This document shows, piece by piece, positions 1 to 64,000 of a stretch of 64,000 nucleotides of DNA (within the stretch, counting starts at the first letter, position 1; each line of letters starts with the position of its first letter). Origin of the DNA: Leucobacter aridicollis. GTDB taxonomy: Bacteria > Actinomycetota > Actinomycetes > Actinomycetales > Microbacteriaceae. The stretch lies in the NCBI RefSeq assembly GCF_024399335.1, contig NZ_CP075339.1, forward strand, positions 248,001-312,000. The letters are read 5' to 3'. The position numbers were made by a program, and so were the translations under genes. Under the pieces are notes generated by a model. That model worked only from the letters and a program-made list of their open reading frames with translations, was not told the DNA's origin and made no database searches.

Positions 1-661
1 GCATCGCGTCGTAGTCGAGCACAAGGCAGCGGATCCCGCGATCCTCAGCGAGCGTGCGCGCCTGCGGTTTGATCTCCTGCGCCGCGAAGACCCCCGACAC
101 GGGGGCGAGCAGCGGGTCGCGGTTCATGAGCTCAAGGTACCGGGTGAGCTGCTCGACGCCGTCGATCTCGCCGCGGCGCTTGATTTCTACAGCGACCGAG
201 ACGCCCGCCGAATCTCGGGCGAGGATGTCGACGGGGCCGATCGCCGTCATGTACTCGCGGCGCACGAGCGAGTGCCCGTCGCCGAGTAGGTCGATCTGAT
301 CGGCGAGGAGCTCCTGTAGGTGCGCCTCAACGCCGTCCTTGATGAGGCCGGGGTCGACGCCGAGATCGTAGGAGGAGTCGTGGATGATCTCGAACAGCGA
401 GACCACGAGCTTGTCGGCGGTCTTCTTGTGCGTGACCTGCCACTGTTCGACGATGCCAGCTTCGCGCACGTCGTCGTCGAGTTCTAGCGGCTCGAGCGAA
501 CACGGAGGGCTCATCCAGTTCAGCGGCTTGTACGAGCCACCGTCTGAATGGACGAGGATCGAACCGTCGCCCTTCAGCATCAGTACGCGCTTCGCGCGCG
601 GCAGGTGGGCCGACAGCCGACCCGCATAGTCAACGGAACAGTCAGCAACCACGATTCGCAC
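1..661 (-). CDS. nucS: Endonuclease NucS (3' end outside window)
   Basis: NucS/EndoMS cuts both strands at mismatches and drives the non-canonical mismatch repair of Actinobacteria and some Archaea, working with the beta clamp. The minus-strand frame gives 220 residues, nearly the full family length of about 220-230; the last residues, where the clamp-binding peptide would be, lie beyond base 1. The N-terminal DNA-binding domain contains [10 protein letters not shown] (44-53). The RecB-like nuclease core is visible as GPVDILA (D145), VEIKRR (E159, K161) and GVEQLTRY (Q171), the expected catalytic set. The GTG start at 661 matches the conserved family N-terminus and has a -10 hexamer 6 nt upstream, so it is probably leaderless. 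It lies 9 bp after an MFS gene. Confidence 0.95.
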
Positions 662-667
662 CGTGAC

Positions 668-673
668 AGTTTA
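668..673 (-). promoter_or_regulatory. -10 element of nucS (leaderless)
   Basis: TAAACT on the minus strand lies 6 nt before the nucS GTG. Its first three bases are also the TAA stop codon of the upstream MFS gene, so stop codon and promoter share sequence. No convincing -35 is seen. Confidence 0.5.
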
Positions 674-1939
674 GCCGGTTGTGGTGCTGCCTGCCTGTCT
701 GCCGGGTTCGCGGGCGGCCCCGGCTGCGAAGACAACGAAGATAAGGAATGCGACGAGCGGGAGAAACGCGTTCAAGAGCCCGAGATGCTCGCCGAGCAGG
801 CCGATTGCCATCGGCCCGACAAGAAACGCAGCGTAGGCGATCGCCGAGACGGTCGCGACGCCGCGTACTGCCTTTGTCGGGTCATCGGCGGCGGCCGAGA
901 TGCCGATCGGGAACCCGAGGGCGCTGCCGACGCCCCACAGCCCGGCGCAGATGTACGCTGCCCAGCTGAAGGGAAGCACGTTGATGAGCACGATGCTTGC
1001 GCCGGCGGTGATCGCGCTCGCTCGGAGGATCCAGACGCGGCCGAATCGTTCGAGGAGCCAGCTGCCTGCCGCGCGGGTTGTGAGCATCGCAACGAAGAAG
1101 ACGCCGAGTGCGAGCGCCGCCGCGGAGTTCGAGAAGCCGCGGTGGTCTGCAAGCGCGAGGGGGAGCCAGTCTGTCGCGGTTCCCTCGGTGAGGCTGAGGC
1201 TCATCGCCACGAAGCCGATGACGATGATGCGGGGGTCGCGCCACGGGTTGTAACTTGTGTGCTTGGGCGGCGCCGTCTCGGCTGCCGGATTCGCGAGCAG
1301 CTGGATGGGGCCTGTGTTCGTGTTGACTGGCACCGGCTCGGCAGCTGGTTCCACGGGCTCGACGCCCGGAATGCTGCGGATTGCCACGAGGACGCCAGCG
1401 ATGATGACGATGAAGACGGCGGCGAGATGCACGGGGACTGGAATCTTTAGCATCTCGGCGAGCGCACCAACGCCCATCGCGCTCACACCGCCGAAGCTGT
1501 ATCCGCCGTGCAGGATCGGCATGCGCGATTTTCCGAGTGCTCGCTCGGCTGCTGCCCCGCTCACGTTCATAGCGACGTCGCTCGTGCTGAAGAAGAACCC
1601 GAAGCACGCGAGTGCGAGCATTCCAGGGATCGGCATGCCAAACCACAGCAGCGTGGCGCCAAGCGGCATGAATAGCGCCTGGCCGAGCGCCCCGTAGAGA
1701 ATCGATTGGCGGGGCCCGAGCCACGTCACCGTGCGGCCGGCGAACACGAGGCCGAGGAGCGATCCCGCGGCGAGCGTGAGCCCGATCACGCTCATCTCGA
1801 ATGTGCTCGCGTCAAGGCGGTCGCGAACTGCAGGGATTCGGGCGAGCCAGTTGCCAAAGCCGAAGCCGAACATCGTGAACACGATGAGCACGCCGAACGT
1901 CCACCTCGACGGGGAGGGAGGCGAGTCTTGGGCAGCCAC
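671..1939 (-). CDS. MFS transporter
   Basis: Twelve-segment major facilitator of about 422 residues, resembling the YbjJ-like inner-membrane MFS group; the substrate is not evident. The A-loop region after TM2 reads AGRTVTWLGPRQS. A hydrophilic loop rich in E, P and A in the middle (VEPVEPAAEPVPV) separates the two six-helix halves. The frame is open upstream to 1984, but the GTG at 1939 has AGGAG 4 nt ahead and starts just before the first helix, so it is preferred. It is followed 9 bp downstream by nucS on the same strand. Transport function is sure from hydropathy; specificity is unknown. Confidence 0.85.
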   Translation of the reverse strand: MAAQDSPPSPSRWTFGVLIVFTMFGFGFGNWLARIPAVRDRLDASTFEMSVIGLTLAAGSLLGLVFAGRTVTWLGPRQSILYGALGQALFMPLGATLLWFGMPIPGMLALACFGFFFSTSDVAMNVSGAAAERALGKSRMPILHGGYSFGGVSAMGVGALAEMLKIPVPVHLAAVFIVIIAGVLVAIRSIPGVEPVEPAAEPVPVNTNTGPIQLLANPAAETAPPKHTSYNPWRDPRIIVIGFVAMSLSLTEGTATDWLPLALADHRGFSNSAAALALGVFFVAMLTTRAAGSWLLERFGRVWILRASAITAGASIVLINVLPFSWAAYICAGLWGVGSALGFPIGISAAADDPTKAVRGVATVSAIAYAAFLVGPMAIGLLGEHLGLLNAFLPLVAFLIFVVFAAGAAREPGRQAGSTTTG

Positions 1940-2032
1940 AGTGCTCCTGACGAAAAAGGTGACCGCGCTGCGGCTGAACCCCACTATTCTAGGCGTTTCG
2001 GTGGCGGTCGCGGCGAGGTGTGGCGCAGACCG

Positions 2033-3370
2033 CTACACGCCGAGCACGATCCATCGTCCGCCCCTGGCTCGCAGTCCGAGCGTCGTCGCCCTGGCGAGCA
2101 TGAACGCGATCATGAAGCTCGCGGTGATCGCCACAAGCGCGGCGGTGCCGGTCGGTACGAGCGAGGTCGCGAGCCAGAGCACTGGCAGGTAGACGGCGAG
2201 GTTCACGAGGCTTGTCCATGCGAGATACCTGACGTCGCCTGCTCCCATGAGTACGCCGTCCAGCACGAACACGAACCCACCGAGCGGGAGCGAGATGCCA
2301 AGCACGATGAGGGCGGGCGGGAGCAGCTCGAGGACCCCGGTGTCGCTCGTGAACGCCCGCCCGATCACCTGACTGCCGAGCGCGAGCACCGCCCCGATTA
2401 CAGCGCCCGCAACGAGCCCCCAGAAGATGCAGCGCGCAACGATCCTGCGCGCGAGGGTGGCGTCCCGCGAGCCGAGCGCGTCTCCGATAAGGGCCTGGGC
2501 GGCGATCGCGAGCGCGTCGAGCGCGAAGGCTGCGGTCGAGAAGATTGTGAAGACGACCTGGTAGGCGGCGGTCGCCTCGGTACCGTGGCTCGTGGCGGCA
2601 AACACGGTGGCGAGGAACGCGGCGCGGAGCCCGAGCGTGCGAACGAAGAGCCACCCGCCGGAGCGGCCAGCCTGCGACAGCCCGTCGCGGTGGGGGAGCC
2701 AGTTCGCGCCTGCGCGTCTCGCGTGGTGCGCGACGACTGCGATGTAGACGGCAACCATGCCCCACTGCGCGGCGACTGTGCCCCACGCGCTTCCGGCGAT
2801 GCCCCAGCCGAGGCCGTAGATGAACCACCAGTTGAGCAGCGCGTTCGCTGAGAAGCCGATCGTCGCGACGTAGAGCGGGGTGCGGGTGTCCTGGAGGCCG
2901 CGGAGCAGCCCGGTTGCGGCGAATACGAGCAGCATTGCTGGGATCCCGAGGCACGACACGGTGAGGTAGGCGAGCGCCTGGTCCGTCGTCGCCGCGTCGG
3001 CTCCAAAGAGCCGCACGATTGGGGCGCTCACCAGCCAGAGCGCCGTGCCGACGACGATCCCGATCCCGAGCGCGAGCCAGAGCCCGTCGATGCCCGCCTG
3101 CACGGCGCCGCGCACGTCGCCTGCGCCACGCCTGCGCGCGACCATTGGCGTCGTCGAGTAGGCGAGGAAGATCATGAGGCCGACTGCGGTCTGCAGGATC
3201 GCGCTTGCGATCGCGAGCCCGGCGAGGGGAGCGGCGCCAAGGTGCCCGATGAAGATCGCGTCGAGGGTGAGCAGCATGGGCTCGACGATGAGCGCGCCAA
3301 GCGCCGGGAGAGCGAGGGCTGCGACCCTGCGGTCGATGGTGCTGCGCAACGGGAACTCGCTCGGCGGCAT
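2033..3370 (-). CDS. MATE family efflux transporter (DinF-like)
   Basis: A 445-residue integral membrane protein with about 12 helices and the MATE pattern of two homologous halves. The N-terminus LALPALGALIVEPMLLTLDA, the segment AGLAIASAILQTAVG and the loop DTRTPLY are typical of DinF-like MATE exporters, which extrude cationic drugs or metabolites in exchange for Na+ or H+. The open frame runs to 3517, but ATG at 3370 gives the family N-terminus and has TACCCT 6 nt upstream, fitting a leaderless mRNA. It is divergent from cstA. Substrate unknown. Confidence 0.88.
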   Translation of the reverse strand: MPPSEFPLRSTIDRRVAALALPALGALIVEPMLLTLDAIFIGHLGAAPLAGLAIASAILQTAVGLMIFLAYSTTPMVARRRGAGDVRGAVQAGIDGLWLALGIGIVVGTALWLVSAPIVRLFGADAATTDQALAYLTVSCLGIPAMLLVFAATGLLRGLQDTRTPLYVATIGFSANALLNWWFIYGLGWGIAGSAWGTVAAQWGMVAVYIAVVAHHARRAGANWLPHRDGLSQAGRSGGWLFVRTLGLRAAFLATVFAATSHGTEATAAYQVVFTIFSTAAFALDALAIAAQALIGDALGSRDATLARRIVARCIFWGLVAGAVIGAVLALGSQVIGRAFTSDTGVLELLPPALIVLGISLPLGGFVFVLDGVLMGAGDVRYLAWTSLVNLAVYLPVLWLATSLVPTGTAALVAITASFMIAFMLARATTLGLRARGGRWIVLGV

Positions 3371-3376
3371 GCGGCT

Positions 3377-3382
3377 AGGGTA
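3377..3382 (-). promoter_or_regulatory. -10 element of MATE gene (leaderless)
   Basis: TACCCT on the minus strand with a 6-nt spacer to the ATG at 3370; this placement decides the start over the longer open frame. Confidence 0.5.
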
Positions 3383-3483
3383 CCGCGAAACCGATCCGCC
3401 TATTAGGGTGAGGAGACATTGGGGGAATAGTCGTGCCTGATGGCACATGCAGAGCCAAATCAATGATGAAAGTAGGGATGCAC

Positions 3484-5742
3484 ATGAACTCAATGCACCA
3501 AGCGACCCCGGAGGCACACGACTCCAGCCCGCCGCTTCCGCCGGTCGCGTTGACCGCGGACGAGATCGCGGCGGACTCGCGCAACAAGCGCGGCCTGAAG
3601 ATCGCGCTGTGGGTCGGCATCGGGCTCATCGGCGCCATCGGCTGGGCAATGCTTGCGCTCTCGCGCGGCGAAACCATCAACGCGATCTGGTTCGTGTTCG
3701 CTGGCGTCGCGACCTACCTCATCGCGTACCGGTTCTACTCGCGCTTCATTGAAGCGAAGATTGTGCACGCCGACGACACCCGCGCGACGCCGGCCGAGTA
3801 CAAAGCGAACGGCAAGGATTATGTTGCCACGCACCGCAACGTTCTTTTCGGGCATCATTTCGCCGCGATCGCCGGCGCGGGCCCGCTCGTCGGCCCCGTG
3901 CTCGCCGCGCAGTGGGGATTTCTTCCTGGCACGATCTGGATCATCGTCGGCGTCATCGTCGCAGGAGCCGTGCAGGACTACCTCGTCATGTTCTTCTCGA
4001 CCCGCCGAGGTGGACGTTCGCTTGGGCAGATGGCCCGGGACCAGCTCGGCCGCGTCGGCGGCACCGCCGCGATCATCGCCACGCTGCTCATCATGGTGAT
4101 CATCGTCGCGATCCTCGCCCTCGTCGTCGTGAACGCTCTCGCCGAAAGCCCGTGGGGCGTCTTCTCCGTCGGCATGACCATCCCGATCGCGCTCTTCATG
4201 GGCATCTACCTCCGCTGGATTCGCCCAGGCAAGATCACCGAGATCTCGATCATCGGCTTCGTGCTGCTCATGGTCGCGATCGTCGCGGGTGGCTGGGTCG
4301 CCGGCACCGAGTGGGGCACAGCCCTGTTCACCCTCGATAAGGTTTCGCTCGCCTGGTTTGTCGCAATCTACGGCTTTATTGCCGCCGTGCTACCCGTCTG
4401 GCTGCTGCTCGCCCCGCGTGACTACCTGTCGACGTTCATGAAGATCGGCGTGATCGTGCTGCTCGCCGCGGCAGTCGTTATCGCGAACCCGCTGGTGCAG
4501 GCGCCACGGGTCAGCCAGTTCGCCGCGACCGAGGTGAACCCAGTGGTATCGGGCAACATCTTCCCGTTCCTGTTCGTCACGATTGCGTGTGGAGCGCTCT
4601 CAGGCTTTCACGCGCTCATCGCCTCGGGCACGACACCCAAGATGGTGCAGAAGGAGCGTCAGACCCGATTCATTGGGTTCGGCGGCATGCTCATGGAGTC
4701 GTTCGTCGCGCTCATGGCGCTTGTCGCCGCAGTCACCCTCGATCAGGGCATCTACTTTGCGATGAACTCGTCAGCCGCAGCGACAGGCGGCACCGTCGAG
4801 GGCGCGGTCGAGTTCGTGATGGGGCTCGGCATCGCGGGCGTCGACGTGACCCCCGAGATGCTCACTTCAGCGGCCCAGGCTGTCGGTGAGGAAAGCATCG
4901 TCTCGCGCACGGGTGGCGCTCCAACCCTCGCCCTTGGCCTCGCAAACATCATGAAGGACGTCATTGGCGGCCCGGCAATGATGGGCTTCTGGTACCACTT
5001 CGCGATCATGTTCGAGGCGCTGTTCATTCTCACCGCCGTCGACGCCGGTACCCGCGTGGCTCGCTTCATGCTGCAGGACACGATGGGCAACTTCGCCCCG
5101 AAGTTCCGCGACAACTCGTGGCGACCAGGCGTGTGGCTCACGACACTCATCATGGTTGCTGCGTGGGGCGCGATCCTGCTCATGGGCGTGACAGACCCGC
5201 TCGGTGGCATCAATACGCTGTTCCCGCTGTTCGGCATCGCGAACCAGCTGCTGGCAGCCATCGCGCTCGCTGTGGTGATGGCGATCATCGCCGCGAAGCA
5301 GAACTTCAAGTACCTGTGGGTCGTCGCCGCGCCGCTCGCGTTCATCGCCGTGGTCACTATTACTGGCTCCCTGTATAAGATCTTCTCGCCGGTCCCAGCT
5401 GTTGGGTACTTCGCGAACCACGTGAAGTACCGTGATGCGCTCGCCGCAGGCGACACGTCGCTCGGCCCAGTCGAGAGCCTCGAAGCAATTGTGCGCAACA
5501 CAATGGTGCAGGGCGTGCTGTCGATCGTCTTCGTGACGCTCGCCATCATCGTGATTATCACCGCGGTTGCCGCGGTTGTTCGCTCGTACCGGACTGGGAA
5601 GGTCGTCGACACCGAGGATCCCTACGTGCCGAGCCGGACCTTTGGGCCAGCAGGGTTCATTGCAACCCCGAGCGAGCGCAAGCTGCAGGCCGACTGGGAC
5701 GCGCTGCCCGAGGAGCTGAGGCCCGATGTTCAGCAGCACTAG
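3484..5742 (+). CDS. cstA: Carbon starvation protein CstA (peptide/pyruvate transporter)
   Basis: CstA-family permeases import peptides or pyruvate. The protein has 752 residues and about 16-18 hydrophobic helices. Family signatures are GHHFAAIAGAGPLVGPVLAA near the N-terminus, CGALSGFHALIASGTTPKM in the middle, and LFGIANQLLAAIAL before the C-terminal DUF4161-type domain. The open frame begins at 3433, but ATG 3484 has AGGG 6 nt upstream and skips a poorly conserved extension; ATG 3478 lies too close to that site. The next gene, a YbdD/YjiX protein, overlaps its end by 17 nt, the usual CstA partner arrangement. Confidence 0.95.
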   Translation: MNSMHQATPEAHDSSPPLPPVALTADEIAADSRNKRGLKIALWVGIGLIGAIGWAMLALSRGETINAIWFVFAGVATYLIAYRFYSRFIEAKIVHADDTRATPAEYKANGKDYVATHRNVLFGHHFAAIAGAGPLVGPVLAAQWGFLPGTIWIIVGVIVAGAVQDYLVMFFSTRRGGRSLGQMARDQLGRVGGTAAIIATLLIMVIIVAILALVVVNALAESPWGVFSVGMTIPIALFMGIYLRWIRPGKITEISIIGFVLLMVAIVAGGWVAGTEWGTALFTLDKVSLAWFVAIYGFIAAVLPVWLLLAPRDYLSTFMKIGVIVLLAAAVVIANPLVQAPRVSQFAATEVNPVVSGNIFPFLFVTIACGALSGFHALIASGTTPKMVQKERQTRFIGFGGMLMESFVALMALVAAVTLDQGIYFAMNSSAAATGGTVEGAVEFVMGLGIAGVDVTPEMLTSAAQAVGEESIVSRTGGAPTLALGLANIMKDVIGGPAMMGFWYHFAIMFEALFILTAVDAGTRVARFMLQDTMGNFAPKFRDNSWRPGVWLTTLIMVAAWGAILLMGVTDPLGGINTLFPLFGIANQLLAAIALAVVMAIIAAKQNFKYLWVVAAPLAFIAVVTITGSLYKIFSPVPAVGYFANHVKYRDALAAGDTSLGPVESLEAIVRNTMVQGVLSIVFVTLAIIVIITAVAAVVRSYRTGKVVDTEDPYVPSRTFGPAGFIATPSERKLQADWDALPEELRPDVQQH

Positions 5743-5953
5743 TCGCGCAGCGCGCCGCCCCGGCAGCGGCTTGCGCCGCAGACTGCGCGCCGCGCTGAAG
5801 TACCTGCACGAGCTCACGGGTGAGGGCGCCTACGCGGCCTATGTCGCCCACGCTGGGCGCGCGCACCCGGGTGCCGCAGTGCTCACCGAGCGCGAATTCT
5901 GGCGTGAGCGTTACGCAGACGAAGACGCTCACCCTGGATCCCGCTGCTGTTGA
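5726..5953 (+). CDS. YbdD/YjiX family protein (DUF466)
   Basis: A 75-residue protein of the short family encoded directly after cstA/btsT in many bacteria. The C-terminal half REFWRERY...GSRCC matches the family, which ends in a Cys-Cys pair. A basic N-terminus (RPGSGLRRRLRAALKYL) precedes a short helix. It overlaps the last 17 nt of cstA, so the two are translationally coupled. The family is required for or modulates activity of CstA-type transporters, but its mechanism is not settled. Confidence 0.9.
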   Translation: MFSSTSRAARRPGSGLRRRLRAALKYLHELTGEGAYAAYVAHAGRAHPGAAVLTEREFWRERYADEDAHPGSRCC

Positions 5954-5960
5954 CCATCGT

Positions 5961-6000
5961 CGGCGTTCACTCACAGACGGATCGCTGTGAGTGAACGCCG
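5961..6000. terminator. Perfect 16-bp inverted repeat between ybdD and the M13 peptidase
   Basis: Arms 5961-5976 and 5985-6000 pair without mismatch around an 8-nt loop. It starts 8 nt after the ybdD stop and ends 24 nt before the next promoter hexamer. A U-tract is lacking, as often in actinobacterial terminators; an operator role for the downstream gene cannot be excluded. Confidence 0.6.
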
Positions 6001-6023
6001 GTCGCGCCCTCGCGCGCCCCGGC

Positions 6024-6029
6024 TAGGCT
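6024..6029 (+). promoter_or_regulatory. -10 element of M13 peptidase gene (leaderless)
   Basis: TAGGCT followed by 6 nt and then the ATG at 6036. Confidence 0.55.
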
Positions 6030-6035
6030 GAGTGC

Positions 6036-8039
6036 ATGAGCAACGCAGCGCCCGGCAAGTCCGGCATCGACCTCTCCGAACTTGATCAGGCGGTGCGCCC
6101 GCAGGACGACCTCTTCCGTCACATGAACGGCAAATGGATCGACCGAACCGAGATACCAGCCGACAAGGCCCGCTACGGCTCCTTCGCCGTGCTCGCCGAG
6201 AACGCTGAGGAAGCGGTGCGCGACATCATTACAGGCACCGAGGCGCCAGCGGCAGGGCTCATCGAGGGCGGCGCCGACGCGGAGGCCGACAAGGTCGCCG
6301 CACTTTACGCGAGCTTCATGGACACGGAGCGGATCGACGCTCTCGGAGCGGAGCCGATTCGCGCAGACCTCGACAGGGCGCTTTCCGTCCCGTCGATCCC
6401 CGAGCTCGTACGGGTGACCGCTGAGCTCGAGCGGAAGGGCCTCGGCGGCTTCTATGGCATGTTCATCGACAATGACCCGGGCGACCCCGCGCGCTACATC
6501 CTCTTCGTCATGCAGGGCGGCATCGGGCTGCCCGACGAGTCGTACTACCGCGAGGAGCAGTTCGCCGAGGTTCGTGAGCAGTACCGCGCGCACATCGCCC
6601 GCATGCTCACGCTCGCCGGCGTCGGCTCGAAGACCGCCGGAGACCCTGAGCGCCTCGCCGACCTCGCCTTCGACCTCGAGACGCGCATCGCCGCAAGCCA
6701 CTGGGATACCGTCGCGAGCCGCGACATCCAGAAGCTCTACAACCTGCGAGACTTCGCCGGCCTGCAAGAGATCACCCCCGAGCTCGACTGGCAGTCATAC
6801 ATCGCTGCGATGGGCGCCCCAGAGGCGGCCTTCTCCGAGGTCGTCGCCGCTCAGCCCGACGCGCTTGCGGGGCTCGCTTCGCTGCTCGTCGAGGACGAGC
6901 TCGAGGCGTGGCAGGCCTGGCTCGCGTGGTCGATCGTCCGCTCATCCGCTGCGCTCCTTACGCAGGAGATGTCGCGCGCGAACTTCGACTTCTACGGCAC
7001 CGCGCTCACCGGAGCGACCGAGCAGCGCGAGCGCTGGCGCCGCGGCGTCTCGTTCGTCGAGGGGGCCATGGGTGAGGCCGTCGGCCGCATCTACGTCGAG
7101 CGCCACTTCGACGAGAACTCGAAGGCAGCGATGGACGAGCTCGTCGGCCACCTCATTGAGGCGTACCGCGACTCCATCAAAGAGCTGTCATGGATGGGTG
7201 AGGGCACGCGTGAGCGCGCGCTCGAGAAACTCGGCAAGTTCACCCCGAAGATCGGCTACCCCGAGAAGTGGCGCGACTACTCGGCGCTCGCCGCAGACGC
7301 GGGCGACCTCGTCGGCAACTCGCAGCGCGTGGCAGAGTACGAGTTCCAGCGCGAATTTGGCAAGATCGGCAAGCCCATCGACGCGACAGAGTGGTTCATG
7401 ACTCCGCAGACGGTGAACGCCTACTACAACCCGGGTATGAACGAGATCGTGTTCCCCGCGGCGATCCTGCAGCCCCCGTTCTTCGACGTGACCTGGGACG
7501 CGGCGACGAATTTCGGCGCGATCGGCGCCGTCATCGGACACGAGATCGGTCATGGATTCGACGATCAGGGTTCGCGCTACGACGGTGACGGCAAGCTCAC
7601 CGACTGGTGGACCGAGCAGGATCGCGAGGCGTTCGAGAAGCTCACCGGGGCGCTCATCGGCCAGTACAACGAGCTCTCGCCCGAGGGTGCCGACGGCCAG
7701 ACCGTCAACGGCGAGCTCACGATCGGCGAGAACATCGGCGACCTGTCGGGCCTCGAGATCGCGTGGAAGGCGTACCTGCGCTCGCTCGCCGGTGCCGAGT
7801 CGCCAGTCATCGACGGTCTCACTGGTGCCGAGCGCTTCTTCCTGGCTTGGGCGCAGGCGTGGCAGCAGAAGTCGCGCCCGGCTGAGGTCGTGCGGCTCCT
7901 GACTATCGACCCGCACTCGCCGAACGAGTTCCGTTGCAACCAGATCCTGAAGAATCTCGACGCGTACCACGAGGCGTACGCGACGAAGCCTGGCGACAAG
8001 CTGTACCTCGCGCCCGAGGAGCGCGTGAGCATCTGGTAA
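6036..8039 (+). CDS. M13 family zinc metallopeptidase (PepO-like)
   Basis: A neprilysin-like endopeptidase of 667 residues that would cut small peptides. The zinc motif HEIGH begins near residue 502, the third ligand sits in GENIGDLSG near residue 565, and NAYYNP, the substrate-backbone motif, comes shortly before the zinc motif. There is no signal peptide or membrane anchor, so it should act in the cytosol, as bacterial PepO enzymes do. Position after the CstA/YbdD importer suggests use of imported peptides, though a stem-loop and its own promoter separate them. The start is supported by the adjacent -10. Length is typical. Confidence 0.93.
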   Translation: MSNAAPGKSGIDLSELDQAVRPQDDLFRHMNGKWIDRTEIPADKARYGSFAVLAENAEEAVRDIITGTEAPAAGLIEGGADAEADKVAALYASFMDTERIDALGAEPIRADLDRALSVPSIPELVRVTAELERKGLGGFYGMFIDNDPGDPARYILFVMQGGIGLPDESYYREEQFAEVREQYRAHIARMLTLAGVGSKTAGDPERLADLAFDLETRIAASHWDTVASRDIQKLYNLRDFAGLQEITPELDWQSYIAAMGAPEAAFSEVVAAQPDALAGLASLLVEDELEAWQAWLAWSIVRSSAALLTQEMSRANFDFYGTALTGATEQRERWRRGVSFVEGAMGEAVGRIYVERHFDENSKAAMDELVGHLIEAYRDSIKELSWMGEGTRERALEKLGKFTPKIGYPEKWRDYSALAADAGDLVGNSQRVAEYEFQREFGKIGKPIDATEWFMTPQTVNAYYNPGMNEIVFPAAILQPPFFDVTWDAATNFGAIGAVIGHEIGHGFDDQGSRYDGDGKLTDWWTEQDREAFEKLTGALIGQYNELSPEGADGQTVNGELTIGENIGDLSGLEIAWKAYLRSLAGAESPVIDGLTGAERFFLAWAQAWQQKSRPAEVVRLLTIDPHSPNEFRCNQILKNLDAYHEAYATKPGDKLYLAPEERVSIW

Positions 8040-8051
8040 TTTGACGGCTCG

Positions 8052-8093
8052 TCGAGCGCCCCGGGGTGTACCCCCGGGGCGCTCGATCTGTTT
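8052..8093 (+). terminator. Intrinsic terminator after M13 peptidase
   Basis: A perfect 15-bp stem (8052-8066 with 8072-8086), 5-nt loop, followed by a short T-containing tail. Confidence 0.85.
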
Positions 8094-8148
8094 GCGGGTC
8101 CAATCGACCGCGGCTGGCTGCGAAACGCGCCCGACAGGCGACGGCAAG

Positions 8149-8169
8149 TAATGAAAACCAATATCATTA
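8149..8169. promoter_or_regulatory. Fur/Zur-like operator overlapping a leaderless -10
   Basis: A 21-bp AT-rich imperfect palindrome with outer TAATGA and TCATTA arms stands out in GC-rich DNA. The spacing resembles boxes of Fur-family regulators, Zur especially. TATCAT at 8162-8167 lies within it and is 6 nt ahead of an ATG at 8174, so binding would block a leaderless promoter. The regulator's identity is inference from the motif. Confidence 0.45.
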
Positions 8170-8173
8170 ACGC

Positions 8174-8254
8174 ATGAGATGCCGCGCCTTGCTCCATTTG
8201 TCCCAGTGTTCAGTGGCCCGCCAGCGCGAGGCGGGCCCGACTCATGCGGGCTAG
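8174..8254 (+). CDS. Putative 26-aa leaderless upstream ORF
   Basis: ATG at 8174 sits 6 nt after a TATCAT hexamer, exactly as in the leaderless genes of this window, and opens a 26-codon frame beginning MRCRALLHLSQCS. Its TAG (8252-8254) lies 8 nt inside the start of the YibE/F gene (ATG 8244), in a different frame, so termination could feed re-initiation there. It also spans an 8-bp hairpin at 8215-8237. It may be a leader peptide or a chance frame; no family was recognised. Confidence 0.35.
   Translation: MRCRALLHLSQCSVARQREAGPTHAG
8215..8237 (+). other. 8-bp hairpin ahead of YibE/F gene
   Basis: Arms 8215-8222 and 8230-8237 are fully complementary with a 7-nt loop and lie inside the putative leader ORF, 6 nt before the YibE/F ATG. 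It could mask the ribosome site or be an attenuator. Confidence 0.4.
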
Positions 8255-9527
8255 CGCCGGCGCAGCGGGCAGCTTCGCAGGCAAGTGGCTGGCGAAGGTG
8301 CGCGGCGGCGGGCGCTGGCGGATGCATGCGGTGCTCGGCGCCATCGTTGGGGCCATCCTCATCGCGACGTCGCTCGCGACCGCCGCGCTCTGGCCAGACT
8401 CGGAGCAGGTCCCGATCCACGGCGATGTTGGTCCAGGCGGGAGCCAGATCCTCACCGTCCGTGTCACAGATGTCGTTGCCGCCCCTTGCGCGCAGGGTGG
8501 GCCCGGGTTCGGAGCGGCGCCCGGAGATGAGGCCGCCGACGGGAAGCGAGCAGGGGAGTGCTTTGAGGTGCGCGCGACGCTACCTATCGGTAAGCCCGTG
8601 AGCTTCACGCTCGATCACATGAACACCCACCCAGTCACCCCGCAGGAGGGCGACAGAGTGCGAGTGATCACGAGCGGGTCGGCGGAATCCGAAACCACGC
8701 AGTACTACTTCTACGACTACCCCCGCAGCGGGAAGATGCTCGCAATCGCGGTTGTGTTCGCGCTCATCGTTATCGGCGTCGGGAGGTGGCGTGGTGCCTT
8801 GTCGCTTGTCGGCGTGGCGGCGGCGGTCGGGGTGTTGGTCGCGTTTGTGCTCCCCGCCGTGCTCGCCGGCAAGCCTCCCGTTCTTGTCGCGGTGACTGCC
8901 TCTATCGGCATCATGACGCTCGTGCTGTACCTCGCCCACGGAATCTCACACCGTACGACCGCCGCACTCTTCGGGGCGATATTTGGAATCCTGTTCACCG
9001 CCGCGGCGGGCTTTGGGGCCACGAGGTGGCTTCGCTTCAGCGGGATCGCCTCGACCGAGGACGCGAGCCTGTTGGTGGCGGTGCCCGACCTGAACATGAA
9101 CGACCTGCTCACCGCAACGATTGTGATCGCCGGGCTCGGCGTCTTGAATGACATCACGGTTGCCCAGGCGTCGGCGGTGTGGGAGATGCGTGAGCTCAAC
9201 CCGCAGGCGACGAAGCGGCGACTCTACCTCGCGGCGATGCGGATCGGGAGGGACCACATTGCGTCAAGCATCTACACCCTCGTGTTCGCCTACGCGGGGG
9301 CGATGCTCGGAGTGCTGCTGTTGATCTACACCTACCCGCGGGACCTGTTGGACCTCATTACGTCCGAGCAGATTGCCCAAGAAGTCGTTCGCACGCTGAT
9401 TGGTGCCGCTGGGCTCGTGCTCTCGATGCCGGTGACAACTGCGTTGGCCGTGCTGTTTGCGCGGGAGCCGCAGGGCGCCGACGCCTCCCCGGGTAGCGGG
9501 GAGGCTCCCGCGGTTCAGGTGAGCTGA
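8244..9527 (+). CDS. YibE/F family membrane protein
   Basis: A 427-residue integral membrane protein of the YibE/F family, whose function is unknown. A first membrane segment (about 29-50) is followed by an external domain with a Cys pair (C78, C101 region), then a block of 7-8 helices containing the family hallmark DLNMNDLLTATIVIAGLGVL and NDITVAQASAVWEM. ATG 8244 is used; a shorter start at 8322 is possible. The upstream Zur-like box would link it to metal supply. It converges on the next gene with one base between stop codons. Confidence 0.85.
   Translation: MRASAGAAGSFAGKWLAKVRGGGRWRMHAVLGAIVGAILIATSLATAALWPDSEQVPIHGDVGPGGSQILTVRVTDVVAAPCAQGGPGFGAAPGDEAADGKRAGECFEVRATLPIGKPVSFTLDHMNTHPVTPQEGDRVRVITSGSAESETTQYYFYDYPRSGKMLAIAVVFALIVIGVGRWRGALSLVGVAAAVGVLVAFVLPAVLAGKPPVLVAVTASIGIMTLVLYLAHGISHRTTAALFGAIFGILFTAAAGFGATRWLRFSGIASTEDASLLVAVPDLNMNDLLTATIVIAGLGVLNDITVAQASAVWEMRELNPQATKRRLYLAAMRIGRDHIASSIYTLVFAYAGAMLGVLLLIYTYPRDLLDLITSEQIAQEVVRTLIGAAGLVLSMPVTTALAVLFAREPQGADASPGSGEAPAVQVS
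9483..9505 (+). terminator. Hairpin inside the 3' end of the YibE/F gene
   Basis: An 8-bp perfect stem (9483-9490 with 9498-9505) lies in the last codons. Since the convergent gene ends one base after the stop, this intragenic stem is the only candidate terminator at the junction. Confidence 0.35.
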
Positions 9528-9528
9528 G

Positions 9529-10563
9529 TTAGGGGGTCTCGACAGTTCCAGGGTCAGTGCCTGGAGCGGCGTCTGGGTCTGCGCCGAACCGCTCAAGCTG
9601 CTTTCGTTCAGCGGCGGTCTGCTTACGCTCGATACTGAGCTGCTTTCGGCCGACCGCGAGCTGCTTGCGTTCGGCGCGGCGGACCTCGCGAGGCTGCCTG
9701 GGAGGTACCGCTGCGAGGTGCTCGGGATACACGAACGGCGCGGGGCCGAAGGCGGTGCGCGCCGAGCGCACGACCTTGCGGCCGAGCAGCCTGTTCCCTG
9801 TGCCGCCAATCACCGCGCCGACGCCGTAGGGGATCGCCTTGCCGATGACCGACGCGGTTCCGGTCTTCGCGAGCTTCTTCAGAAACATCGACCGAAGCTG
9901 GTCGAGCGCAGGGCCGACGAGGTTCTTCGGCATCGCGGTTGTGACGATCTCGCTCCAGAACGCGTTTCGTGCCATCCCTCCGGCAACCTGGCCGGTGACC
10001 TGACGCAGCAGCGTTGCGCCCTCCTCACCGAGCATGAGCGCCAGGATCAGGGCGTGCGTGCGGTCGCGGTCGGTGAGCACGATCCCGTGGACCTCGGCGA
10101 CGGCGTGAGCGAACAGCGCGGTTGCCTCGATAAATCCGAGGGTCTCCGCGCCGGCGAGCGCGAGGGCCGCCGCGGTGCCGACCGCAGGGATTGCGGCGGC
10201 GGCGCCGACGCCCGCGCCGCCAGTCATGACCGTGGTGAGGTAGTGACGTTCGAGCATCTCAACAAGCTGTTGCGGCGTCGCCCCGGGATGGCGTGAGCGG
10301 ATGCGCTTGAGGTGCGCGAGCACGATCGGCCGCTGCACGGTGAGCACTCCGTCGAGCGCCTTCGCGACCATCGGGTGGTGCTGGCCGCCGGCTGCGCTGG
10401 AGCCAGGCCTTCCCGAGAAGCTCGGGCCTGGGGTGCCCGCTCCGGCACCGTTCTGTGAACCCTGGGCCGAGCCGCGCCCACCTGCCGGGGTGCTCGGTGC
10501 CGCATCGACGACGATGATTGGCTCCTCGGGCCGGGGCTCGTAGCGGTAGCGGGGCTGGTTCAT
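9529..10563 (-). CDS. EcsC-like protein with C-terminal Arg-Lys-Gln repeats
   Basis: A 344-residue protein. Residues 1-65 are low complexity (P, G, S, A). A middle domain of alternating helices and glycine-rich hydrophobic stretches, for example IPAVGTAAALALAGAETLG and IPYGVGAVIGGTGNRLLGRK, recalls EcsC-family proteins, a weak match made by eye. The C-terminus carries four RKQ(L/T) units (ERKQL, GRKQL, ERKQT, ERKQL) spaced 7 residues apart, predicted to form a charged helix or coiled coil. ATG 10563 has a -10 6 nt upstream. Function unknown; probably peripheral on the membrane. Confidence 0.7.
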   Translation of the reverse strand: MNQPRYRYEPRPEEPIIVVDAAPSTPAGGRGSAQGSQNGAGAGTPGPSFSGRPGSSAAGGQHHPMVAKALDGVLTVQRPIVLAHLKRIRSRHPGATPQQLVEMLERHYLTTVMTGGAGVGAAAAIPAVGTAAALALAGAETLGFIEATALFAHAVAEVHGIVLTDRDRTHALILALMLGEEGATLLRQVTGQVAGGMARNAFWSEIVTTAMPKNLVGPALDQLRSMFLKKLAKTGTASVIGKAIPYGVGAVIGGTGNRLLGRKVVRSARTAFGPAPFVYPEHLAAVPPRQPREVRRAERKQLAVGRKQLSIERKQTAAERKQLERFGADPDAAPGTDPGTVETP

Positions 10564-10569
10564 AGCATC

Positions 10570-10575
10570 ATGCTA
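10570..10575 (-). promoter_or_regulatory. -10 element of EcsC-like gene (leaderless)
   Basis: TAGCAT on the minus strand, 6 nt before the ATG at 10563. Confidence 0.45.
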
Positions 10576-10650
10576 CGCAGCGAGGCTGTGCGGGAGATAG
10601 CTGTTCGCTGTCGGGTGAGCCTCCGGCCACCGTCCTGCAGGTGCCGGTGG

Positions 10651-10728
10651 CCCTGCCGCTCTGTCGCCACCGCAACCCGATCTCGTCGCCCCTGCCGCTC
10701 TGTCGTCGCCGCAACCCGATCTCGCCGC
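10651..10728. repeat. Two tandem 39-bp units
   Basis: Copies at 10651-10689 and 10690-10728 differ at only a few positions. They lie in a 442-bp gene-free stretch and end 8 bp before palindromic element copy 1. Confidence 0.8.
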
Positions 10729-10736
10729 ATACCCAT

Positions 10737-10794
10737 GAGATCTACGTTAGAAATGCCCGATCCAGTCCGTGTTGCGATTCCTTCTGCAGATTGC
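10737..10794. repeat. Palindromic intergenic element, copy 1
   Basis: A 58-bp element of two 29-base halves. It aligns without gaps to the copies at 42554 and 51776: the left half has ATCT and AATGCCCG, the right half has CTGCAGAT. The inner stem is degenerate here, so it is probably an old copy. Confidence 0.7.
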
Positions 10795-10900
10795 AGGCGT
10801 ATCGACTGGTGGGGTGGGCGGCCCGCACTCGAATCTGTGACTTGTCTAGGCGTGCCGTGTGGGCCAGCGAAGTCGATTGCCTCGGATTGCCGTGGACTGC

Positions 10901-10949
10901 TTGACAATTGCCACTCCGCCTCGTAGGTTCATTAGTGAAGTAATGAACC
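10901..10949 (+). promoter_or_regulatory. Promoter and operator of the GntR-ABC operon
   Basis: TTGACA (10901-10906) and TAGGTT (10924-10929) are separated by 17 bp. A perfect inverted repeat, GGTTCATTA, 6-bp spacer, TAATGAACC (10926-10949), overlaps the -10. This position fits autorepression by the YtrA-type GntR protein encoded next. Confidence 0.8.
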
Positions 10950-11005
10950 AAGGGAGTGGATATGATGCGAGCACGGGTACCGGGCCCGAGGTGACGAGGT
11001 GACAC

Positions 11006-11425
11006 GTGTTTGAGGATTCAAGGCCGATCTTTCAGCAGCTCGCCGAGCGGATTGTCGACGACATTCTGCGCGGCCGCTACGAGGAGGGTGGGCAGGTGCC
11101 CTCAACTAATGAGCTCGCGAGCTATCTCCGCATCAACCCCGCGACGGCAGGCAAGGGCCTCGGCTTGCTTGTCGACAGGGGCATCCTCGTGAAGCGCCGC
11201 GGCATCGGCATGTTCGTTGCCGAGGGCGCAACCGAGCGGATCGCTGCCGAGCGACGCGACCGGTTCGTCCAAGACTTCATCCAGCCAATGCTCGCAGAGG
11301 CGAGCACCATTGGGCTCGACAGGGCGGCGCTTCGCCGCCTCATCGACGAGTCCCACACCCCCGATGAGTCCGCCCCGGGTGCGGAGGCGGGTACTCACCC
11401 CGCCGTCGGCCCCGAAACAGAATGA
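11006..11425 (+). CDS. GntR family (YtrA-type) transcriptional regulator
   Basis: A 139-residue repressor. The winged-helix domain fills residues 5-75 (PIFQQLAERIVDDILRGRY, then VPSTNELASYLRINPATAGK as recognition region). The C-terminal part is short and helical, which marks the YtrA subgroup that controls adjacent ABC transporters rather than the metabolite-binding FadR or HutC groups. GTG 11006 follows GAGGTG at 10996. Its stop overlaps the ATPase start by 4 nt, and the palindrome at 10926 is its likely binding site. The inducer is unknown; members often respond to cell-envelope antibiotics. Confidence 0.9.
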   Translation: MFEDSRPIFQQLAERIVDDILRGRYEEGGQVPSTNELASYLRINPATAGKGLGLLVDRGILVKRRGIGMFVAEGATERIAAERRDRFVQDFIQPMLAEASTIGLDRAALRRLIDESHTPDESAPGAEAGTHPAVGPETE

Positions 11426-12327
11426 GAACGGATATGACCTACGCGATCAAGGCCCAAGGCCTCACGCGCGTCCACGGTGCAACCCGCGCCCTCGACGACG
11501 TCACCCTGAACGTGCACGAGAACACGATCACCGGCTTGCTTGGCCGCAACGGCGCAGGCAAGACGACGTTCATGTCGCTCGCAACGGCGCAGGATCGCCC
11601 GACCTCAGGCACCGTCAGTGTGCTTGGCTCGGAACCCTTCGAGCACGCCAAAGTGCTCGAGCAGCTCTGCTTCATCCGAGACAACCAGCGCTACCCAGAC
11701 GATTACAAGCTTGGGCACGCGCTGCGCGCCGCACGGATCTTTTACCCGAACTGGGATCAGGGCCTCGCCGACGAACTCGTCGAGCTCTTTCGTATCCCGC
11801 CGAAGACAGTCGTGAAGAAGTTCTCGCGAGGGCAAACCTCGGCGCTCGGGATTGTGCTGGGTCTCGCCTCCCGTGCCCCAATCACGTTCTTCGACGAGCC
11901 CTACCTCGGCCTCGACGCGACTGCCCGGAGCTACTTCTACGACGTGCTGCTGCGGGACTATCAGGAGCACCCGCGCACGATCCTGCTCTCGACTCACCTC
12001 ATCGACGAGATGGACAGGTTGCTTGAGCGCGTCGTCATCCTCGACCGTGGCCGCGTCGTGCAGGACGCCGACGTCGACGAGCTCCGCGGCGCTGCACACC
12101 AGGCGGCAGGGTCGGCCGAGGCCGTTGCTGCCTACTCTGAGGGCAGAAAGGTGCTCAGCAGGCACCGGCTCGGCGGTCTCGCCACTGTCGTTGTTGAGGG
12201 CCAGCCTGACATGGCCGCAGCCGCTGGCGACGTCGAACTGAGCGCTGTGTCGCTGCAGGAACTCGTCGCGGCCTACGGCTTTGACGGCGGAGATAGCCCC
12301 GCAAGCGAGAAGGAGGTGCGCGCATGA
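11422..12327 (+). CDS. ABC transporter ATP-binding protein (YtrB-like)
   Basis: A 301-residue nucleotide-binding subunit. Walker A is GRNGAGKT (41-48), the signature is FSRGQ (134-138, instead of the usual LSGGQ), and Walker B is ITFFDEP (154-160). A C-terminal extension of about 80 residues follows the ATPase core. The ATGA overlap with the regulator supports start 11422; ATG 11434 is an alternative. The gene overlaps the permease by 4 nt, so the pair should form one exporter in the membrane. Regulation by the GntR protein is likely; the substrate is not evident. Confidence 0.92.
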   Translation: MRTDMTYAIKAQGLTRVHGATRALDDVTLNVHENTITGLLGRNGAGKTTFMSLATAQDRPTSGTVSVLGSEPFEHAKVLEQLCFIRDNQRYPDDYKLGHALRAARIFYPNWDQGLADELVELFRIPPKTVVKKFSRGQTSALGIVLGLASRAPITFFDEPYLGLDATARSYFYDVLLRDYQEHPRTILLSTHLIDEMDRLLERVVILDRGRVVQDADVDELRGAAHQAAGSAEAVAAYSEGRKVLSRHRLGGLATVVVEGQPDMAAAAGDVELSAVSLQELVAAYGFDGGDSPASEKEVRA

Positions 12328-13034
12328 ATCGCGTGCTGAAGGTGACACGGCTCCACATGAACAAGCCTGGCGCAATGTTCGGTGTCCCCCTGCAGATCGT
12401 GCTCGTGGTGCTCGTCGTGTCGGCGCTCATCTCCCTCATGCTGCAGCGTGGTGGCCTCGACCCGGCCTCTGCCGAGTACGTTGAGGGAGCCCGCTGGAAT
12501 CAGGGCATGATCTGGTCGCTCCCCGGCTTCTTGATCTACTACGGGGTTCAGGCGATCGCGACGACCTACCCGTTCTCGCTCGCGCTCGGGGCGACCCGCC
12601 GTGCTCACGTGCTTGGGACAGCCATCGCGAACGTCGTGCTGTCTCTCTTCATTGCCGCCGTGATGGTGCTCCTGCTTGGACTCGAGCTAGTGACGGGTCA
12701 CTGGTTCATCCACCTGTACGCCCTCGACGTGTACCTACTCGGTTCGGGCAATCCCCTCGTGTTGTTTGTGACGATGTTCCTCATCACGTTCGTGGCGACG
12801 AGCATCGGCGGGTTCTTCGGGGCGGTCTGGGTCCGTTTCGGGTCGAAGGGGCCGACTGTCGCAGCCCTCGGACTCGCGCTCGTGCTCGTCGTGCTGCTGC
12901 TCATCTTCGTGCCCCAGCTTGGGGAGATCATTGCGGCGATCACTCGTCCGCTGTTGGCAGGCGTCGGAGTCGGTATCGCTGTGCTTGCGATCTTCGGCAC
13001 CTGGCTGTCAATGCGCCGCGCTTCGGTACGGTAG
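12324..13034 (+). CDS. ABC transporter permease
   Basis: A 236-residue membrane subunit with about six helices and no recognisable catalytic domain. It starts in the ATGA overlap with the ATPase gene and ends the three-gene operon. Typical segments are VPLQIVLVVLVVSALISLML and VAALGLALVLVVLLLIFVPQ. Sequence gives no substrate clue; by context it is the membrane part of the YtrA-controlled transporter. Confidence 0.85.
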   Translation: MNRVLKVTRLHMNKPGAMFGVPLQIVLVVLVVSALISLMLQRGGLDPASAEYVEGARWNQGMIWSLPGFLIYYGVQAIATTYPFSLALGATRRAHVLGTAIANVVLSLFIAAVMVLLLGLELVTGHWFIHLYALDVYLLGSGNPLVLFVTMFLITFVATSIGGFFGAVWVRFGSKGPTVAALGLALVLVVLLLIFVPQLGEIIAAITRPLLAGVGVGIAVLAIFGTWLSMRRASVR

Positions 13035-13134
13035 CTGCGCCCTGCGGCGTGCCGCGCTGCGGGCCGCCGCTGCAGGCCTCGCGGGCCCGCTGCTTTGACG
13101 CCCCATCCCGGGGCCAAGGTAGCGGCGCTGGCCC

Positions 13135-13167
13135 GCATGGGGCCGGGCGACACGCCCGGCCCCATGC
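13135..13167 (+). terminator. Terminator-like hairpin after the ABC operon
   Basis: A perfect 14-bp GC-rich stem (13135-13148 with 13154-13167) and a 5-nt loop, 12 nt before the hen1 start. No U-tract. It separates the ABC operon from the RNA-repair genes. Confidence 0.65.
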
Positions 13168-13179
13168 AACAATGGGCCA

Positions 13180-14607
13180 GTGTACGTTTCGCTGAGCACC
13201 ACCACTGCCCCTGTCGAGGACCTGACGTTCCTACTGCACAAGCATCCGGCTCGGGCGCATACGCGAAAGCTGTCGGTCGGTGCGGTGAGCGTCGTCTGCA
13301 CTGAACTCACCGATGAGCGCTGCACTGTCGCGCTCGCCCTCGAGGTCGACCCGATCGGACTGCTTCGCGGCCAGGGCGCCGCGATGGAGAGCTTCACCCT
13401 TGGGCAGTACGTGAACGACAGGCCGTATGTGGCATCGTCGTTGCTCACCGGGGCGATTCGCGGGGTGTACGGAACCGCGCTTGCCGGAAACTGTGAGGCC
13501 AGACCAGACAAAGTCGCTGAGCCCCTTGATCTTGAGGTGCACCTTCCGACCGTCGCCTGCGCCGACGGAGCGCAGCTCATCCGCAGGCTATTCGAGCCGC
13601 TCGGCTGGACCGTGTCGGCAAGCGCGCTGCCGCTCGACCCCGAGGTCCCAGAGTGGGGCGATTCAGAGATCTTCGACGTCACCCTTACGGGAAGCGCAGT
13701 GCTGCAGGTCGCCCTGCAGCAACTCACGATCTTGCTCCCCGTGCTCGATGACGCGAAGCACTACTGGGTCGACCAGACTGAGAACGACAAGCTGCTCAGG
13801 CACGGCGGCGAATGGCTCGCAGCTCACCCTGAGCGCGGGCTCATTCTGCGCCGTTTCCTCCGGCACCAACGCGACCTCATCGCTGCCGTCGATGAGGCGA
13901 ACGAAGCTGACGGCGTGGGAGCGCAGGCCGCAGGCGATCCTGACGGAGCCGCCCAGACCGATGCCCGTCGACCGTCGCTCGCGCGTGAGCGCCGCGACGC
14001 CGTACACGCCGAGCTCACACGACTTGGCGCTGCAAGCGTGCTCGACATGGGGTGCGGCCAGGGCGCTCTGCTCGCGCCGCTTGCCCGCGACCCGCGCATC
14101 ACGCGGCTCGTCGGTGCTGACGTCTCGGCCCGCGCGCTCGCTCAGGCGGCCCGCAGGCTCGGGCTCGACGGCGCTTCGGACGGCGCCGCCGACGGCGCGC
14201 CCGAAGCGATCCGCGAGAAGGTCGGGCTCATCCAGTCTTCGCTGACCTATCGTGACGACAGGCTCCGCGGCTTCGACGCGATGGTACTCATGGAGGTCAT
14301 CGAGCACCTTGATCCTGAGCGGGTGCCGGTGCTTGAGCAGACTGTGTTTGCCGAGGCGCGCCCCAGCCACGTGATCGTGACGACCCCGAACATTGAGTAC
14401 AACGCCGCCTACCCCGGGCTCGCGCCCGGGGAGCTTCGCAACCACGACCACCGATTCGAGTGGACCCGCGCTGAGTTCGCGGACTGGGCCGACAGGGTCG
14501 CGCTCGCACACGGTTACACGGTCGTGCTGGCTGGCATCGGTCCGACAGCAGACGGGCTCGGCTCGGCGACACAGATGGCGGCGTTCACTCGGGGAGGAAC
14601 CAAATGA
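13180..14607 (+). CDS. hen1: 3'-terminal RNA ribose 2'-O-methyltransferase Hen1
   Basis: Bacterial Hen1 methylates the 2'-OH of the 3' nucleotide at a broken RNA end before Pnkp seals it, so the repaired site resists a second cut by ribotoxins. The 475-residue protein starts with the family N-domain (FLLHKHPAR near residue 21) and has an SAM-dependent methyltransferase domain from about 260. Visible motifs are LDMGCGQGALL, the Mn-binding EVIEHL (E372, E375, H376), VTTPNIEYN and NHDHRFEW (H422, H424). GTG 13180 gives the standard N-terminus. It overlaps pnkp by 4 nt. Confidence 0.95.
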   Translation: MYVSLSTTTAPVEDLTFLLHKHPARAHTRKLSVGAVSVVCTELTDERCTVALALEVDPIGLLRGQGAAMESFTLGQYVNDRPYVASSLLTGAIRGVYGTALAGNCEARPDKVAEPLDLEVHLPTVACADGAQLIRRLFEPLGWTVSASALPLDPEVPEWGDSEIFDVTLTGSAVLQVALQQLTILLPVLDDAKHYWVDQTENDKLLRHGGEWLAAHPERGLILRRFLRHQRDLIAAVDEANEADGVGAQAAGDPDGAAQTDARRPSLARERRDAVHAELTRLGAASVLDMGCGQGALLAPLARDPRITRLVGADVSARALAQAARRLGLDGASDGAADGAPEAIREKVGLIQSSLTYRDDRLRGFDAMVLMEVIEHLDPERVPVLEQTVFAEARPSHVIVTTPNIEYNAAYPGLAPGELRNHDHRFEWTRAEFADWADRVALAHGYTVVLAGIGPTADGLGSATQMAAFTRGGTK

Positions 14608-17288
14608 CCGAGATCTCGATCCCAGAGGTCGCACTTGTGCTGCTTGTCGGCGCGTCAGGATCGGGCAAAAGCCGGTTCGCCCGTGAGCACTTCGGCCCAT
14701 ACGAGACTGTGTCGAGCGATGAGTGCCGCGGAATCGTCTCGAACGATCCGAACAATCAGGCCGCGACGAAGCCGGCGTTCGAGCTGCTTCACACGATCGC
14801 GTCGAAGCGGCTCGAGGCTGGGCTGCTGACAGTCATCGACGCCACGAACGTGCAACCCGAGTCGCGCGCCTCGCTCATCAAGCTTGCTCGCGACCATGAC
14901 GTGCTTCCCGTCGCGATCGTGTTTGATCTCGAGGAGTCGGTGCTCTTTGAGCACGACCGCGGGCGTGACGACACCCCGCGGGGCGAGAAAGTGATTCGCC
15001 GCCAGCAGGGGCAACTTCGCCGCTCAATGCGCGGCCTGAGGCGTGAGGGGCTGCGCGGCGTACACGTGCTCAACACGACGGACGACGTTGCCGCCGCGAC
15101 GATCGTTCGGCGAAGGCTCCTCACTGACTTCCGCGACGATCACGGCCCGTTTGACGTCATCGGCGACGTGCATGGCTGCCTCCCCGAGCTTGAGGAGATG
15201 CTCGTCACGCTCGGCTATGCGATCGTGCGCGACGACGCAGGCCGTGCGATCGATGCGAGTCACCCCGGCGGGCGTCGAGCGCTGTTTCTCGGTGACCTCG
15301 TCGACCGTGGGCCAGATTCGGTGGGGGTGCTGCGTCTCGCGATGGGCATGCACCGGGCTGGCCACGCACTCGCGGTGCCAGGCAACCACGAAGAGAAGCT
15401 TGTGCAGGCGCTCGACGGTAAGCGGAAGACCATGACGCACGGCCTCGCCGAGACGATGCTCCAACTGGCGGGTGAGACTGACGAGTTTCGGCGTGAGGTG
15501 CGCGACTGGGCGCACGGCCTCGTTTCGCACCTCGTGCTCGACGACGGCAACCTTGTTGTTGCCCACGCTGGGTTGAAGGAGGCGTACCAGGGCCGCAGCT
15601 CTGGGCGGGTACGTGCGTTTGCGCTCTACGGCGACACGACTGGCGAGGTCGACGAGCACGGCCTGCCCGTGCGGCTCGACTGGGCGGCTGACTATCGCGG
15701 GAAGGCCGCCGTGCTGCACGGTCACACCCCCGTCGAAGAGGCCGAGTGGTTCAACAATGTGATGTGTCTCGACACGGGGTGCGTGTTTGGCGGGAAGCTC
15801 TCGGCGCTGCGTTACCCCGAGCGGGAGCTTGTCGAGGTGCAGGCGCGCGAGCGCTACGCGGACCCGATCAGGCCGCTCGCGCCGCCGCGGGGGAGCATGG
15901 CGACACCTGTCGGCGGTCAGGATCGCCAGCAGCTCGCCGGCCCTGCCACCGGGGTGCCGGGCGGCGCCGGGCACGGTTCTGCGCCATCGAGCTCGGGTTC
16001 GTCTGCGGCGGCGAACGCTGGACCGGGCGGTGCTGGGCAGCGCGCCAGTGGCGAACTTCGCGCGGCCGATGTGCTCGGCAAGCGCGTCATCGAGACGAGG
16101 CTCCACGGCCGAGTCGGGATCCGTGCGGAGCACGCAGCCGGCGGATTCGAGACGCTCAGCAGGTTCGCCGTCGCGCCCTCGTGGCTGCCGTACCTGCCGC
16201 CGACGATGGCGCCGTCGCCGACAAGCTCCGAGCCTGGATACCTCGAGCACCCGCGCGAGGCGTTCAAGGTATTTGCTGCAGCGGGCGTCGAGCGCGTCGT
16301 GTGCGAGGAGAAGCACATGGGTTCGCGCGCTGTCGTGCTGCTATGCCGCGACGAAGCGACCGCAGCACGACGCTTCGGAGGGCAGCCCGGAGAGACCGGA
16401 ATGGTCACCACCCGCACGGGCCGGGCGCTGTTCGAGCGTGAGCTTATGGAGGAGTTTCTCGCGGGGCTCCGCGCTGCAGTCAACGCGGCAGGGCTCTGGG
16501 AGGAGCTCGAGACTGACTGGATCCTGTTCGACGGCGAGATGCTGCCGTGGTCGCTGAAAGCGGGCGACCTGCTCATGGGCGTCTTCGCCCCGGCAGGCGC
16601 TGCCGCGCGGGCGGGGCTTGGGGCTGCCGCCGAAGCGTTCGCCGCCGCTCAGGCGCGAGGCGTGGGCGCGACCAAGCTCGAAGCGCGTGCGAGCGAACGC
16701 CTCGCAGATGCCGAAGCCTTCACCCGTGCGTACCGGCGCTACGTCTGGCCGACCTCCGGGCTCGAAGGCGTGAGTTATGCGCCGTTTCAGGTGCTCGCTA
16801 CCGAGGGGAAGGCTCGCTACGGCGACCCGCACCCCTGGCACCTCGACCTCGCTGGCAGGCTCGCGGACGCGGCGCCCGACCTCGTGCGACGCACCCGTGC
16901 GCTCGTGGTGATACCCGCCGACGCCGAGAGCGTTGATGCGGGCATTCGCTGGTGGGAGGAGCTCACCGGTGCTGGCGGTGAGGGAATGGTCGTGAAGCCT
17001 GAGCAGTCAGTCGTGCTCGGCAAGAAGGGGCTCGTGCCCCCGGGGTTGAAGGTGCGCGGCAGGGAGTATCTGCGGATCATCTACGGCCCCGAGTACTTGG
17101 ATCCCGCGAACCTCTCGCGGCTGCGCGAGCGTGATCTTGGGCGCAAGCGCTCCCTCGCCGGGCGCGAGTTCGCACTCGGTGCAGAGGCGATTGACAGGTT
17201 CGTCGCAGGTGAGCCGCTGTGGCGGGTGCACGAGGCTGTCGCGGCGGTGCTCGCGCTTGAGTCTGACCCTGTCGACCCGCGGCTGTAG
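14604..17288 (+). CDS. pnkp: Polynucleotide kinase-phosphatase Pnkp with ligase domain
   Basis: Pnkp heals and seals broken RNA. The 894 residues contain three modules. A 5' kinase has P-loop GASGSGKS (16-23, K22). A calcineurin-type 2',3'-phosphatase starts near 184 (DVIGDVHG, LGDLVDRGPDS, VPGNHEE). A C-terminal adenylyltransferase has the nucleotidyl lysine in EEKHMGSR (about K570). A low-complexity Gly/Ser/Ala stretch (about 430-480) links phosphatase and ligase and makes the protein slightly longer than the roughly 850-870 residues usual. The overlap with hen1 indicates joint expression of the two-component repair system. Confidence 0.96.
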   Translation: MTEISIPEVALVLLVGASGSGKSRFAREHFGPYETVSSDECRGIVSNDPNNQAATKPAFELLHTIASKRLEAGLLTVIDATNVQPESRASLIKLARDHDVLPVAIVFDLEESVLFEHDRGRDDTPRGEKVIRRQQGQLRRSMRGLRREGLRGVHVLNTTDDVAAATIVRRRLLTDFRDDHGPFDVIGDVHGCLPELEEMLVTLGYAIVRDDAGRAIDASHPGGRRALFLGDLVDRGPDSVGVLRLAMGMHRAGHALAVPGNHEEKLVQALDGKRKTMTHGLAETMLQLAGETDEFRREVRDWAHGLVSHLVLDDGNLVVAHAGLKEAYQGRSSGRVRAFALYGDTTGEVDEHGLPVRLDWAADYRGKAAVLHGHTPVEEAEWFNNVMCLDTGCVFGGKLSALRYPERELVEVQARERYADPIRPLAPPRGSMATPVGGQDRQQLAGPATGVPGGAGHGSAPSSSGSSAAANAGPGGAGQRASGELRAADVLGKRVIETRLHGRVGIRAEHAAGGFETLSRFAVAPSWLPYLPPTMAPSPTSSEPGYLEHPREAFKVFAAAGVERVVCEEKHMGSRAVVLLCRDEATAARRFGGQPGETGMVTTRTGRALFERELMEEFLAGLRAAVNAAGLWEELETDWILFDGEMLPWSLKAGDLLMGVFAPAGAAARAGLGAAAEAFAAAQARGVGATKLEARASERLADAEAFTRAYRRYVWPTSGLEGVSYAPFQVLATEGKARYGDPHPWHLDLAGRLADAAPDLVRRTRALVVIPADAESVDAGIRWWEELTGAGGEGMVVKPEQSVVLGKKGLVPPGLKVRGREYLRIIYGPEYLDPANLSRLRERDLGRKRSLAGREFALGAEAIDRFVAGEPLWRVHEAVAAVLALESDPVDPRL

Positions 17289-17289
17289 G

Positions 17290-17340
17290 TCAGCAGCTTG
17301 CGCCACTGCCAGTGCCAACGCCACTGCCAACGCCAACGCT
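17290..17340. repeat. Imperfect 12-bp repeats after pnkp
   Basis: Four to five degenerate units around TGCCAACGCCAC directly follow the pnkp stop and lead into palindromic element copy 2. Confidence 0.5.
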
Positions 17341-17347
17341 GGGCCCG

Positions 17348-17406
17348 CAAATCTGCGGTATGAATGTCGGTCTTGTAGGTGATGCGGCATTTCTTCTGCA
17401 GATCCC
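17348..17406. repeat. Palindromic intergenic element, copy 2
   Basis: A 59-bp copy with one extra base in the right half. The outer stem ATCTGC/GCAGAT is perfect. The inner stem AATGTCG pairs with the GGCATT side if a G-U pair is allowed. The right flank GATCCCAGGG is shared with copy 3. Confidence 0.7.
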
Positions 17407-17455
17407 AGGGTTACCGCTCGCTCGCGGAAGTGGAGCCATAGGCAATATGTACCTG

Positions 17456-17653
17456 CTGAGGCAGGGCTGGGGCGAGGCTGAGGTGTATCTGAGGTAGAGC
17501 TGAGGTAGAGCTGAGGTAGAGCTGGGGTGGGGCTGAGGTGGAGCTGGGGTGGGGCTGGGGTGGGGCTGAGGTGGAGCTGGGGTGGGGCTGAGGTGGGGCT
17601 GGGGCGCACCTGAGGCGGGACTGAGGTAGGACTGAGGCGAGGCTAAGGCAGCT
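17456..17653 (+). repeat. Tandem array of 18 x 11-bp units
   Basis: Eighteen consecutive 11-base units, consensus CTGAGGTGGGG, without indels. The + strand is almost C-free apart from the first base of each unit. Units 9-10 form the canonical G-quadruplex motif (four GGGG runs, loops of 1, 2 and 1) at 17546-17565. The array ends 95 bp before the glutathione peroxidase start. No coding frame is convincing. Confidence 0.85.
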
Positions 17654-17748
17654 GGGCGAGGCCGGACCATCTCCAGCTGCACACGATTCGCGGCAACCTC
17701 CCTGTCAGCCTGACCCGCAGGGGGAGTACCTTGGGAGCAGGAGGCATC

Positions 17749-18246
17749 ATGCGAGATATTGAAGTGACACTTGCAAGCGGCGAGGTGCGGAGGTTTGGTG
17801 AGCTCGCACCCGGTGCGGCGCTCGTCATCAACGTCGCCTCGAAGTGCGGCTTCACGCCACAGTACGCGGGCCTTGAGGAGCTCTACCAAGAGTTCGGCGA
17901 CAAAGGCCTGGCCGTGATCGGAATGCCCTGCAACCAGTTTCTTATGCAGGAGCCCGGCTCGGACCAGGAGATTGCCGAGTTTTGCACGCTCAACTATGGG
18001 GTCACGTTCCCGCTGCTTGCGAAGGGCAAGGTGAACGGACGTGGCACCGAGCCGTTGTTTAAAGAACTGCGGAAGGGTAAAGATGCCGCGGGCGCAGGCG
18101 GTCTGGTCCGCTGGAACTTTGAGAAGTTCGTCGTGAGCCGCGACCCCGAAGGCGGTGGGTCCCCGACGGTCACCCGTTTCCGCTCAGCTGTCGAGCCAAA
18201 CGACCCGGCGATCCGCGCGGCGATTGAGGCCGCGCTCGTGGCCTAG
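17749..18246 (+). CDS. Glutathione peroxidase family protein
   Basis: A thiol peroxidase of 165 residues that reduces H2O2 or organic hydroperoxides; actinobacterial members usually use thioredoxin or mycothiol rather than glutathione. The peroxidatic Cys is in NVASKCGFTPQY (C33), with the Gln in the GMPCNQF region and RWNFEKF supplying Trp and Asn of the catalytic tetrad. ATG 17749 is chosen because GGAGG lies 5 nt upstream; the frame is open to 17731. Its last codons are duplicated downstream as a tandem array. Confidence 0.92.
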   Translation: MRDIEVTLASGEVRRFGELAPGAALVINVASKCGFTPQYAGLEELYQEFGDKGLAVIGMPCNQFLMQEPGSDQEIAEFCTLNYGVTFPLLAKGKVNGRGTEPLFKELRKGKDAAGAGGLVRWNFEKFVVSRDPEGGGSPTVTRFRSAVEPNDPAIRAAIEAALVA

Positions 18247-18315
18247 CCCTACCGCCGCGCTTGCAGCCTAGCCCTACCGCCGCGCTCGTGGCCTCGCCCT
18301 GTCGCCGCGCTCGGA
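18241..18315. repeat. Three tandem 25-bp units at the gpx 3' end
   Basis: Units at 18241-18265, 18266-18290 and 18291-18315 repeat GCCTAGCCCTACCGCCGCGC with a variable end. The first contains the TAG stop of the peroxidase gene, and the unit's CCGCGCTCGTG part equals the final coding bases, so the array seems to derive from the gene's own 3' end. Confidence 0.75.
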
Positions 18316-18346
18316 GCTCGGCACCGGCACTGGTGTGAGAGGTCGC

Positions 18347-19075
18347 CTAGATTCGGGCGATCTCTTGGCGCGGCCTGACAGCGAGGTCTGTGAGCTGCAC
18401 GTCTGCAGGAGCGTCGACGATGAAGCGAACTGTGTCCGCGATCGACTGTGGCCTGATGTACCGCTCAGCCCGGTAGCTCTCGGCGGGGATGCTCGCGCGG
18501 AGCATCTCGGTGTCAGTCTGCCCCGGGGCGAGCGTGACGACGCGCACCAGGTGAGGCTCCTCGTCGATACGGAGGACATCGGCGAGCCCACGGAGGGCGT
18601 GTTTCGTCGCCGTGTAGATGGCGCTTCCTGGCACAGGCCGCGTTCCGGCGCCCGAACCAATGAAGACAACGGTGCCTGCTGCGGTCCGAAGAAGCGGCAA
18701 TGTGAGGCGAGTGAGCTCAGCTGGGGCCGTGACGTTGAGCGCGAAGCTGTCGGCCCAGTCCTCGACGTTTGCGCTGTCGACCGACACCGCGCCGCCGCGC
18801 GCGGCCGAGTGGATGAGCACGTCAAGCCTGTCAAGGCCTGCCACCCTTTCGGCGAGCGATCTGCTGTCGGTAATGTCGATGGCCCACGTTTCGGCGTTCG
18901 CCGCATGCTCGAGCTCGGCGAGGCGGGCGGAATTTCGGCCGACAGCAATAACGTGGTGAGTCGTCGCGAGCTCGCGTACGATTGCCGACCCCATGCCGCC
19001 TGTCGCGCCCGTGACGAGTGCGACGGGGCGCGGCGAGGCGTTTGTGGCTGCAGACTCAGAGAGCGGATGAGGCAC
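18347..19075 (-). CDS. SDR family NAD(P)-dependent oxidoreductase
   Basis: A classical short-chain dehydrogenase of 242 residues. The Rossmann motif VTGATGGMGSAI (about residues 19-30), IHSAARGG in place of NNAG, the catalytic Ser in GSGAGTRPVPGS and Tyr/Lys in YTATKHAL are all present. The frame is open beyond 19075, but GTG 19075 gives a normal length and a 20-nt overlap with the upstream FAD-protein gene. That coupling suggests it works on a substrate or product of the same pathway. Substrate unknown. Confidence 0.88.
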   Translation of the reverse strand: MPHPLSESAATNASPRPVALVTGATGGMGSAIVRELATTHHVIAVGRNSARLAELEHAANAETWAIDITDSRSLAERVAGLDRLDVLIHSAARGGAVSVDSANVEDWADSFALNVTAPAELTRLTLPLLRTAAGTVVFIGSGAGTRPVPGSAIYTATKHALRGLADVLRIDEEPHLVRVVTLAPGQTDTEMLRASIPAESYRAERYIRPQSIADTVRFIVDAPADVQLTDLAVRPRQEIARI

Positions 19076-21188
19076 TGAGGGCTCCTTCGTAGATTCGGGG
19101 TGCTGCCGCATGCAGCGCGACCGCGAGCGCGCTCGCCGACACACGATCGGTCTCGCGGAGCATTGGCGGGTCGGTTCCAGGCATTGGGCTGATGACAGTG
19201 CCGTGCAGCGTGTCATCGACTGGGATCCCTGCGAAGTGCACAGCCTCGTCTGGGGTGCCGTCAGCGCCGATGATGCGGCCGGTGGCTTCGTCAATGTCGA
19301 TGCCGCCTGTGGCCGCGGCGGCTCCGGTGCGTGAAGCAATCGAGAACACGCGGGCGCGCCCGGCGGTGAGCAGAGACACGGTGAACGGGTCTTCGCTTGC
19401 GCGGGCGTCGTGAAACTGCATCCACGAGTCGATGAGCACCCTCGCGGTGACCTCGGACCCGGTGACGGCGTGTGACGATGCGACGAAACCGCGGTCGTCG
19501 ACGCTCAGCGATGCGTCTGGGCCGATGAAGCGCACGATGCCGGCAGCGACGAGCGCGAGGAGCTCGTTGTTTCTGAATGCTGGGGGACCTGAGCCGACCA
19601 TGCCGCCGAGCGCGGTGAGGAGTGCGAGGCCGTTCTCTCTGGACTCGGAGTCGAACCCGCCGAGCGTGCCGACCTGGGCTGCGAAGCCGCGGGCCGAGCT
19701 CACCGACCAGAGGCCGGTTTTCACGGGGCTGTCGATGCCGAGGTCGACTTCTCGAAGATCGTCGGCGACGCGCTCTGCGACCCAGGCGGTGAAGGCGTTG
19801 GGCGTCGCGAACGTGTCGTTGACTGGCGTGATTTCGCCGGCGAGGTCGAGGCGATCCTCCGCCGCGGGAATGAACGCTGCGACTGCCGTCGACACCGCGT
19901 CGACGACGTCGCCGAGATTGGGTGCGGCCGTTCCAGACGCTGTCGGCGCGATCGCTTTGCGGATCGCTTCTTCGATGCCCGCGAGCGCACGCGAGGGGTC
20001 AGGATCACCGGGAGTCGCGTCGGTAGCCGTTGTAAGGGCGTTCGGCTTCACCCGCGCGAGCGTTTCGGCGTGTGCGAGGAATGCGTCGCCGACGATGCGC
20101 GGCCAGAGCGCGGTGTCGAAGTTGATGGGGCGCGGTACCTGTTGCCAGTCCACCTCGCGCAGGAGCCGTTGCTCAGCCCGCGGCGGCAGCGCGTTGTAGC
20201 GGGACTTTGCGCGGAAAGGGACGCCGCGGCGGGAGGTGACGTGGAGCACGGGTTCGTTTCCGGACGCGACGTACCTGAGCCCGCCGGGGGTCTCGGGCGC
20301 GTGCACATACCGCCCGCCGCGGCCCAGCGTGAGGAGCGTCACGGTGTCGAAGAAGCCCATGCCGAGGCCACGGACGATTGCATGCTCGCCGGGTCCGACC
20401 TCGGAGAGGTCCTGCTCGACTGGGCTTCCCTGCCGCACCCATGTGAGATCCGGCCGCGCCTCGACGCCCGCCGCGAGCGCGACGTCTGATCGTGACGCGG
20501 CACGGGGAAGCCACCCCGTCGCTGCAATCACGGCATCGACGGTGACTGTGTTGCCAGTCGTGGCCTCCCCGCGGTCGAGCGTGATGCGCTCGCGGCCGTC
20601 GATGCGTTCGACAGCGGTCGCTCGGGCTTCGTGATGCACGACCGTCACGGAGTCTGGCAGCTCGGCGATCGCCCGCTGCAGGAACCACGAGAGGTATTCG
20701 CCGTAGAGCGCGCGGCTTGGATGCGACTCGGGCCGGAGCTTCGCGAGCTCGTCGCGATACTCGGCCGCGAGGCCTTGCCGTGCGGGGTGGGCGTTGAACG
20801 CGGCGGCGCGGGACGCCGGGATCGCGGCTGCCGCAGCACTCTCAGGTGCTTCGTCGCCGAGCGCATATTCGCGGGCGAGAATACACCACTCGTACAGGGT
20901 TGGGCCTGGAACGACTTTGCCTTCGACGGTACTTCCGGGCTCGGTGAAGAGCGTCACCGCGTCGGCGAGGGTGTTCATGCACAGCTCGCGAGTCTGATCG
21001 GTCCGCCAAATCCTGCCGGCGCCGGGTTGGGCGTCGTCGATGAGGTGCAGTTCGAGGGGCGGTGTCGTCGGCAGTGCTTTGAGGTGAACGCCGAGCCGCT
21101 CAACCAGCGACCCGCCGCGCGGGCCGAGGCCGACGATGGCGATGCGTGCCTGGGTGGCGGGCGCATCGTGTGGTGCGAGGGGTGTCAT
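19056..21188 (-). CDS. FAD/NAD(P)-binding protein (NAD_binding_9 type)
   Basis: A large flavoprotein-like enzyme of 710 residues. The N-terminal dinucleotide motif IVGLGPRGGSLVERL (about 19-33) and the following LHLIDDAQPGAGRIW, with MNTLADAVTLF, belong to the FAD-NAD(P)-binding family PF13454. A second motif, IVRGLGMGFFDTVTLL, follows. The reaction is unknown. It is divergent from the ABC importer operon across a 227-bp region and coupled to the SDR gene. The same neighbourhood (FAD protein, peptide-type ABC system, CMD/AhpD proteins) recurs in other Actinobacteria as far as I recall, so I infer one pathway. Confidence 0.85.
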   Translation of the reverse strand: MTPLAPHDAPATQARIAIVGLGPRGGSLVERLGVHLKALPTTPPLELHLIDDAQPGAGRIWRTDQTRELCMNTLADAVTLFTEPGSTVEGKVVPGPTLYEWCILAREYALGDEAPESAAAAAIPASRAAAFNAHPARQGLAAEYRDELAKLRPESHPSRALYGEYLSWFLQRAIAELPDSVTVVHHEARATAVERIDGRERITLDRGEATTGNTVTVDAVIAATGWLPRAASRSDVALAAGVEARPDLTWVRQGSPVEQDLSEVGPGEHAIVRGLGMGFFDTVTLLTLGRGGRYVHAPETPGGLRYVASGNEPVLHVTSRRGVPFRAKSRYNALPPRAEQRLLREVDWQQVPRPINFDTALWPRIVGDAFLAHAETLARVKPNALTTATDATPGDPDPSRALAGIEEAIRKAIAPTASGTAAPNLGDVVDAVSTAVAAFIPAAEDRLDLAGEITPVNDTFATPNAFTAWVAERVADDLREVDLGIDSPVKTGLWSVSSARGFAAQVGTLGGFDSESRENGLALLTALGGMVGSGPPAFRNNELLALVAAGIVRFIGPDASLSVDDRGFVASSHAVTGSEVTARVLIDSWMQFHDARASEDPFTVSLLTAGRARVFSIASRTGAAAATGGIDIDEATGRIIGADGTPDEAVHFAGIPVDDTLHGTVISPMPGTDPPMLRETDRVSASALAVALHAAAPRIYEGALSASSAL

Positions 21189-21229
21189 GTGGCAAGTCCA
21201 AGTATTGATTGCTGGTTTATGGCTGATAT

Positions 21230-21245
21230 AACCCTAGCTTGGGTT
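21230..21245. promoter_or_regulatory. 16-bp palindrome in the divergent FAD/ABC promoter region
   Basis: AACCCTAGCTTGGGTT is self-complementary at 14 of 16 positions and lies 41 bp from the FAD-protein start, between the divergent units. It is a candidate operator for one or both. No regulator gene is adjacent. Confidence 0.4.
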
Positions 21246-21415
21246 TGTGTGGGGCCGCATCAGGGATGTCGCTGGGTTACGGAGTGTGACGCGTGCCGAA
21301 GTTGCCACGTTGCGCGACAGCTTGCCCGCATGCAAGGATAACGTTTCGTAATGCCACGCAGAAGCTAATCGTATGTTTCTCGCGTTCTCGATCACAATCC
21401 ACGGAGACCGAATCC

Positions 21416-23068
21416 ATGTCACGTATACGTCGCACGGCACTCGCCGCGCTGTCCCTCGCCGCAACGACCGCGCTGCTCGCGGGCTGCGCAAGTGGCGCAC
21501 CAGCAGGCGAAACGCCAACCGGTGACCCCGTCACGGGCGGCACGCTCAGCTACCTTGAGCCGCAGACATGGACGACGCTTTACCCGCCCGCAGGTGGCTT
21601 CTACCCGAACGGCGGCATCGTTAACAACATCACCGACCGGCTGCTCTACCAAGACCCAGAGACGCTTGAACTCACCCCGTGGATCGCGACGGCACTGCCC
21701 GAGGTGAACGCCGACGCAACCGAGTACACGTTTACGATTCGCGACGACGTCACCTACTCGGACGGAACGCCGCTCACCGCCGAAAACGTCGTGAAGAACA
21801 TCGACCTCTACGGCAAGGGCGACGCAGACCGGGCACTCACCCCCTCGGAAGCGATCAACAACTATGACCACGGCGAGGTCGTCGACGCGACGACAGTGAA
21901 GTTCACATTCACTGCGCCCTCACCAGGGTTCGCCCAAGCCGTGTCGACAATCAACTCGGGTCTCGTCTCTGACGCGACACTCGACCTCGACAGCGAGGGC
22001 TTCGGCCCCGGTGGCGCGAAATCCGTTATTGGCAGCGGCCCATTTGTGATTGCCGATGAAAAGATCGGCACCGAAACCCAGCTGAAGGTGCGCGAGGATT
22101 ACGACTGGGCACCGGAGGCCGCGGCCCACGACGGCCGCGCATACCTCGATGGCATCACGTACACCGTCGCAGGCGAGAACAGCGTGCGCGTCGGCACCGT
22201 TGTCGCGAAGCAGGCGGACGTCGCCCGCCAGATCCCCGCGCCTGACGAGCCGCAGTTCGCGGCTGACGGGCTGTCGGTGCTCGCGGCGTCAACGAACGGC
22301 GTCACGAACAGCCTGAACTTCCGGTTCACGAACCCGCTGCTCAGCGACATCCGTGTGCGCCAGGCGCTCATCGCTGGCATCGACCGCGAGAAGATCGTAG
22401 AGACACTCTTCACCGATAGCTACCCGCTCGCGACAGGTGCGCTCGCGACGACGGCGCTCGGCTACGTCGACACGTCTGAGTTCTACACCTACGACCCGAA
22501 GCAGGCCGAAAAGCTGCTCGCGGAGGCTGGCTGGAAGGCCGGCAGCGACGGCGTCCTCGAGAAAGACGGGGAGCGCCTGAGCATCACCTTCAACGAGGCG
22601 ATGCCGCAGCCACGCTCCAAAGAGGTCGTGACTCTCATCCAGGAGCAGCTCGGAGAGCTCGGTATCGAGGTGAACCTCTTCGCAGGAGACTATGCGGCAC
22701 AGACTGCAGCGAGCCTCGACCCCGACACGATCCAGGTCTACCACTCGATGGTTGGCCGTGCCGACTACGACGTGCTGAAGTCGCAGTTCTTCTCGACGAA
22801 CCGCAACACGCTCTTGAACTACAACACGGCCACCGAGAAGAACGCTGATCAAGAGCTCGACGACCTCCTCGCACAGGTCGCCTCAGCGCCGACCCCCGAG
22901 GAACGCGCGGCAGCATCTGAGGCAGCGCAGCTCCACCTTGCCGAGCAGGCGTACATCCTGCCGCTCTTCGAGGAGCCGCAGGTCTACGGCCTCACTGACG
23001 CGGTGCAGGGCTTCGCAACCGAATCGGTCGGGCGGCCGAACTTCTACAACACCTGGCTGACGCGCTAG
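21416..23068 (+). CDS. ABC transporter substrate-binding lipoprotein (peptide/nickel type)
   Basis: An extracytoplasmic binding protein of 550 residues, family SBP_bac_5. The signal peptide has basic MSRIRR, a hydrophobic core and lipobox LLAGC with lipidated C24. Family features are DGTPLTAENVV, RQALIAGIDREKIVE and the final LPLFEEPQVYG. The frame runs upstream to 21293, but ATG 21416 gives the proper signal sequence. It is the first gene of a five-gene + strand operon. It probably resembles the TIGR04028-type binding proteins that occur with CMD/AhpD partners (from memory). The ligand is unknown. Confidence 0.92.
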   Translation: MSRIRRTALAALSLAATTALLAGCASGAPAGETPTGDPVTGGTLSYLEPQTWTTLYPPAGGFYPNGGIVNNITDRLLYQDPETLELTPWIATALPEVNADATEYTFTIRDDVTYSDGTPLTAENVVKNIDLYGKGDADRALTPSEAINNYDHGEVVDATTVKFTFTAPSPGFAQAVSTINSGLVSDATLDLDSEGFGPGGAKSVIGSGPFVIADEKIGTETQLKVREDYDWAPEAAAHDGRAYLDGITYTVAGENSVRVGTVVAKQADVARQIPAPDEPQFAADGLSVLAASTNGVTNSLNFRFTNPLLSDIRVRQALIAGIDREKIVETLFTDSYPLATGALATTALGYVDTSEFYTYDPKQAEKLLAEAGWKAGSDGVLEKDGERLSITFNEAMPQPRSKEVVTLIQEQLGELGIEVNLFAGDYAAQTAASLDPDTIQVYHSMVGRADYDVLKSQFFSTNRNTLLNYNTATEKNADQELDDLLAQVASAPTPEERAAASEAAQLHLAEQAYILPLFEEPQVYGLTDAVQGFATESVGRPNFYNTWLTR

Positions 23069-23100
23069 CGGCGCGAGCCTGTCCCCGGGAAGGAACCACA

Positions 23101-24126
23101 ATGCCATACGTCGCAAGGCGTCTCCTGCAGGCGCTGATCGTGCTCGCGCTCGCGTACACGATCGCGTATGTGCTGCTGTCGGCCCTTCCCGGGGACGCAG
23201 TTCTCGCCCGATACGGGAGCCCTGAGCTCGGGCTCTCACCCGATCAGCTCGATGAGATTCGCGACAGCTATGGCACAGACAGGCCCCCGCTCGAGCGGTA
23301 CTTCGATTCGATCCTGTCGTTCGTACGCGGCGACTTTGGATACTCGGTCAACAGCGGTGCGGCGGTCTCGACCCTGCTCGCCGCCGCGCTGCCGTCGACC
23401 CTCACACTCGCGCTCTCCAGCCTCGTCGTCGCAGTGGTGCTCGCGGTGACGATCGCCTTCACGGCGAGCTACGGCGGAGCCGCGTGGCTGCGTCGGCTCT
23501 TCCGTGGGCTGCCGCCGCTGTTTGTTTCGCTGCCTGTGTTCTGGGTGGGCATCATGCTCATTCAGATCTTCTCGTTCAAGCTTGGCCTCGTGCCGGCTAT
23601 CGGGGCGACTGGGCTCCAAGGCCTCGTGCTTCCCATGCTGACCATCGCGATCCCGATCGCGGCCCCGCTCGCCCAGGTGCTGCTGCGCTCGATCGACGAG
23701 GTGCGCACTCAGCCGTTCGTTGCGGTGGTGAAGGCTCGCGGCGCGAGCACATCATGGCTGCTCTGGCGCAACGTCGCCCGCAACGCGCTGCTGCCCACCT
23801 TGACTATGGCTGGCGTGCTGTTCGGCGAACTCGTCGGTGGCGCAGTCGTCTCAGAGACTGTGTTCGCGCGAGCGGGGATCGGGCAGCTTACTGCGCAGTC
23901 GGTTGCGGCTCGTGACACCCCGGTGCTGCTCGCCATCGTCGTGCTGGCGGCGCTCACGTTTGTGCTCATCAACCTCGTCGTCGATTTGCTCTACCCAGTT
24001 CTTGACCCGCGACTGCGTGCGCGGGCGGCCGCCGCGAAGTCCGCAGCGCAGACAGCGTCAACCACCGCAGCGAATCCGCAGGGAACTGCAACCGCTGCCG
24101 CGAATACCCAGGGAGTGACACGATGA
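23101..24126 (+). CDS. ABC transporter permease (DppB/OppB type)
   Basis: A 341-residue permease with six helices. The N-terminus MPYVARRLLQALIVL is typical of the OppB branch. The EAA loop reads EVRTQPFVAVVKARGAS. The final 35 residues are a low-complexity Ala/Thr/Asn tail. It follows the binding-protein gene by 32 nt with AAGGAA ahead of the ATG and overlaps the next permease by 4 nt. It forms the importer's membrane channel with that partner. Confidence 0.92.
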   Translation: MPYVARRLLQALIVLALAYTIAYVLLSALPGDAVLARYGSPELGLSPDQLDEIRDSYGTDRPPLERYFDSILSFVRGDFGYSVNSGAAVSTLLAAALPSTLTLALSSLVVAVVLAVTIAFTASYGGAAWLRRLFRGLPPLFVSLPVFWVGIMLIQIFSFKLGLVPAIGATGLQGLVLPMLTIAIPIAAPLAQVLLRSIDEVRTQPFVAVVKARGASTSWLLWRNVARNALLPTLTMAGVLFGELVGGAVVSETVFARAGIGQLTAQSVAARDTPVLLAIVVLAALTFVLINLVVDLLYPVLDPRLRARAAAAKSAAQTASTTAANPQGTATAAANTQGVTR

Positions 24127-25073
24127 GCATCTTCACCCCACCAGTGCGCGACACGGGGAGGCAGGATCCAGCTTCCCGGAGCCCGGAGTTAGGCGGTCCG
24201 GGCGAATCTCGCCCGACTGAGAGCGGTCAGACGCGACCAGCCGGCCCCGCGAGGCGCCTGAGCCGGTTCGGCCCTGGTGCCCGAAAGACAGCGGCATTCG
24301 CGGTGCCAGCGGCAGTGATCCTGATTGGACTCGCGTGGGCGATCGCCCCCGGCATCTTCGCGCACGGCAGCCCCACGGAGACTGTCGGCCAGGCGCTCCA
24401 AGCACCGAGCGCGCAGTTCTGGTTCGGCACTGATGCGACAGGGCGAGACCTCTACACGAGGGTGATCTACGGTGCGTCAGAGTCGATCGTTGGCGCACTC
24501 GTCGCGGTGCTCGTCGGTTTTGTCGCTGGCACGACGCTCGGAGTGCTTGCGGGCTCGGTCGGCGGGCTGCTTGACGAGGCCATCATGCGCTTCGTCGACG
24601 TGCTGCTCGCAATTCCCGCACTGCTGCTCTCGCTGAGCATCGTGATCCTGCTCGGCTTCGGCACCACGAACGCGGCGATCGCTGTCGGCGTGACCTCAAT
24701 CGCGGTCTTCGCAAGGCTCGCGCGCTCGCAGGTTGTGAGCGTCCGCGTGAGCGAATACGTTGAAGCGGCCTACGGCTCCGGGGGCACGTTCTGGACGGTG
24801 CTGTGGCGCCACATCCTGCCAAACTCCCTCACCCCAGTCGTCGCGCTCGCGGCGCTTCAGCTCGGGTCTGCGATTCTGCAGATCTCGACGCTCGGCTTCC
24901 TCGGCTACGGTGCGCCGCCGCCGACGCCTGAGTGGGGTCTGCTCATTGCCGAGGGGCGAAACTACGTCGCGACGGCGTGGTGGCTGACTGTGCTTCCGGG
25001 CCTCGTCGTCGTCGCCATTGTGCTCGCAACCAACCGTCTCAGCCACGCCATCCGAGGAGGAGAAGCAGCATGA
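24123..25073 (+). CDS. ABC transporter permease (DppC/OppC type)
   Basis: A 316-residue permease. A hydrophilic N-terminal tail of about 50 residues precedes helix 1, then comes the OppC-like region FWFGTDATGRDLYTRVIYGA, the EAA loop VSEYVEAAYGSGG and the ending LVVVAIVLATNRL. It overlaps both neighbours by 4 nt (ATGA), so the operon is translationally coupled. It completes the heterodimeric channel with the gene before it. Confidence 0.92.
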   Translation: MSIFTPPVRDTGRQDPASRSPELGGPGESRPTESGQTRPAGPARRLSRFGPGARKTAAFAVPAAVILIGLAWAIAPGIFAHGSPTETVGQALQAPSAQFWFGTDATGRDLYTRVIYGASESIVGALVAVLVGFVAGTTLGVLAGSVGGLLDEAIMRFVDVLLAIPALLLSLSIVILLGFGTTNAAIAVGVTSIAVFARLARSQVVSVRVSEYVEAAYGSGGTFWTVLWRHILPNSLTPVVALAALQLGSAILQISTLGFLGYGAPPPTPEWGLLIAEGRNYVATAWWLTVLPGLVVVAIVLATNRLSHAIRGGEAA

Positions 25074-26863
25074 GTGAACAGTCGCTCCTGAGCGTGCGCG
25101 ACCTGCGGGTCGCTTACGACACCCCTGCTGGAACCGTGGAGGCCGTCCGCGGCGTCTCGCTCGATGTCCTGCCGGGCGAGGTCACTGCGCTCGTCGGCGA
25201 GTCAGGATCGGGCAAGACCACTGTCGCGCAGTCGGTCATCGGGTTGCTCGCGGGCAACGGCAGGGTCGCCGGCGGTGAAATCACCCTCGCGAGCGAGGCG
25301 CACGGTGCCGAGCAGCTTGTCGGGTTGAGCGAGCGAGCGTGGCGCGGCATTCGCGGGCGAAGGATCGGGCTCATTCCGCAGGACCCAGGCAACTCCCTCA
25401 ACCCCGTGCTCCGCATTGGCGCGAGCGTTGGCGAGGCGCTCAAGATCCACGGCTGGCGTGACAAGCGCGCAGTTGCAGCCCGCGTGCTCGACCTGCTCGA
25501 GCGCGTCGGCATCGACGACCCGGAGCGCCGAGCACGCCAGTTCCCCCACGAACTCTCGGGCGGAATGCGGCAGCGCGTGCTCATCGCCGCTGCGCTCGCG
25601 CTCGAGCCCGAACTCGTGATTGCCGACGAACCGACGAGCGCGCTCGACGTGACTATTCAGCGCACGGTGCTCGACCTGCTCGATCGTTTGCGGCGCGAGA
25701 CGGGTATGGGCGTGCTGTTCATCACGCACGACCTCGCCGTCGCAGCTGACCGCTCAGACTCGATCGTGGTCATGCAGGGCGGCGAGGTGCAGGAGGCTGG
25801 GCCCTCCGCCGAGGTGCTCGCGAATCCGTCGGCCGATTACACCCGCAAGCTGCTCGCAGACGCGCCGTCGCTCGCGCGCGTTGTCGTGCGCGAGCTCCCC
25901 GAGACGCGGGCCGACGCCGACGCTGCGGGGCCTAGCGTTGCTGCGGACCGCGCTGACCTCGCCGAACCGCTCGTGCGCGTGAGCAACCTCAGGCAGGAGT
26001 TCAAGACCCCGGGCAGAGCGGAGCCCTTCGTCGCCGTCGACGACATTTCGTTCACGGTTAAGCGCGGGACGACACACGCGCTCGTCGGCGAATCAGGATC
26101 GGGTAAGACCACGACAGGTCGCGCAATCTCCGGGTTCCAGCGCCCCACCTCCGGCGAGGTCACCGTCGCGGGTACCGAGCTCGTCGGGAAGCGACCGGGC
26201 AGGGAGTTCCGCAGGCACACGCAGCTCGTCTACCAGAACCCGTACGGCTCGCTCGACCCACGACACACAATCGGCGCGACGCTCGCAGAGCCCCTTCGTA
26301 ACTTCAAGATCGGGTCGCGGGCCGACCGTGAGAGCCGGATCGCGCACGCGCTCGACCTCGTCGCGCTCGCTCCCGGGATAGCCGACCGCAAACCGACCGA
26401 ACTTTCTGGCGGGCAGCGCCAGCGCGTCGCAATCGCGCGGGCTCTCATCGTCGAGCCCGAGCTCGTCGTCCTCGACGAGGCCGTATCTGCGCTCGACGTG
26501 ACCGTGCAGGCCCAGATTCTGAGACTGCTCGCCGACCTGCAGCGCGAGCTCGGGCTCACCTACGTGTTCATTTCACACGACCTTGCTGTCGTACACCAGA
26601 TTGCAGACACAGTATCGGTGCTGCAGCGCGGCCGCCAGGTCGAATACGGCGGGGCCGAGGAGATATTCAGGGCGCCCGCACACGAATACACGCGGGCGCT
26701 GCTTGACGCGATCCCGGGCGGTGGAGCGCTCGCCGCGGGGGCCGGTGCGGGTGCCGGTGCCGATGAGGCCGACGGCCGTGAACGTGCCGTGCCCGAAGGC
26801 GCCGCGAACGCCACTCTTGCGACCCCGGCACCCGATCGCCTCCTTGTCAGCACGAACCGCTGA
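25070..26863 (+). CDS. Dual ABC transporter ATP-binding protein (DppD-DppF fusion)
   Basis: A 597-residue protein with two complete ATPase domains in tandem, equal to the DppD and DppF subunits fused. The first has GESGSGKT (K49) and LSGGMRQRV (about 162-170). The second has GESGSGKT (about K345) and LSGGQRQRV (about 445-453), with VVLDEAVSALDV as Walker B and D-loop. ATG 25070 follows GAGGAGGAG and overlaps the permease stop. The last 40 residues are Ala/Gly-rich. It energises import by the two permeases. Confidence 0.93.
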   Translation: MSEQSLLSVRDLRVAYDTPAGTVEAVRGVSLDVLPGEVTALVGESGSGKTTVAQSVIGLLAGNGRVAGGEITLASEAHGAEQLVGLSERAWRGIRGRRIGLIPQDPGNSLNPVLRIGASVGEALKIHGWRDKRAVAARVLDLLERVGIDDPERRARQFPHELSGGMRQRVLIAAALALEPELVIADEPTSALDVTIQRTVLDLLDRLRRETGMGVLFITHDLAVAADRSDSIVVMQGGEVQEAGPSAEVLANPSADYTRKLLADAPSLARVVVRELPETRADADAAGPSVAADRADLAEPLVRVSNLRQEFKTPGRAEPFVAVDDISFTVKRGTTHALVGESGSGKTTTGRAISGFQRPTSGEVTVAGTELVGKRPGREFRRHTQLVYQNPYGSLDPRHTIGATLAEPLRNFKIGSRADRESRIAHALDLVALAPGIADRKPTELSGGQRQRVAIARALIVEPELVVLDEAVSALDVTVQAQILRLLADLQRELGLTYVFISHDLAVVHQIADTVSVLQRGRQVEYGGAEEIFRAPAHEYTRALLDAIPGGGALAAGAGAGAGADEADGRERAVPEGAANATLATPAPDRLLVSTNR

Positions 26864-26922
26864 AGCTCACTCAAACACCGTCGCGCTTGACGGTTACAAC
26901 AGCCACTCAACCGAAGGAACTC

Positions 26923-28242
26923 ATGGCCGCCGCACTCACTGCTGACATCATCGACATCCTCGCGGGCCTCGGCCCGGGGCACGACATTGCGATTCTGCGT
27001 GGCCAGCGTGCGCAGGCGCGAGACAACGCCCAATTGAGCTTCGCCGCGCTCCTCGAGCCGAAGGACTCCGGGGACTTCACCCTCGCCGAGCGCTACGCCG
27101 TCGCGCTGTTTGTCTCCCAGCTCCACGGCTTCCCAGAAGCGGTCGAGTTCTATGCCGACCTGCTCGGCGATGAGGCTCCAGAGCTCGTGGCGACGGTTGC
27201 TGCACTGGCAACTGACGCTGCTGCGATCGGCCCTGTCGGCAACTACCGGGAACCCGGCCTGCACAGCGAGAGCATCGCCGTCGAGCCGTGGGCGCCGACG
27301 GCGGCGGCAGCGGCCGCGATCGGCCACAGGCTGGCCGCCGCGCTTTCACACACCCACCTGCTCGTTATCCGTCCTCGGGAAGCGTCGGCCGATGCGCTCG
27401 CCGCGCTCGTGCGCGCAGGGTGGAGCGCCGACGACATCGTGTCGCTGTCGCAGCTCGTCGCTTTCCTGTCGTTCCAGCTGCGCTCGGCGTGGGGTCTGCG
27501 AGTTCTCGCCGGTGTGCCTCGCGGCGAGGGTGTCGACCTCGGTACGGCTGCCGTCGCTGATGCTAGCGCCGTCGCTGATGCTAGCGCCGTCGCTGGTGCC
27601 GCCGAGGCCGTTGACGGTGAATCCGTCGCCGAGCTCATCACCGAGTACCCAGACCTGAACCGGCCCGACCGGTTCACGCAGCAGAGCCTCGGGTGGGTGC
27701 CGTGGCTCGCGCCGGTTGACGAGGCTGACCTGACTCCTGAACAGCGCGACGCGCTCGTCGATCCGCTGCGCGCGAAGATGCCGTACTTCCGGTTACTCGC
27801 ACGCGATCCTGAAGCGCTGCGTGCACGCACCCTGACCGACCTCGACATTTTCTTCAACACCGACGGTGGCATCGGTCGGGCTGAGCGTGAGCTCGCGGCG
27901 ACGGCCGCGTCACGGCACAACGGGTGCGTCTTCTGCGCGTCGGTGCACTCCGCCGCAGCGACACGCGAGTCCGGGCGAGAATCGACAGTGCAGGCGCTCC
28001 TCGACGAGGGGGTCGGCGCAGACCTCGGCGACGCGAAATGGAACGCAGTCGTGAGCGCATCCGTCTCGCTCACGAACACGCCGCTCGGGTTCGGCGAGGC
28101 CGACATCACCGGGTTGCGGGCGGCAGGACTCTCTGACGCCGAGATCATCGACGTCATCAACGGCGCGGCCTTCTTCAACTGGGCGAACAGACTCATGCTG
28201 TCTCTTGGTGAGCCTGAGGTGCCAGCGAAGCGCGGGCAGTAA
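26923..28242 (+). CDS. CMD-AhpD fusion protein (alkylhydroperoxidase-like)
   Basis: A 439-residue protein of two related halves. Residues 1-205 resemble a carboxymuconolactone-decarboxylase (CMD) domain without active Cys. Residues 240-439 are an AhpD-like domain with CVFCASVH (C335, C338, H342), the catalytic Cys-x-x-Cys-x-x-x-His. The linker contains an 18-bp repeat, 27553-27600, encoding VADASA twice. Elsewhere the halves occur, as I recall, as separate neighbouring proteins (TIGR04029/TIGR04030-type), so this looks like a gene fusion. ATG 26923 has AAGGA 5 nt upstream; TTG 26887 is an alternative. Substrate unknown. Confidence 0.85.
   Translation: MAAALTADIIDILAGLGPGHDIAILRGQRAQARDNAQLSFAALLEPKDSGDFTLAERYAVALFVSQLHGFPEAVEFYADLLGDEAPELVATVAALATDAAAIGPVGNYREPGLHSESIAVEPWAPTAAAAAAIGHRLAAALSHTHLLVIRPREASADALAALVRAGWSADDIVSLSQLVAFLSFQLRSAWGLRVLAGVPRGEGVDLGTAAVADASAVADASAVAGAAEAVDGESVAELITEYPDLNRPDRFTQQSLGWVPWLAPVDEADLTPEQRDALVDPLRAKMPYFRLLARDPEALRARTLTDLDIFFNTDGGIGRAERELAATAASRHNGCVFCASVHSAAATRESGRESTVQALLDEGVGADLGDAKWNAVVSASVSLTNTPLGFGEADITGLRAAGLSDAEIIDVINGAAFFNWANRLMLSLGEPEVPAKRGQ
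27553..27600 (+). repeat. 18-bp in-frame repeat in the fusion linker
   Basis: GTCGCTGATGCTAGCGCC occurs at 27553-27570 and 27571-27588, with a 12-bp partial third copy. It preserves frame and adds VADASA units between the two domains. Confidence 0.85.
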
Positions 28243-28910
28243 TGGCCACTCCAGCGGAGCTTGACCACATTGTCATCGCGGGCCCAAACCTTCCAGAGCT
28301 CGTCGACTGGTTTGCGCGGCTTACGGGAGTTGCCGCAGAGCCCGGGGGTCGCCACCCAACTGGAACGCAGAACGCCCTCGTTGCGCTCACCGTCGAAGGC
28401 CGCCGAGGCCGCCAATATATCGAGCTGATCGGCCCCTACGCCGACCAGACAGATGGGCCGGTGCCGTCGAAATTCGGGATCGACAGCCTCACAGGGCCGA
28501 CCGTGCAGACCTACGCGATCCGCGTGCCGGACATCGATGCAGGCGTCGAGAACGCTCGCGCTGCTGGCTGGGAGACGGGTCCCGTGGGCGACCTGTCGCG
28601 GCGCACCCCAGCCGGCGATCTCCTCGAATGGCGACTCACGCGCACCGATGACAGTCAGCCTGAGCAGTTTCAGCTCCCGTTTCTCATCGACTGGGGCGAG
28701 ACGCCCCACCCGGGGACGACGATCGGCCCGGCTATCGAGCTCGTCGAGTTTGTGCGTCTCGAGCAGACGCCGGAGCGCGCCGAGACTCTTCGGAGGCAGC
28801 TCGCTGCAGTGGGCGGCGGGGCAATCGATGTGCGTGTCGGGGGTTCACCGGGGTTCGGGCTCACATTGCGGGCGGCAGACGGGGCACTCGTCGAGATACT
28901 GCCTGCCTGA
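28242..28910 (+). CDS. VOC family protein (Glyoxalase_3-like)
   Basis: A 222-residue protein of the vicinal-oxygen-chelate superfamily. ELDHIVIAGPNLPELVDWFARLTGV at the N-terminus is typical of the Glyoxalase_3 (PF13468) branch, with metal-ligand candidates at the first His and in the QYIELIGPY strand. Its ATG shares one base with the fusion-protein stop (TAATG), so it is the last gene of the ABC-CMD operon. It may act on the imported compound or a derived product; the reaction is not known. Confidence 0.82.
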   Translation: MATPAELDHIVIAGPNLPELVDWFARLTGVAAEPGGRHPTGTQNALVALTVEGRRGRQYIELIGPYADQTDGPVPSKFGIDSLTGPTVQTYAIRVPDIDAGVENARAAGWETGPVGDLSRRTPAGDLLEWRLTRTDDSQPEQFQLPFLIDWGETPHPGTTIGPAIELVEFVRLEQTPERAETLRRQLAAVGGGAIDVRVGGSPGFGLTLRAADGALVEILPA

Positions 28911-29045
28911 GGAAGTGGGCGGGCGCCGAGCGCCGGGCACTGCCCGTCCCTACCACCGCGCTCGCACGCCCGTGCTCGCGCTGCCCGCGCCCGCTCGCGC
29001 CCGCCCGCGCTGCGCACGCCCGCCCGCAAGAGAGTACCTTCCTGT

Positions 29046-29086
29046 CCAAAGGCCCCCTTACCAACCGTGGGCAAGGGGGCCTTTGG
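29046..29086. terminator. Bidirectional terminator between the VOC and helicase genes
   Basis: A perfect 14-bp stem (29046-29059 with 29073-29086) has A/T-containing ends in both directions and a 13-nt loop. It lies between convergent genes. Confidence 0.85.
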
Positions 29087-29122
29087 TGAGAAACACGCTC
29101 TTTTGCGAACGTCGGGCGGCCC

Positions 29123-30439
29123 CTATGCCGGCGCGGAGCTCTCCGTGGATGATGCCGACGCGGCCGCCTGCTTCGGCTGCCGCTCGGCGAAGAAACGCAC
29201 AACGTTCGGGTCGACGATCACATCGCGCGGCTGCAGGGGCCTTGCGAGGTAGAGCCCGTCGAGCGAGCGCACGCGGCTGAGCGCGACGTACGTTTGGCCG
29301 GCGCTAAACGCGCGGGGTCCGAGGTCGATCGCCGCAGCGTCGTAGGTGTGCCCCTGCGACTTGTGAATCGTCACGGCCCAGGCGAGACGGAGCGGGAACT
29401 GCTCAAACTCCGCGACAACTTCCTTCTCGAGCTTCTTGGTGTCGGCGTCGTAGCGGTACCTGAACCGTTCCCACGTCGCGGGTTCGACCTCGTGCTCTTC
29501 ATCGCCGACGATCACCCAGACCGTGCCCTCGATCTTTGAGACGGTGCCGATGGTGCCGTTCACCCAGCGCCCGTCTGGATCGTTGCGCAGAAACATGACC
29601 TGCGCACCCTTCTTGAGCTCGAGCACCTCGTCTGCTGGATATGTGTTTTCGCGGAACTCGCCGGTGATCTCAGCGGCGGCCTTCAGGCCCGAGCCCTTGA
29701 TCTCGGCGAGCCGCTCGGCGTTGATTCGGTTCACCGTCGCGTTTGTCGTCGCGAGCGTGATCACGTCGCGCGGCGCCTGGCGTGCGCCCGCCCCATTGAG
29801 CTCGTTCGCCTGCGCCTCATCGACGACCCCGTAGCGAACTGCGCCGAGGATCTGCTTGAACCTGTCGTCGCTCTGCCTGTGCACCTCGGTGAGTTCGATG
29901 ACGTCGAGCGGGGTCTCTTGCCAAATCTTTGAGTCGAAGAACCAGAGCGATCGGTACGTATCGTCGAAGTAGGCGCGCTCGTGCGGGTCGCGCGGCGGCA
30001 CGGGCGGCAGCTGGAATGGGTCGCCGAACATGATGATCTGCGCCCCACCGAACGGGTCGTGGCGTTTGCCGCGCGCTTGCCTGAGCGAACGATCGATGGC
30101 GTCCATGAGATCGGCAGAGACCATCGAGATCTCGTCGATGATGAGGGTGTCGATGGACGCGAGCATCTTCTTGAGCTCGGCGGGCTGCTCGAGCTCGTGG
30201 TCGGCGATCACGCCGGTCGGCAGCCGGAGCAGCGAGTGGATCGTCTGGCCGCCGACGTTCAGCGCGGCAACGCCTGTCGGGGCGCACACAGCGATGATCT
30301 TCGACGTGTTCCACGACAGGTGGTTCAGGATCGTCGACTTGCCGGTGCCAGCCCGTCCGGTCACGAAGATGTGTTCGCGGGTGTGCTCGATGCGCTCGTA
30401 GACGTTGAGTTGCTGGGGGCTGAGTTCGGGGCGCGACAC
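29123..30439 (-). CDS. Pif1/RecD-like DNA helicase
   Basis: A 438-residue superfamily 1B helicase. Motif I is GRAGTGKS (28-35), motif II is IIDEISMV, and QTIHSLLRLP, IMFGDPFQLPPV (motif III) and VTIHKSQGHTYD (motif VI region) follow. Pif1-type helicases act 5' to 3' and resolve forked or G-quadruplex DNA; the bacterial role is less defined. It is compact, with no nuclease or additional domain, and the C-terminal 15 residues are Ala/Ser-rich. GTG 30439 has a -10 6 nt upstream. Confidence 0.92.
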   Translation of the reverse strand: MSRPELSPQQLNVYERIEHTREHIFVTGRAGTGKSTILNHLSWNTSKIIAVCAPTGVAALNVGGQTIHSLLRLPTGVIADHELEQPAELKKMLASIDTLIIDEISMVSADLMDAIDRSLRQARGKRHDPFGGAQIIMFGDPFQLPPVPPRDPHERAYFDDTYRSLWFFDSKIWQETPLDVIELTEVHRQSDDRFKQILGAVRYGVVDEAQANELNGAGARQAPRDVITLATTNATVNRINAERLAEIKGSGLKAAAEITGEFRENTYPADEVLELKKGAQVMFLRNDPDGRWVNGTIGTVSKIEGTVWVIVGDEEHEVEPATWERFRYRYDADTKKLEKEVVAEFEQFPLRLAWAVTIHKSQGHTYDAAAIDLGPRAFSAGQTYVALSRVRSLDGLYLARPLQPRDVIVDPNVVRFFAERQPKQAAASASSTESSAPA

Positions 30440-30445
30440 TCGAAT

Positions 30446-30451
30446 AGGCTA
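30446..30451 (-). promoter_or_regulatory. -10 element of the helicase gene (leaderless)
   Basis: TAGCCT on the minus strand, spaced 6 nt from the GTG at 30439. Confidence 0.55.
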
Positions 30452-30534
30452 CCCCGCAATGGGATACTAGTGCGGCGCGTACGCGCGCGGTCCGCATTCG
30501 GACCAGACATCTGCCATGGAAGGCGACAAGCTTC

Positions 30535-31767
30535 GTGCCCCCACTCACCACTACTCGCCGGAACCTCGCGCTCTTTGCGTTAGCCCTTGGCGGATTCGCG
30601 ATCGGAACGACAGAGTTTGCGACGATGGGGGTGCTCCCTGAGATCGCACACGATCTGGTGCCTGGCTACGCCGCTGACCCGCAATGGGGCATCGCGCAGG
30701 CGGGCAACCTCATCACGCTCTATGCGCTTGGCGTTGTTGTCGGTGCGCCCGTGCTCGCCGTGCTTGGCGCGCGAATGTCGCAGACGAAGCTCGCGATCTG
30801 GCTGCTCGTCTTACTCATCGCGGGCACCGTCGGCTCCGCGCTCGTGCCGGGCTTCGGCACTGTCGCGGTCTTCCGGTTTATCTCTGGGCTGCCGCACGGC
30901 GCCTACTTTGGCGTGGCGTCGTTGCTCGCCGCGAGGCTCATGGGGCCGGGCAACATGGGCAAGGGCATCGCGCTCGCGATGAGCGGACTCACTGTGGCGA
31001 ACGTCATCGGCGTTCCGCTCTCGACGGTGCTTGGGCAGCAGCTTGGTTGGCGCTGGGTGTACGCCCTCGTCGCCGTGCTGTTTGCGGCGACGCTGCTGCT
31101 CGTTGCGCTGTATGTGCCGCGATTCCCGGGGAGCCCTGAGCGTAGCCCGCTGCGTGAGCTCAGTGCGCTGGGGAGCGCGCGCGTCTGGATCATGGTGGCG
31201 GTGCTCTCAATCGGCTTCGGCGGGTTCTTCGCCGTCTACTCCTATATTGCAGAGGTGACGACGCGTGAGGCGGGGCTCGGCGCCGGAATGGTTCCTTGGG
31301 TGATTGCGACGATGGGCATCGGCATGGTGCTTGGCAACATCCTCGGCGGGATCCTCACAGATCGGAGCCCGGTTGGCACCGCCATCTGGGGCTTCGTGCT
31401 CTTCATCTCGTCGTTCGTGCTTTACTCGCTGTTCGCGGCGCACCCGGTTGGGCTCTTCGCGTTCGCGTTCCTCGTGAGCCTCGCGTCATCAATTTTGCTC
31501 CCCGGTTTGCAGGCCCGCCTCATTCGAATGTCGAGCGAGGCGCGGCTGCTGGGCGCCGCGCTCAACCACGCTGCAGGTAACGTGGCGAACAGCCTCGGGG
31601 CTTGGCTCGGCGGTCTCGTGATTGCGGGCGGGTTCGGCTATCTCGCACCGGGGTGGCTCGGCGCAGTGCTCGCCGGGGCCGGTTTCGTGCTGCTGCTTGT
31701 GAGCCTCGCGGTGCAGCGCCGAGACGGCGGGAAGAGCCTCGACACCGCCGGGATCCCTGTCAGCTAG
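30535..31767 (+). CDS. MFS transporter (AraJ/Cmx-like)
   Basis: A 410-residue, 12-helix drug:H+ antiporter-1 type facilitator. The segment GGFAIGTTEFATMGVLPEIA in helix 1 is diagnostic of the AraJ/YdhP/Cmx branch that exports sugars or chloramphenicol-like drugs. RFISGLPHGAYFGVASLLAA and SLASSILLPGLQARLIRMS are also typical. GTG 30535 is the probable start; an out-of-frame ATG at 30516 is ignored. Substrate unknown. It is convergent with another MFS gene. Confidence 0.9.
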   Translation: MPPLTTTRRNLALFALALGGFAIGTTEFATMGVLPEIAHDLVPGYAADPQWGIAQAGNLITLYALGVVVGAPVLAVLGARMSQTKLAIWLLVLLIAGTVGSALVPGFGTVAVFRFISGLPHGAYFGVASLLAARLMGPGNMGKGIALAMSGLTVANVIGVPLSTVLGQQLGWRWVYALVAVLFAATLLLVALYVPRFPGSPERSPLRELSALGSARVWIMVAVLSIGFGGFFAVYSYIAEVTTREAGLGAGMVPWVIATMGIGMVLGNILGGILTDRSPVGTAIWGFVLFISSFVLYSLFAAHPVGLFAFAFLVSLASSILLPGLQARLIRMSSEARLLGAALNHAAGNVANSLGAWLGGLVIAGGFGYLAPGWLGAVLAGAGFVLLLVSLAVQRRDGGKSLDTAGIPVS

Positions 31768-31768
31768 C

Positions 31769-31788
31769 CGGCTGCCGCCTGTCAGCCG
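31769..31788. terminator. Short hairpin between convergent MFS genes
   Basis: CGGCTG and CAGCCG form a 6-bp stem with an 8-nt loop in the 44-bp gap. Weak evidence. Confidence 0.3.
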
Positions 31789-31811
31789 CCAGTTGCCGGC
31801 CGCGGGGGCCG

Positions 31812-33203
31812 CTACTCGAGCTCGGCTGCAGAAGTGTCGGGCTTGCGCACGAATACAAGCGTGAGGGCGAGTCCGAGCGCAACGACGATGATGAGGCCGA
31901 GGATGCCGAAGTGCGTCGCACCAAACCAGCCGATGAACGCAGCCCAGAGCCAGGGCGACAGGAAGCTCATGACTCTGCCGGTCGTGGCGTAGAGGCCGAA
32001 CACCTCGCCCTGCATGTTCGCGGGCGTCATGTGGGTGAGTAGCGAGCGGCTCGAGGCCTGTGCTGGGCCGACTGCGGCGGAGAGGATGAGCCCGCCGATC
32101 CAGAAAATGGACTTGCCCTCCTCTCGGAAGAAGAAGATAAAGAGGCCGCTCACCACGAGGATCAGGAGTGATGTCACGATGATTGCGCGAGGGCCGAACC
32201 TGTCGTCGAGCCTGCCCGCGATGATCGTCGAGATACCTGCGACGAGGTTGAGTGCGACGCCGAAGATCATTACCTCGGTCGCAGAGAAACCGAACGACAC
32301 TGCCGCGAGAATGCCGCCGAACGCGAAGATGCCGGCGAGGCCGTCGCGGTACACGGCGCTCGAAATGAGAAACCAGAAGGTTTGCCGCTGCTCGCGAAAC
32401 AGCGCGCCGAGATCTCGCACGAGCACAGCGTAGCTTCGGAAGAACCCGACGCGTGGCCGGTCGGTGCGGGCCGGCGGCTCGGGCACCCACAGTACGAACG
32501 GGATCGAGAACACGATCGTCCAGACTGCCGCGCCGACGGCGATGAGCCTATATGCGAGCCCATCTGACACGTCCATGCCGAACCAGTCGAGTTCGGTGAG
32601 CAGGACGACGATGATGAGGGCGACGATGCCCCCGATGTACCCGAGGCCCCAGCCGAGGCCGCTTACGCGTCCGACTGTTTTCTTCGTAGACACATCGAAC
32701 AGCATCGCGTTGTAGCTGACGCCCGCGATCTCGCTTGCGACGGCGCCGAGGGCGACGGCGGCTGCGCCGAACCAGAAGTACTGGGGGTCGGAGTACACGA
32801 AGAATAGCGCGAACTGGATGAGCGCAAGTGCAGCAGTTCCGAGTACCACCCAGCGCTTCTTGTTGCCGCGCGCGTCGGCCTGCTGGCCGAGCACGGGGGC
32901 GAGCAGCAGGATCAGGATCCCTGCTGCAAACGTGACCCAGCCGTAGCTCGCTGAGAGATCTGCGAGGCCAGTGCAGTACGCGGTTCCAGCGTCGCCGGTT
33001 TGTGAGCAGACGAGGCTGCCGTCGGCGTTCTGCGCGGCAACATCGTCGGGGAGAAACGCATCGGAGACGAGGTAGAGCGACACCCACACGAACGTGAGGA
33101 TCACGGAGTTGAATGGTTGCGTTGCCCAGTCCCAGATCGCCCAGGAGGCGACTGTCCGCTTCGTCGCGGGGAGTGGGTTCGGTGCGGGGATTGTCTCGCT
33201 CAC
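31812..33203 (-). CDS. MFS transporter (UMF1/Atg22-like)
   Basis: A 463-residue facilitator of the unknown-major-facilitator-1 family, related to vacuolar effluxer Atg22. The N-terminal signature SWAIWDWATQPFNSVILTFV and the segment EIAGVSYNAMLFDVS are characteristic. Two extracellular Cys lie in the loop after helix 1 (near SLVCSQTGDAGTAYC). The GTG at 33203 is preceded by a -10 with 6-nt spacing. Bacterial members probably export amino acids or other small molecules, but evidence is thin. Confidence 0.9.
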   Translation of the reverse strand: MSETIPAPNPLPATKRTVASWAIWDWATQPFNSVILTFVWVSLYLVSDAFLPDDVAAQNADGSLVCSQTGDAGTAYCTGLADLSASYGWVTFAAGILILLLAPVLGQQADARGNKKRWVVLGTAALALIQFALFFVYSDPQYFWFGAAAVALGAVASEIAGVSYNAMLFDVSTKKTVGRVSGLGWGLGYIGGIVALIIVVLLTELDWFGMDVSDGLAYRLIAVGAAVWTIVFSIPFVLWVPEPPARTDRPRVGFFRSYAVLVRDLGALFREQRQTFWFLISSAVYRDGLAGIFAFGGILAAVSFGFSATEVMIFGVALNLVAGISTIIAGRLDDRFGPRAIIVTSLLILVVSGLFIFFFREEGKSIFWIGGLILSAAVGPAQASSRSLLTHMTPANMQGEVFGLYATTGRVMSFLSPWLWAAFIGWFGATHFGILGLIIVVALGLALTLVFVRKPDTSAAELE

Positions 33204-33209
33204 AGCCCC

Positions 33210-33215
33210 AGGCTA
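33210..33215 (-). promoter_or_regulatory. -10 element of UMF1 gene (leaderless)
   Basis: TAGCCT on the minus strand with 6 nt to the GTG at 33203. Confidence 0.55.
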
Positions 33216-33399
33216 CTGCGTACGCGGCTACTGGGCGCGGATTGTGAGGATTGCCGGGAGATGAACTCCAGGGTGCATCGGATCTGCCACAGGTTGAGGG
33301 CTACTTGGGTGGCGATTTGGGCGGACCGGGTCGGAGCCCTGGCGCTGCCCGGGACTCGGGTTTGCGCACGAACGACTGCTTCGTGAACGGATGCTGAGA
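33216..33399. other. Intergenic stretch without recognised content
   Basis: The upstream half of the 354-bp region before dnaK. No repeat copy, conserved RNA or convincing ORF was seen; only the UMF1 promoter at its left and HAIR operators at its right. Confidence 0.5.
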
Positions 33400-33420
33400 G
33401 TTGAGTGAATTCGACTCAAG
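33400..33420. promoter_or_regulatory. HAIR operator 1 (HspR binding site)
   Basis: GTTGAGT-N7-ACTCAAG matches the HspR-associated inverted repeat CTTGAGT-N7-ACTCAAG at 13 of 14 positions and lies upstream of the -35. Confidence 0.85.
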
Positions 33421-33435
33421 TTTGGGTCAATCGAC

Positions 33436-33463
33436 TTGACTCTCGCGGCCGTCTCGCTAAACT
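33436..33463 (+). promoter_or_regulatory. dnaK operon promoter
   Basis: TTGACT (33436-33441) and TAAACT (33458-33463), 16-bp spacing, bracketed by two HAIR sites. It should be repressed by HspR with DnaK and released on heat shock. Confidence 0.65.
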
Positions 33464-33482
33464 TGAGTGCATCAGGCTCAAC
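33462..33482. promoter_or_regulatory. HAIR operator 2 (HspR binding site)
   Basis: CTTGAGT-N7-GCTCAAC, 12 of 14 matches. It starts at the downstream edge of the -10 and would cover the transcription start. Confidence 0.75.
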
Positions 33483-33497
33483 TTGCCAGTGAGGTGA

Positions 33498-35405
<1,908 letters not shown>

Positions 35406-35407
35406 CC

Positions 35408-36049
35408 ATGGCACACGAGGAACATCTGGGCGACGACCAGCCGGTGAACGATGTTCCGGCGGGCCAGGCCGACGACGCATCGCAGAACGATGCGGCATCG
35501 GCCCCCGGGGCGGAGGGAACCCCCTCCGCTCCCGGGCCGGAAGGCGACGATCTCACGGTAGACGACATTCTCGGCGCTGAGCAGACCGAGGCGGCCGCTG
35601 GCGCGGACGCCGACGCTGCCGAGGGCGACGAGGAGAACCCCTACCTTGAGGATCTCCGTAGGCTCACGGCCGAGTACGCGAACTACCGGAAGCGTACCGA
35701 GGCGAACGTCGAGCTCGACAAGCAGCGCGCGAAGGCCTCGGTCGTGCTGCAGCTGCTGTCGGTACTCGACGACCTCGACCGTGCAGAACAGCACGGCGAC
35801 TTGACCGAGGGCAGCGCATTCGCCACGATCGCGCAGAAGCTGCGCGCCAGCCTTGAACGGCTCGGCGTCGAAAGCTTCGGCGAGAAGGGGGAGCCTTTCG
35901 ACCCGCAGGTGCACGAAGCAATCGCTCAGGTGCCGGTTCCCGGCACCGAGCAGCACACTGTGCTTGACGTAGTCGAGCGGGGCTATCGCATCGGAGATGT
36001 TGAACTGCGCCCCGCCAAGGTAGCGGTGGCGGTGGGAGCTGATGGCTAG
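35408..36049 (+). CDS. grpE: Nucleotide exchange factor GrpE
   Basis: A 213-residue exchange factor for DnaK. The first 75 residues are acidic and low complexity, typical for actinobacterial GrpE. The coiled coil begins near DLRRLTAEYANYRKR, and the beta domain contains FDPQVHEAIAQVP and DVVERGYRIGDVELRPAKV. It starts 2 nt after the dnaK stop and overlaps dnaJ by 8 nt. Confidence 0.98.
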   Translation: MAHEEHLGDDQPVNDVPAGQADDASQNDAASAPGAEGTPSAPGPEGDDLTVDDILGAEQTEAAAGADADAAEGDEENPYLEDLRRLTAEYANYRKRTEANVELDKQRAKASVVLQLLSVLDDLDRAEQHGDLTEGSAFATIAQKLRASLERLGVESFGEKGEPFDPQVHEAIAQVPVPGTEQHTVLDVVERGYRIGDVELRPAKVAVAVGADG

Positions 36050-36995
36050 TCAAGATTGGTTAGACAAAGACTTCTACCGCACTCTCGGGGTCTCGAAGGA
36101 TGCCGACGACGCTGAACTGAAAAAGGTTTACCGCAAGCTCGCGCGAAAGTATCACCCTGATTCGAACCCAGGAGATGCGGCCGCTGAAGCAAAGTTCAAG
36201 GAGATCTCCGAGGCCTACTCGGTGCTCTCCGACACAGAGCAGCGCTCTGAGTACGACCAGATTCGTGCGATGGGAGCCGGCGGTGCCCGGTTCACATCGG
36301 GTGGCCAGGGCGGCCAGGGCTTCGAGGATGTCTTCGGTGGCATGTTCGGCGGCGGCCACGGTGGCAGGAACACGCAGTACACGTTCCAGCAGGGCGGCGG
36401 CTACGACGACCTGTTCAACATGTTCGGTGGCGCGCCGCGCGGCCCCCAAAAGGGTCGCGATGTGAACGCCTCGACGACGATCGATTTCGAGACTGCGGTG
36501 AGTGGCGACACTGTCACGCTGCAGACCTCGACTGGCAACGTGAAGGTCAAGATCCCTGCCGGGGTTTCCAACGGCCAGAAGATCAGGTTGCGTGGCAAGG
36601 GCGAACAGGGGCCTGCGGGTACGCCTGCGGGAGACCTGCTGCTCACGGTTACCGTGCGCAAGCACCCGGTGTTCGAGCGCGACGGTCAGAACCTGAAGCT
36701 CAAGCTACCTGTGACGTTCACCGAGGCGACACTCGGCGCGACAGTCGAGGTGCCAACGCTTGGTGGCGACACCGTGAAGCTCAAAGTGCAGCCTGGGACC
36801 CCGAGCGGCAGAGTGCTGCGCGTGAAGGGCCGCGGAGTGAAGACCTCAAAGGGCACGGGAGACCTGCTCGCAGAGATTCAGGTCGCGGTTCCGAGTCACC
36901 TGAGCGACGAGGCGCGCGAGGCGCTCGAAGCGTTTCAGCAGGTCGAGCCGCAGGAGAACCCGCGCGCGGATCTGCTCTCGCGGGCTCGCGCCTAG
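36042..36995 (+). CDS. dnaJ: DnaJ family co-chaperone without zinc finger
   Basis: A 317-residue J-protein that stimulates DnaK ATP hydrolysis. The J domain covers about residues 10-75 with KYHPDSNPGD (HPD motif). A Gly/Phe-rich stretch (80-140) is followed directly by the two beta-barrel substrate-binding domains. The four CxxCxGxG zinc-finger repeats of classical DnaJ are absent, so it is a type II (CbpA-like) protein. Its place between grpE and hspR still makes it the operon's DnaJ. Confidence 0.95.
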   Translation: MASQDWLDKDFYRTLGVSKDADDAELKKVYRKLARKYHPDSNPGDAAAEAKFKEISEAYSVLSDTEQRSEYDQIRAMGAGGARFTSGGQGGQGFEDVFGGMFGGGHGGRNTQYTFQQGGGYDDLFNMFGGAPRGPQKGRDVNASTTIDFETAVSGDTVTLQTSTGNVKVKIPAGVSNGQKIRLRGKGEQGPAGTPAGDLLLTVTVRKHPVFERDGQNLKLKLPVTFTEATLGATVEVPTLGGDTVKLKVQPGTPSGRVLRVKGRGVKTSKGTGDLLAEIQVAVPSHLSDEAREALEAFQQVEPQENPRADLLSRARA

Positions 36996-37039
36996 CTCAC
37001 AACGAAACACAACTCAGAAGAAAGGCGTAGGGAGGGGCA

Positions 37040-37459
37040 ATGGTCAACGTGCCAATGGACAGGTTTACTCCGGTCTTTGCGATCGCCGCTGCCTCCGAAC
37101 TCGCCGAGATGCACCCGCAGACGCTGCGGCAGTACGACCGAATCGGGCTCGTGGTGCCGCAGCGCACGAGCGGAAACACGCGGCGATACTCCCTCTACGA
37201 CGTGCACAGGTTGCGTGAGGTCGCGAGACTCTCTGCAGAGGGCCTGAGTCTCGAGGGGATTCGCCGCGTGTTGACGCTCGAGGACCGCGTGCGCGAGCTT
37301 GAGTCCCAGGTGCATGAGCTCGAACGTGCACTGTCAGACGAAATGCTCAAGCGCCCTGAGCGCCGCGTCTTCGCGGCCGGGGCTGGCGGCGAGGTCGTCA
37401 CGTTGCGGCGCGGAACTCGCACGCGTCGCAACGCGGAAGTTGTTGTGTGGAAGCCGTAG
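37040..37459 (+). CDS. hspR: Heat-shock repressor HspR (MerR family)
   Basis: A 139-residue repressor. The MerR-type winged helix covers about residues 12-82 (FAIAAASELAEMHPQTLRQY, then NTRRYSLYDVHRLREV). A coiled coil (LEDRVRELESQVHELERAL) follows. The basic C-terminus may contact DnaK. It should bind the two HAIR sites before dnaK and repress its own operon. It follows dnaJ by 44 nt and overlaps the next gene by 13 nt. Confidence 0.97.
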   Translation: MVNVPMDRFTPVFAIAAASELAEMHPQTLRQYDRIGLVVPQRTSGNTRRYSLYDVHRLREVARLSAEGLSLEGIRRVLTLEDRVRELESQVHELERALSDEMLKRPERRVFAAGAGGEVVTLRRGTRTRRNAEVVVWKP

Positions 37460-38622
37460 CTGCGCGGCTCGAAGAGTTCTGCGGGGCGCTCAGTCGCGAC
37501 CCCGATTTCGACGCGCCAGAGCTCCAGGCGTACGACACTGCAGACGTGCACATCCTGACCGCCGCGGCCGAGCGCGTTCGCTCTGCTGCGCCTGGAACCG
37601 TCGTCACGATTGGTGACAGGCACGGGGCGCTCACTCTTGGCGCGGCAGCAGTGCTCGGCGCGGGTGCTGTCAGGTCCTATCAGGATCCAGTGCTCGGCGA
37701 GCGGGCTCTCGCGGCCAATGCGGTGAGGCTCGGCCTGCGAGACCGCTACGAGTCAGCACCCCTCGGGCCCGAGCTTCTCGATGGGGCCGAGACAGTGCTT
37801 GTGCAGTTGCCCCGCGGCCTCGAAGCGCTCGAGGAGATCGCGTGGAAGATCGCGCGCTTCGCGAGCCCAACCGTGCGGGTGTTCGCGGGCGGCCGGGTGA
37901 AGCACATGACCCGCGCCCAGAACGACGTTCTCGGGCGGTACTTCGGCGCGGTGACCGCCGGCCTGGGGTGGCGAAAGTCCCGGGTGCTGCAGGCGACGTC
38001 CCCGCTCCCGATGCTTGCCGGTGCGGAACCTCCGTTTCCGAAGTGGGGGCAGGATCGCGAGCTCACGTTTGGCCTCGCGGCGTTTGGCGCCACTTTCGGT
38101 GGCACCAAACTCGACCACGGCAGCCGCCTGCTGCTCAGCACCTTCGAACGAGGTGGGGCCGGTGCAAGCTGGGCCGACATCGCCCCGGGCGCCAACGTAT
38201 TTGACCTGGGTTGCGGAAGCGGTGTGCTCGCGGTGTCCGCTGCGCTCGCATTGCCGAGCGCGCGAGTTCTTGCGAGTGATCAGTCGGATGCGGCCGTTCG
38301 CTCGGCCGCGCTGACTGCCGAGGCAGCTGGAGTCGGGGAGCGGATGGCGATTCACCGGGCTGATGGCGCTGAGGCGGTCGCTGACGGGTGGGCTGACCTC
38401 GTGCTACTCAACCCGCCGTTCCACACCGGATCGACAGTCCATGCGGGGGTGGCCCACCGGCTGATCCGCGACTGTGCGCGCGTGCTGAAGCCCGGCGGCG
38501 AACTGCGTATCGTGTTCAACTCGCACCTCAGTTATCGACAGCTCCTTGAACGCGTCATTGGCCCCGCAAGGCAGCTCCAGCGCGACGCAACGTTCACCGT
38601 GCTGGAAGTGACAAAGCGTTAG
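37447..38622 (+). CDS. Class I SAM-dependent methyltransferase (RlmG/RsmC-like)
   Basis: A 391-residue protein with two halves: a degenerate N-terminal methyltransferase-like domain and a catalytic C-terminal domain with VFDLGCGSGVLAVSAA (about 251-266) and LLNPPFHTG (about 320-328). NPPF marks amino-directed N-methyltransferases, and the two-domain layout equals RlmG/RsmC, which make m2G in 23S or 16S rRNA. Target not proven. GTG 37447 lies within the last codons of hspR, so its translation is coupled to the heat-shock operon. Confidence 0.88.
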   Translation: MEAVAARLEEFCGALSRDPDFDAPELQAYDTADVHILTAAAERVRSAAPGTVVTIGDRHGALTLGAAAVLGAGAVRSYQDPVLGERALAANAVRLGLRDRYESAPLGPELLDGAETVLVQLPRGLEALEEIAWKIARFASPTVRVFAGGRVKHMTRAQNDVLGRYFGAVTAGLGWRKSRVLQATSPLPMLAGAEPPFPKWGQDRELTFGLAAFGATFGGTKLDHGSRLLLSTFERGGAGASWADIAPGANVFDLGCGSGVLAVSAALALPSARVLASDQSDAAVRSAALTAEAAGVGERMAIHRADGAEAVADGWADLVLLNPPFHTGSTVHAGVAHRLIRDCARVLKPGGELRIVFNSHLSYRQLLERVIGPARQLQRDATFTVLEVTKR

Positions 38623-38657
38623 GGATTCAGCCACCGAACTCACAGGCAGCTGAAGCC

Positions 38658-38663
38658 TAGAAT
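38658..38663 (+). promoter_or_regulatory. -10 element of the histidine phosphatase gene (leaderless)
   Basis: TAGAAT followed by 6 nt and GTG 38670. Confidence 0.5.
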
Positions 38664-38669
38664 GAGTGT

Positions 38670-39314
38670 GTGAGCGATAAACTCTTGCACTTGGTGCGCC
38701 ACGGGGAGGTCCATAACCCCGACCTCGTCCTGTACGGCCGTATCCCCGGCTTCCGCCTCTCAGAGCGAGGCCACGCCATGGCCGAGGCTGCTGCGCTTGA
38801 ACTCGCAGGTAGCGACCGGAAAGTAGTCGCCCTCTACGCGTCGCCGCTTGAGCGCGCGCAGCAGTCCGCGCGACCCATCGCGAGCGCACTTGGCCTCGAG
38901 ATCCAGACTGAGGATCGCATCATCGAGCCCACGAACTTCTTCGAGGGCAAGGTGAACTCGGGGCCCGACGCTGCGTTCAAGAAGCCGCGGTACTGGTACA
39001 AGTTTGTCAACCCATTCCGCCCAAGCTGGGGGGAACCCTACCGCCAGGTTGCGGCGCGCGTGCGCGAAGCGATGAACGACGCGTGGGACAAGGCGCAGGG
39101 TGGCGACATTGTGATGGTCGCGCACCAGTCCCCGATCTGGATGGCGCACCTCGACATCGCAGGCAAACCCCTGTTCCATAACCCAGCCACACGGCGCTGC
39201 GACCTCTCGAGCATCACGACATTCGAGCGCCGCGGGAACCGCTGGTTCGAGGTCGATTACCGAAACCCGGCGAAGTCACTCATGGACGACGCTACCGATG
39301 TAGGAGCTGTATGA
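38670..39314 (+). CDS. Histidine phosphatase family protein
   Basis: A 214-residue phosphoglycerate-mutase-like phosphatase. LVRHGEVHN (H10 as phospho-acceptor with the Arg before it), ASPLERAQQSARPIA and the late VAHQSPIWM (second His) give the complete active site. Substrate unclear. It is the first gene before the cytochrome c maturation genes and overlaps the TlpA gene by 4 nt, an arrangement frequent in Actinobacteria. Confidence 0.92.
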   Translation: MSDKLLHLVRHGEVHNPDLVLYGRIPGFRLSERGHAMAEAAALELAGSDRKVVALYASPLERAQQSARPIASALGLEIQTEDRIIEPTNFFEGKVNSGPDAAFKKPRYWYKFVNPFRPSWGEPYRQVAARVREAMNDAWDKAQGGDIVMVAHQSPIWMAHLDIAGKPLFHNPATRRCDLSSITTFERRGNRWFEVDYRNPAKSLMDDATDVGAV

Positions 39315-39940
39315 CCGCGCGACGCCGAATCGCCGCCATCGCCGCCACTGCCGCGGCCCTCGCAGTTGGCCTCGCCGGCTGCAGCACCACCGAAGGCGAC
39401 TCGCTCGCCGCACAGTGGCAACAGGGTGGCGACAAGGGCTTCGTCGCAGGCGATGGCTCTTCGGCCTCGTTCCCCGCAGACAAGCGTGGCGAACCCGTTG
39501 AGTTCACGGGCGAGACCGAGTTTGGCAACGAGCTGAGCTCAGCCGACACGATCGGCAGCGTCACAGTAGTGAACTTCTGGTACGCGGGCTGCGCCCCGTG
39601 CCGGGCCGAGGCGCCAGACCTCGTCGAGGCATACAACGAGTTCGAGCCGCAAGGCGTCAAATTCGTTGGTGTGAACACTCGCGATCAGGCCGCGCAGGCG
39701 AAGCAGTTCGGAGTCGAGTTCGGTATCGAATACGAGTCGATCCTCGATAACCCCGGCGGCCGCACTGTGCAGCGCGCATTCGCAGGGCAGATCCCGCTGA
39801 ACGCGGTTCCAACGACGCTGATTCTTGACGCTGAGGGGCGCGTTGCGCACACGGTAGTCGGGCAGCTTGCAGGGGTGTCGCAACTGCAAACGCTCGTCAC
39901 GGAGACGCTCGACGAGCAGGCCGCTGCCGGCGCGAACTGA
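39311..39940 (+). CDS. TlpA/ResA-like thiol-disulfide lipoprotein
   Basis: A 209-residue membrane-anchored thioredoxin-fold protein. Lipobox VGLAGC with C24 follows a short basic, hydrophobic signal. The redox motif CAPC (C94, C97) is in NFWYAGCAPCRAE, and the cis-Pro loop is AVPTTLI. It should keep the heme-binding Cys pair of apocytochrome c reduced outside the membrane, receiving electrons from the CcdA protein encoded next. Confidence 0.93.
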   Translation: MTARRRIAAIAATAAALAVGLAGCSTTEGDSLAAQWQQGGDKGFVAGDGSSASFPADKRGEPVEFTGETEFGNELSSADTIGSVTVVNFWYAGCAPCRAEAPDLVEAYNEFEPQGVKFVGVNTRDQAAQAKQFGVEFGIEYESILDNPGGRTVQRAFAGQIPLNAVPTTLILDAEGRVAHTVVGQLAGVSQLQTLVTETLDEQAAAGAN

Positions 39941-40713
39941 TGGGGATCCAGGAGATCATTGCCGACGGGCAGCTGCTCGTTGCCTCGGCCATCGCAATCG
40001 CTGCAGGGCTCGTTTCGTTCCTCTCGCCGTGCGTGCTCCCGCTCATCCCGGGCTACCTTGCATACGTCTCTGGCGTGGCAGGTACGCCGAGCGCAAACGC
40101 GGCGAATCCAAAGGCTGCGGGCAGACGCGAGCGTAACCGGATGGTGCTCGGGTCGATCCTCTTCGTGCTCGGCTTCGCCATCGTGTTCGTCGTGCTGCTC
40201 ACGCTGTCTGGCGCGGTTGGCGCGAGCACGTGGTACCTCGACTGGCAAGACGTGATCCTGCGCGTCATGGGCGTCGTTGTGATCGTGATGGGCCTCGTCT
40301 TCATGGGCGCCTTCGCGAAGTTTCAGCGAACAACGAGGCTGAAGATCAGCCCAAAGGTCGGCCTTGCTGGGGCCCCACTGCTGGGCATCGTGTTCGCGAT
40401 AGGGTGGGCACCCTGCCTCGGCCCCACGATCGGTACCGTGAGCCTGCTCGCGATGCAGCAGGGCTCGATCGGGCGTGCGGCATTGCTCGCACTGCTCTAC
40501 TCGCTTGGGCTCGGAATTCCGTTCGTGCTTGCGGCCTTCGGCTTCGGCTGGATGACGCAGACGATGAGCTTCTTCAAACGCCATATCCGTGCGGTCAACA
40601 TCGTCGGCGGCGTCATTCTTATCATCCTCGGTGTTCTCATGGTGACTGGCCTCTGGGGCCTCATCATGAGCGAACTTCAGATATGGATTGGTGGCTATGT
40701 CACGCCCCTCTGA
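39940..40713 (+). CDS. ccdA: Cytochrome c biogenesis protein CcdA
   Basis: A 257-residue, six-helix DsbD-beta-type protein that moves electrons from cytosolic thioredoxin to the TlpA/ResA lipoprotein. The two functional Cys are in SFLSPCVLPLIPGYLAY and IGWAPCLGPTIG, each followed by the family Pro. The ATG shares one base with the TlpA stop (TGATG). It overlaps resB by 17 nt. Confidence 0.95.
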   Translation: MGIQEIIADGQLLVASAIAIAAGLVSFLSPCVLPLIPGYLAYVSGVAGTPSANAANPKAAGRRERNRMVLGSILFVLGFAIVFVVLLTLSGAVGASTWYLDWQDVILRVMGVVVIVMGLVFMGAFAKFQRTTRLKISPKVGLAGAPLLGIVFAIGWAPCLGPTIGTVSLLAMQQGSIGRAALLALLYSLGLGIPFVLAAFGFGWMTQTMSFFKRHIRAVNIVGGVILIILGVLMVTGLWGLIMSELQIWIGGYVTPL

Positions 40714-42370
40714 TTATGACGACGGATCTGGCGCGCCAGCGCCCGTGACGAGCCCGGAGCTCGGCCTCACAGGCTGGCTCCGCTGGTTCTGGCGTCAGCT
40801 CACAAGCATGCGGGTCGCGCTGATCCTGCTGCTTCTGCTCGCTGTCGCCGCGATCCCAGGCTCGCTCGTTCCGCAGCGCGGCGCCGACCCGAACGGCGTG
40901 TTGCAGTACGAGAAAGATAATCCGACGCTCTTCAAGATCCTTGATGCGTTCCCGATCCAGGCGTTTGACGTCTACGGCTCGGTGTGGTTCTCGGCGATCT
41001 ACCTGCTGCTGTTCATCTCGCTCATCGGCTGCGTGCTGCCCCGAATCAAGCATCACTGGCAGGCGTGGCGAGGCAAGCCTCCGAAGACGCCCGCAAGGCT
41101 CAACCGCATGGCTGGTTTCTCTGAGACCCGCGTGACGAACGCCGAGGCGACTGAGGCGGAGCGGCTCGAGTTCGCGCGCGCAGCAGTCGAGTCTGCCGCC
41201 GAGATCCTCCGCCGTCAGCGTTACCGCGTCGAGATCCAGGAGGCAACGCACCGCGGCGTCGCAGAGGTCTCGGTCTCCTCCGAGCGCGGCTACCTGCGCG
41301 AAACAGGCAACCTGTTGTTCCACACCGCGCTCGTCGGGGTGCTCGTCTGCGTCGGCCTCGGCAGCGCATTCACCTTCAACGGCCAGCGAGTGCTCTACGA
41401 AGGCGAAAGCTTCGTCAACCAGATCATCGACTACGACTCGGCGAACTCGGGCCGCGCGTTCAGCTCGGACACACTTGAGCCGTTCAGCTTGCGCCTCGAC
41501 GATCTCGACGTCAACTACATCGCCCCCGATGACGAGGATGCGAGCCCGAACTCGATCGGGCAAGTGCGCGAGTTCATCGCGAGCATGACGCTCACAGACC
41601 CCGAAGGAAACGAGAGCGCTGAAGAGATCAGGGTGAATCACCCACTGCGCGTGCACGGCTCGCCGATCTACCTGCTCGCGAACGGCTACGCGCCGACAAT
41701 CGTGATCCGTAACGCCGACGGCGAGATCGTGTTCCAGGAGTCGGTGCCGTTCATCCCGCAGGGCGCAGACCCGAACCTCACCTCGCTCGGCGTCGTGAAG
41801 GTGCTCGATGGCATGACCAACGACGCTGGTGAAGAGACCGAGCTTGGCCTGCGCGGCTTCTTCTACCCGACACAGACGAAGCTCGAATCCGGCGCGTACA
41901 CCTCGAACTACCCCGACCTCGAGAACCCCGTGCTCACGCTCGACGCCTTCATGGGTGATACGGGCGTCGATAACGAGTTCGGCATCCCGCAGTCGGTCTA
42001 CTCGCTTGAAACCGAGAACATGGAGCAGCTCACCGGCCGTGCCATCGACAAGCCGTCGATTGAGCTGCGGCCCGGTGAGACGGCAGACCTGCCGCGCGGC
42101 CTCGGCACCGTAACCCTCGAAGCCGTGCCCAGGTACGCGTCATTCGACGTGATGCAGAATCCGTTCCAGATCGGGATCCTGATCTTTGCCCTGCTCTCGC
42201 TCGGCGGGCTCTTGTGGTCGCTGTTCGTGCCGCGCCGCCGAGTGTGGGTGAAGGCGATCCCAACGAAGGATGGCGTCGTGCTGCAGTACGCCGGTCTCGC
42301 CCGCGGCGACGACCCAGCGCTCGACCGGGCGGTCGAGGAGATGCGTGAGGCGCACCGCGAGGTGCTGTAG
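40697..42370 (+). CDS. resB: Cytochrome c biogenesis protein ResB
   Basis: A 557-residue member of the system II heme-handling complex. Three helices lie in the N-terminal third (LTSMRVALILLLLLAVAAIPG, YGSVWFSAIYLLLFISLIGC and FHTALVGVLVCVGLG), then a large external domain, then a final helix (PFQIGILIFALLSLGGLLWSLF). ATG 40697 is preferred; TTG 40688 extends it by three residues. It normally needs ResC/CcsA, whose gene should follow but does not. Confidence 0.94.
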   Translation: MSRPSDYDDGSGAPAPVTSPELGLTGWLRWFWRQLTSMRVALILLLLLAVAAIPGSLVPQRGADPNGVLQYEKDNPTLFKILDAFPIQAFDVYGSVWFSAIYLLLFISLIGCVLPRIKHHWQAWRGKPPKTPARLNRMAGFSETRVTNAEATEAERLEFARAAVESAAEILRRQRYRVEIQEATHRGVAEVSVSSERGYLRETGNLLFHTALVGVLVCVGLGSAFTFNGQRVLYEGESFVNQIIDYDSANSGRAFSSDTLEPFSLRLDDLDVNYIAPDDEDASPNSIGQVREFIASMTLTDPEGNESAEEIRVNHPLRVHGSPIYLLANGYAPTIVIRNADGEIVFQESVPFIPQGADPNLTSLGVVKVLDGMTNDAGEETELGLRGFFYPTQTKLESGAYTSNYPDLENPVLTLDAFMGDTGVDNEFGIPQSVYSLETENMEQLTGRAIDKPSIELRPGETADLPRGLGTVTLEAVPRYASFDVMQNPFQIGILIFALLSLGGLLWSLFVPRRRVWVKAIPTKDGVVLQYAGLARGDDPALDRAVEEMREAHREVL

Positions 42371-42410
42371 CCCCGGCTCGCGTCGGCGTGCCGCAATGCT
42401 CTGCGCCACG

Positions 42411-42547
42411 GCCGCAGCTCCACCCGTGGCACCACGCCGCAGCCCTACCTGCACCGCCAGGCCGCAGCTCAGCCTGTAACGCCGTGCCGCAGCCCTACCT
42501 GTTGCTCCACGCCGCAGCTCCACCTGCAGCGCCGTGCCGCAGCGCCA
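42411..42547. repeat. 25-bp tandem array (5 units plus partial)
   Basis: Units start at 42411, 42436, 42461, 42486 and 42511, each opening with GCCGCAG and closing around CCAC or CCGT; a sixth is cut after 12 bp. Alternate units are more alike (units 1, 3 and 5 against 2 and 4), hinting at an older 50-bp unit. It leads into palindromic element copy 3. Confidence 0.85.
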
Positions 42548-42553
42548 CCGTAT

Positions 42554-42611
42554 GCGATCTGCGATTCCTATGCCCACTGCGCTGGGCTGGGGCATACGAA
42601 TCGTCGATCCC
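42554..42611. repeat. Palindromic intergenic element, copy 3
   Basis: A 58-bp copy. GCGATTC-C-TATGCCC pairs with GGGCATA-C-GAATCGT, a 15-position stem interrupted only by one C-C mismatch and ending in a G-T pair. The sequence differs from copies 4 and 5 on both sides of the stem. Confidence 0.8.
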
Positions 42612-42673
42612 AGGGGGTGGCGCTGGGAAAAGGCACGCTCTCAGGGGTCGCAGAACTCTCCGAGCAGCCGACA

Positions 42674-42713
42674 CCAAGCCAGAGCACCCCGCGCCAAGCC
42701 AGAGTACCCCACG
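42674..42713. repeat. Two tandem 20-bp units
   Basis: Copies at 42674-42693 and 42694-42713 agree at 18 of 20 positions, in the last part of the 374-bp gene-free region between resB and the phosphomutase gene. No other content was seen here. Confidence 0.75.
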
Positions 42714-42744
42714 CAGAGCCGTGCTGCTGTGGACCCTGCCTGAG

Positions 42745-44508
42745 CTAGCCCTGCAGCGCCTCGAGGAACGCCGTCACGTCAGCCTCAAGCTCACCGAGCG
42801 CCCGCTCAGCGGCCGCCCTGCGCTTAGAAGCCTTGCCTTTTTCACTGAACGTATCGAGGTAGATCTTCAGCTTGGGCTCGGTGCCGCTCGGGCGGATCAT
42901 GACGCGGGAGCCGTCGGTAAGGTCGTAACGCAACACATTCGAAGGAATCGCTGCAAGACCGGGCTCGAGTAGATCTTGTGCGCTACTCACAGTGCGCACA
43001 CCGAATGCGGTCGGCGGCGCAAGCCTGATCTGTGCTGCGAGCTCGGTCGCTGCAGCCATCGACGCGAGCCTGAGGGTGATCTGGCCGCTCGCGAAATGCC
43101 CGAAGCGTTCTGTCGCCTCTTCGAGGAGGCCCCAGATGTCGGTTCCGCGGCCCTTCGCCCACCGCGCCATAGCGACTGCATCGGCGCCTGCAGAGATGCC
43201 ATCCTTGTCTCGCACGACGTGAGGCTGCGTGAGATAGCCGAGGGCCTCTTCGAAACCGAATACGAGATTGGGTACGCGGGAGACCCACTTGAAGCCTGAG
43301 AGCGTCTCGGCGTAGTCAAGTCCGTAGTCCTTCGCAACGGCGCTGAGCGCCGGCGACGACACAATCGTGCACGCAAGGGTGCCGGTGAGCGGCACACCGC
43401 GCTGCTCGGCGTCCTGCATCGCGCGCTCGGCGGCCCGCCACCCGAGCAGCAGCCCGAGCTCGTTGCCTGTCAGTCGGCGGTAGCCCGACTCCTCGTCGAA
43501 GTGGGGGAGCGCGACCGCGAGGCGATCCGCATCCGGGTCGTGGGCGATGATGAGCTCAGCGTTCTGCTCCCGGCCGGTGCGGAACGCGAGGTCGAGCGCG
43601 CCGGGCTCCTCGGGGTTTGGGAAGTCGACTGTTGGGAAGTTGCCGTCTGGAGCGACCTGCTCGGGTACAGGCGTCGGAAGCGATAGGCCACTTGCAAGCA
43701 GGACCCTGTCGGACAGCTCAGCCCCGACTCCGTGCATTGCGGTGTAGACGATGCGGAGCGGAACTTCGGCGTTCAGCGTGCGACCGTCCTGGGTGATCGG
43801 AAAGCCCGCGAGCAGCGAGGCCGCGGTTCGCGTGACGTAGGTGTCGGCAATCTCAGAGGTTGCGACCGTGTACGCAGTGCTGCGTGGCAGCTCCGAGACA
43901 GGCCCCGAGGCCGCCACGTCGATGCGCGCAGCGATCTCACTGTCGGCGGGGGCGACAATCTGCGATCCCTCATCAGCGTCACCGAGGTACACCTTGTACC
44001 CGTTGTCGCGCGGCGGGTTGTGGCTTGCCGTCACCATTACTCCGGCCGACGTGCCGAGGTGGCGCACTGCGAAGGCGAGCAGCGGCGTGGGTCCTTGGGA
44101 GGGAAGCAGCGTGACGTCGATGCCCGCTCCTGCCATGATCTCGGCAGTGTCACGCGCGAAAACGTCTGAGTTCACGCGCGCGTCGTAGCCGATGACGATC
44201 GACGGCGGGTTGCTCGTCTCACCGCGCGCGGCCCGCTCGAGGAGGAAGGCCGCGAAGCCCGCGCTTGTCTGCGAGACGACGACTCTGTTCATGCGGGAGG
44301 GGCCAGCGCCGAGCCGGCCGCGGAGGCCAGCGGTGCCGAATGCGAGGCGCTCGCCGAAGGCCTCAGCGAGCTCAGCCGCTGCATCCTCGTCGCCCGCCTC
44401 GGCTTGCGCGGCGAGCCGCTCGGCCTCGGCCTGTGTGACCGGATCGATGTCGTGTGCGGCCCAGTTGCGCGCGCGCTCAAGTAGAGCTTCGAGCTGTTCG
44501 GTAGCCAT
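42745..44508 (-). CDS. Phospho-sugar mutase (PGM/PMM family)
   Basis: An alpha-D-phosphohexomutase of 587 residues that interconverts hexose 1- and 6-phosphates. The phosphoserine loop is VMVTASHNPPRDNGYKVY (S162), the metal loop is AHDPDADRLAV, the sugar loop contains GFEEALGY, and the phosphate-binding loop is IRPSGTEPKLKIY. Length and the N-terminal extension match phosphoglucomutase/phosphomannomutase types with dual specificity. It is a single gene preceded by GAGGGGG at its ribosome site. Confidence 0.94.
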   Translation of the reverse strand: MATEQLEALLERARNWAAHDIDPVTQAEAERLAAQAEAGDEDAAAELAEAFGERLAFGTAGLRGRLGAGPSRMNRVVVSQTSAGFAAFLLERAARGETSNPPSIVIGYDARVNSDVFARDTAEIMAGAGIDVTLLPSQGPTPLLAFAVRHLGTSAGVMVTASHNPPRDNGYKVYLGDADEGSQIVAPADSEIAARIDVAASGPVSELPRSTAYTVATSEIADTYVTRTAASLLAGFPITQDGRTLNAEVPLRIVYTAMHGVGAELSDRVLLASGLSLPTPVPEQVAPDGNFPTVDFPNPEEPGALDLAFRTGREQNAELIIAHDPDADRLAVALPHFDEESGYRRLTGNELGLLLGWRAAERAMQDAEQRGVPLTGTLACTIVSSPALSAVAKDYGLDYAETLSGFKWVSRVPNLVFGFEEALGYLTQPHVVRDKDGISAGADAVAMARWAKGRGTDIWGLLEEATERFGHFASGQITLRLASMAAATELAAQIRLAPPTAFGVRTVSSAQDLLEPGLAAIPSNVLRYDLTDGSRVMIRPSGTEPKLKIYLDTFSEKGKASKRRAAAERALGELEADVTAFLEALQG

Positions 44509-44700
44509 CGCGCCCCCTCAGTGTGGTGATCGGTAGACAGTTCAAGCTACCACTCGGGTGCCGCAACGGGCAGTATCCGTCGCGGCAAGCTGGGGGAACG
44601 GTGAGTGAAAGCTTTCGGCCACAGAGAACAGGACTGGGCAACTTCGCACTTCGGGGCTATCGTTGATGAGGATTTATTTACGGTGGGGAAATTGGGGACG

Positions 44701-45945
44701 ATGGGCGGACGCGAGTCGCACTGGTCTGAGCAGGCCGGGCACACAGTGCCTCGGCCTGAGATGCCCGGAAGCCTCACCGCCGACGTTGCGATCGTCGGGG
44801 CCGGACACTTCGGCCTGTGGACTGCGTACTATCTCAAGAAGGCGCAACCGAGGCTGCGGATCGTCGTGCTCGAGGAACGCCACGTGGGCCACGGCACCTC
44901 GGGAAGCGCCGTCGGCCGTATGACCGGAGAAGTGCCCGGCGGTAGGGAACCGTATGCGAGACGCCACGGCCGCGATGCGCTGAACCACTATCAGCGCATC
45001 ATGAACGACGCGGTCGCAAACGTGCTCGATGTCGCGGCGACGGAGCGGATCGACGCCGATATCGTCAGCGGCGGAGAGCTTATCGCCGCGTACACCGCCC
45101 TTCAGGATCGACGGCTCCGGGCAGCCACTGCGCTCGCGCAGAAGTACCCGCACACGAACGTCAGGTTGCTTGACGCAGCAGAGGTCAAAGAACGAATGAA
45201 CCTCGCCGGCGTTCGCTCGGCAATTTTGCACCCGCACGCCGCCCGGTTCCAGCCGGCCAAGTTCGCCCACGAACTCGCGCGCGTTGTCGAACGCATGGGA
45301 GTCGCGATCTACGAGCGAACCAGGGTGGAGGAGGCGCTTCCTTTCGTGCTGCAGACGAGCCACGGGGTCGTCGAGGCGGAGGTCGTCGTCGGCGGCAGCG
45401 ATCACCTCTCGGGCGACCGCGGTTGGCGAAGGCTGCAGCGGCCCGTGGCTGCGTCGCTCATCGCGACCGAGCCCCTTACGCTCGACATGTGGGACGACAT
45501 TGGCTGGGGCGGAAACGAGCTGCTCGCGAGTTTTGCATCCCCACGCACCTATGCGCAGCGAACAGCTGACGGCAGGATCGTCGTCGGCGGGCAGCGCACA
45601 CCCTGCCAGACAAGCGCGGCAGCGCACACCTCAGGCAAACTCGGGGGTGGCGCATTCTCTGCGCTGCGGGCCATGCTCCATCGGGTATTCCCAAGCACGC
45701 GAGACGCCGAGATCGCGCACACGTGGGCGGGCAATGCCCGAGTCGTGCACGCTGGGGCGGCCAAGATTGGGTTTGACCGACGGACAGGTGTCGCGTGGGC
45801 AGGGGCCGCGCGTGCCGGCGTCGCTACGGCGAACCTGTCTGCCCGAACAATCACTGACCTCGTGCTCGATCGGACGTCTGAACTCACTGAGCTTCCCACG
45901 GTTCGATCTGGCGGGCCACGCCCTGCCTACGCGAGAACGCGCTGA
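44701..45945 (+). CDS. FAD-dependent oxidoreductase (DAO family)
   Basis: A 414-residue flavoenzyme related to glycine/D-amino-acid oxidases and GlpD. The FAD fold opens with DVAIVGAGHFGLWTAYYL (GxGxxG about residues 33-38), followed by VVLEERHVGHGTSGSAVGRM. The frame is open back to GTG 44605, but ATG 44701 gives the normal family N-terminus (MGGRESHWSEQ); the preceding 96 bp are unusually AT-rich for coding DNA here. Substrate not evident. It converges on the nucleoside phosphorylase gene. Confidence 0.85.
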   Translation: MGGRESHWSEQAGHTVPRPEMPGSLTADVAIVGAGHFGLWTAYYLKKAQPRLRIVVLEERHVGHGTSGSAVGRMTGEVPGGREPYARRHGRDALNHYQRIMNDAVANVLDVAATERIDADIVSGGELIAAYTALQDRRLRAATALAQKYPHTNVRLLDAAEVKERMNLAGVRSAILHPHAARFQPAKFAHELARVVERMGVAIYERTRVEEALPFVLQTSHGVVEAEVVVGGSDHLSGDRGWRRLQRPVAASLIATEPLTLDMWDDIGWGGNELLASFASPRTYAQRTADGRIVVGGQRTPCQTSAAAHTSGKLGGGAFSALRAMLHRVFPSTRDAEIAHTWAGNARVVHAGAAKIGFDRRTGVAWAGAARAGVATANLSARTITDLVLDRTSELTELPTVRSGGPRPAYARTR

Positions 45946-45962
45946 GCGAAACCGGGAGGTGC

Positions 45963-46012
45963 GCGAAGGGGGCTAGTAGCCGGGTCTGTCACCGGCTACT
46001 AGCCCCCTTCGC
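45963..46012. terminator. Bidirectional terminator, 21-bp perfect stem
   Basis: Arms 45963-45983 and 45992-46012, 8-nt loop, between the convergent DAO and phosphorylase genes. Confidence 0.85.
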
Positions 46013-46027
46013 TGCGGGTGGTCGCTA

Positions 46028-46834
46028 TTAGAAGCGTGCGACGACCTCGGTGAGGAGGGCAGCGAGGCGTGGCTCGGCCTCCTTGCCAGCGGCGATAACC
46101 TCTTCGTGGCTGAGCGGGGTCTCCTGGATACCTGCCGCGAGGTTCGTGATGAGTGAGAACCCGAGGATCTCCATGCCGGCCTCGCGTGCGGCAATCGCCT
46201 CAAGGGCGGTCGACATACCGACGATATCGCCGCCGATGATGCCCGCATAGCGGACTTCTGCGGGGGTCTCGTAGTGCGGTCCACGGAACTGCACGTACAC
46301 GCCGTCGTCGAGGGTAGCGTCGACCTCGCGGGCGAGGTCGCGCAGCCGCGACGAGTAGAGGTCGGTGAGGTCAACGAAGGTCGCACCCTCGAGCGGCGAC
46401 GCTGCGGTGAGGTTGATGTGGTCCGAGATGAGCACGGGCTGGCCGGGGGAGTACGCCGGGTTCACTCCGCCGGCGCCGTTCGTGAGCACCATGATCTTCG
46501 CGCCCGTTGCTGCTGCGGTACGCACGCCGTGCACGACCGACCGCACCCCGTGATCCTCGTAGAAGTGGGTGCGTGCGCCGATGACGAGGGCGTGCTTGCC
46601 GTTCGCGAGGCGGATCGAGCGCAGCGTTCCCGAGTGCCCCGGAACAGCCGACGCGCGGAAGCCGGGAACCTTGTCTGCCTCAATGACGGCGACTGTCTCG
46701 CCGATAACGTCGGCAGCCTTGCCCCAGCCGCTGCCGAGCGTGAGGGCGATGTCGTGCTGCGCAACACCAGTGAGGTCGGCGATGACGGCGGCGGCCTCCG
46801 CAGCGAGGGCTTTCGGGTCTGTTGAAGTACTCAT
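46028..46834 (-). CDS. Purine-nucleoside phosphorylase
   Basis: A trimeric (class II) PNP of 268 residues that splits purine nucleosides with phosphate for salvage. GSGWG (phosphate loop), VPGHSG, NGAGGVNP, FRGPHYETPAEV (purine and ribose site) and GMSTALE are all present, and the length is typical. ATG 46834 is preceded by TAGTCT with 7-nt spacing, so the mRNA is probably leaderless, and that hexamer lies inside the terminator of the upstream decarboxylase gene. Confidence 0.96.
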   Translation of the reverse strand: MSTSTDPKALAAEAAAVIADLTGVAQHDIALTLGSGWGKAADVIGETVAVIEADKVPGFRASAVPGHSGTLRSIRLANGKHALVIGARTHFYEDHGVRSVVHGVRTAAATGAKIMVLTNGAGGVNPAYSPGQPVLISDHINLTAASPLEGATFVDLTDLYSSRLRDLAREVDATLDDGVYVQFRGPHYETPAEVRYAGIIGGDIVGMSTALEAIAAREAGMEILGFSLITNLAAGIQETPLSHEEVIAAGKEAEPRLAALLTEVVARF

Positions 46835-46841
46835 AGAGACA

Positions 46842-46887
46842 AGACTACGCCGGGTGCGGCTCCCTTGGAACGCACCCGGCGTAGTCT
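46842..46887 (-). terminator. Terminator of the decarboxylase gene overlapping the PNP promoter
   Basis: A perfect 17-bp stem (46842-46858 with 46871-46887), 12-nt loop, begins 12 nt after the decarboxylase stop. The outer end of the distal arm (46842-46847) is TAGTCT on the minus strand, the -10 of the PNP gene. Confidence 0.8.
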
Positions 46888-46899
46888 CTGCGCGAGTTA

Positions 46900-49605
46900 C
46901 TAATTCTTAATGATGCGGTAGCCACGGAGCGGGTCGTAGCCGTGAATCTCGCGGGTATCGAGCACCTTCATGAACGCGAGCACCTCGGGCGAAACAACCT
47001 GACCCGGCACGAGCACGGGGAAGCCAGGAGGGTAGGGAGTTACGAAGCCAGCCGAGATCGGCTTCTCGCCAGCATCAACGCGCGCACGGAGATCATCGCC
47101 GAGCACATACTCGATGTTCCCGCGGCGCTGACCGCGGAAGAACGCGGCCCGCAGATCTCCATCGGGAAGAATCTCATCGGTCGCGTACGGCGGGGCGAAC
47201 GAGCTGAAGTCGGGCAGCGGCGGCATCGGGACCTCGGCGGGGAGCGACTGCTCGGGGTCACGTTGCGCCTGCTCCTCCTCGAACCGCTCAGCGAGTTTCA
47301 CGAGCACCTCGATGAGGTAGGCGACCGAGCTTCGCGAGGTGCCGATGTTCGTCATGAAGAGCACAGTGTTGCGGCTCGTCTTGTTGACCTGGATGCCGTA
47401 GCGATCCATGAGATGTTCGTGCTTGAACGTGTCGCCGTCGACGCCTGTCCGCGAGATTTCAATCGTGATGCGAGACGGGTCGACAACGAACTCGTCTGTC
47501 GCCCAGGCCTCCCACATGCTCGACAGGCCATCGCGCAGCGGCATCGCCCTGCCAGTCTCCCGGTACTGCTCGGGAATGAGATCGTGGGCGGTGAGCACGC
47601 GGAACGTGCGCCGCAGCAGCGTGTGCCTGGCGATCGCCTGGGACAGGCTCGTCGCAAGGTCAAGCTGCCGCTGCACGAGCTCGAAACCCTCGAGCTCGAC
47701 CTGGCGGCGGCCGATGTCCAGCGAAGACAGGATCTGGTAGTTCGGCGATGTCGACGTGTGCGTCATGTATGCCTCGTGGAATGGATCCTGCGCGTCGCGC
47801 ACCCAATCCTGATCCCACACGTGAATCATCGACCCCTGACGCAGCGCCGTGAGCGTCTTGTGCGTCGACTGGGTCGCGTAGACGCGCACGCGCGCATCAG
47901 GCGACGGGATCAGTCGCTCGCTGAGCCAGACCTCGTCGGCTGCTGGCGTCCCGTCCTCAGCGAACAGGATCGACTGCTGCTCGCGATACGCGCGCTCGTG
48001 CGCGGCCGACTTGAGCTGCTGCTCGAGCAGCTTGGCCGACGCCATCGCCGTGCGGCGACGGGTGACGGGGTGGAACGCGCCGAACGCGAACCATGCCTCA
48101 TCCCACAGGAAGACAAGGTCAGGTTTGATCGCAAGGCACTCGCTCATGACGCGGAAGGGATCGTAAACGATACCGTCGAACGTCGTGTTCGTGAGCGTCA
48201 CCATGCGCACCTCGTCGAGGCGTCCAGCGGCGCGGTAGTCGAGCAGCAGTTGCTTGATGCGGTCGATCGGCACCGCACCGTAAAACGCAAAGTCGTTGAG
48301 CGGGTACGCGTCGAGGTACGCCGGGCGGCCGCCAGTCAGCATCATTGAGTGGTGGTGCGACTTGTGGCAGTTGCGGTCGACGAGCACGACGTCGTTCGGG
48401 GCGACGAGGGCCTGGTGCACAACCTTGTTGGCAGTGGAGGTGCCGTTTGTGACAAAGAATGTGTGCTTCGCCCCGTATGCGCGTGCGGCGAGCTCCTGCG
48501 CCTTCTTCAGCGTGCGTACGGGGGCGAGCAGCGAATCGAGGCCACCTGACGTCGCGCTCGTCTCTGCGAGCAGCAGGTTCAGGCCGTAGAAGTCGGCGAG
48601 GTCCCGGATCCACTTTGACGACATCACCGACCCGCCGCGGGCGACAGGGAGCGCGTGGAAGACGCCGACAGGGCGGCGCGCGTGATCCTGGATCGCGGAG
48701 AAGAACGGGGTGTCGTAGAGGTGCGAGACGCGACGCAGAAGCGAGAGGTGCAGCTCAAGGTGATCCTCACGGCGGAACACGCGGCGGAAGCGCTTCGTCA
48801 TCGCACCCGCGAGCTCCTCGATGTGTGCGCCAGCCATGAGATAGAGGTCGAGCTCTGGCCTGAGTGCCGCGAGGGTGTCGGCGAGGCCGAGCACGCGCTG
48901 CACCGAGGCGAGCTGGTTGCGGGCGCTCGTCTGAGGCGACGTCGTTTCGGTGTGTGCGAGCTCGATCGTCTCGCGCAGGTCTCGACTGAGTGTCTGCTTC
49001 GTGCGCTCGCTGAAGCCCGGCCGGACGACACACGCGAGGATGTTCGGGTTTGTGAGCACGGCGGCGACGGCATCGTCCGCTGAGGGGACGATGACGTATT
49101 CGTAAACGAAAGCGTCGGCCGCGCTTCGCATCCTGAGGCTTTCGGCTCGCATGCTGTCGCGGTCGGCCGGAGTCGTCTCATCGACGACAAGGACCTCGAA
49201 GCGTGGCCGAGGGTCGCCGTCGATGGAGAACTCCTCATCGGCCTCGGGGTCAGAGTCGCCTGCCGCTTCCTCGGAAGTGCCAACAGCGCGAAGCCTGTTC
49301 ACGACCTTGCCGATGCGGTCGAGCGCGGCCTGATACTCGCCCGCGGCGAGCATGTCGCCGATTGCGGTGACATAGCGCTGGCCGAACCCAGCCCAGTACA
49401 TCTCGACGGTTTCGAGGGCGCGCAGCGAACGGTGAATCTCGCTATCTGCAGCCAGTGCCTCGGTCGCCTCCGAGCGATCCCCAAGGGCGAGACGTTTCAC
49501 GGCGAACCGCAGGTACTCCCATGCGTCGCTGCGCATCCGCCACGTGCTCGAGGGCATGCCCGGATCGCGTTCAAGTACCGGTTCTGCCTTGGACTCTGAC
49601 ACCAA
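46900..49605 (-). CDS. Orn/Lys/Arg decarboxylase (PLP fold I)
   Basis: A large amino-acid decarboxylase of 901 residues. An N-terminal region of about 330 residues (wing-like plus extra helices) precedes the PLP domain: FFVTNGTSTANKVVHQAL, DRNCHKSHHHSMML, FLWDEAWFAFG and the Schiff-base lysine in ATQSTHKTLTALRQGS (about K584). The C-terminal domain ends in REIHGYDPLRGYRIIKN. The family makes cadaverine, putrescine or agmatine and consumes protons; which substrate is used cannot be told. It is monocistronic, with its own terminator. Confidence 0.92.
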   Translation of the reverse strand: MVSESKAEPVLERDPGMPSSTWRMRSDAWEYLRFAVKRLALGDRSEATEALAADSEIHRSLRALETVEMYWAGFGQRYVTAIGDMLAAGEYQAALDRIGKVVNRLRAVGTSEEAAGDSDPEADEEFSIDGDPRPRFEVLVVDETTPADRDSMRAESLRMRSAADAFVYEYVIVPSADDAVAAVLTNPNILACVVRPGFSERTKQTLSRDLRETIELAHTETTSPQTSARNQLASVQRVLGLADTLAALRPELDLYLMAGAHIEELAGAMTKRFRRVFRREDHLELHLSLLRRVSHLYDTPFFSAIQDHARRPVGVFHALPVARGGSVMSSKWIRDLADFYGLNLLLAETSATSGGLDSLLAPVRTLKKAQELAARAYGAKHTFFVTNGTSTANKVVHQALVAPNDVVLVDRNCHKSHHHSMMLTGGRPAYLDAYPLNDFAFYGAVPIDRIKQLLLDYRAAGRLDEVRMVTLTNTTFDGIVYDPFRVMSECLAIKPDLVFLWDEAWFAFGAFHPVTRRRTAMASAKLLEQQLKSAAHERAYREQQSILFAEDGTPAADEVWLSERLIPSPDARVRVYATQSTHKTLTALRQGSMIHVWDQDWVRDAQDPFHEAYMTHTSTSPNYQILSSLDIGRRQVELEGFELVQRQLDLATSLSQAIARHTLLRRTFRVLTAHDLIPEQYRETGRAMPLRDGLSSMWEAWATDEFVVDPSRITIEISRTGVDGDTFKHEHLMDRYGIQVNKTSRNTVLFMTNIGTSRSSVAYLIEVLVKLAERFEEEQAQRDPEQSLPAEVPMPPLPDFSSFAPPYATDEILPDGDLRAAFFRGQRRGNIEYVLGDDLRARVDAGEKPISAGFVTPYPPGFPVLVPGQVVSPEVLAFMKVLDTREIHGYDPLRGYRIIKN

Positions 49606-49708
49606 TTGCCTCCAACGTCGCTGTCGCGTATCAGGCCTGCGCGGGCGAAAGAGGTGCGCAGGGCCCTAAGTCCCCGATCATACGGTGCCGAGCATGCCTC
49701 AGCACGCC

Positions 49709-49714
49709 TAGACT
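49709..49714 (+). promoter_or_regulatory. -10 element of lpdA-like gene (leaderless)
   Basis: TAGACT, then 6 nt, then the ATG at 49721. Confidence 0.55.
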
Positions 49715-49720
49715 TGAGGC

Positions 49721-51151
49721 ATGGCGAAAGAACGTAAGCACAGGATCGTTGTTCTGGGCGGCGGCCCCGGCGGATACGAAGCCGCGCTCGCTGGCGCGCA
49801 GCTCGGTGCTGAAGTCACACTCGTGGAACGCGCAGGGGTCGGCGGTTCGGCCGTGCTCACTGATGTTGTGCCGTCAAAGAGTCTCATCGCGACCGCAGGA
49901 GCCGTGCAGTCGGTGCGCGACGCCGGCAAGCTCGGCGTGCAGACCTTCCTCCCCGGTGGAGATGGCAAGCCGGTTCGACCCGAAATCGCGGTGAACCTTG
50001 CCGCCGTCAACAAGCGACTCCTCGCGATGGCGGGCGCACAGTCGACAGATATGCGCCTGAGCCTTGAGGAGAGCGGCGTGCGCCTCGTTCAGGGCTCCGG
50101 CAGGCTCGACGGCCCGAACGCGGTGCTTGTCTCAACCTCACAGGAGGGCGGCACCGACTTCGACCGCATCGAGGCCGACACAATCGTAGTCTCTGTCGGC
50201 GCGAGCCCCCGCGAACTCGACTCTGCGAAGCCAGATGGCGAACGCATCCTTACCTGGCAGCAGGTCTACAACCTGCAGGACGTCCCAGAGCACCTCATCG
50301 TCGTCGGGTCGGGTGTCACAGGCGCCGAGTTCGCAAACGCGTACGCGACGCTCGGAGCCGAGGTGACGCTCGTATCGAGCCGTGAGCAGGTGCTCCCCGG
50401 AGAGGACCCCGACGCTGCTGCGGTCATCGAACACGAGTTCAAGCGCATCGGCATGAACGTTATGTCGAAGTCGCGCGCCGACGCTGTCGAGCGGACCGAA
50501 GACGGCGTCAGGGTGACGCTCTCAGATGGCAGCGTCCTTGAAGGATCACACTGCCTGATGGCGGTCGGCTCGATCCCCAACACCGAGGGCCTCGGGCTTG
50601 AGGAGGCCGGCGTCGAGCTGAGCGAGAGCGGCCATATCAAGGTCAACAAGGTCGCGCGCACCTCGATCCCATCGGTCTACGCCGCGGGCGACTGCACCGA
50701 CTTCTTCCCGCTCGCCTCTGTCGCCTCAATGCAGGGCCGCACAGCGATCATGCATGCTCTCGGCGACTTCGTGCGCCCGATCGACCTGCGAAACGTCGCC
50801 TCGAACGTCTTCACGTACCCAGAGATCGCGACTGTTGGCTGGAATGTTCGCTCGCTTGCTGACGCGACCAACATGGCCACGGCGATCACGCATACGATCC
50901 CGTTGAACGCGAACCCGCGCGCGAAGATGATCGGGTTCACAGACGGGTTCGTGAAGCTGTTCGCTTGGAAGGCTTCGGGAACCGTGATCGGCGGCGTGAT
51001 CGTCGCTCATCGCGCGAGCGAGCTCATCTTCCCGCTCGCGCTCGCCGTCGAGCACCGCCTGACCGTCGACCAGGTCGCGTCTGCATTCACCGTCTACCCA
51101 TCGCTCACCGGCGCGATCACTGACGCCGCCCGCGCGATGCACGTGCACTAA
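49721..51151 (+). CDS. NAD(P)H-quinone dehydrogenase (LpdA-like flavoprotein)
   Basis: A 476-residue member of the flavoprotein disulfide reductase family. FAD motif VVLGGGPGGYEAALAGAQLG and the NAD motif IVVGSGVTGAEFANAY are complete, as is VYAAGDCTD. At the redox-disulfide site it reads GVGGSAVLTDVVPSKSL without either Cys, so it cannot act as a lipoamide dehydrogenase. This matches mycobacterial LpdA (Rv3303c), which passes electrons to quinones. It is followed by a cupredoxin lipoprotein gene sharing one base. Confidence 0.92.
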   Translation: MAKERKHRIVVLGGGPGGYEAALAGAQLGAEVTLVERAGVGGSAVLTDVVPSKSLIATAGAVQSVRDAGKLGVQTFLPGGDGKPVRPEIAVNLAAVNKRLLAMAGAQSTDMRLSLEESGVRLVQGSGRLDGPNAVLVSTSQEGGTDFDRIEADTIVVSVGASPRELDSAKPDGERILTWQQVYNLQDVPEHLIVVGSGVTGAEFANAYATLGAEVTLVSSREQVLPGEDPDAAAVIEHEFKRIGMNVMSKSRADAVERTEDGVRVTLSDGSVLEGSHCLMAVGSIPNTEGLGLEEAGVELSESGHIKVNKVARTSIPSVYAAGDCTDFFPLASVASMQGRTAIMHALGDFVRPIDLRNVASNVFTYPEIATVGWNVRSLADATNMATAITHTIPLNANPRAKMIGFTDGFVKLFAWKASGTVIGGVIVAHRASELIFPLALAVEHRLTVDQVASAFTVYPSLTGAITDAARAMHVH

Positions 51152-51555
51152 TGGTTAGCACAACACAGACTGTCGCCTCGCGGCGCGCGAGTGCACATTT
51201 CGTGGCGCGCGTTGCCATCATGCTCGGAATACTCGTACTCGCTGTGATGCTCGCCGCATGTGCCCCCGCCAAGCCGCCACTCGTGCCGTCTGATGACGAC
51301 GCGAAGGTGACAGTGACGGTTCGCGTTGTCGACAACAAGTTTGAGCCCAAGGAGTTCACAATCTCGCAGGGTGAGGCTGTGCGCTGGGTGTTCGAGGGGC
51401 CGTCGAACGAGCACGATGTCGTTGCGAAGGACGGCAGCTTTGTGAGCGAGCTCATGCGTGAGGGCAGCTACACCCACGTGTTCAACGACATTGGTGGCTT
51501 TGACTACCTGTGCTCGATCCATCCCGAGATGACTGGACTGATCACCGTTAAGTAG
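51151..51555 (+). CDS. Cupredoxin-domain lipoprotein
   Basis: A 134-residue blue-copper-like protein. An N-terminal hydrophobic segment ends in lipobox MLAAC (C37). The copper ligands are seen as NEHDV (His) and YLCSIHPEM (Cys, His, Met), the type-1 set of plastocyanin-like domains. It should carry electrons on the outer face of the membrane. Its ATG shares the last base of the LpdA-like gene stop (TAATG), so the two are co-translated. Confidence 0.93.
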   Translation: MVSTTQTVASRRASAHFVARVAIMLGILVLAVMLAACAPAKPPLVPSDDDAKVTVTVRVVDNKFEPKEFTISQGEAVRWVFEGPSNEHDVVAKDGSFVSELMREGSYTHVFNDIGGFDYLCSIHPEMTGLITVK

Positions 51556-51648
51556 TGGCTCTCGGCTGCCGCGTCTGTACGACGGCATGTGGCTGATGCC
51601 GTGGTGGCGGGTTGGGCGGCTGTGACACACGTCGTCCGCCGTACGTAT

Positions 51649-51706
51649 GGGATCTGCAGTAGCAATGCCCGTTCCGGCCGGAACGGGCATTAGTGTTGCC
51701 GATTAC
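51649..51706. repeat. Palindromic intergenic element, copy 4
   Basis: A 58-bp copy whose inner 28 bp (51664-51691) form a perfect palindrome with 14-base arms; 8 of the 15 outer pairs also match. It starts 94 bp after the cupredoxin stop. Confidence 0.85.
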
Positions 51707-51775
51707 ATTCCCAGCGCCGGCGGCAGAGCGCCGCGGCCCAGTGTCGGCCGTACGCCTGTTGTCAGCCGTACCCCT

Positions 51776-51833
51776 GTGATCCCCAGTAGTAATGCCAGTT
51801 CCGGCCGGAACGGGCATTACTGCTGCAGATCAC
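51776..51833. repeat. Palindromic intergenic element, copy 5
   Basis: The best-preserved copy: two 29-base arms pair with about 4 mismatches. GTGATC/GATCAC close the outer end. It lies 127 bp after copy 4, and both have the flank GCCGTAC before them, so one 127-bp unit was probably duplicated. Confidence 0.9.
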
Positions 51834-51843
51834 ATATCTTGTG

Positions 51844-51892
51844 CTGGTGGCTGGTGGCTGGTGGCTGGTGGCTGGTGGCTGGTGGCTGGTGG
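51844..51892. repeat. 7-bp microsatellite, 7 units
   Basis: CTGGTGG repeated seven times without error, ending 5 bp before the stop of the LLM oxidoreductase gene. Such arrays can change length by slippage. Confidence 0.9.
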
Positions 51893-51897
51893 CCTGT

Positions 51898-52884
51898 CTA
51901 GCCCAGGTCCGGGGCTCCGAGCCTGAGGGATTCGAGCTGTTCCTCGCGGGTGGGGGCCGGGTGGACGGTGACGAGTTCGTCGGCGTCGGCGAGCTTCGCG
52001 AAGTCGGCGAGTTGCTCGCGCACCCGTTCTGGTCCACCCACTGCCGTGTAGCGCATCATCGAACGAATCTCGGTTGCTGCCGGGGTGTCTCTGATGGCCT
52101 CGGCCTGCTCGATGGTGAGAGGCACGTCGCGGCCGCGTGAGAGGAAGGCTCGGATGCGCTCAAGCTCGGCTCGCGCGAACAGCTGCCGCGCGGCCTCGTC
52201 GTTTTCGGCAGCGATCACGTTCACCCCGGCGCTCACGTACGGCTCGGGGTGCTGCGCGCTCGGCTGATAGTTCGTCCGGTAGTGCTGCACTGCCGCGTTC
52301 AACGCTTGTGGTGCGAAGTGGGATGCGAACGAGTAGGGCAACCCCAGCTGCGCGGCGAGGTTCGCGCCGAAGAGGCTCGAACCGAGAATGGTGATCGGAA
52401 CGTTCGTGCCGCGCCCCGGGTACGCGTTGACACCCGTGATGGGCAGATCGCTTCCGAGGTACGCCTGGAGCTCGAGCACGTCGTGGGGGAACGCGTCTGC
52501 GGCCTGCACTGTTCGACGGAGTGCCTGGAAGGTCGCGCCGTCGGTTCCGGGAGCGCGCCCCAGGCCGAGGTGGATTCTGCCCGGATGCAGTTCGGCAAGT
52601 GTGCCGAACTGCTCGGCGACGACGAGCGGGGAGTGGTTTGGGAGCATGACGCCGCCCGAGCCGAGGCCAATGCGCTCGGTCTGCGACGCGATGTGCGCGA
52701 TGAGTACCGCTGGCGAGCTCGACGCGATTGTCGGCATGTTGTGGTGCTCGGCGTACCAGATTCGCTCGTAGCCGCCTGCTTCTGCGGTCTGCGCGAGGCG
52801 TACCGAGTGCGCGAGTGCGGAGGCGACTGTGCCCTCCCGCTCAACGGTTGCGAGATCAAGGAACGAGAGCTTCGGGGCTGCCAT
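51898..52884 (-). CDS. LLM class flavin-dependent oxidoreductase
   Basis: A bacterial-luciferase-like monooxygenase of 328 residues, type 1 of the alkanal-monooxygenase-like group. [14 protein letters not shown] at the N-terminus, [14 protein letters not shown] and [13 protein letters not shown] are typical. It would use reduced FMN supplied by a partner reductase; the substrate is unknown. ATG 52884 fits the family start; the longer open frame to 53358 is antisense to the next gene. The 7-bp array touches its 3' end. Confidence 0.9.
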
Positions 52885-52997
52885 ACTTTCTGCAACGGGG
52901 AAGGCGTGTGCGCTATTCCTCGCCGGGTGGTTTGCGCGTCGGGGAACTCCAGATGCATGCCGCACACACAGACGGCGTCCGGACTCGGCACAGCATC

Positions 52998-53003
52998 TAG
53001 ACT
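52998..53003 (+). promoter_or_regulatory. -10 element of the membrane-protein operon (leaderless)
   Basis: TAGACT followed by 7 nt and the GTG at 53011. Confidence 0.5.
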
Positions 53004-53010
53004 GAATCCC

Positions 53011-53676
53011 GTGTCCGACCCAGCCCACGCAACACAGGCAGCCGCTGCCGGCCCGCTGTCGCGGCTCGTTGCCTGGGTGAAGCGCATCCCAACCGGCTGG
53101 TTTGCAAGTATTCTCACCGGCCTCTTTCTTGCCGTCACGGCCGCGTTTGGCGGTCTCGCGCCCGTAGCTGAAGCCGCCGTGGCGCCGCTCGAAGTGGGCG
53201 AAGCCCAAGACGGCGCGCAGCTCTCTGTCGCCGTTGAGCGTGCGGTACTGTTCGATTCGTTTCCAGAGGCCGGAGCCTACGCCGAGGAAGGCGAACGGGT
53301 GCTCGCGCTGCTCGTGACCGTTGAGAACCGGTGGAGCAAGCCGCTCCTCAGCTCGCACGGTGCTGTCGAGCAGGCGCTTCGGCTCGACGGTGTGACTGCA
53401 GACGTCGATGACGCCGAGCCTTCGGCGATCGCGCGGCTCGACGATGCAACATTTGGGCCATGGCTTCAGCCGGGAGTTCCTGCGGACCTCGTCGTCTCAT
53501 GGGTGGTGCCGGAGACGAGCATTCAGGTGGGCGACCCAGTGAGCGTCGTGGTCCGCGAGGCAACCCTTGAAATCGGTCAGGGTCTGACAAGCGACGAGCG
53601 CTGGGTTAGCCCTCAGGCAACCGCCTCAGTCGACCTCGTCGTCGCAGCTGGCGGCGACCGCGGGGGCGCCGAGTGA
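53011..53676 (+). CDS. Uncharacterised membrane-anchored protein
   Basis: A 221-residue protein, not recognised. One hydrophobic segment (about 29-50) after a short cytosolic tail anchors an external domain with beta-rich sequence ([37 protein letters not shown]), DUF4352-like in character. GTG 53011 is chosen because of the adjacent -10. It overlaps the next gene by 4 nt and is the first of three coupled genes. Confidence 0.75.
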
Positions 53677-54269
53677 CTGGCGCGACGATCACCAGGCCAC
53701 GCCTGCGAACCGCTGCGACCTGGGCGGTCGGCATCTTGCTGCTCGTGCTTGCGTCGCTACTCCTTCGCATCGTTCCCACTGACGCGGATAGTGAGCGGCC
53801 GTTCGTCGTGACCGCCGCGGTGGGCGAGCGCGCATCAGCGCGCACGTTTGAAATGACAGTCTCCAACGTCGAGCTTGTTGACGTGCTCCGGGCCGGCGAC
53901 TGGAAGCAGCCCGGGAACTGGCTCGTGGTCGACGTGTCTGCTGAGGGGACGGGGAGCGACGTGACCGCCTATCTCGGCCGGGCCGCGTTTATGCTCGACG
54001 CTGGCGCAGGTACGGATGCAGCGAGCCGCGAATATCGTGCGAGCGAGCGGTTTATGTCGCTCGTCACTGAGCCACTTGTGACTGGAGTGCCGCGCGCCGG
54101 AACTATCGCCTTCGAGCTTCCAGTTGACGCTGCGGGAGGCGGTGCACTCGAGTTTGCCCAACATGGTGACACTCGGCTTGACTCGCTCGTGAGCTTCAGC
54201 GTCGACCTTGATGAGCTTCCGCGCGTCGCTGAGCGGGAGATCCGCGAGGCGGGATGGGGAACGGAATGA
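53673..54269 (+). CDS. Uncharacterised membrane-anchored protein
   Basis: A 198-residue protein with one N-terminal membrane helix (about 13-33) and an external beta-rich domain (FEMTVSNVELVDVL, NWLVVDVSAEGTG). It resembles its upstream neighbour in layout, so both may share a fold. It overlaps the gene before by 4 nt and the one after by 4 nt. No known family identified. Confidence 0.75.
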   Translation: MTGATITRPRLRTAATWAVGILLLVLASLLLRIVPTDADSERPFVVTAAVGERASARTFEMTVSNVELVDVLRAGDWKQPGNWLVVDVSAEGTGSDVTAYLGRAAFMLDAGAGTDAASREYRASERFMSLVTEPLVTGVPRAGTIAFELPVDAAGGGALEFAQHGDTRLDSLVSFSVDLDELPRVAEREIREAGWGTE

Positions 54270-54775
54270 ACTGGTTGAGAAGAAACCGGCTCGCCTTGCT
54301 CGCGCTCCTCGTACTCCTGCCCGTCACCGCGTGGGTGATGAGCTCAAACGCGTGGAGTGGGTACCTCGCGCATCAACCCACCAGGCCAGTTCCGATCGCG
54401 GGCGGCGCTGTGAACTATGCGGGCGCCATCATCGGCCCCGCGCAGCCGACCGAGCTTGACGCGAGGGCGCACGGCCTCCCGGAGGGCACCCGATTGGTGA
54501 GGATCGTGCTCCCTGTCCGACCGGTCGCCGGCGACCGTGCGACCTGCCATGCGCCCGAGCTGTGGGATCGCGGTGGCGAACGGCGCTGGGCAGAACTCTC
54601 CGACACGATCGGGGCCGAACCACTCGACCGTTTGACAGCGTGTACCCCCGACGAATCGCCCTACGAACTGGTGCTCGACTACGTCGTGCCCGACGATGCC
54701 CGCGAGCTCTCACTCGCGGTGCTGTCGTCGTCGGAGCTGCCTGCCTTCGCTGAAATCCCGATCAGTTCGTCGTAG
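54266..54775 (+). CDS. Uncharacterised membrane-anchored protein
   Basis: A 169-residue protein with an N-terminal helix (LALLALLVLLPVTAWVM) and an external domain holding two Cys (about C90 and C119) that might form a disulfide. The ATG at 54266 is in an ATGA overlap with the preceding stop, which decides the start over ATG 54254. Its last 97 bp overlap the 3' end of the convergent gene. Confidence 0.75.
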   Translation: MNWLRRNRLALLALLVLLPVTAWVMSSNAWSGYLAHQPTRPVPIAGGAVNYAGAIIGPAQPTELDARAHGLPEGTRLVRIVLPVRPVAGDRATCHAPELWDRGGERRWAELSDTIGAEPLDRLTACTPDESPYELVLDYVVPDDARELSLAVLSSSELPAFAEIPISSS

Positions 54776-55944
54776 CTGCTCGCGACGAGCGCCATGCGGA
54801 TGGGCTCGATGATGAGCGGGATCGCGAGCAAGATCATCGAGTCAGCGAGCAGCCAGAAACTGTTGATGTCGTGCGGGCCCAAAGCTCTGAAGATGCCGAC
54901 CCGGAGGGCGCCCTCGAGGAACAGTACCGCAGTGAACGCGAGCACGTACGCCCCGATAAACGCGGGGCCTGCGGTGCGCATGTGGAGCACGGCTTTCCAG
55001 ATTGGGGTGAAGCGCGACGCGAAGTCACGCCAGAGGTCTCCGAGGCGCGACTGCACCTGGGCGGGCAGCAGTTTGAAACGGCGTTCGAGGTGCGCCGCGC
55101 GCGTCGGCACGGTGATCTGGGGCGTCGCGAGCTGTACCGAGCGCCCGTAGATGACACCGACGATTGCGAGCCAGGCGAGGGGCGCGATCGTCACCTTCGC
55201 TGCTTCGCCAATGACGAGTACGACGGTGTCCCACGTGGCGCCGAGTGGCGCGAGCCAGCCTGTGAGGCTCGCCCGCAAGTCCGAGAGCCAGACCATGGCC
55301 TGGCGTGAGTCGACCCATGCCGCGAGTGACTCGAGCTGGCGGGAGACTACCGTTACGGACAGGTAGATCCACAGCGTCTCGAGATACACAGCCGCGAGGG
55401 CGAAGCCTCCGGGGAGCCGATCCTGGTATCTGCCCCACAGCCACCGCAGGCAGTACGCGACAACAATGATGGCGATGGTCGTGAAGGAAACCCCAAGAAC
55501 CTCGGGCGACGGTGGTTCGGTGGCGTCGCCACCGTCGACCGTCGAAGTGAACACGATATCGGCGCGCACTTCAAGGCGCCGGTGAAAGTAGCTCGTGACG
55601 TCGTCAGCAAGGTACCCGCGGGCCGCGTAGAACGCGACGAACGGGAGAATCCCTGCGAGCAGCGCGTCGGTGAACCTGCGTATGGGACGCTTGCCCGGTT
55701 CTGGGAGGGCGCCAACGTTGCTGAGCCCGTCGCGCAGGATCACGAGCATCGCGACAAGTGCCACAAGCCGCGCGAGCACAGCAAGGGGCAGCAGCACGAC
55801 CCCGAGCTCGGCGACCCAGGCGCCGACGAAACCCGCGAACTGGATGAGTACGTGATGGAGCAGCATGCCCGCCAGATAGCAGGCAACGAGAAGCGGACCG
55901 TAGGCTCCGAGGAGCCGCACGGTCCGCTTCCCTGCAGCGATCAT
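54679..55944 (-). CDS. Uncharacterised polytopic membrane protein
   Basis: A 421-residue membrane protein with about 8-9 helices and a Ser/Asp-rich C-terminal tail (SSDDDSTASESSRASSGTT). ATG 55944 has AGGAAGG 8 nt upstream and begins 18 bp after the acyl-CoA carboxylase gene stop, so it is probably co-transcribed with it. Its 3' end overlaps the last gene of the convergent small-protein operon. Not assigned to a family; functional link to its overlapping neighbours is possible. Confidence 0.8.
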   Translation of the reverse strand: MIAAGKRTVRLLGAYGPLLVACYLAGMLLHHVLIQFAGFVGAWVAELGVVLLPLAVLARLVALVAMLVILRDGLSNVGALPEPGKRPIRRFTDALLAGILPFVAFYAARGYLADDVTSYFHRRLEVRADIVFTSTVDGGDATEPPSPEVLGVSFTTIAIIVVAYCLRWLWGRYQDRLPGGFALAAVYLETLWIYLSVTVVSRQLESLAAWVDSRQAMVWLSDLRASLTGWLAPLGATWDTVVLVIGEAAKVTIAPLAWLAIVGVIYGRSVQLATPQITVPTRAAHLERRFKLLPAQVQSRLGDLWRDFASRFTPIWKAVLHMRTAGPAFIGAYVLAFTAVLFLEGALRVGIFRALGPHDINSFWLLADSMILLAIPLIIEPIRMALVASSYDELIGISAKAGSSDDDSTASESSRASSGTT

Positions 55945-55962
55945 CCGCCGCGCCTTCCTGTA

Positions 55963-57729
55963 CTAGACCGCGTCGACGATCGAGAGCAGCGGGTGGCCGC
56001 TCGGGACTGTCTGGCCGAGCGGCGCATCGATATTGCAGACAATGCCCGAGCGGTGAGCGTAGATCGACTGCTCCATCTTCATCGCCTCGAGCACGACGAT
56101 AAGTTCGCCCTCGGCGACTTCCTGGCCGTCTTCAACTGCGAGCTTCACGACAGTTGCTTGCATCGGAGCAGCAACCGAGTCGCCCGTCGCCGTGGCGACG
56201 CCCGAACCCTTCGCGCGCTTCGGCGCTGGGCCGCGCGTGACATCTTGATCAGCGATGGGCAGCAGGGTTGTCGGCATCGTGACCTCGACGCGACGGCCCG
56301 CAACCTCGACCACAACTGATTGGCGGGTTGACGCGGTCGACGGGGCAGCGCTCTCGCCCTCCCACGGCTCGATGTCGTTCACGAACTCCGACTCGATCCA
56401 CAGCGTGTAGACGCCGAATGTGCCGTCCTCTGCGGTGAACGCGGGGTCGCGGACGATCTTGCGGTGGAACGGCAGAACCGTGGGCAGGCCCTGGACCTCG
56501 AGCTCGTCGAGCGCGCGGCGTGACCGCTCAAGTGCTTCCTCGCGGGTCGCGCCTGTCACAATGAGCTTGCCGAGCATCGAGTCGAACGCGCCGGAGATGA
56601 CGTCGCCTGACTGCACGCCGGTATCGACGCGAACGCCCGGGCCGAGCGCAGGCTTGAAGAGCGAGACCGGGCCGGGAGCGGGGAGGAAGCCGTTGCCTGG
56701 ATCCTCGCCGTTCAGACGGAACTCGAAGGAGTGGCCGTGCGCGACCGGATCTTCGTAGTCGAGGACGCCGCCCTCGGCGATGCGGAACTGCTCGCGGACG
56801 AGGTCGATGCCGGTGACCTCCTCGGAGACCGGGTGCTCAACCTGCAAGCGGGTGTTCACCTCGAGGAACGAGATCGTCCCGTCTTTCGCGACGAGGAACT
56901 CACAGGTGCCCGCGCCGACATAGCCGACCTCGCGAAGGATCGCCTTGGAGGCTGCGTAGAGCTCCTCGTTTTGCGCGTCGGAGAGGAACGGCGCTGGCGC
57001 CTCCTCAACAAGCTTCTGGTGACGACGTTGCAGCGAGCAGTCGCGCGTTGAGATGACGACGACGTTTCCGTGGCTGTCCGCGAGGCACTGGGTCTCAACG
57101 TGCCGGGGCTTCTCGAGGTACTTCTCGACGAAGCACTCGCCGCGGCCGAAAGCCGCGACAGCCTCACGTGTGGCTGACTCGAAGAGGTCTGCGACCTCCT
57201 CGCGCTTGTAGGCGACCTTGAGGCCGCGGCCGCCGCCGCCGAAGGCAGCCTTGATGGCGACGGGCAAACCGACCTCGTCCGCGAAGGCGAGCACCTCGTC
57301 GGCGCCCTGAACGGGGTCGCTGGTGCCTGGCGCGAGCGGGGCGTTCACCTTCTCAGCGACGTGTCGTGCGGAGACCTTGTCGCCGAGGCGCTCGATGGCC
57401 TCGGGGCTCGGGCCGATCCAGATGAGACCCGCGCCGATGACCGCGCGCGCAAAGTCGGCGTTCTCGGCGAGGAACCCGTAGCCCGGGTGCACGGCGTCCG
57501 CGCCCGAACGGCGAGCGACGCTCAGGATCTTGTCGATTGCGAGGTAACTGTCAGCGCTCGTGGAACCGCCGAGAGCGTACGATTCGTCGGCAAGCTGCGA
57601 GTGCAGCGCGTCGCGATCCTGATCGGCGTAAACGGCGACGGAAGCGATGCCGCTGTCAGCAGCGGCGCGAATAATACGAACGGCGATCTCGCCTCGGTTG
57701 GCGATGAGCACTTTACGAATGCGAGACAT
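55963..57729 (-). CDS. Acyl-CoA carboxylase alpha subunit (biotin carboxylase-BCCP)
   Basis: A 588-residue fusion of biotin carboxylase and biotin carrier domains, as in actinobacterial AccA/Pcc[16 protein letters not shown] opens the carboxylase; the ATP loop contains [14 protein letters not shown], and [18 protein letters not shown] is the catalytic core. The biotinylation site EAMKMEQ is near the C-terminus. It supplies carboxybiotin to carboxyltransferase beta subunits encoded elsewhere, making malonyl-CoA or methylmalonyl-CoA. ATG 57729 has a -10 7 nt upstream. Confidence 0.96.
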
Positions 57730-57736
57730 AAATTAC

Positions 57737-57742
57737 AGCCTA
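57737..57742 (-). promoter_or_regulatory. -10 element of the acyl-CoA carboxylase gene (leaderless)
   Basis: TAGGCT on the minus strand, 7 nt before the ATG at 57729. Confidence 0.55.
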
Positions 57743-57932
57743 TTCGAGGAACGGTGCCGCAAGTTGGATATTCGTCACAAACCTTTTGCGAGATCGTTGC
57801 CGAAGGCTACATCGCGTTGGCGTCGTAACCTGCGTCAACATGGCCATAATTTCGCTATTCCTCCGCGCGGTTCTGGCGGTAATGTAAACCTGTGTGAGTC
57901 GCACCCGGCGACACTCGATTGGGGACACCAAA

Positions 57933-58535
57933 ATGGCAAATGACAACGCACTTGATGCCCTGCTTTCGCAGGTTCCGGTCGGCGAGCTCGCCGCGAAGCT
58001 TGGAGTTGACGAAGACACTGCGCTTGCAGCGGTGAAGCAGGCCCTTCCTGGCCTCCTCGGTGGTCTCGCGGTGAACGCAGCGAGCGACGAAGGCAAGCAG
58101 AAGCTCGAGGGCGCTCTCAGCAAGCACACCCCGACCGACGGCAAGATCTCGCTCGAGGCCATCGACGAGGCTGACGGTCAGAAGATCGTGAAGCATGTGC
58201 TTGGCGACAAGGAAGAGGCAGTGGCGAACGCGCTCGGCGCGCAGGCTGGCAACGCGAGCATCGCGAAGTACATCCCGATGCTTCTCCCGCTCCTTGCTCC
58301 GATCGTGATGCAGTTCCTTGCAGGGAAGTCGAAGGCTGCCCCGGAGGCTGCAGAAGACAACGGCGGCGGCATCGGTGACGTCCTTGGTGGTCTCCTTGGT
58401 GGGCTGACCGGTGGAAACCAGGCCCAGAGCACGGGTGGCGGCATTGGCGATCTGCTCGGTGGCCTCCTCGGTGGCGGAAAGTCGCAGAGCGGCGGCGGAC
58501 TGGGCGGCCTCCTCGGCGGCCTGCTCGGCAAGTAG
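57933..58535 (+). CDS. DUF937-like protein with Gly/Leu repeats
   Basis: A 200-residue protein. The N-terminal 110 residues (ALDALLSQVPVGELAAKLGV, then ALPGLLGGLAVNAASDEGK) resemble DUF937/YidB-type helical domains. The C-terminal third is three rounds of GGGIGDLLGGLLGG-like repeats separated by short Gln/Ser spacers and ends in GGLLGK. ATG 57933 follows GGGGA by 8 nt; an upstream GTG at 57894 is less likely. Function unknown. Confidence 0.8.
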   Translation: MANDNALDALLSQVPVGELAAKLGVDEDTALAAVKQALPGLLGGLAVNAASDEGKQKLEGALSKHTPTDGKISLEAIDEADGQKIVKHVLGDKEEAVANALGAQAGNASIAKYIPMLLPLLAPIVMQFLAGKSKAAPEAAEDNGGGIGDVLGGLLGGLTGGNQAQSTGGGIGDLLGGLLGGGKSQSGGGLGGLLGGLLGK

Positions 58536-58569
58536 CCACAGCAAACATCGCCACACAGAGTGGCACTCG

Positions 58570-58603
58570 GCCCGCGCTCGTCGTATGACGGACGCGGGCT
58601 TTT
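58570..58603 (+). terminator. Intrinsic terminator after the DUF937-like gene
   Basis: GCCCGCG pairs with CGCGGGC, an inner CGTC/GACG stem extends it, and TTTT follows. It lies 12 nt before the next promoter hexamer. Confidence 0.85.
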
Positions 58604-58615
58604 GCGTCGCCCGGC

Positions 58616-58621
58616 TAGACT
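58616..58621 (+). promoter_or_regulatory. -10 element of hadA-hadB-murB (leaderless)
   Basis: TAGACT, 6 nt, then GTG 58628. Confidence 0.55.
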
Positions 58622-58627
58622 GATCCC

Positions 58628-59074
58628 GTGGTTAATCCAGACGTTCAGGGCCGGGTCTACCCGCCCACCCAGCCGTACCTTGTCGGGCGTGAGAAGGTGC
58701 GCGAGTTCGCTCGCGCAGTGTTCAGTAGCTCGCCGCTCCACCTCGACCCCGAGGCCGCGCGCGCAGCCGGCTTCGCCGACGTGGTGGCTCCGCCGACCTT
58801 CGCCGTGACTGTGCAGGAGGCGACACTCGCTCAGCTGCTCGCTGACGAGGAGGCAGGCGTCGACTTCTCCCGCGTCGTGCACGGCGACCAGCGCTTCAGC
58901 TACACGCGCCCGATCGTCGCTGGCGACGAGCTGACTGCGACACTCACGATCGCCGCCGTGAAGCAGCTCGGTGGGCACTCGATGGTGACGGCCTCGAGCG
59001 ACATCGTTGACGCCGATGGAGCGCACGTTGTGACCGCCATCTCTACCCTTGTCGTTCGAGGAGAAGACGCATGA
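58628..59074 (+). CDS. HadA-like FAS1-type dehydratase subunit
   Basis: A 148-residue hot-dog-fold protein of the MaoC N-terminal/FAS1-like dehydratase family (HadA type). The segments PPTFAVTVQEA and VHGDQRFSYTRPIVAGDEL are typical; the catalytic Asp/His pair is expected in the partner. With HadB it should form a (3R)-hydroxyacyl dehydratase. GTG 58628 follows a -10 by 6 nt. It overlaps the hadB-like gene by 4 nt. The physiological substrate in a lineage without mycolic acids is unclear. Confidence 0.9.
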   Translation: MVNPDVQGRVYPPTQPYLVGREKVREFARAVFSSSPLHLDPEAARAAGFADVVAPPTFAVTVQEATLAQLLADEEAGVDFSRVVHGDQRFSYTRPIVAGDELTATLTIAAVKQLGGHSMVTASSDIVDADGAHVVTAISTLVVRGEDA

Positions 59075-59499
59075 GCGCAGCAGTGACATTCGAGGGCCTC
59101 GCCAAGGGTGACGTCGTCGCCGAGCGCAACCACACTCTCACCCGCGACAGCCTTGTCAGGTACGCGGGCGCTTCGGGGGACTTCAACCCGATTCATTACC
59201 GCGACGACTTCGCACAGTCCGTCGGCCTTCCGGGGGTGCTTGCACACGGAATGCTGACGATGGGTGTTGCGGGTTCGCTCGCAACTGACTGGCTCGGTGC
59301 TGCCGGCTACGTCGTTGACTTCCAGTCCCGCTTCACACGGCCCGTTCCTGTCGATGCCGCGCTCGGCGCCGTGCTCACTGTCACGGCGACAGTCGGCGCA
59401 CTCGACGAGGACGCTCGCACGGCTCGACTCGACCTCAAGGTGACGTTCGATGGTGCGACGGTTCTGGGTAAGTCCCAGATGGTGGTGGCGTTCGCGTGA
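59071..59499 (+). CDS. MaoC family dehydratase (HadB-like)
   Basis: A 142-residue R-hydratase-like protein. The hydratase 2 motif YAGASGDFNPIHYRDDFA supplies Asp and His for water addition or removal, followed by LPGVLAHGMLTMG. It is coupled by 4-nt overlaps to the HadA-like gene and to murB. The trio hadA-hadB-murB is a familiar actinobacterial arrangement. It should form the catalytic half of the dehydratase. Confidence 0.92.
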   Translation: MSAAVTFEGLAKGDVVAERNHTLTRDSLVRYAGASGDFNPIHYRDDFAQSVGLPGVLAHGMLTMGVAGSLATDWLGAAGYVVDFQSRFTRPVPVDAALGAVLTVTATVGALDEDARTARLDLKVTFDGATVLGKSQMVVAFA

Positions 59500-60647
59500 C
59501 GTCTCAGCCCCTCGCCGCGCTCACGACGATGCGGGTTGGTGGCCCCGCCGAGGAGATCCTCACGGCGCACACTCGCCAGGAGCTCACCGAAGAGGCGATC
59601 CGGCTGTGGGAGCGCGGTGACGACTGGCTGCTGCTTGGCGGTGGTTCGAACACGATCGTTGCTGACGAGGGCTACCCCGGACCCGTGCTTCTCGTCCGTA
59701 CGAGCGGCCTCTCAGTCATTGACGACCCCGAGCTCGGGCCTGGCGCCGTGAGGCTTCGAGTGGAGGCGGGCCATGACTGGGACGCGCTCGTTGCGGAGTG
59801 TGTGGAGCGCGGCTGGGCGGGCATCGAAGCGCTCTCTGGTATTCCAGGCATGGCGGGTGCGGCGCCCGTGCAGAACATCGGCGCGTACGGCCAGGAGCTC
59901 TCGGACGTGCTGCACTCGATCGAGTTCCTTGACGCGAGCACGTACGAGCCCCGCCGGATGCAGGCGGCTGAGCTTGAGCTCAGCTACCGTGACTCGGTCA
60001 TCAAGCAGGGGCTCGAGGGCGTGGTGCTGTCGATCGACATCGTGTTGAGCGACGCGGGTGTTGGTGTCGGCGAGGCCGGCCCCGAACCGATGTCAGAACC
60101 CATTGCTTACTCGCAGCTCGCGGGGGCACTTGCCGTTGAGCTTGGCGCGCGCGTTCCCCTGCGGACCGTGCGCGAGACAGTGCTTCGCCTACGCGCGTCG
60201 AAGGGGATGGTGCTCGACGAGGCTGACCACGACTCGTGGAGCGCCGGTTCCTTTTTCACGAACCCGATCGTGACCGAGCGGTTCGCACGTGGGCTCCCCG
60301 AGAACGCACCCCGCTTCCCAGTCGCAGAGACGGGCCCGACCGCCGCGGTGACGACGTTTGAGGAGCTCGCCGCCGGTCAGCCCCTCCGGGTTCCAGCGAC
60401 GCCCCCAGAGCGTCGGGTGAAGCTCTCGGCAGCCTGGCTCATCGAGCAGTCTGGCGTGCCCCGCGGCTACAGGCTGCCGGGCTCGGGGGCGTCGGTCTCG
60501 ACGAAACACACGCTCGCGATCACGAACCGCGGGGGCGCGTCGGCATCTGACGTCGGCGAACTCGCTCGCTTCATCGTGCAGCGGGTGCAGCAGGAGTTCG
60601 GGCTTGTGCTCGTGCCCGAACCGAACCTCTACGGGATTGAACTGTAG
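59496..60647 (+). CDS. murB: UDP-N-acetylenolpyruvoylglucosamine reductase MurB
   Basis: MurB reduces the enolpyruvyl ether to give UDP-MurNAc in peptidoglycan synthesis, with FAD and NADPH. The 383-residue protein has TTMRVGGPAE at the N-terminus, the FAD loop LLGGGSNTIVADEGY, IEALSGIPGMAGAAPVQNIGAYG, LSYRDSVIK, the active-site Ser in WSAGSFFTNPI, and the terminal Glu in LVPEPNLYGIEL. GTG 59496 overlaps the hadB-like stop. Confidence 0.97.
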   Translation: MTSQPLAALTTMRVGGPAEEILTAHTRQELTEEAIRLWERGDDWLLLGGGSNTIVADEGYPGPVLLVRTSGLSVIDDPELGPGAVRLRVEAGHDWDALVAECVERGWAGIEALSGIPGMAGAAPVQNIGAYGQELSDVLHSIEFLDASTYEPRRMQAAELELSYRDSVIKQGLEGVVLSIDIVLSDAGVGVGEAGPEPMSEPIAYSQLAGALAVELGARVPLRTVRETVLRLRASKGMVLDEADHDSWSAGSFFTNPIVTERFARGLPENAPRFPVAETGPTAAVTTFEELAAGQPLRVPATPPERRVKLSAAWLIEQSGVPRGYRLPGSGASVSTKHTLAITNRGGASASDVGELARFIVQRVQQEFGLVLVPEPNLYGIEL

Positions 60648-60658
60648 CTCGTCGCCTG

Positions 60659-60673
60659 GCGCGGGAACCGCGC
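60659..60673. terminator. Short hairpin between murB and the phosphoesterase gene
   Basis: A 6-bp GC stem with a 3-nt loop fills the 27-bp convergent gap. Weak. Confidence 0.4.
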
Positions 60674-60674
60674 G

Positions 60675-61562
60675 CTATTGTCGGCCTGCCGCGGCGATGA
60701 TCTGCTGCACCTGATCGGCGGTAAACGCGAACACCTCGCCGCCGGTGATGGGTTCACTCACGGGCAGGATCCTGACCCGCGTTTCGCCCGCTTCGACGAC
60801 TGTCGCGCCGGCCCAGTTCCGCGCGGACTCCTCGTCGCGCGGCCCGAATGCTTCGGCGAGGTTCGCGACACCCGGAGCCACGATCACCGGGATTCCATGC
60901 ACCGTCTCGACGATTGGGTGGTGGTAGTGCCCAGCGAGTACCGCGCGAACGTCGGTGCCCCTGAGCGCGTCCCACAGCCGTGCGGCTGAATCGTCGTCGA
61001 GCGAAAGTGCCTGGAGAAGCTCGGTTTGAGCGGCGATGGGAGGGTGATGCATCACGACGAGCGTGCCGTGTTCAGCGGGAGTGGCGAGCACGTCTGCAAG
61101 GAAGTCGGTCTGCGCCGGTGCGAGCTCGCCGTAGCCTGCTCCCGGCACCGACGTGTCGAGCACGACTGTGCGCCAGCCGTCGAGTGTAACTGCCGAGGCG
61201 ACGGGGGAGTCTGCTTCGTCGGCACCCGGCTCCGCAGCGAGGACACGGATCCCGTCACCTTCCTGGCCAGCGCCGAGAACCGCCCTGAATGTCGCACGAT
61301 TGTCGTGGTTACCCATCGCGTACAGCGTGCGCGCACCACGCTCGCGCGCCCACGGCTCGATGATGCTGACCACGCGCTCGTATGACTCGACGGTGCCGTC
61401 CTCGCTGACGTCGCCCGAACACACGACGAGATGAAAGGGCTCGTCAGCGAACCTGTCGAGCACGCGCGCGAGGTTCCCCGCGGTGTCCACGACACCGTAG
61501 TGGCGCGAATCGTCGCCGTACAGGTGGGTGTCGCTGAGATGGAGCACACGCAAGGTAGTCAT
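60675..61562 (-). CDS. Metallophosphoesterase (CpdA-like)
   Basis: A 295-residue calcineurin-like phosphoesterase of the class III cyclic-nucleotide phosphodiesterase type. All metal-binding motifs are present: HLSDTHLYGD, VVCSGDVSEDGT, AMGNHDN, VMHHPP and AGHYHHP. It may hydrolyse cAMP or another phosphodiester. The open frame continues to 61775, but ATG 61562 gives the family N-terminus and has TACAGT 6 nt upstream. It is divergent from the AraC-type gene. Confidence 0.93.
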   Translation of the reverse strand: MTTLRVLHLSDTHLYGDDSRHYGVVDTAGNLARVLDRFADEPFHLVVCSGDVSEDGTVESYERVVSIIEPWARERGARTLYAMGNHDNRATFRAVLGAGQEGDGIRVLAAEPGADEADSPVASAVTLDGWRTVVLDTSVPGAGYGELAPAQTDFLADVLATPAEHGTLVVMHHPPIAAQTELLQALSLDDDSAARLWDALRGTDVRAVLAGHYHHPIVETVHGIPVIVAPGVANLAEAFGPRDEESARNWAGATVVEAGETRVRILPVSEPITGGEVFAFTADQVQQIIAAAGRQ

Positions 61563-61568
61563 GGCTGC

Positions 61569-61574
61569 ACTGTA
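61569..61574 (-). promoter_or_regulatory. -10 element of the phosphoesterase gene (leaderless)
   Basis: TACAGT on the minus strand, 6 nt before the ATG at 61562. Confidence 0.5.
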
Positions 61575-61650
61575 CTCCGCCGGCGTGAACGGCGGGTGAT
61601 TACATCGACTTGAACGGAATAGGTCGGGCCTCGCACTGGTTACATTTCGC

Positions 61651-62529
61651 ATGCATAACACCGCCACCGCGCCGCTCGGCACGCTGCTCGAGAGCATCGA
61701 CGTCGTTGTCACGCAGACGACCCGCGTCACGCTTCGCCGAGGCCGCCGGACAGTGACGCCGGCTGGCGCCACCACGCTCCTCTACGTCGTTCACGGGGCG
61801 CTCGGTGGTGACTCTGCGACCTCCTGCGTGACCGACCCGCGAAGCACCGGAGGGATCGTAGCGCGCGGCCACGTCAGCGAGTTTCCGGCGGGCGCCGCAC
61901 TGTTCACGATGGGCGCCGTGCCGCTCGAGTTCGAGGCACAGACAGACGCCGAACTCGTGGTGATTACGGTCGAGCTCAACGAGACCGCGCACAGGCTGCG
62001 TCGGCTGCTGCCTGACCCGCTCACGATCACCGACTTCTCCCGCCTCGACCCGGCGCTCGCTTCGCTCGCAAGCAACATGGGTGCGAAGGGTTCGCCTGAT
62101 CCCGTTGTCGCTGCGGGTGGCGGGGAGGTCGTATGCCGACTGATGGCACGTACGCTGCTAGTTGGAGTGCTCAGGGCGTGGGTGTCTGCGGGCTGCGCGC
62201 CGAGCGGGTGGGCGGCTCGTGTCGCGGATCCATACCTTGATCCGGTACTCGCCGCTATTCATCGGGACCCCGGCCAGGACTGGTCGCTTGACACGCTCGC
62301 GAGTCTCGGCGCGATGTCGCGTTCGGCGTTCGCCAGGCGCTTCCGCGAAGTCCTCGGCTCCTCGCCAGGCCAGTACATCACTGGCGTGCGCATGGAGGAC
62401 GCGAAGCGCAGGTTGTCGCATGGCGCGACCGTGACGCAGACTTCCCGTGAGCTCGGCTACTCGTCGGACGAGGGCTTCAGCCGGGCGTTCAGACGCCACA
62501 CGGGCGTCTCGCCGTCGCGCTGGGAGTAA
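61651..62529 (+). CDS. AraC family transcriptional regulator
   Basis: A 292-residue regulator. The N-terminal half is a cupin-type sensor (Cupin_6-like; LLYVVHGALGG, FPAGAALFTMGAVPLEF). The C-terminal 100 residues hold two helix-turn-helix units: WSLDTLASLGAMSRSAFARR and TVTQTSRELGYSSDEGFSRA, ending in FRRHTGVSPSRW. The MFS gene that converges on it is the natural target, since Cupin_6 AraC proteins often sit beside MFS exporters. Inducer unknown. Confidence 0.92.
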   Translation: MHNTATAPLGTLLESIDVVVTQTTRVTLRRGRRTVTPAGATTLLYVVHGALGGDSATSCVTDPRSTGGIVARGHVSEFPAGAALFTMGAVPLEFEAQTDAELVVITVELNETAHRLRRLLPDPLTITDFSRLDPALASLASNMGAKGSPDPVVAAGGGEVVCRLMARTLLVGVLRAWVSAGCAPSGWAARVADPYLDPVLAAIHRDPGQDWSLDTLASLGAMSRSAFARRFREVLGSSPGQYITGVRMEDAKRRLSHGATVTQTSRELGYSSDEGFSRAFRRHTGVSPSRWE

Positions 62530-62546
62530 GCGCCGCACGCGCGGCC

Positions 62547-62569
62547 GGCGCCCACTCCCAGCCGGCGCC
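62547..62569. terminator. Hairpin between convergent AraC and MFS genes
   Basis: GGCGCC at 62547-62552 and 62564-62569 can pair; a third copy lies at 62574 in the MFS end. The stem overlaps the MFS stop codon. Confidence 0.35.
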
Positions 62570-63780
62570 TACTGGCGCCCGCGGTGCGAGACGCCGAAGA
62601 GCGCCGACCCGCACACCAGGATGACGATCGCTGCGACGTACACGGTCGTGATGCCTGCCGCGTCGCTCAGGATCCCGCCGCCCGCGGCGGCGAGGAAGAT
62701 CGCTCCTTGGAACCCGACGACGACGAGGCTTCCGCCTGCTTCGAGCGCGTCGGGGAGGCGGTGGCCCGCCCACGTGTTCACAACGAGCAGCCATGATGCG
62801 AAGAAGAAGCCCCACACGGTGACTGCAATTCCGACGGCCCAGAGCGCGCCAGGGGCAGCGAGCACAACGAACGCGGCTGTCGCGATGACGACAGGCGCGA
62901 GCATCGACAGCTGCTTGAAGGCGCGGTCGACAACGAGGCCGATCACGAAGTTGCCGATGAAGCCGCCAGCGCCGAACATCGCGAGCAGCATGACGATTGT
63001 TGCGGGCGTGAGCGGGGCTCCTGTCGCGTCGGTGACCCGCTCAAGCGCGAGCCTGATGTAGGTGTAGGCGGCGAAATGGCCGAGCACAACGAGCACGTGT
63101 CCACCGAGCCCGAGTGAGACGCCGGGCACTCGAAGCGCCCGCCCGAGCGCGGCGAACCCGCCCGACTTCATCGCCGGAATGCGGGGAAGCGTCGCGCGCA
63201 GGGAAACGGCGAGGAGTAGCATCGCCGCCCCGATGATCGCGAACACTACGCGCCAGTCGAATGCGTTGGAAAGCATGACGCCAGCAGGCACGCCCGCAAC
63301 TGTCGCGAGCGAGACGCCGCCCGAGGTGAACATGAGCGCCCGCCCGAGTCGCGCGGGGCCAACGAGGCTTGATGCGGCGCTGATCGACATTGACCAGAAC
63401 GTCGACAGCGCCGCGCCAAGCATGAATCGCGCGACGAGGATGAGCCAGAACGACGGCGCAAGTGCGACGAGCGCATTTGACGCGGCTCCGAGCAGCGCCA
63501 TCCAGATGAGGAGGGATCGCCTGTCAATCCTCGGGAAGAGGCTGCCGACGACGAGCGCCGTGATGAGGCCTGCGAGCGCCGTCATGCTCACCGTCTGGCC
63601 GGCCTGCCCGGTGGTGATGCCGAGACCTGCGGCCATCTCGGTGAGTACCCCGTTGGGTAGAAACTCACTCGTGACGAGCAGAAAGCTCATCGCCATCAGC
63701 GTGAGTAGGGCGGTGTAGGGCATGGGGTGTTGCTTCGCCGACAGTTCGCCGGCGACTGGGATGGGCGCGGTTGTGGTCAT
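62569..63780 (-). CDS. MFS transporter
   Basis: A 403-residue, 12-helix facilitator of the drug-efflux DHA1 type. Helix 1 SFLLVTSEFLPNGVLTEMA corresponds to the TEF(L/M)PxGLL segment of the family, and RFMLGAALSTFWSMSISAAS lies in helix 4-5. ATG 63780 is the probable start; no ribosome site is evident. The neighbouring AraC gene probably regulates it. Substrate unknown. Confidence 0.9.
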   Translation of the reverse strand: MTTTAPIPVAGELSAKQHPMPYTALLTLMAMSFLLVTSEFLPNGVLTEMAAGLGITTGQAGQTVSMTALAGLITALVVGSLFPRIDRRSLLIWMALLGAASNALVALAPSFWLILVARFMLGAALSTFWSMSISAASSLVGPARLGRALMFTSGGVSLATVAGVPAGVMLSNAFDWRVVFAIIGAAMLLLAVSLRATLPRIPAMKSGGFAALGRALRVPGVSLGLGGHVLVVLGHFAAYTYIRLALERVTDATGAPLTPATIVMLLAMFGAGGFIGNFVIGLVVDRAFKQLSMLAPVVIATAAFVVLAAPGALWAVGIAVTVWGFFFASWLLVVNTWAGHRLPDALEAGGSLVVVGFQGAIFLAAAGGGILSDAAGITTVYVAAIVILVCGSALFGVSHRGRQ

Positions 63781-63853
63781 GGTTCTAGCGTTCCAGTGCG
63801 TAGGCCGGGCCGCCCGACCTGGCGAACCCGCTTCCCGACCGAACGTGCACAGA

Positions 63854-63880
63854 GCGCACCGGGCGCAGCACCCGGCGCGC
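63854..63880 (-). terminator. Terminator of the Cys/Met enzyme gene
   Basis: 10-bp stem (63854-63863 with 63871-63880), 7-nt loop, just after the stop on the minus strand. The one non-Watson-Crick position is G-U in the minus-strand RNA but A-C in the plus-strand RNA, so it is suited to the minus-strand transcript. Confidence 0.6.
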
Positions 63881-63886
63881 CTCTGG

Positions 63887-64000
63887 TTAGACGTTGTCGA
63901 GCGCGGTTCGCAGATCCGCGATGAGGTCCCTAGGCGATTCGAGCCCTACCGAGAGCCTGAGGAGGCCCGGTGTGATCCCGAGGCGCTCGTTGATCTCGGG
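63887..64000 (-). CDS. Cys/Met metabolism PLP-dependent enzyme (C-terminal end only)
   Basis: The final 37 residues of a minus-strand gene that begins beyond the window. GITPGLLRLSVGLESPRDLI is the conserved C-terminus of trans-sulfuration enzymes (cystathionine gamma-synthase/lyase, O-acetylhomoserine sulfhydrylase). The catalytic part is not visible, so the member cannot be named. The stop is TAA at 63887-63889. Confidence 0.85.
   Translation of the reverse strand, partial: PEINERLGITPGLLRLSVGLESPRDLIADLRTALDNV

Follow-up and report, generated by a model that had tools for sequence, protein, structure and literature searches.

Five palindromic elements in a 64,000-nucleotide stretch of a Leucobacter chromosome (the window; G000:C1:248001-312000) belong to a family of dozens of four-box elements that keep their places between genes and their key bases from one species to the next. 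Judged from sequence comparison, the element is an extragenic palindrome under selection, stable in its sites and confined to one genus among the genomes sampled, and would most likely serve as a multi-subunit binding site for a putative protein. We put a probability of about 0.6 on the reading that these elements form a fixed set of chromosomal binding sites for such a protein, restricted to some members of Leucobacter. Throughout, G000 denotes the genome of the window (3.604 Mb, one contig), labels G003 to G456 denote comparison genomes, with G005 as the nearest relative, and L-numbers denote single fetched loci.

Results

Copies in the window

The sequence-only reading had described a 58-bp palindrome at positions 10737, 17348, 42554, 51649 and 51776, and all five copies are present there. 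A covariance model, R1, built from a 16-copy alignment, recovered all of them, each on the two strands, with no other match in the window at E ≤ 5, a result that is circular on its own because the five copies had been in the training set. They do represent a palindromic family, but the proposed length proved too short: conserved positions extend to ~86 bp overall. Searching the window against Rfam gave 0 matches, both at gathering scores and at E ≤ 1.

Copy 1 (10723..10808, like all copies given without strand; arms 10736-10757 and 10774-10795, 16-bp centre 10758-10773) lies between divergent genes, whose predicted starts are 170 and 205 bp away from the model hit, and has an ortholog in G005. 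Copy 2 (17334..17420; arms 17347-17368 and 17386-17407, 17-bp centre) also has an ortholog in G005 and is flanked by tandem genes, a Pnkp-type RNA repair gene and a glutathione peroxidase gene. Copy 3 (42540..42625; arms 42553-42574 and 42591-42612, 16-bp centre) sits between the convergent genes for ResB and phosphoglucomutase and has orthologs in G005 and G019; in G013, an element is also found 3′ of the phosphoglucomutase gene, where a weakly predicted small gene separates it from ResB. Copy 4 (51635..51720; arms 51648-51669 and 51686-51707, 16-bp centre) and copy 5 (51762..51847; arms 51775-51796 and 51813-51834, 16-bp centre) share one convergent gap, 127 bp apart and 78% alike. In G005 and in G019 this gap holds a single element. 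In G010, a more distant relative, our own gene predictions place the two genes ~20 bp apart, and no element was found between them.

Three further features of the region may be recorded here. Positions 13285-17288 encode an RNA-repair pair, in which a Hen1-type methyltransferase (PF12623) precedes a Pnkp-type kinase/phosphatase/ligase (PF16542). An 878-aa protein of the Orn/Lys/Arg decarboxylase type (46900-49536) has matches at E ≤ 1e-100 in all 24 Leucobacter genomes searched, and no such match was found in either of the two other genera tested. Short minisatellites, e.g. GGCTGGTGGCT and GGCTGTGGCTGT, directly adjoin several elements (window 51841-51892; L002 and L007, right side).

A genome-wide family

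Whether the palindrome exceeds shuffled sequence across the genome, the question on which the sequence-only reading let its claim depend, was tested, and a large excess was found. In G000, R1 gave 146 matches over both strands at E ≤ 1, merging to at least 76 distinct elements in 56 clusters; 60 of these elements were outside the training set, and 68 scored better than 1e-3, with 8 weaker. Searching the fetched G000 loci added two further weak elements, resulting in the 78 used for placement, and a direct search recovered one extra copy with an 18-bp centre and a low score, absent from the model listing; element counts should be read as minima, and negative results as a lack of strong copies. 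The pattern GATCTGCnnnAnnnATGCCC, with up to three mismatches, matched the window 14 times against 5.9 expected (0/100 shuffles reached 14) and the whole of G000 258+289 times against 99+102 for the reversed pattern. A two-arm palindromic pattern occurred at 72 places in G000 compared to 5 for a control pattern, an imperfect control in that genomes without the family exceed it too (e.g. G003, 37 vs 10); the places listed in G003 do not resemble the element.

The 56 clusters fall 4-8 into each of ten chromosome bins, showing no regional bias by this binning, and they are no more regularly spaced than random placement would give (P 0.12). Neighbouring copies are mostly 104-187 bp apart, one pair at 286. 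Tandem duplications of element-bearing segments were seen at L099, L118, L093, L091, L100, L116, L137 and L124, the copies of these eight neighbour pairs lying 104-163 bp from each other and showing 91-100% likeness over 45 bp; several tandemly duplicated gaps of G000 hold a single copy in G005.

Anatomy

Each element comprises two inverted half-sites with ~16 bp of unrelated sequence between them, each half-site consisting of two ~18-bp box repeats, and conserved positions extend 17 bp outward from the GATC core on each side. The fixed bases of the half-site are TGnGATCnGC and ATGCC. In a logo of 144 halves from 72 copies, restricted to copies of at least 20 bits, these correspond to TG (-4, -3), GATC (-1 to 2), GC (4, 5) and ATGCC (13-17), with weaker positions at C-17, C-13 and W-10; the centre carries little signal. 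Copies below 20 bits were dropped from the logo and from the similarity, pairing, folding, loop, U-tract and target-duplication analyses, and near-identical tandem copies from those of pairing, folding and target duplication. The make-up of the half-site is plain in relatives, where a 12-bp box occurs twice at an interval of 18 bp: the half-site reads GCgGaaGATaTG-GGATCT-GCaGaAGATATG in G007 and GCCGTAgATATG-caATCn-GCCgtCgATATG in G013. The box itself is GCnGwnGATATG in relatives and about GCAGTAnnnATG in G000, a form we describe as decayed.

The GATC cores are 51 bp apart in 59 of 72 G000 copies and 52 bp apart in the other 13, and the spacing is 51 or 52 bp in 71/71 copies of G005 and in 18/18 listed copies of G007; since R1 preferentially detects copies with a fixed spacing and with conserved bases, both signals owe part of their strength to ascertainment. 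Between different copies, the likeness of the centres is 0.30 in G000, 0.31 in G005, 0.35 in G007 and 0.45 in five G013 copies.

Placement between genes

The intergenic location noted for the window copies extends to the genome, as all 78 G000 copies examined lie between genes by our own codon-score gene predictions: 44 in convergent, 30 in tandem and 4 in divergent gaps. The corresponding counts are 4, 8 and 5 in G007 (17 copies among the matches listed) and 3, 8 and 0 in G456 (11 best-scoring copies), and in G433 one of the eight best-scoring copies overlaps a predicted gene. Gap totals of 36 convergent, 52 tandem and 34 divergent derive from loci picked for holding elements and are hence biased. 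The sole unbiased sample is the window, where 2/5 convergent, 1/6 tandem and 1/9 divergent gaps of at least 100 bp carry an element.

Conservation of position and of bases

In the longest block of this region that aligns between G000 and G005, the DNA is 87% identical. Comparing orthologous gaps, 51 of 55 G000 loci (51 fetched stretches plus 4 window stretches) have an element in the same gap in G005; 31 of these shared loci were assigned by a strict two-flank rule and 20 were placed by hand, with alignments reaching into or up to the gap. The remaining four (L095, L110, L126 and L135) matched none of the G005 stretches that were fetched. Several G005 loci are without a G000 partner, and at the only one checked (L166), G000 holds an element too. 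In G019, flanking genes are common with G000 element loci at 13 of 14 loci compared among the matches listed, and elements occupy the gaps of copies 3 and 4/5. Positional conservation at greater distance is suggestive only: 17 listed G007 loci include one in the same gap as in G000 (L251) and one with a single shared flank (L242), and eight listed G013 loci include one in the same gap (L273) and one after the same gene (L270).

How is the sequence constrained at these stable sites? Across 52 ortholog pairs, identity is 0.95-0.98 at ATC and 0.77-0.89 over ATGCC, compared to 0.54-0.68 for positions 6-12; the loops, taken from the 43 pairs of equal loop length, are at 0.54. Outer positions are at 0.45-0.59, except for 0.65-0.75 at -17, -13, -10 and -5, and identity just outside the element (-19, -18) is 0.40-0.42, flank identities being ungapped and thus lowered by indels. 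Conserved positions are identical at a rate of 0.872 versus 0.595 for variable ones, and are the higher of the two in 51/52 elements. The mean profile score is 59.7 bits in G000, the source of the profile, and 58.3 bits in G005, as compared to -35, -23, -13 and -2 in a neutral simulation at assumed identities of 0.54, 0.60, 0.65 and 0.70; one ortholog pair whose anchors are off by one (L103/L161) was retained and sets the low minimum profile score. Since a model located the elements of both genomes, their identity at consensus bases is inflated, and the synteny count is affected less. To judge from these alignments, the base pattern of conservation is that of purifying selection on particular bases.

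Arm pairing

The arms had also been said to covary. Pairing above chance is indeed present, but it is weak in G000, where the excess is confined to a few near-perfect copies: at variable stem positions, 5.45 of 10 are paired versus 4.88 with swapped arms (64 copies, z 3.5), and 50/52 copies pair at 10-19 of 22 stem positions. At seven variable positions, real versus swapped arms gave 3.18 vs 2.69 in G000, 3.12 vs 2.65 in G005, 5.40 vs 4.71 in G007, and 5.75 vs 3.43 in G456 and 5.67 vs 4.50 in G433, the last two sets being best-scoring copies (19 places) and their pairing thus overstated; one misanchored G456 copy (L293) was left out of the test and three more copies from the same stretches were added. 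The five nonredundant G013 copies did not exceed the swapped-arm null (4.0 vs 4.28). Pairing is hence above chance in five of the six species tested, and stronger in some relatives than in G000.

Double changes between G000 and G005 number 12 against 3.9 expected at paired conserved positions (8 compensatory), 31 against 20.2 at variable positions (13 compensatory) and 47 against 40.4 at outer positions. In this comparison, compensatory double changes exceed expectation modestly, and template switching is a known source of such changes (PMC8794818). Homogenisation of the outer and inner box within an arm, suggested on inspection by eye, was also considered and rejected: z was 2.3 in G456 and 1.8 in G007, the effect is absent from G000, G005 and G433, and a pooled z of 4.5 mixes species. 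Overall, the proposal of selection on a repeated, intergenic, palindromic family is supported.

Distribution across genomes

At E ≤ 1e-5, 21 of 54 Leucobacter genomes, G000 included, carry the family; 15 have at least nine matches and 6 have 1-3, the other 33 having none. Match counts among carriers range from 1 to 88 over both strands, and each species has its own consensus. With strict filters, 3 of 398 genomes from 85 genera of the taxonomic family had a match, all of them Leucobacter; the 84 other genera sampled had none under these filters, strong copies being sought. One weak match (E 0.0015), inside a predicted gene, came from G030, which belongs to a different genus of the order. When the six high-copy genomes are mapped onto a tree of 25 genomes built from one gene, 4 changes are required versus 5.5 for shuffled labels (33/500 shuffles as low), and the low count is mostly due to the trio of G000, G005 and G019. 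Presence is thus patchy beyond this trio.

The single strong copy found in G016 is near-perfect and lies in a convergent gap (L053 1501-1569); no plasmid or phage matched it, and no viral contig had the pattern GATCTGCMGWAGATATGCC. A pattern scan of GTDB contigs returned 20 places, two in Leucobacter and 18 in unrelated bacteria or archaea, and running 10 of those 18 through the model gave two weak partial matches (L078, L085) and eight without a match. Weak model matches in G017 and G021 (L058, L059, L067) resemble other strong hairpins beside genes rather than the family. In open-licence papers, we did not find such elements described in Leucobacter; an earlier description is possible.

Discussion

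What might these elements do? We favour a role as protein-binding sites. Each site is an inverted pair of half-sites, and each half-site two ~18-bp repeats of the 12-bp box joined by GGATCT, so placed that the GATC cores lie 51/52 bp apart around an unrelated centre, or about five helical turns. Given this spacing, the putative protein would most likely bind the element as duplex DNA and read its constrained bases, with several subunits probably bound at once. The extra complementarity of some arms probably stems from quasi-palindrome template switching, a known mutation process, rather than from a required RNA fold. We further infer that the role is chromosomal, in structure or in insulation between transcription units, rather than in promoter control. 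That core spacing is held at 51-52 bp although loops of different copies match at only 0.30-0.35 argues for binding sites. There are also points against: presence in 21/54 genomes is unusually patchy for an important chromosomal site, the arms of G007, G456 and G433 pair better than mere binding needs, the 82% likeness of G007 arms would also fit a younger spread in that genome, and the clusters are not more evenly spaced than random (P 0.12).

The family could instead descend from an old REP- or MITE-like nonautonomous element, its transposase since lost or of an unrecognised type, whose copies were later fixed or domesticated. We regard this origin as unlikely, though it is the most serious competitor to protein-binding sites. 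The elements are intergenic and palindromic, with neighbouring copies at short distances; they are patchy across species, with match counts of 1-88 and a species-specific consensus, and the arms are near-perfect in some species. The arms of different G007 copies show a mean likeness of 82%, and one G007 loop pair matches at 13 of 16 positions, above the 8-12 of shuffles. Yet the Y1 (RAYT-type) transposase PF01797 was found neither in G000 nor in 24 relatives (0/25 genomes; 5/14 control genomes were positive), and the REP/MITE-like label given by the sequence-only reading is unsupported in several other respects. In same-orientation comparisons over 45 bp, the best dispersed pair of G000 reaches about 73% likeness, values above 90% being confined to the eight tandem-neighbour pairs, and dispersed copies of G000 and G005 share no loop beyond the shuffle range (best, 12 matches of 16-17). 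Direct repeats at the ends disagree between the two genomes, with 2-bp repeats at 13 vs 4.5 in G000 and 3 vs 5.2 in G005, and 3-bp repeats at 6 vs 0.9 in G005 and 1 vs 0.8 in G000 (27 settings each). No consistent target duplication thus emerges, although old duplications would have decayed. Finally, positions are stable between G000 and G005 (51/55 loci).

Action at the RNA level, e.g. as bidirectional terminators or as 3′-end stabilisers of messages, would account for the 44/78 convergent and 4/78 divergent placements in G000, and folding is strong, at a mean of -34.8 kcal/mol over 40 G000 copies versus -31.3 with swapped arms; real arms fold better than swapped ones in G000, G005 and G007, though not in G013. 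However, the elements lack a U tract (3.3 T in the 14 nt past the stem; seven or more T at 3 of 144 G000 stem ends), and no intrinsic-terminator match was found at copies 3-5, a weak test in that the scan covers loops of 3-8 nt and the element has a 16-nt loop. Five of the 17 listed G007 copies lie in divergent gaps, and in 50/52 G000 copies just 10-19 of the 22 stem positions are paired, whereas single bases are conserved. A hairpin function in RNA therefore strikes us as improbable. We give hardly any credence to the family being functionless, an ancient set in slow neutral decay with mutation-driven repair of its palindromes. Template switching is able to keep stems paired (PMC8794818), and the loops are random, but decay cannot hold GATC and ATGCC at ~0.8-0.98 with adjacent bases at ~0.55.

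Extragenic palindromes are usually classed as mobile or parasitic. A family that retains its sites and key bases amid the turnover of loops and flanks, with no RAYT-type transposase, would offer a clean case of selection, and its presence or absence across 54 genomes makes the putative partner protein findable by co-occurrence.

How does the element compare with known systems? REPs and BIMEs, which have RAYT transposases (PMC2817692), are likewise intergenic palindromes with many copies per genome, short neighbour distances and a species-specific consensus, and have been reported as protein-binding sites; their abundance is given there as usually over 100 copies per genome, here at least 76 at E ≤ 1. 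The Leucobacter element, in contrast, is a ~86-bp four-box array, with no Y1 transposase in 25/25 genomes. It further differs from REPs and BIMEs in its apparent base-specific purifying selection, its stable positions and the lack of dispersed near-identical copies in G000. Like an intrinsic terminator, it can form a hairpin and lies mostly near gene 3′ ends in G000, but it has no U tract, conserves its primary sequence and occurs in divergent gaps too. Bacterial MITEs are short and noncoding, with inverted-repeat arms, features shared by the Leucobacter element, whose centres, in contrast, are unrelated, and which shows neither consistent target duplication nor dispersed near-identical G000 copies.

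Comparable to the protein-binding sites favoured here are chromosome-wide protein sites such as those of Noc, SlmA and MatP. Leucobacter might possess a chromosome-organising system of its own, wherein dozens of four-box sites lying between transcription units are the assembly points of a putative DNA-binding protein, and species acquire or lose the protein jointly with its sites, a scenario that we consider doubtful. The sites of Noc, SlmA and MatP are also tens of palindromes scattered on the chromosome, whereas the Leucobacter site is much longer, is composed of four boxes, is intergenic in 78/78 cases and has no regional bias that we could see.
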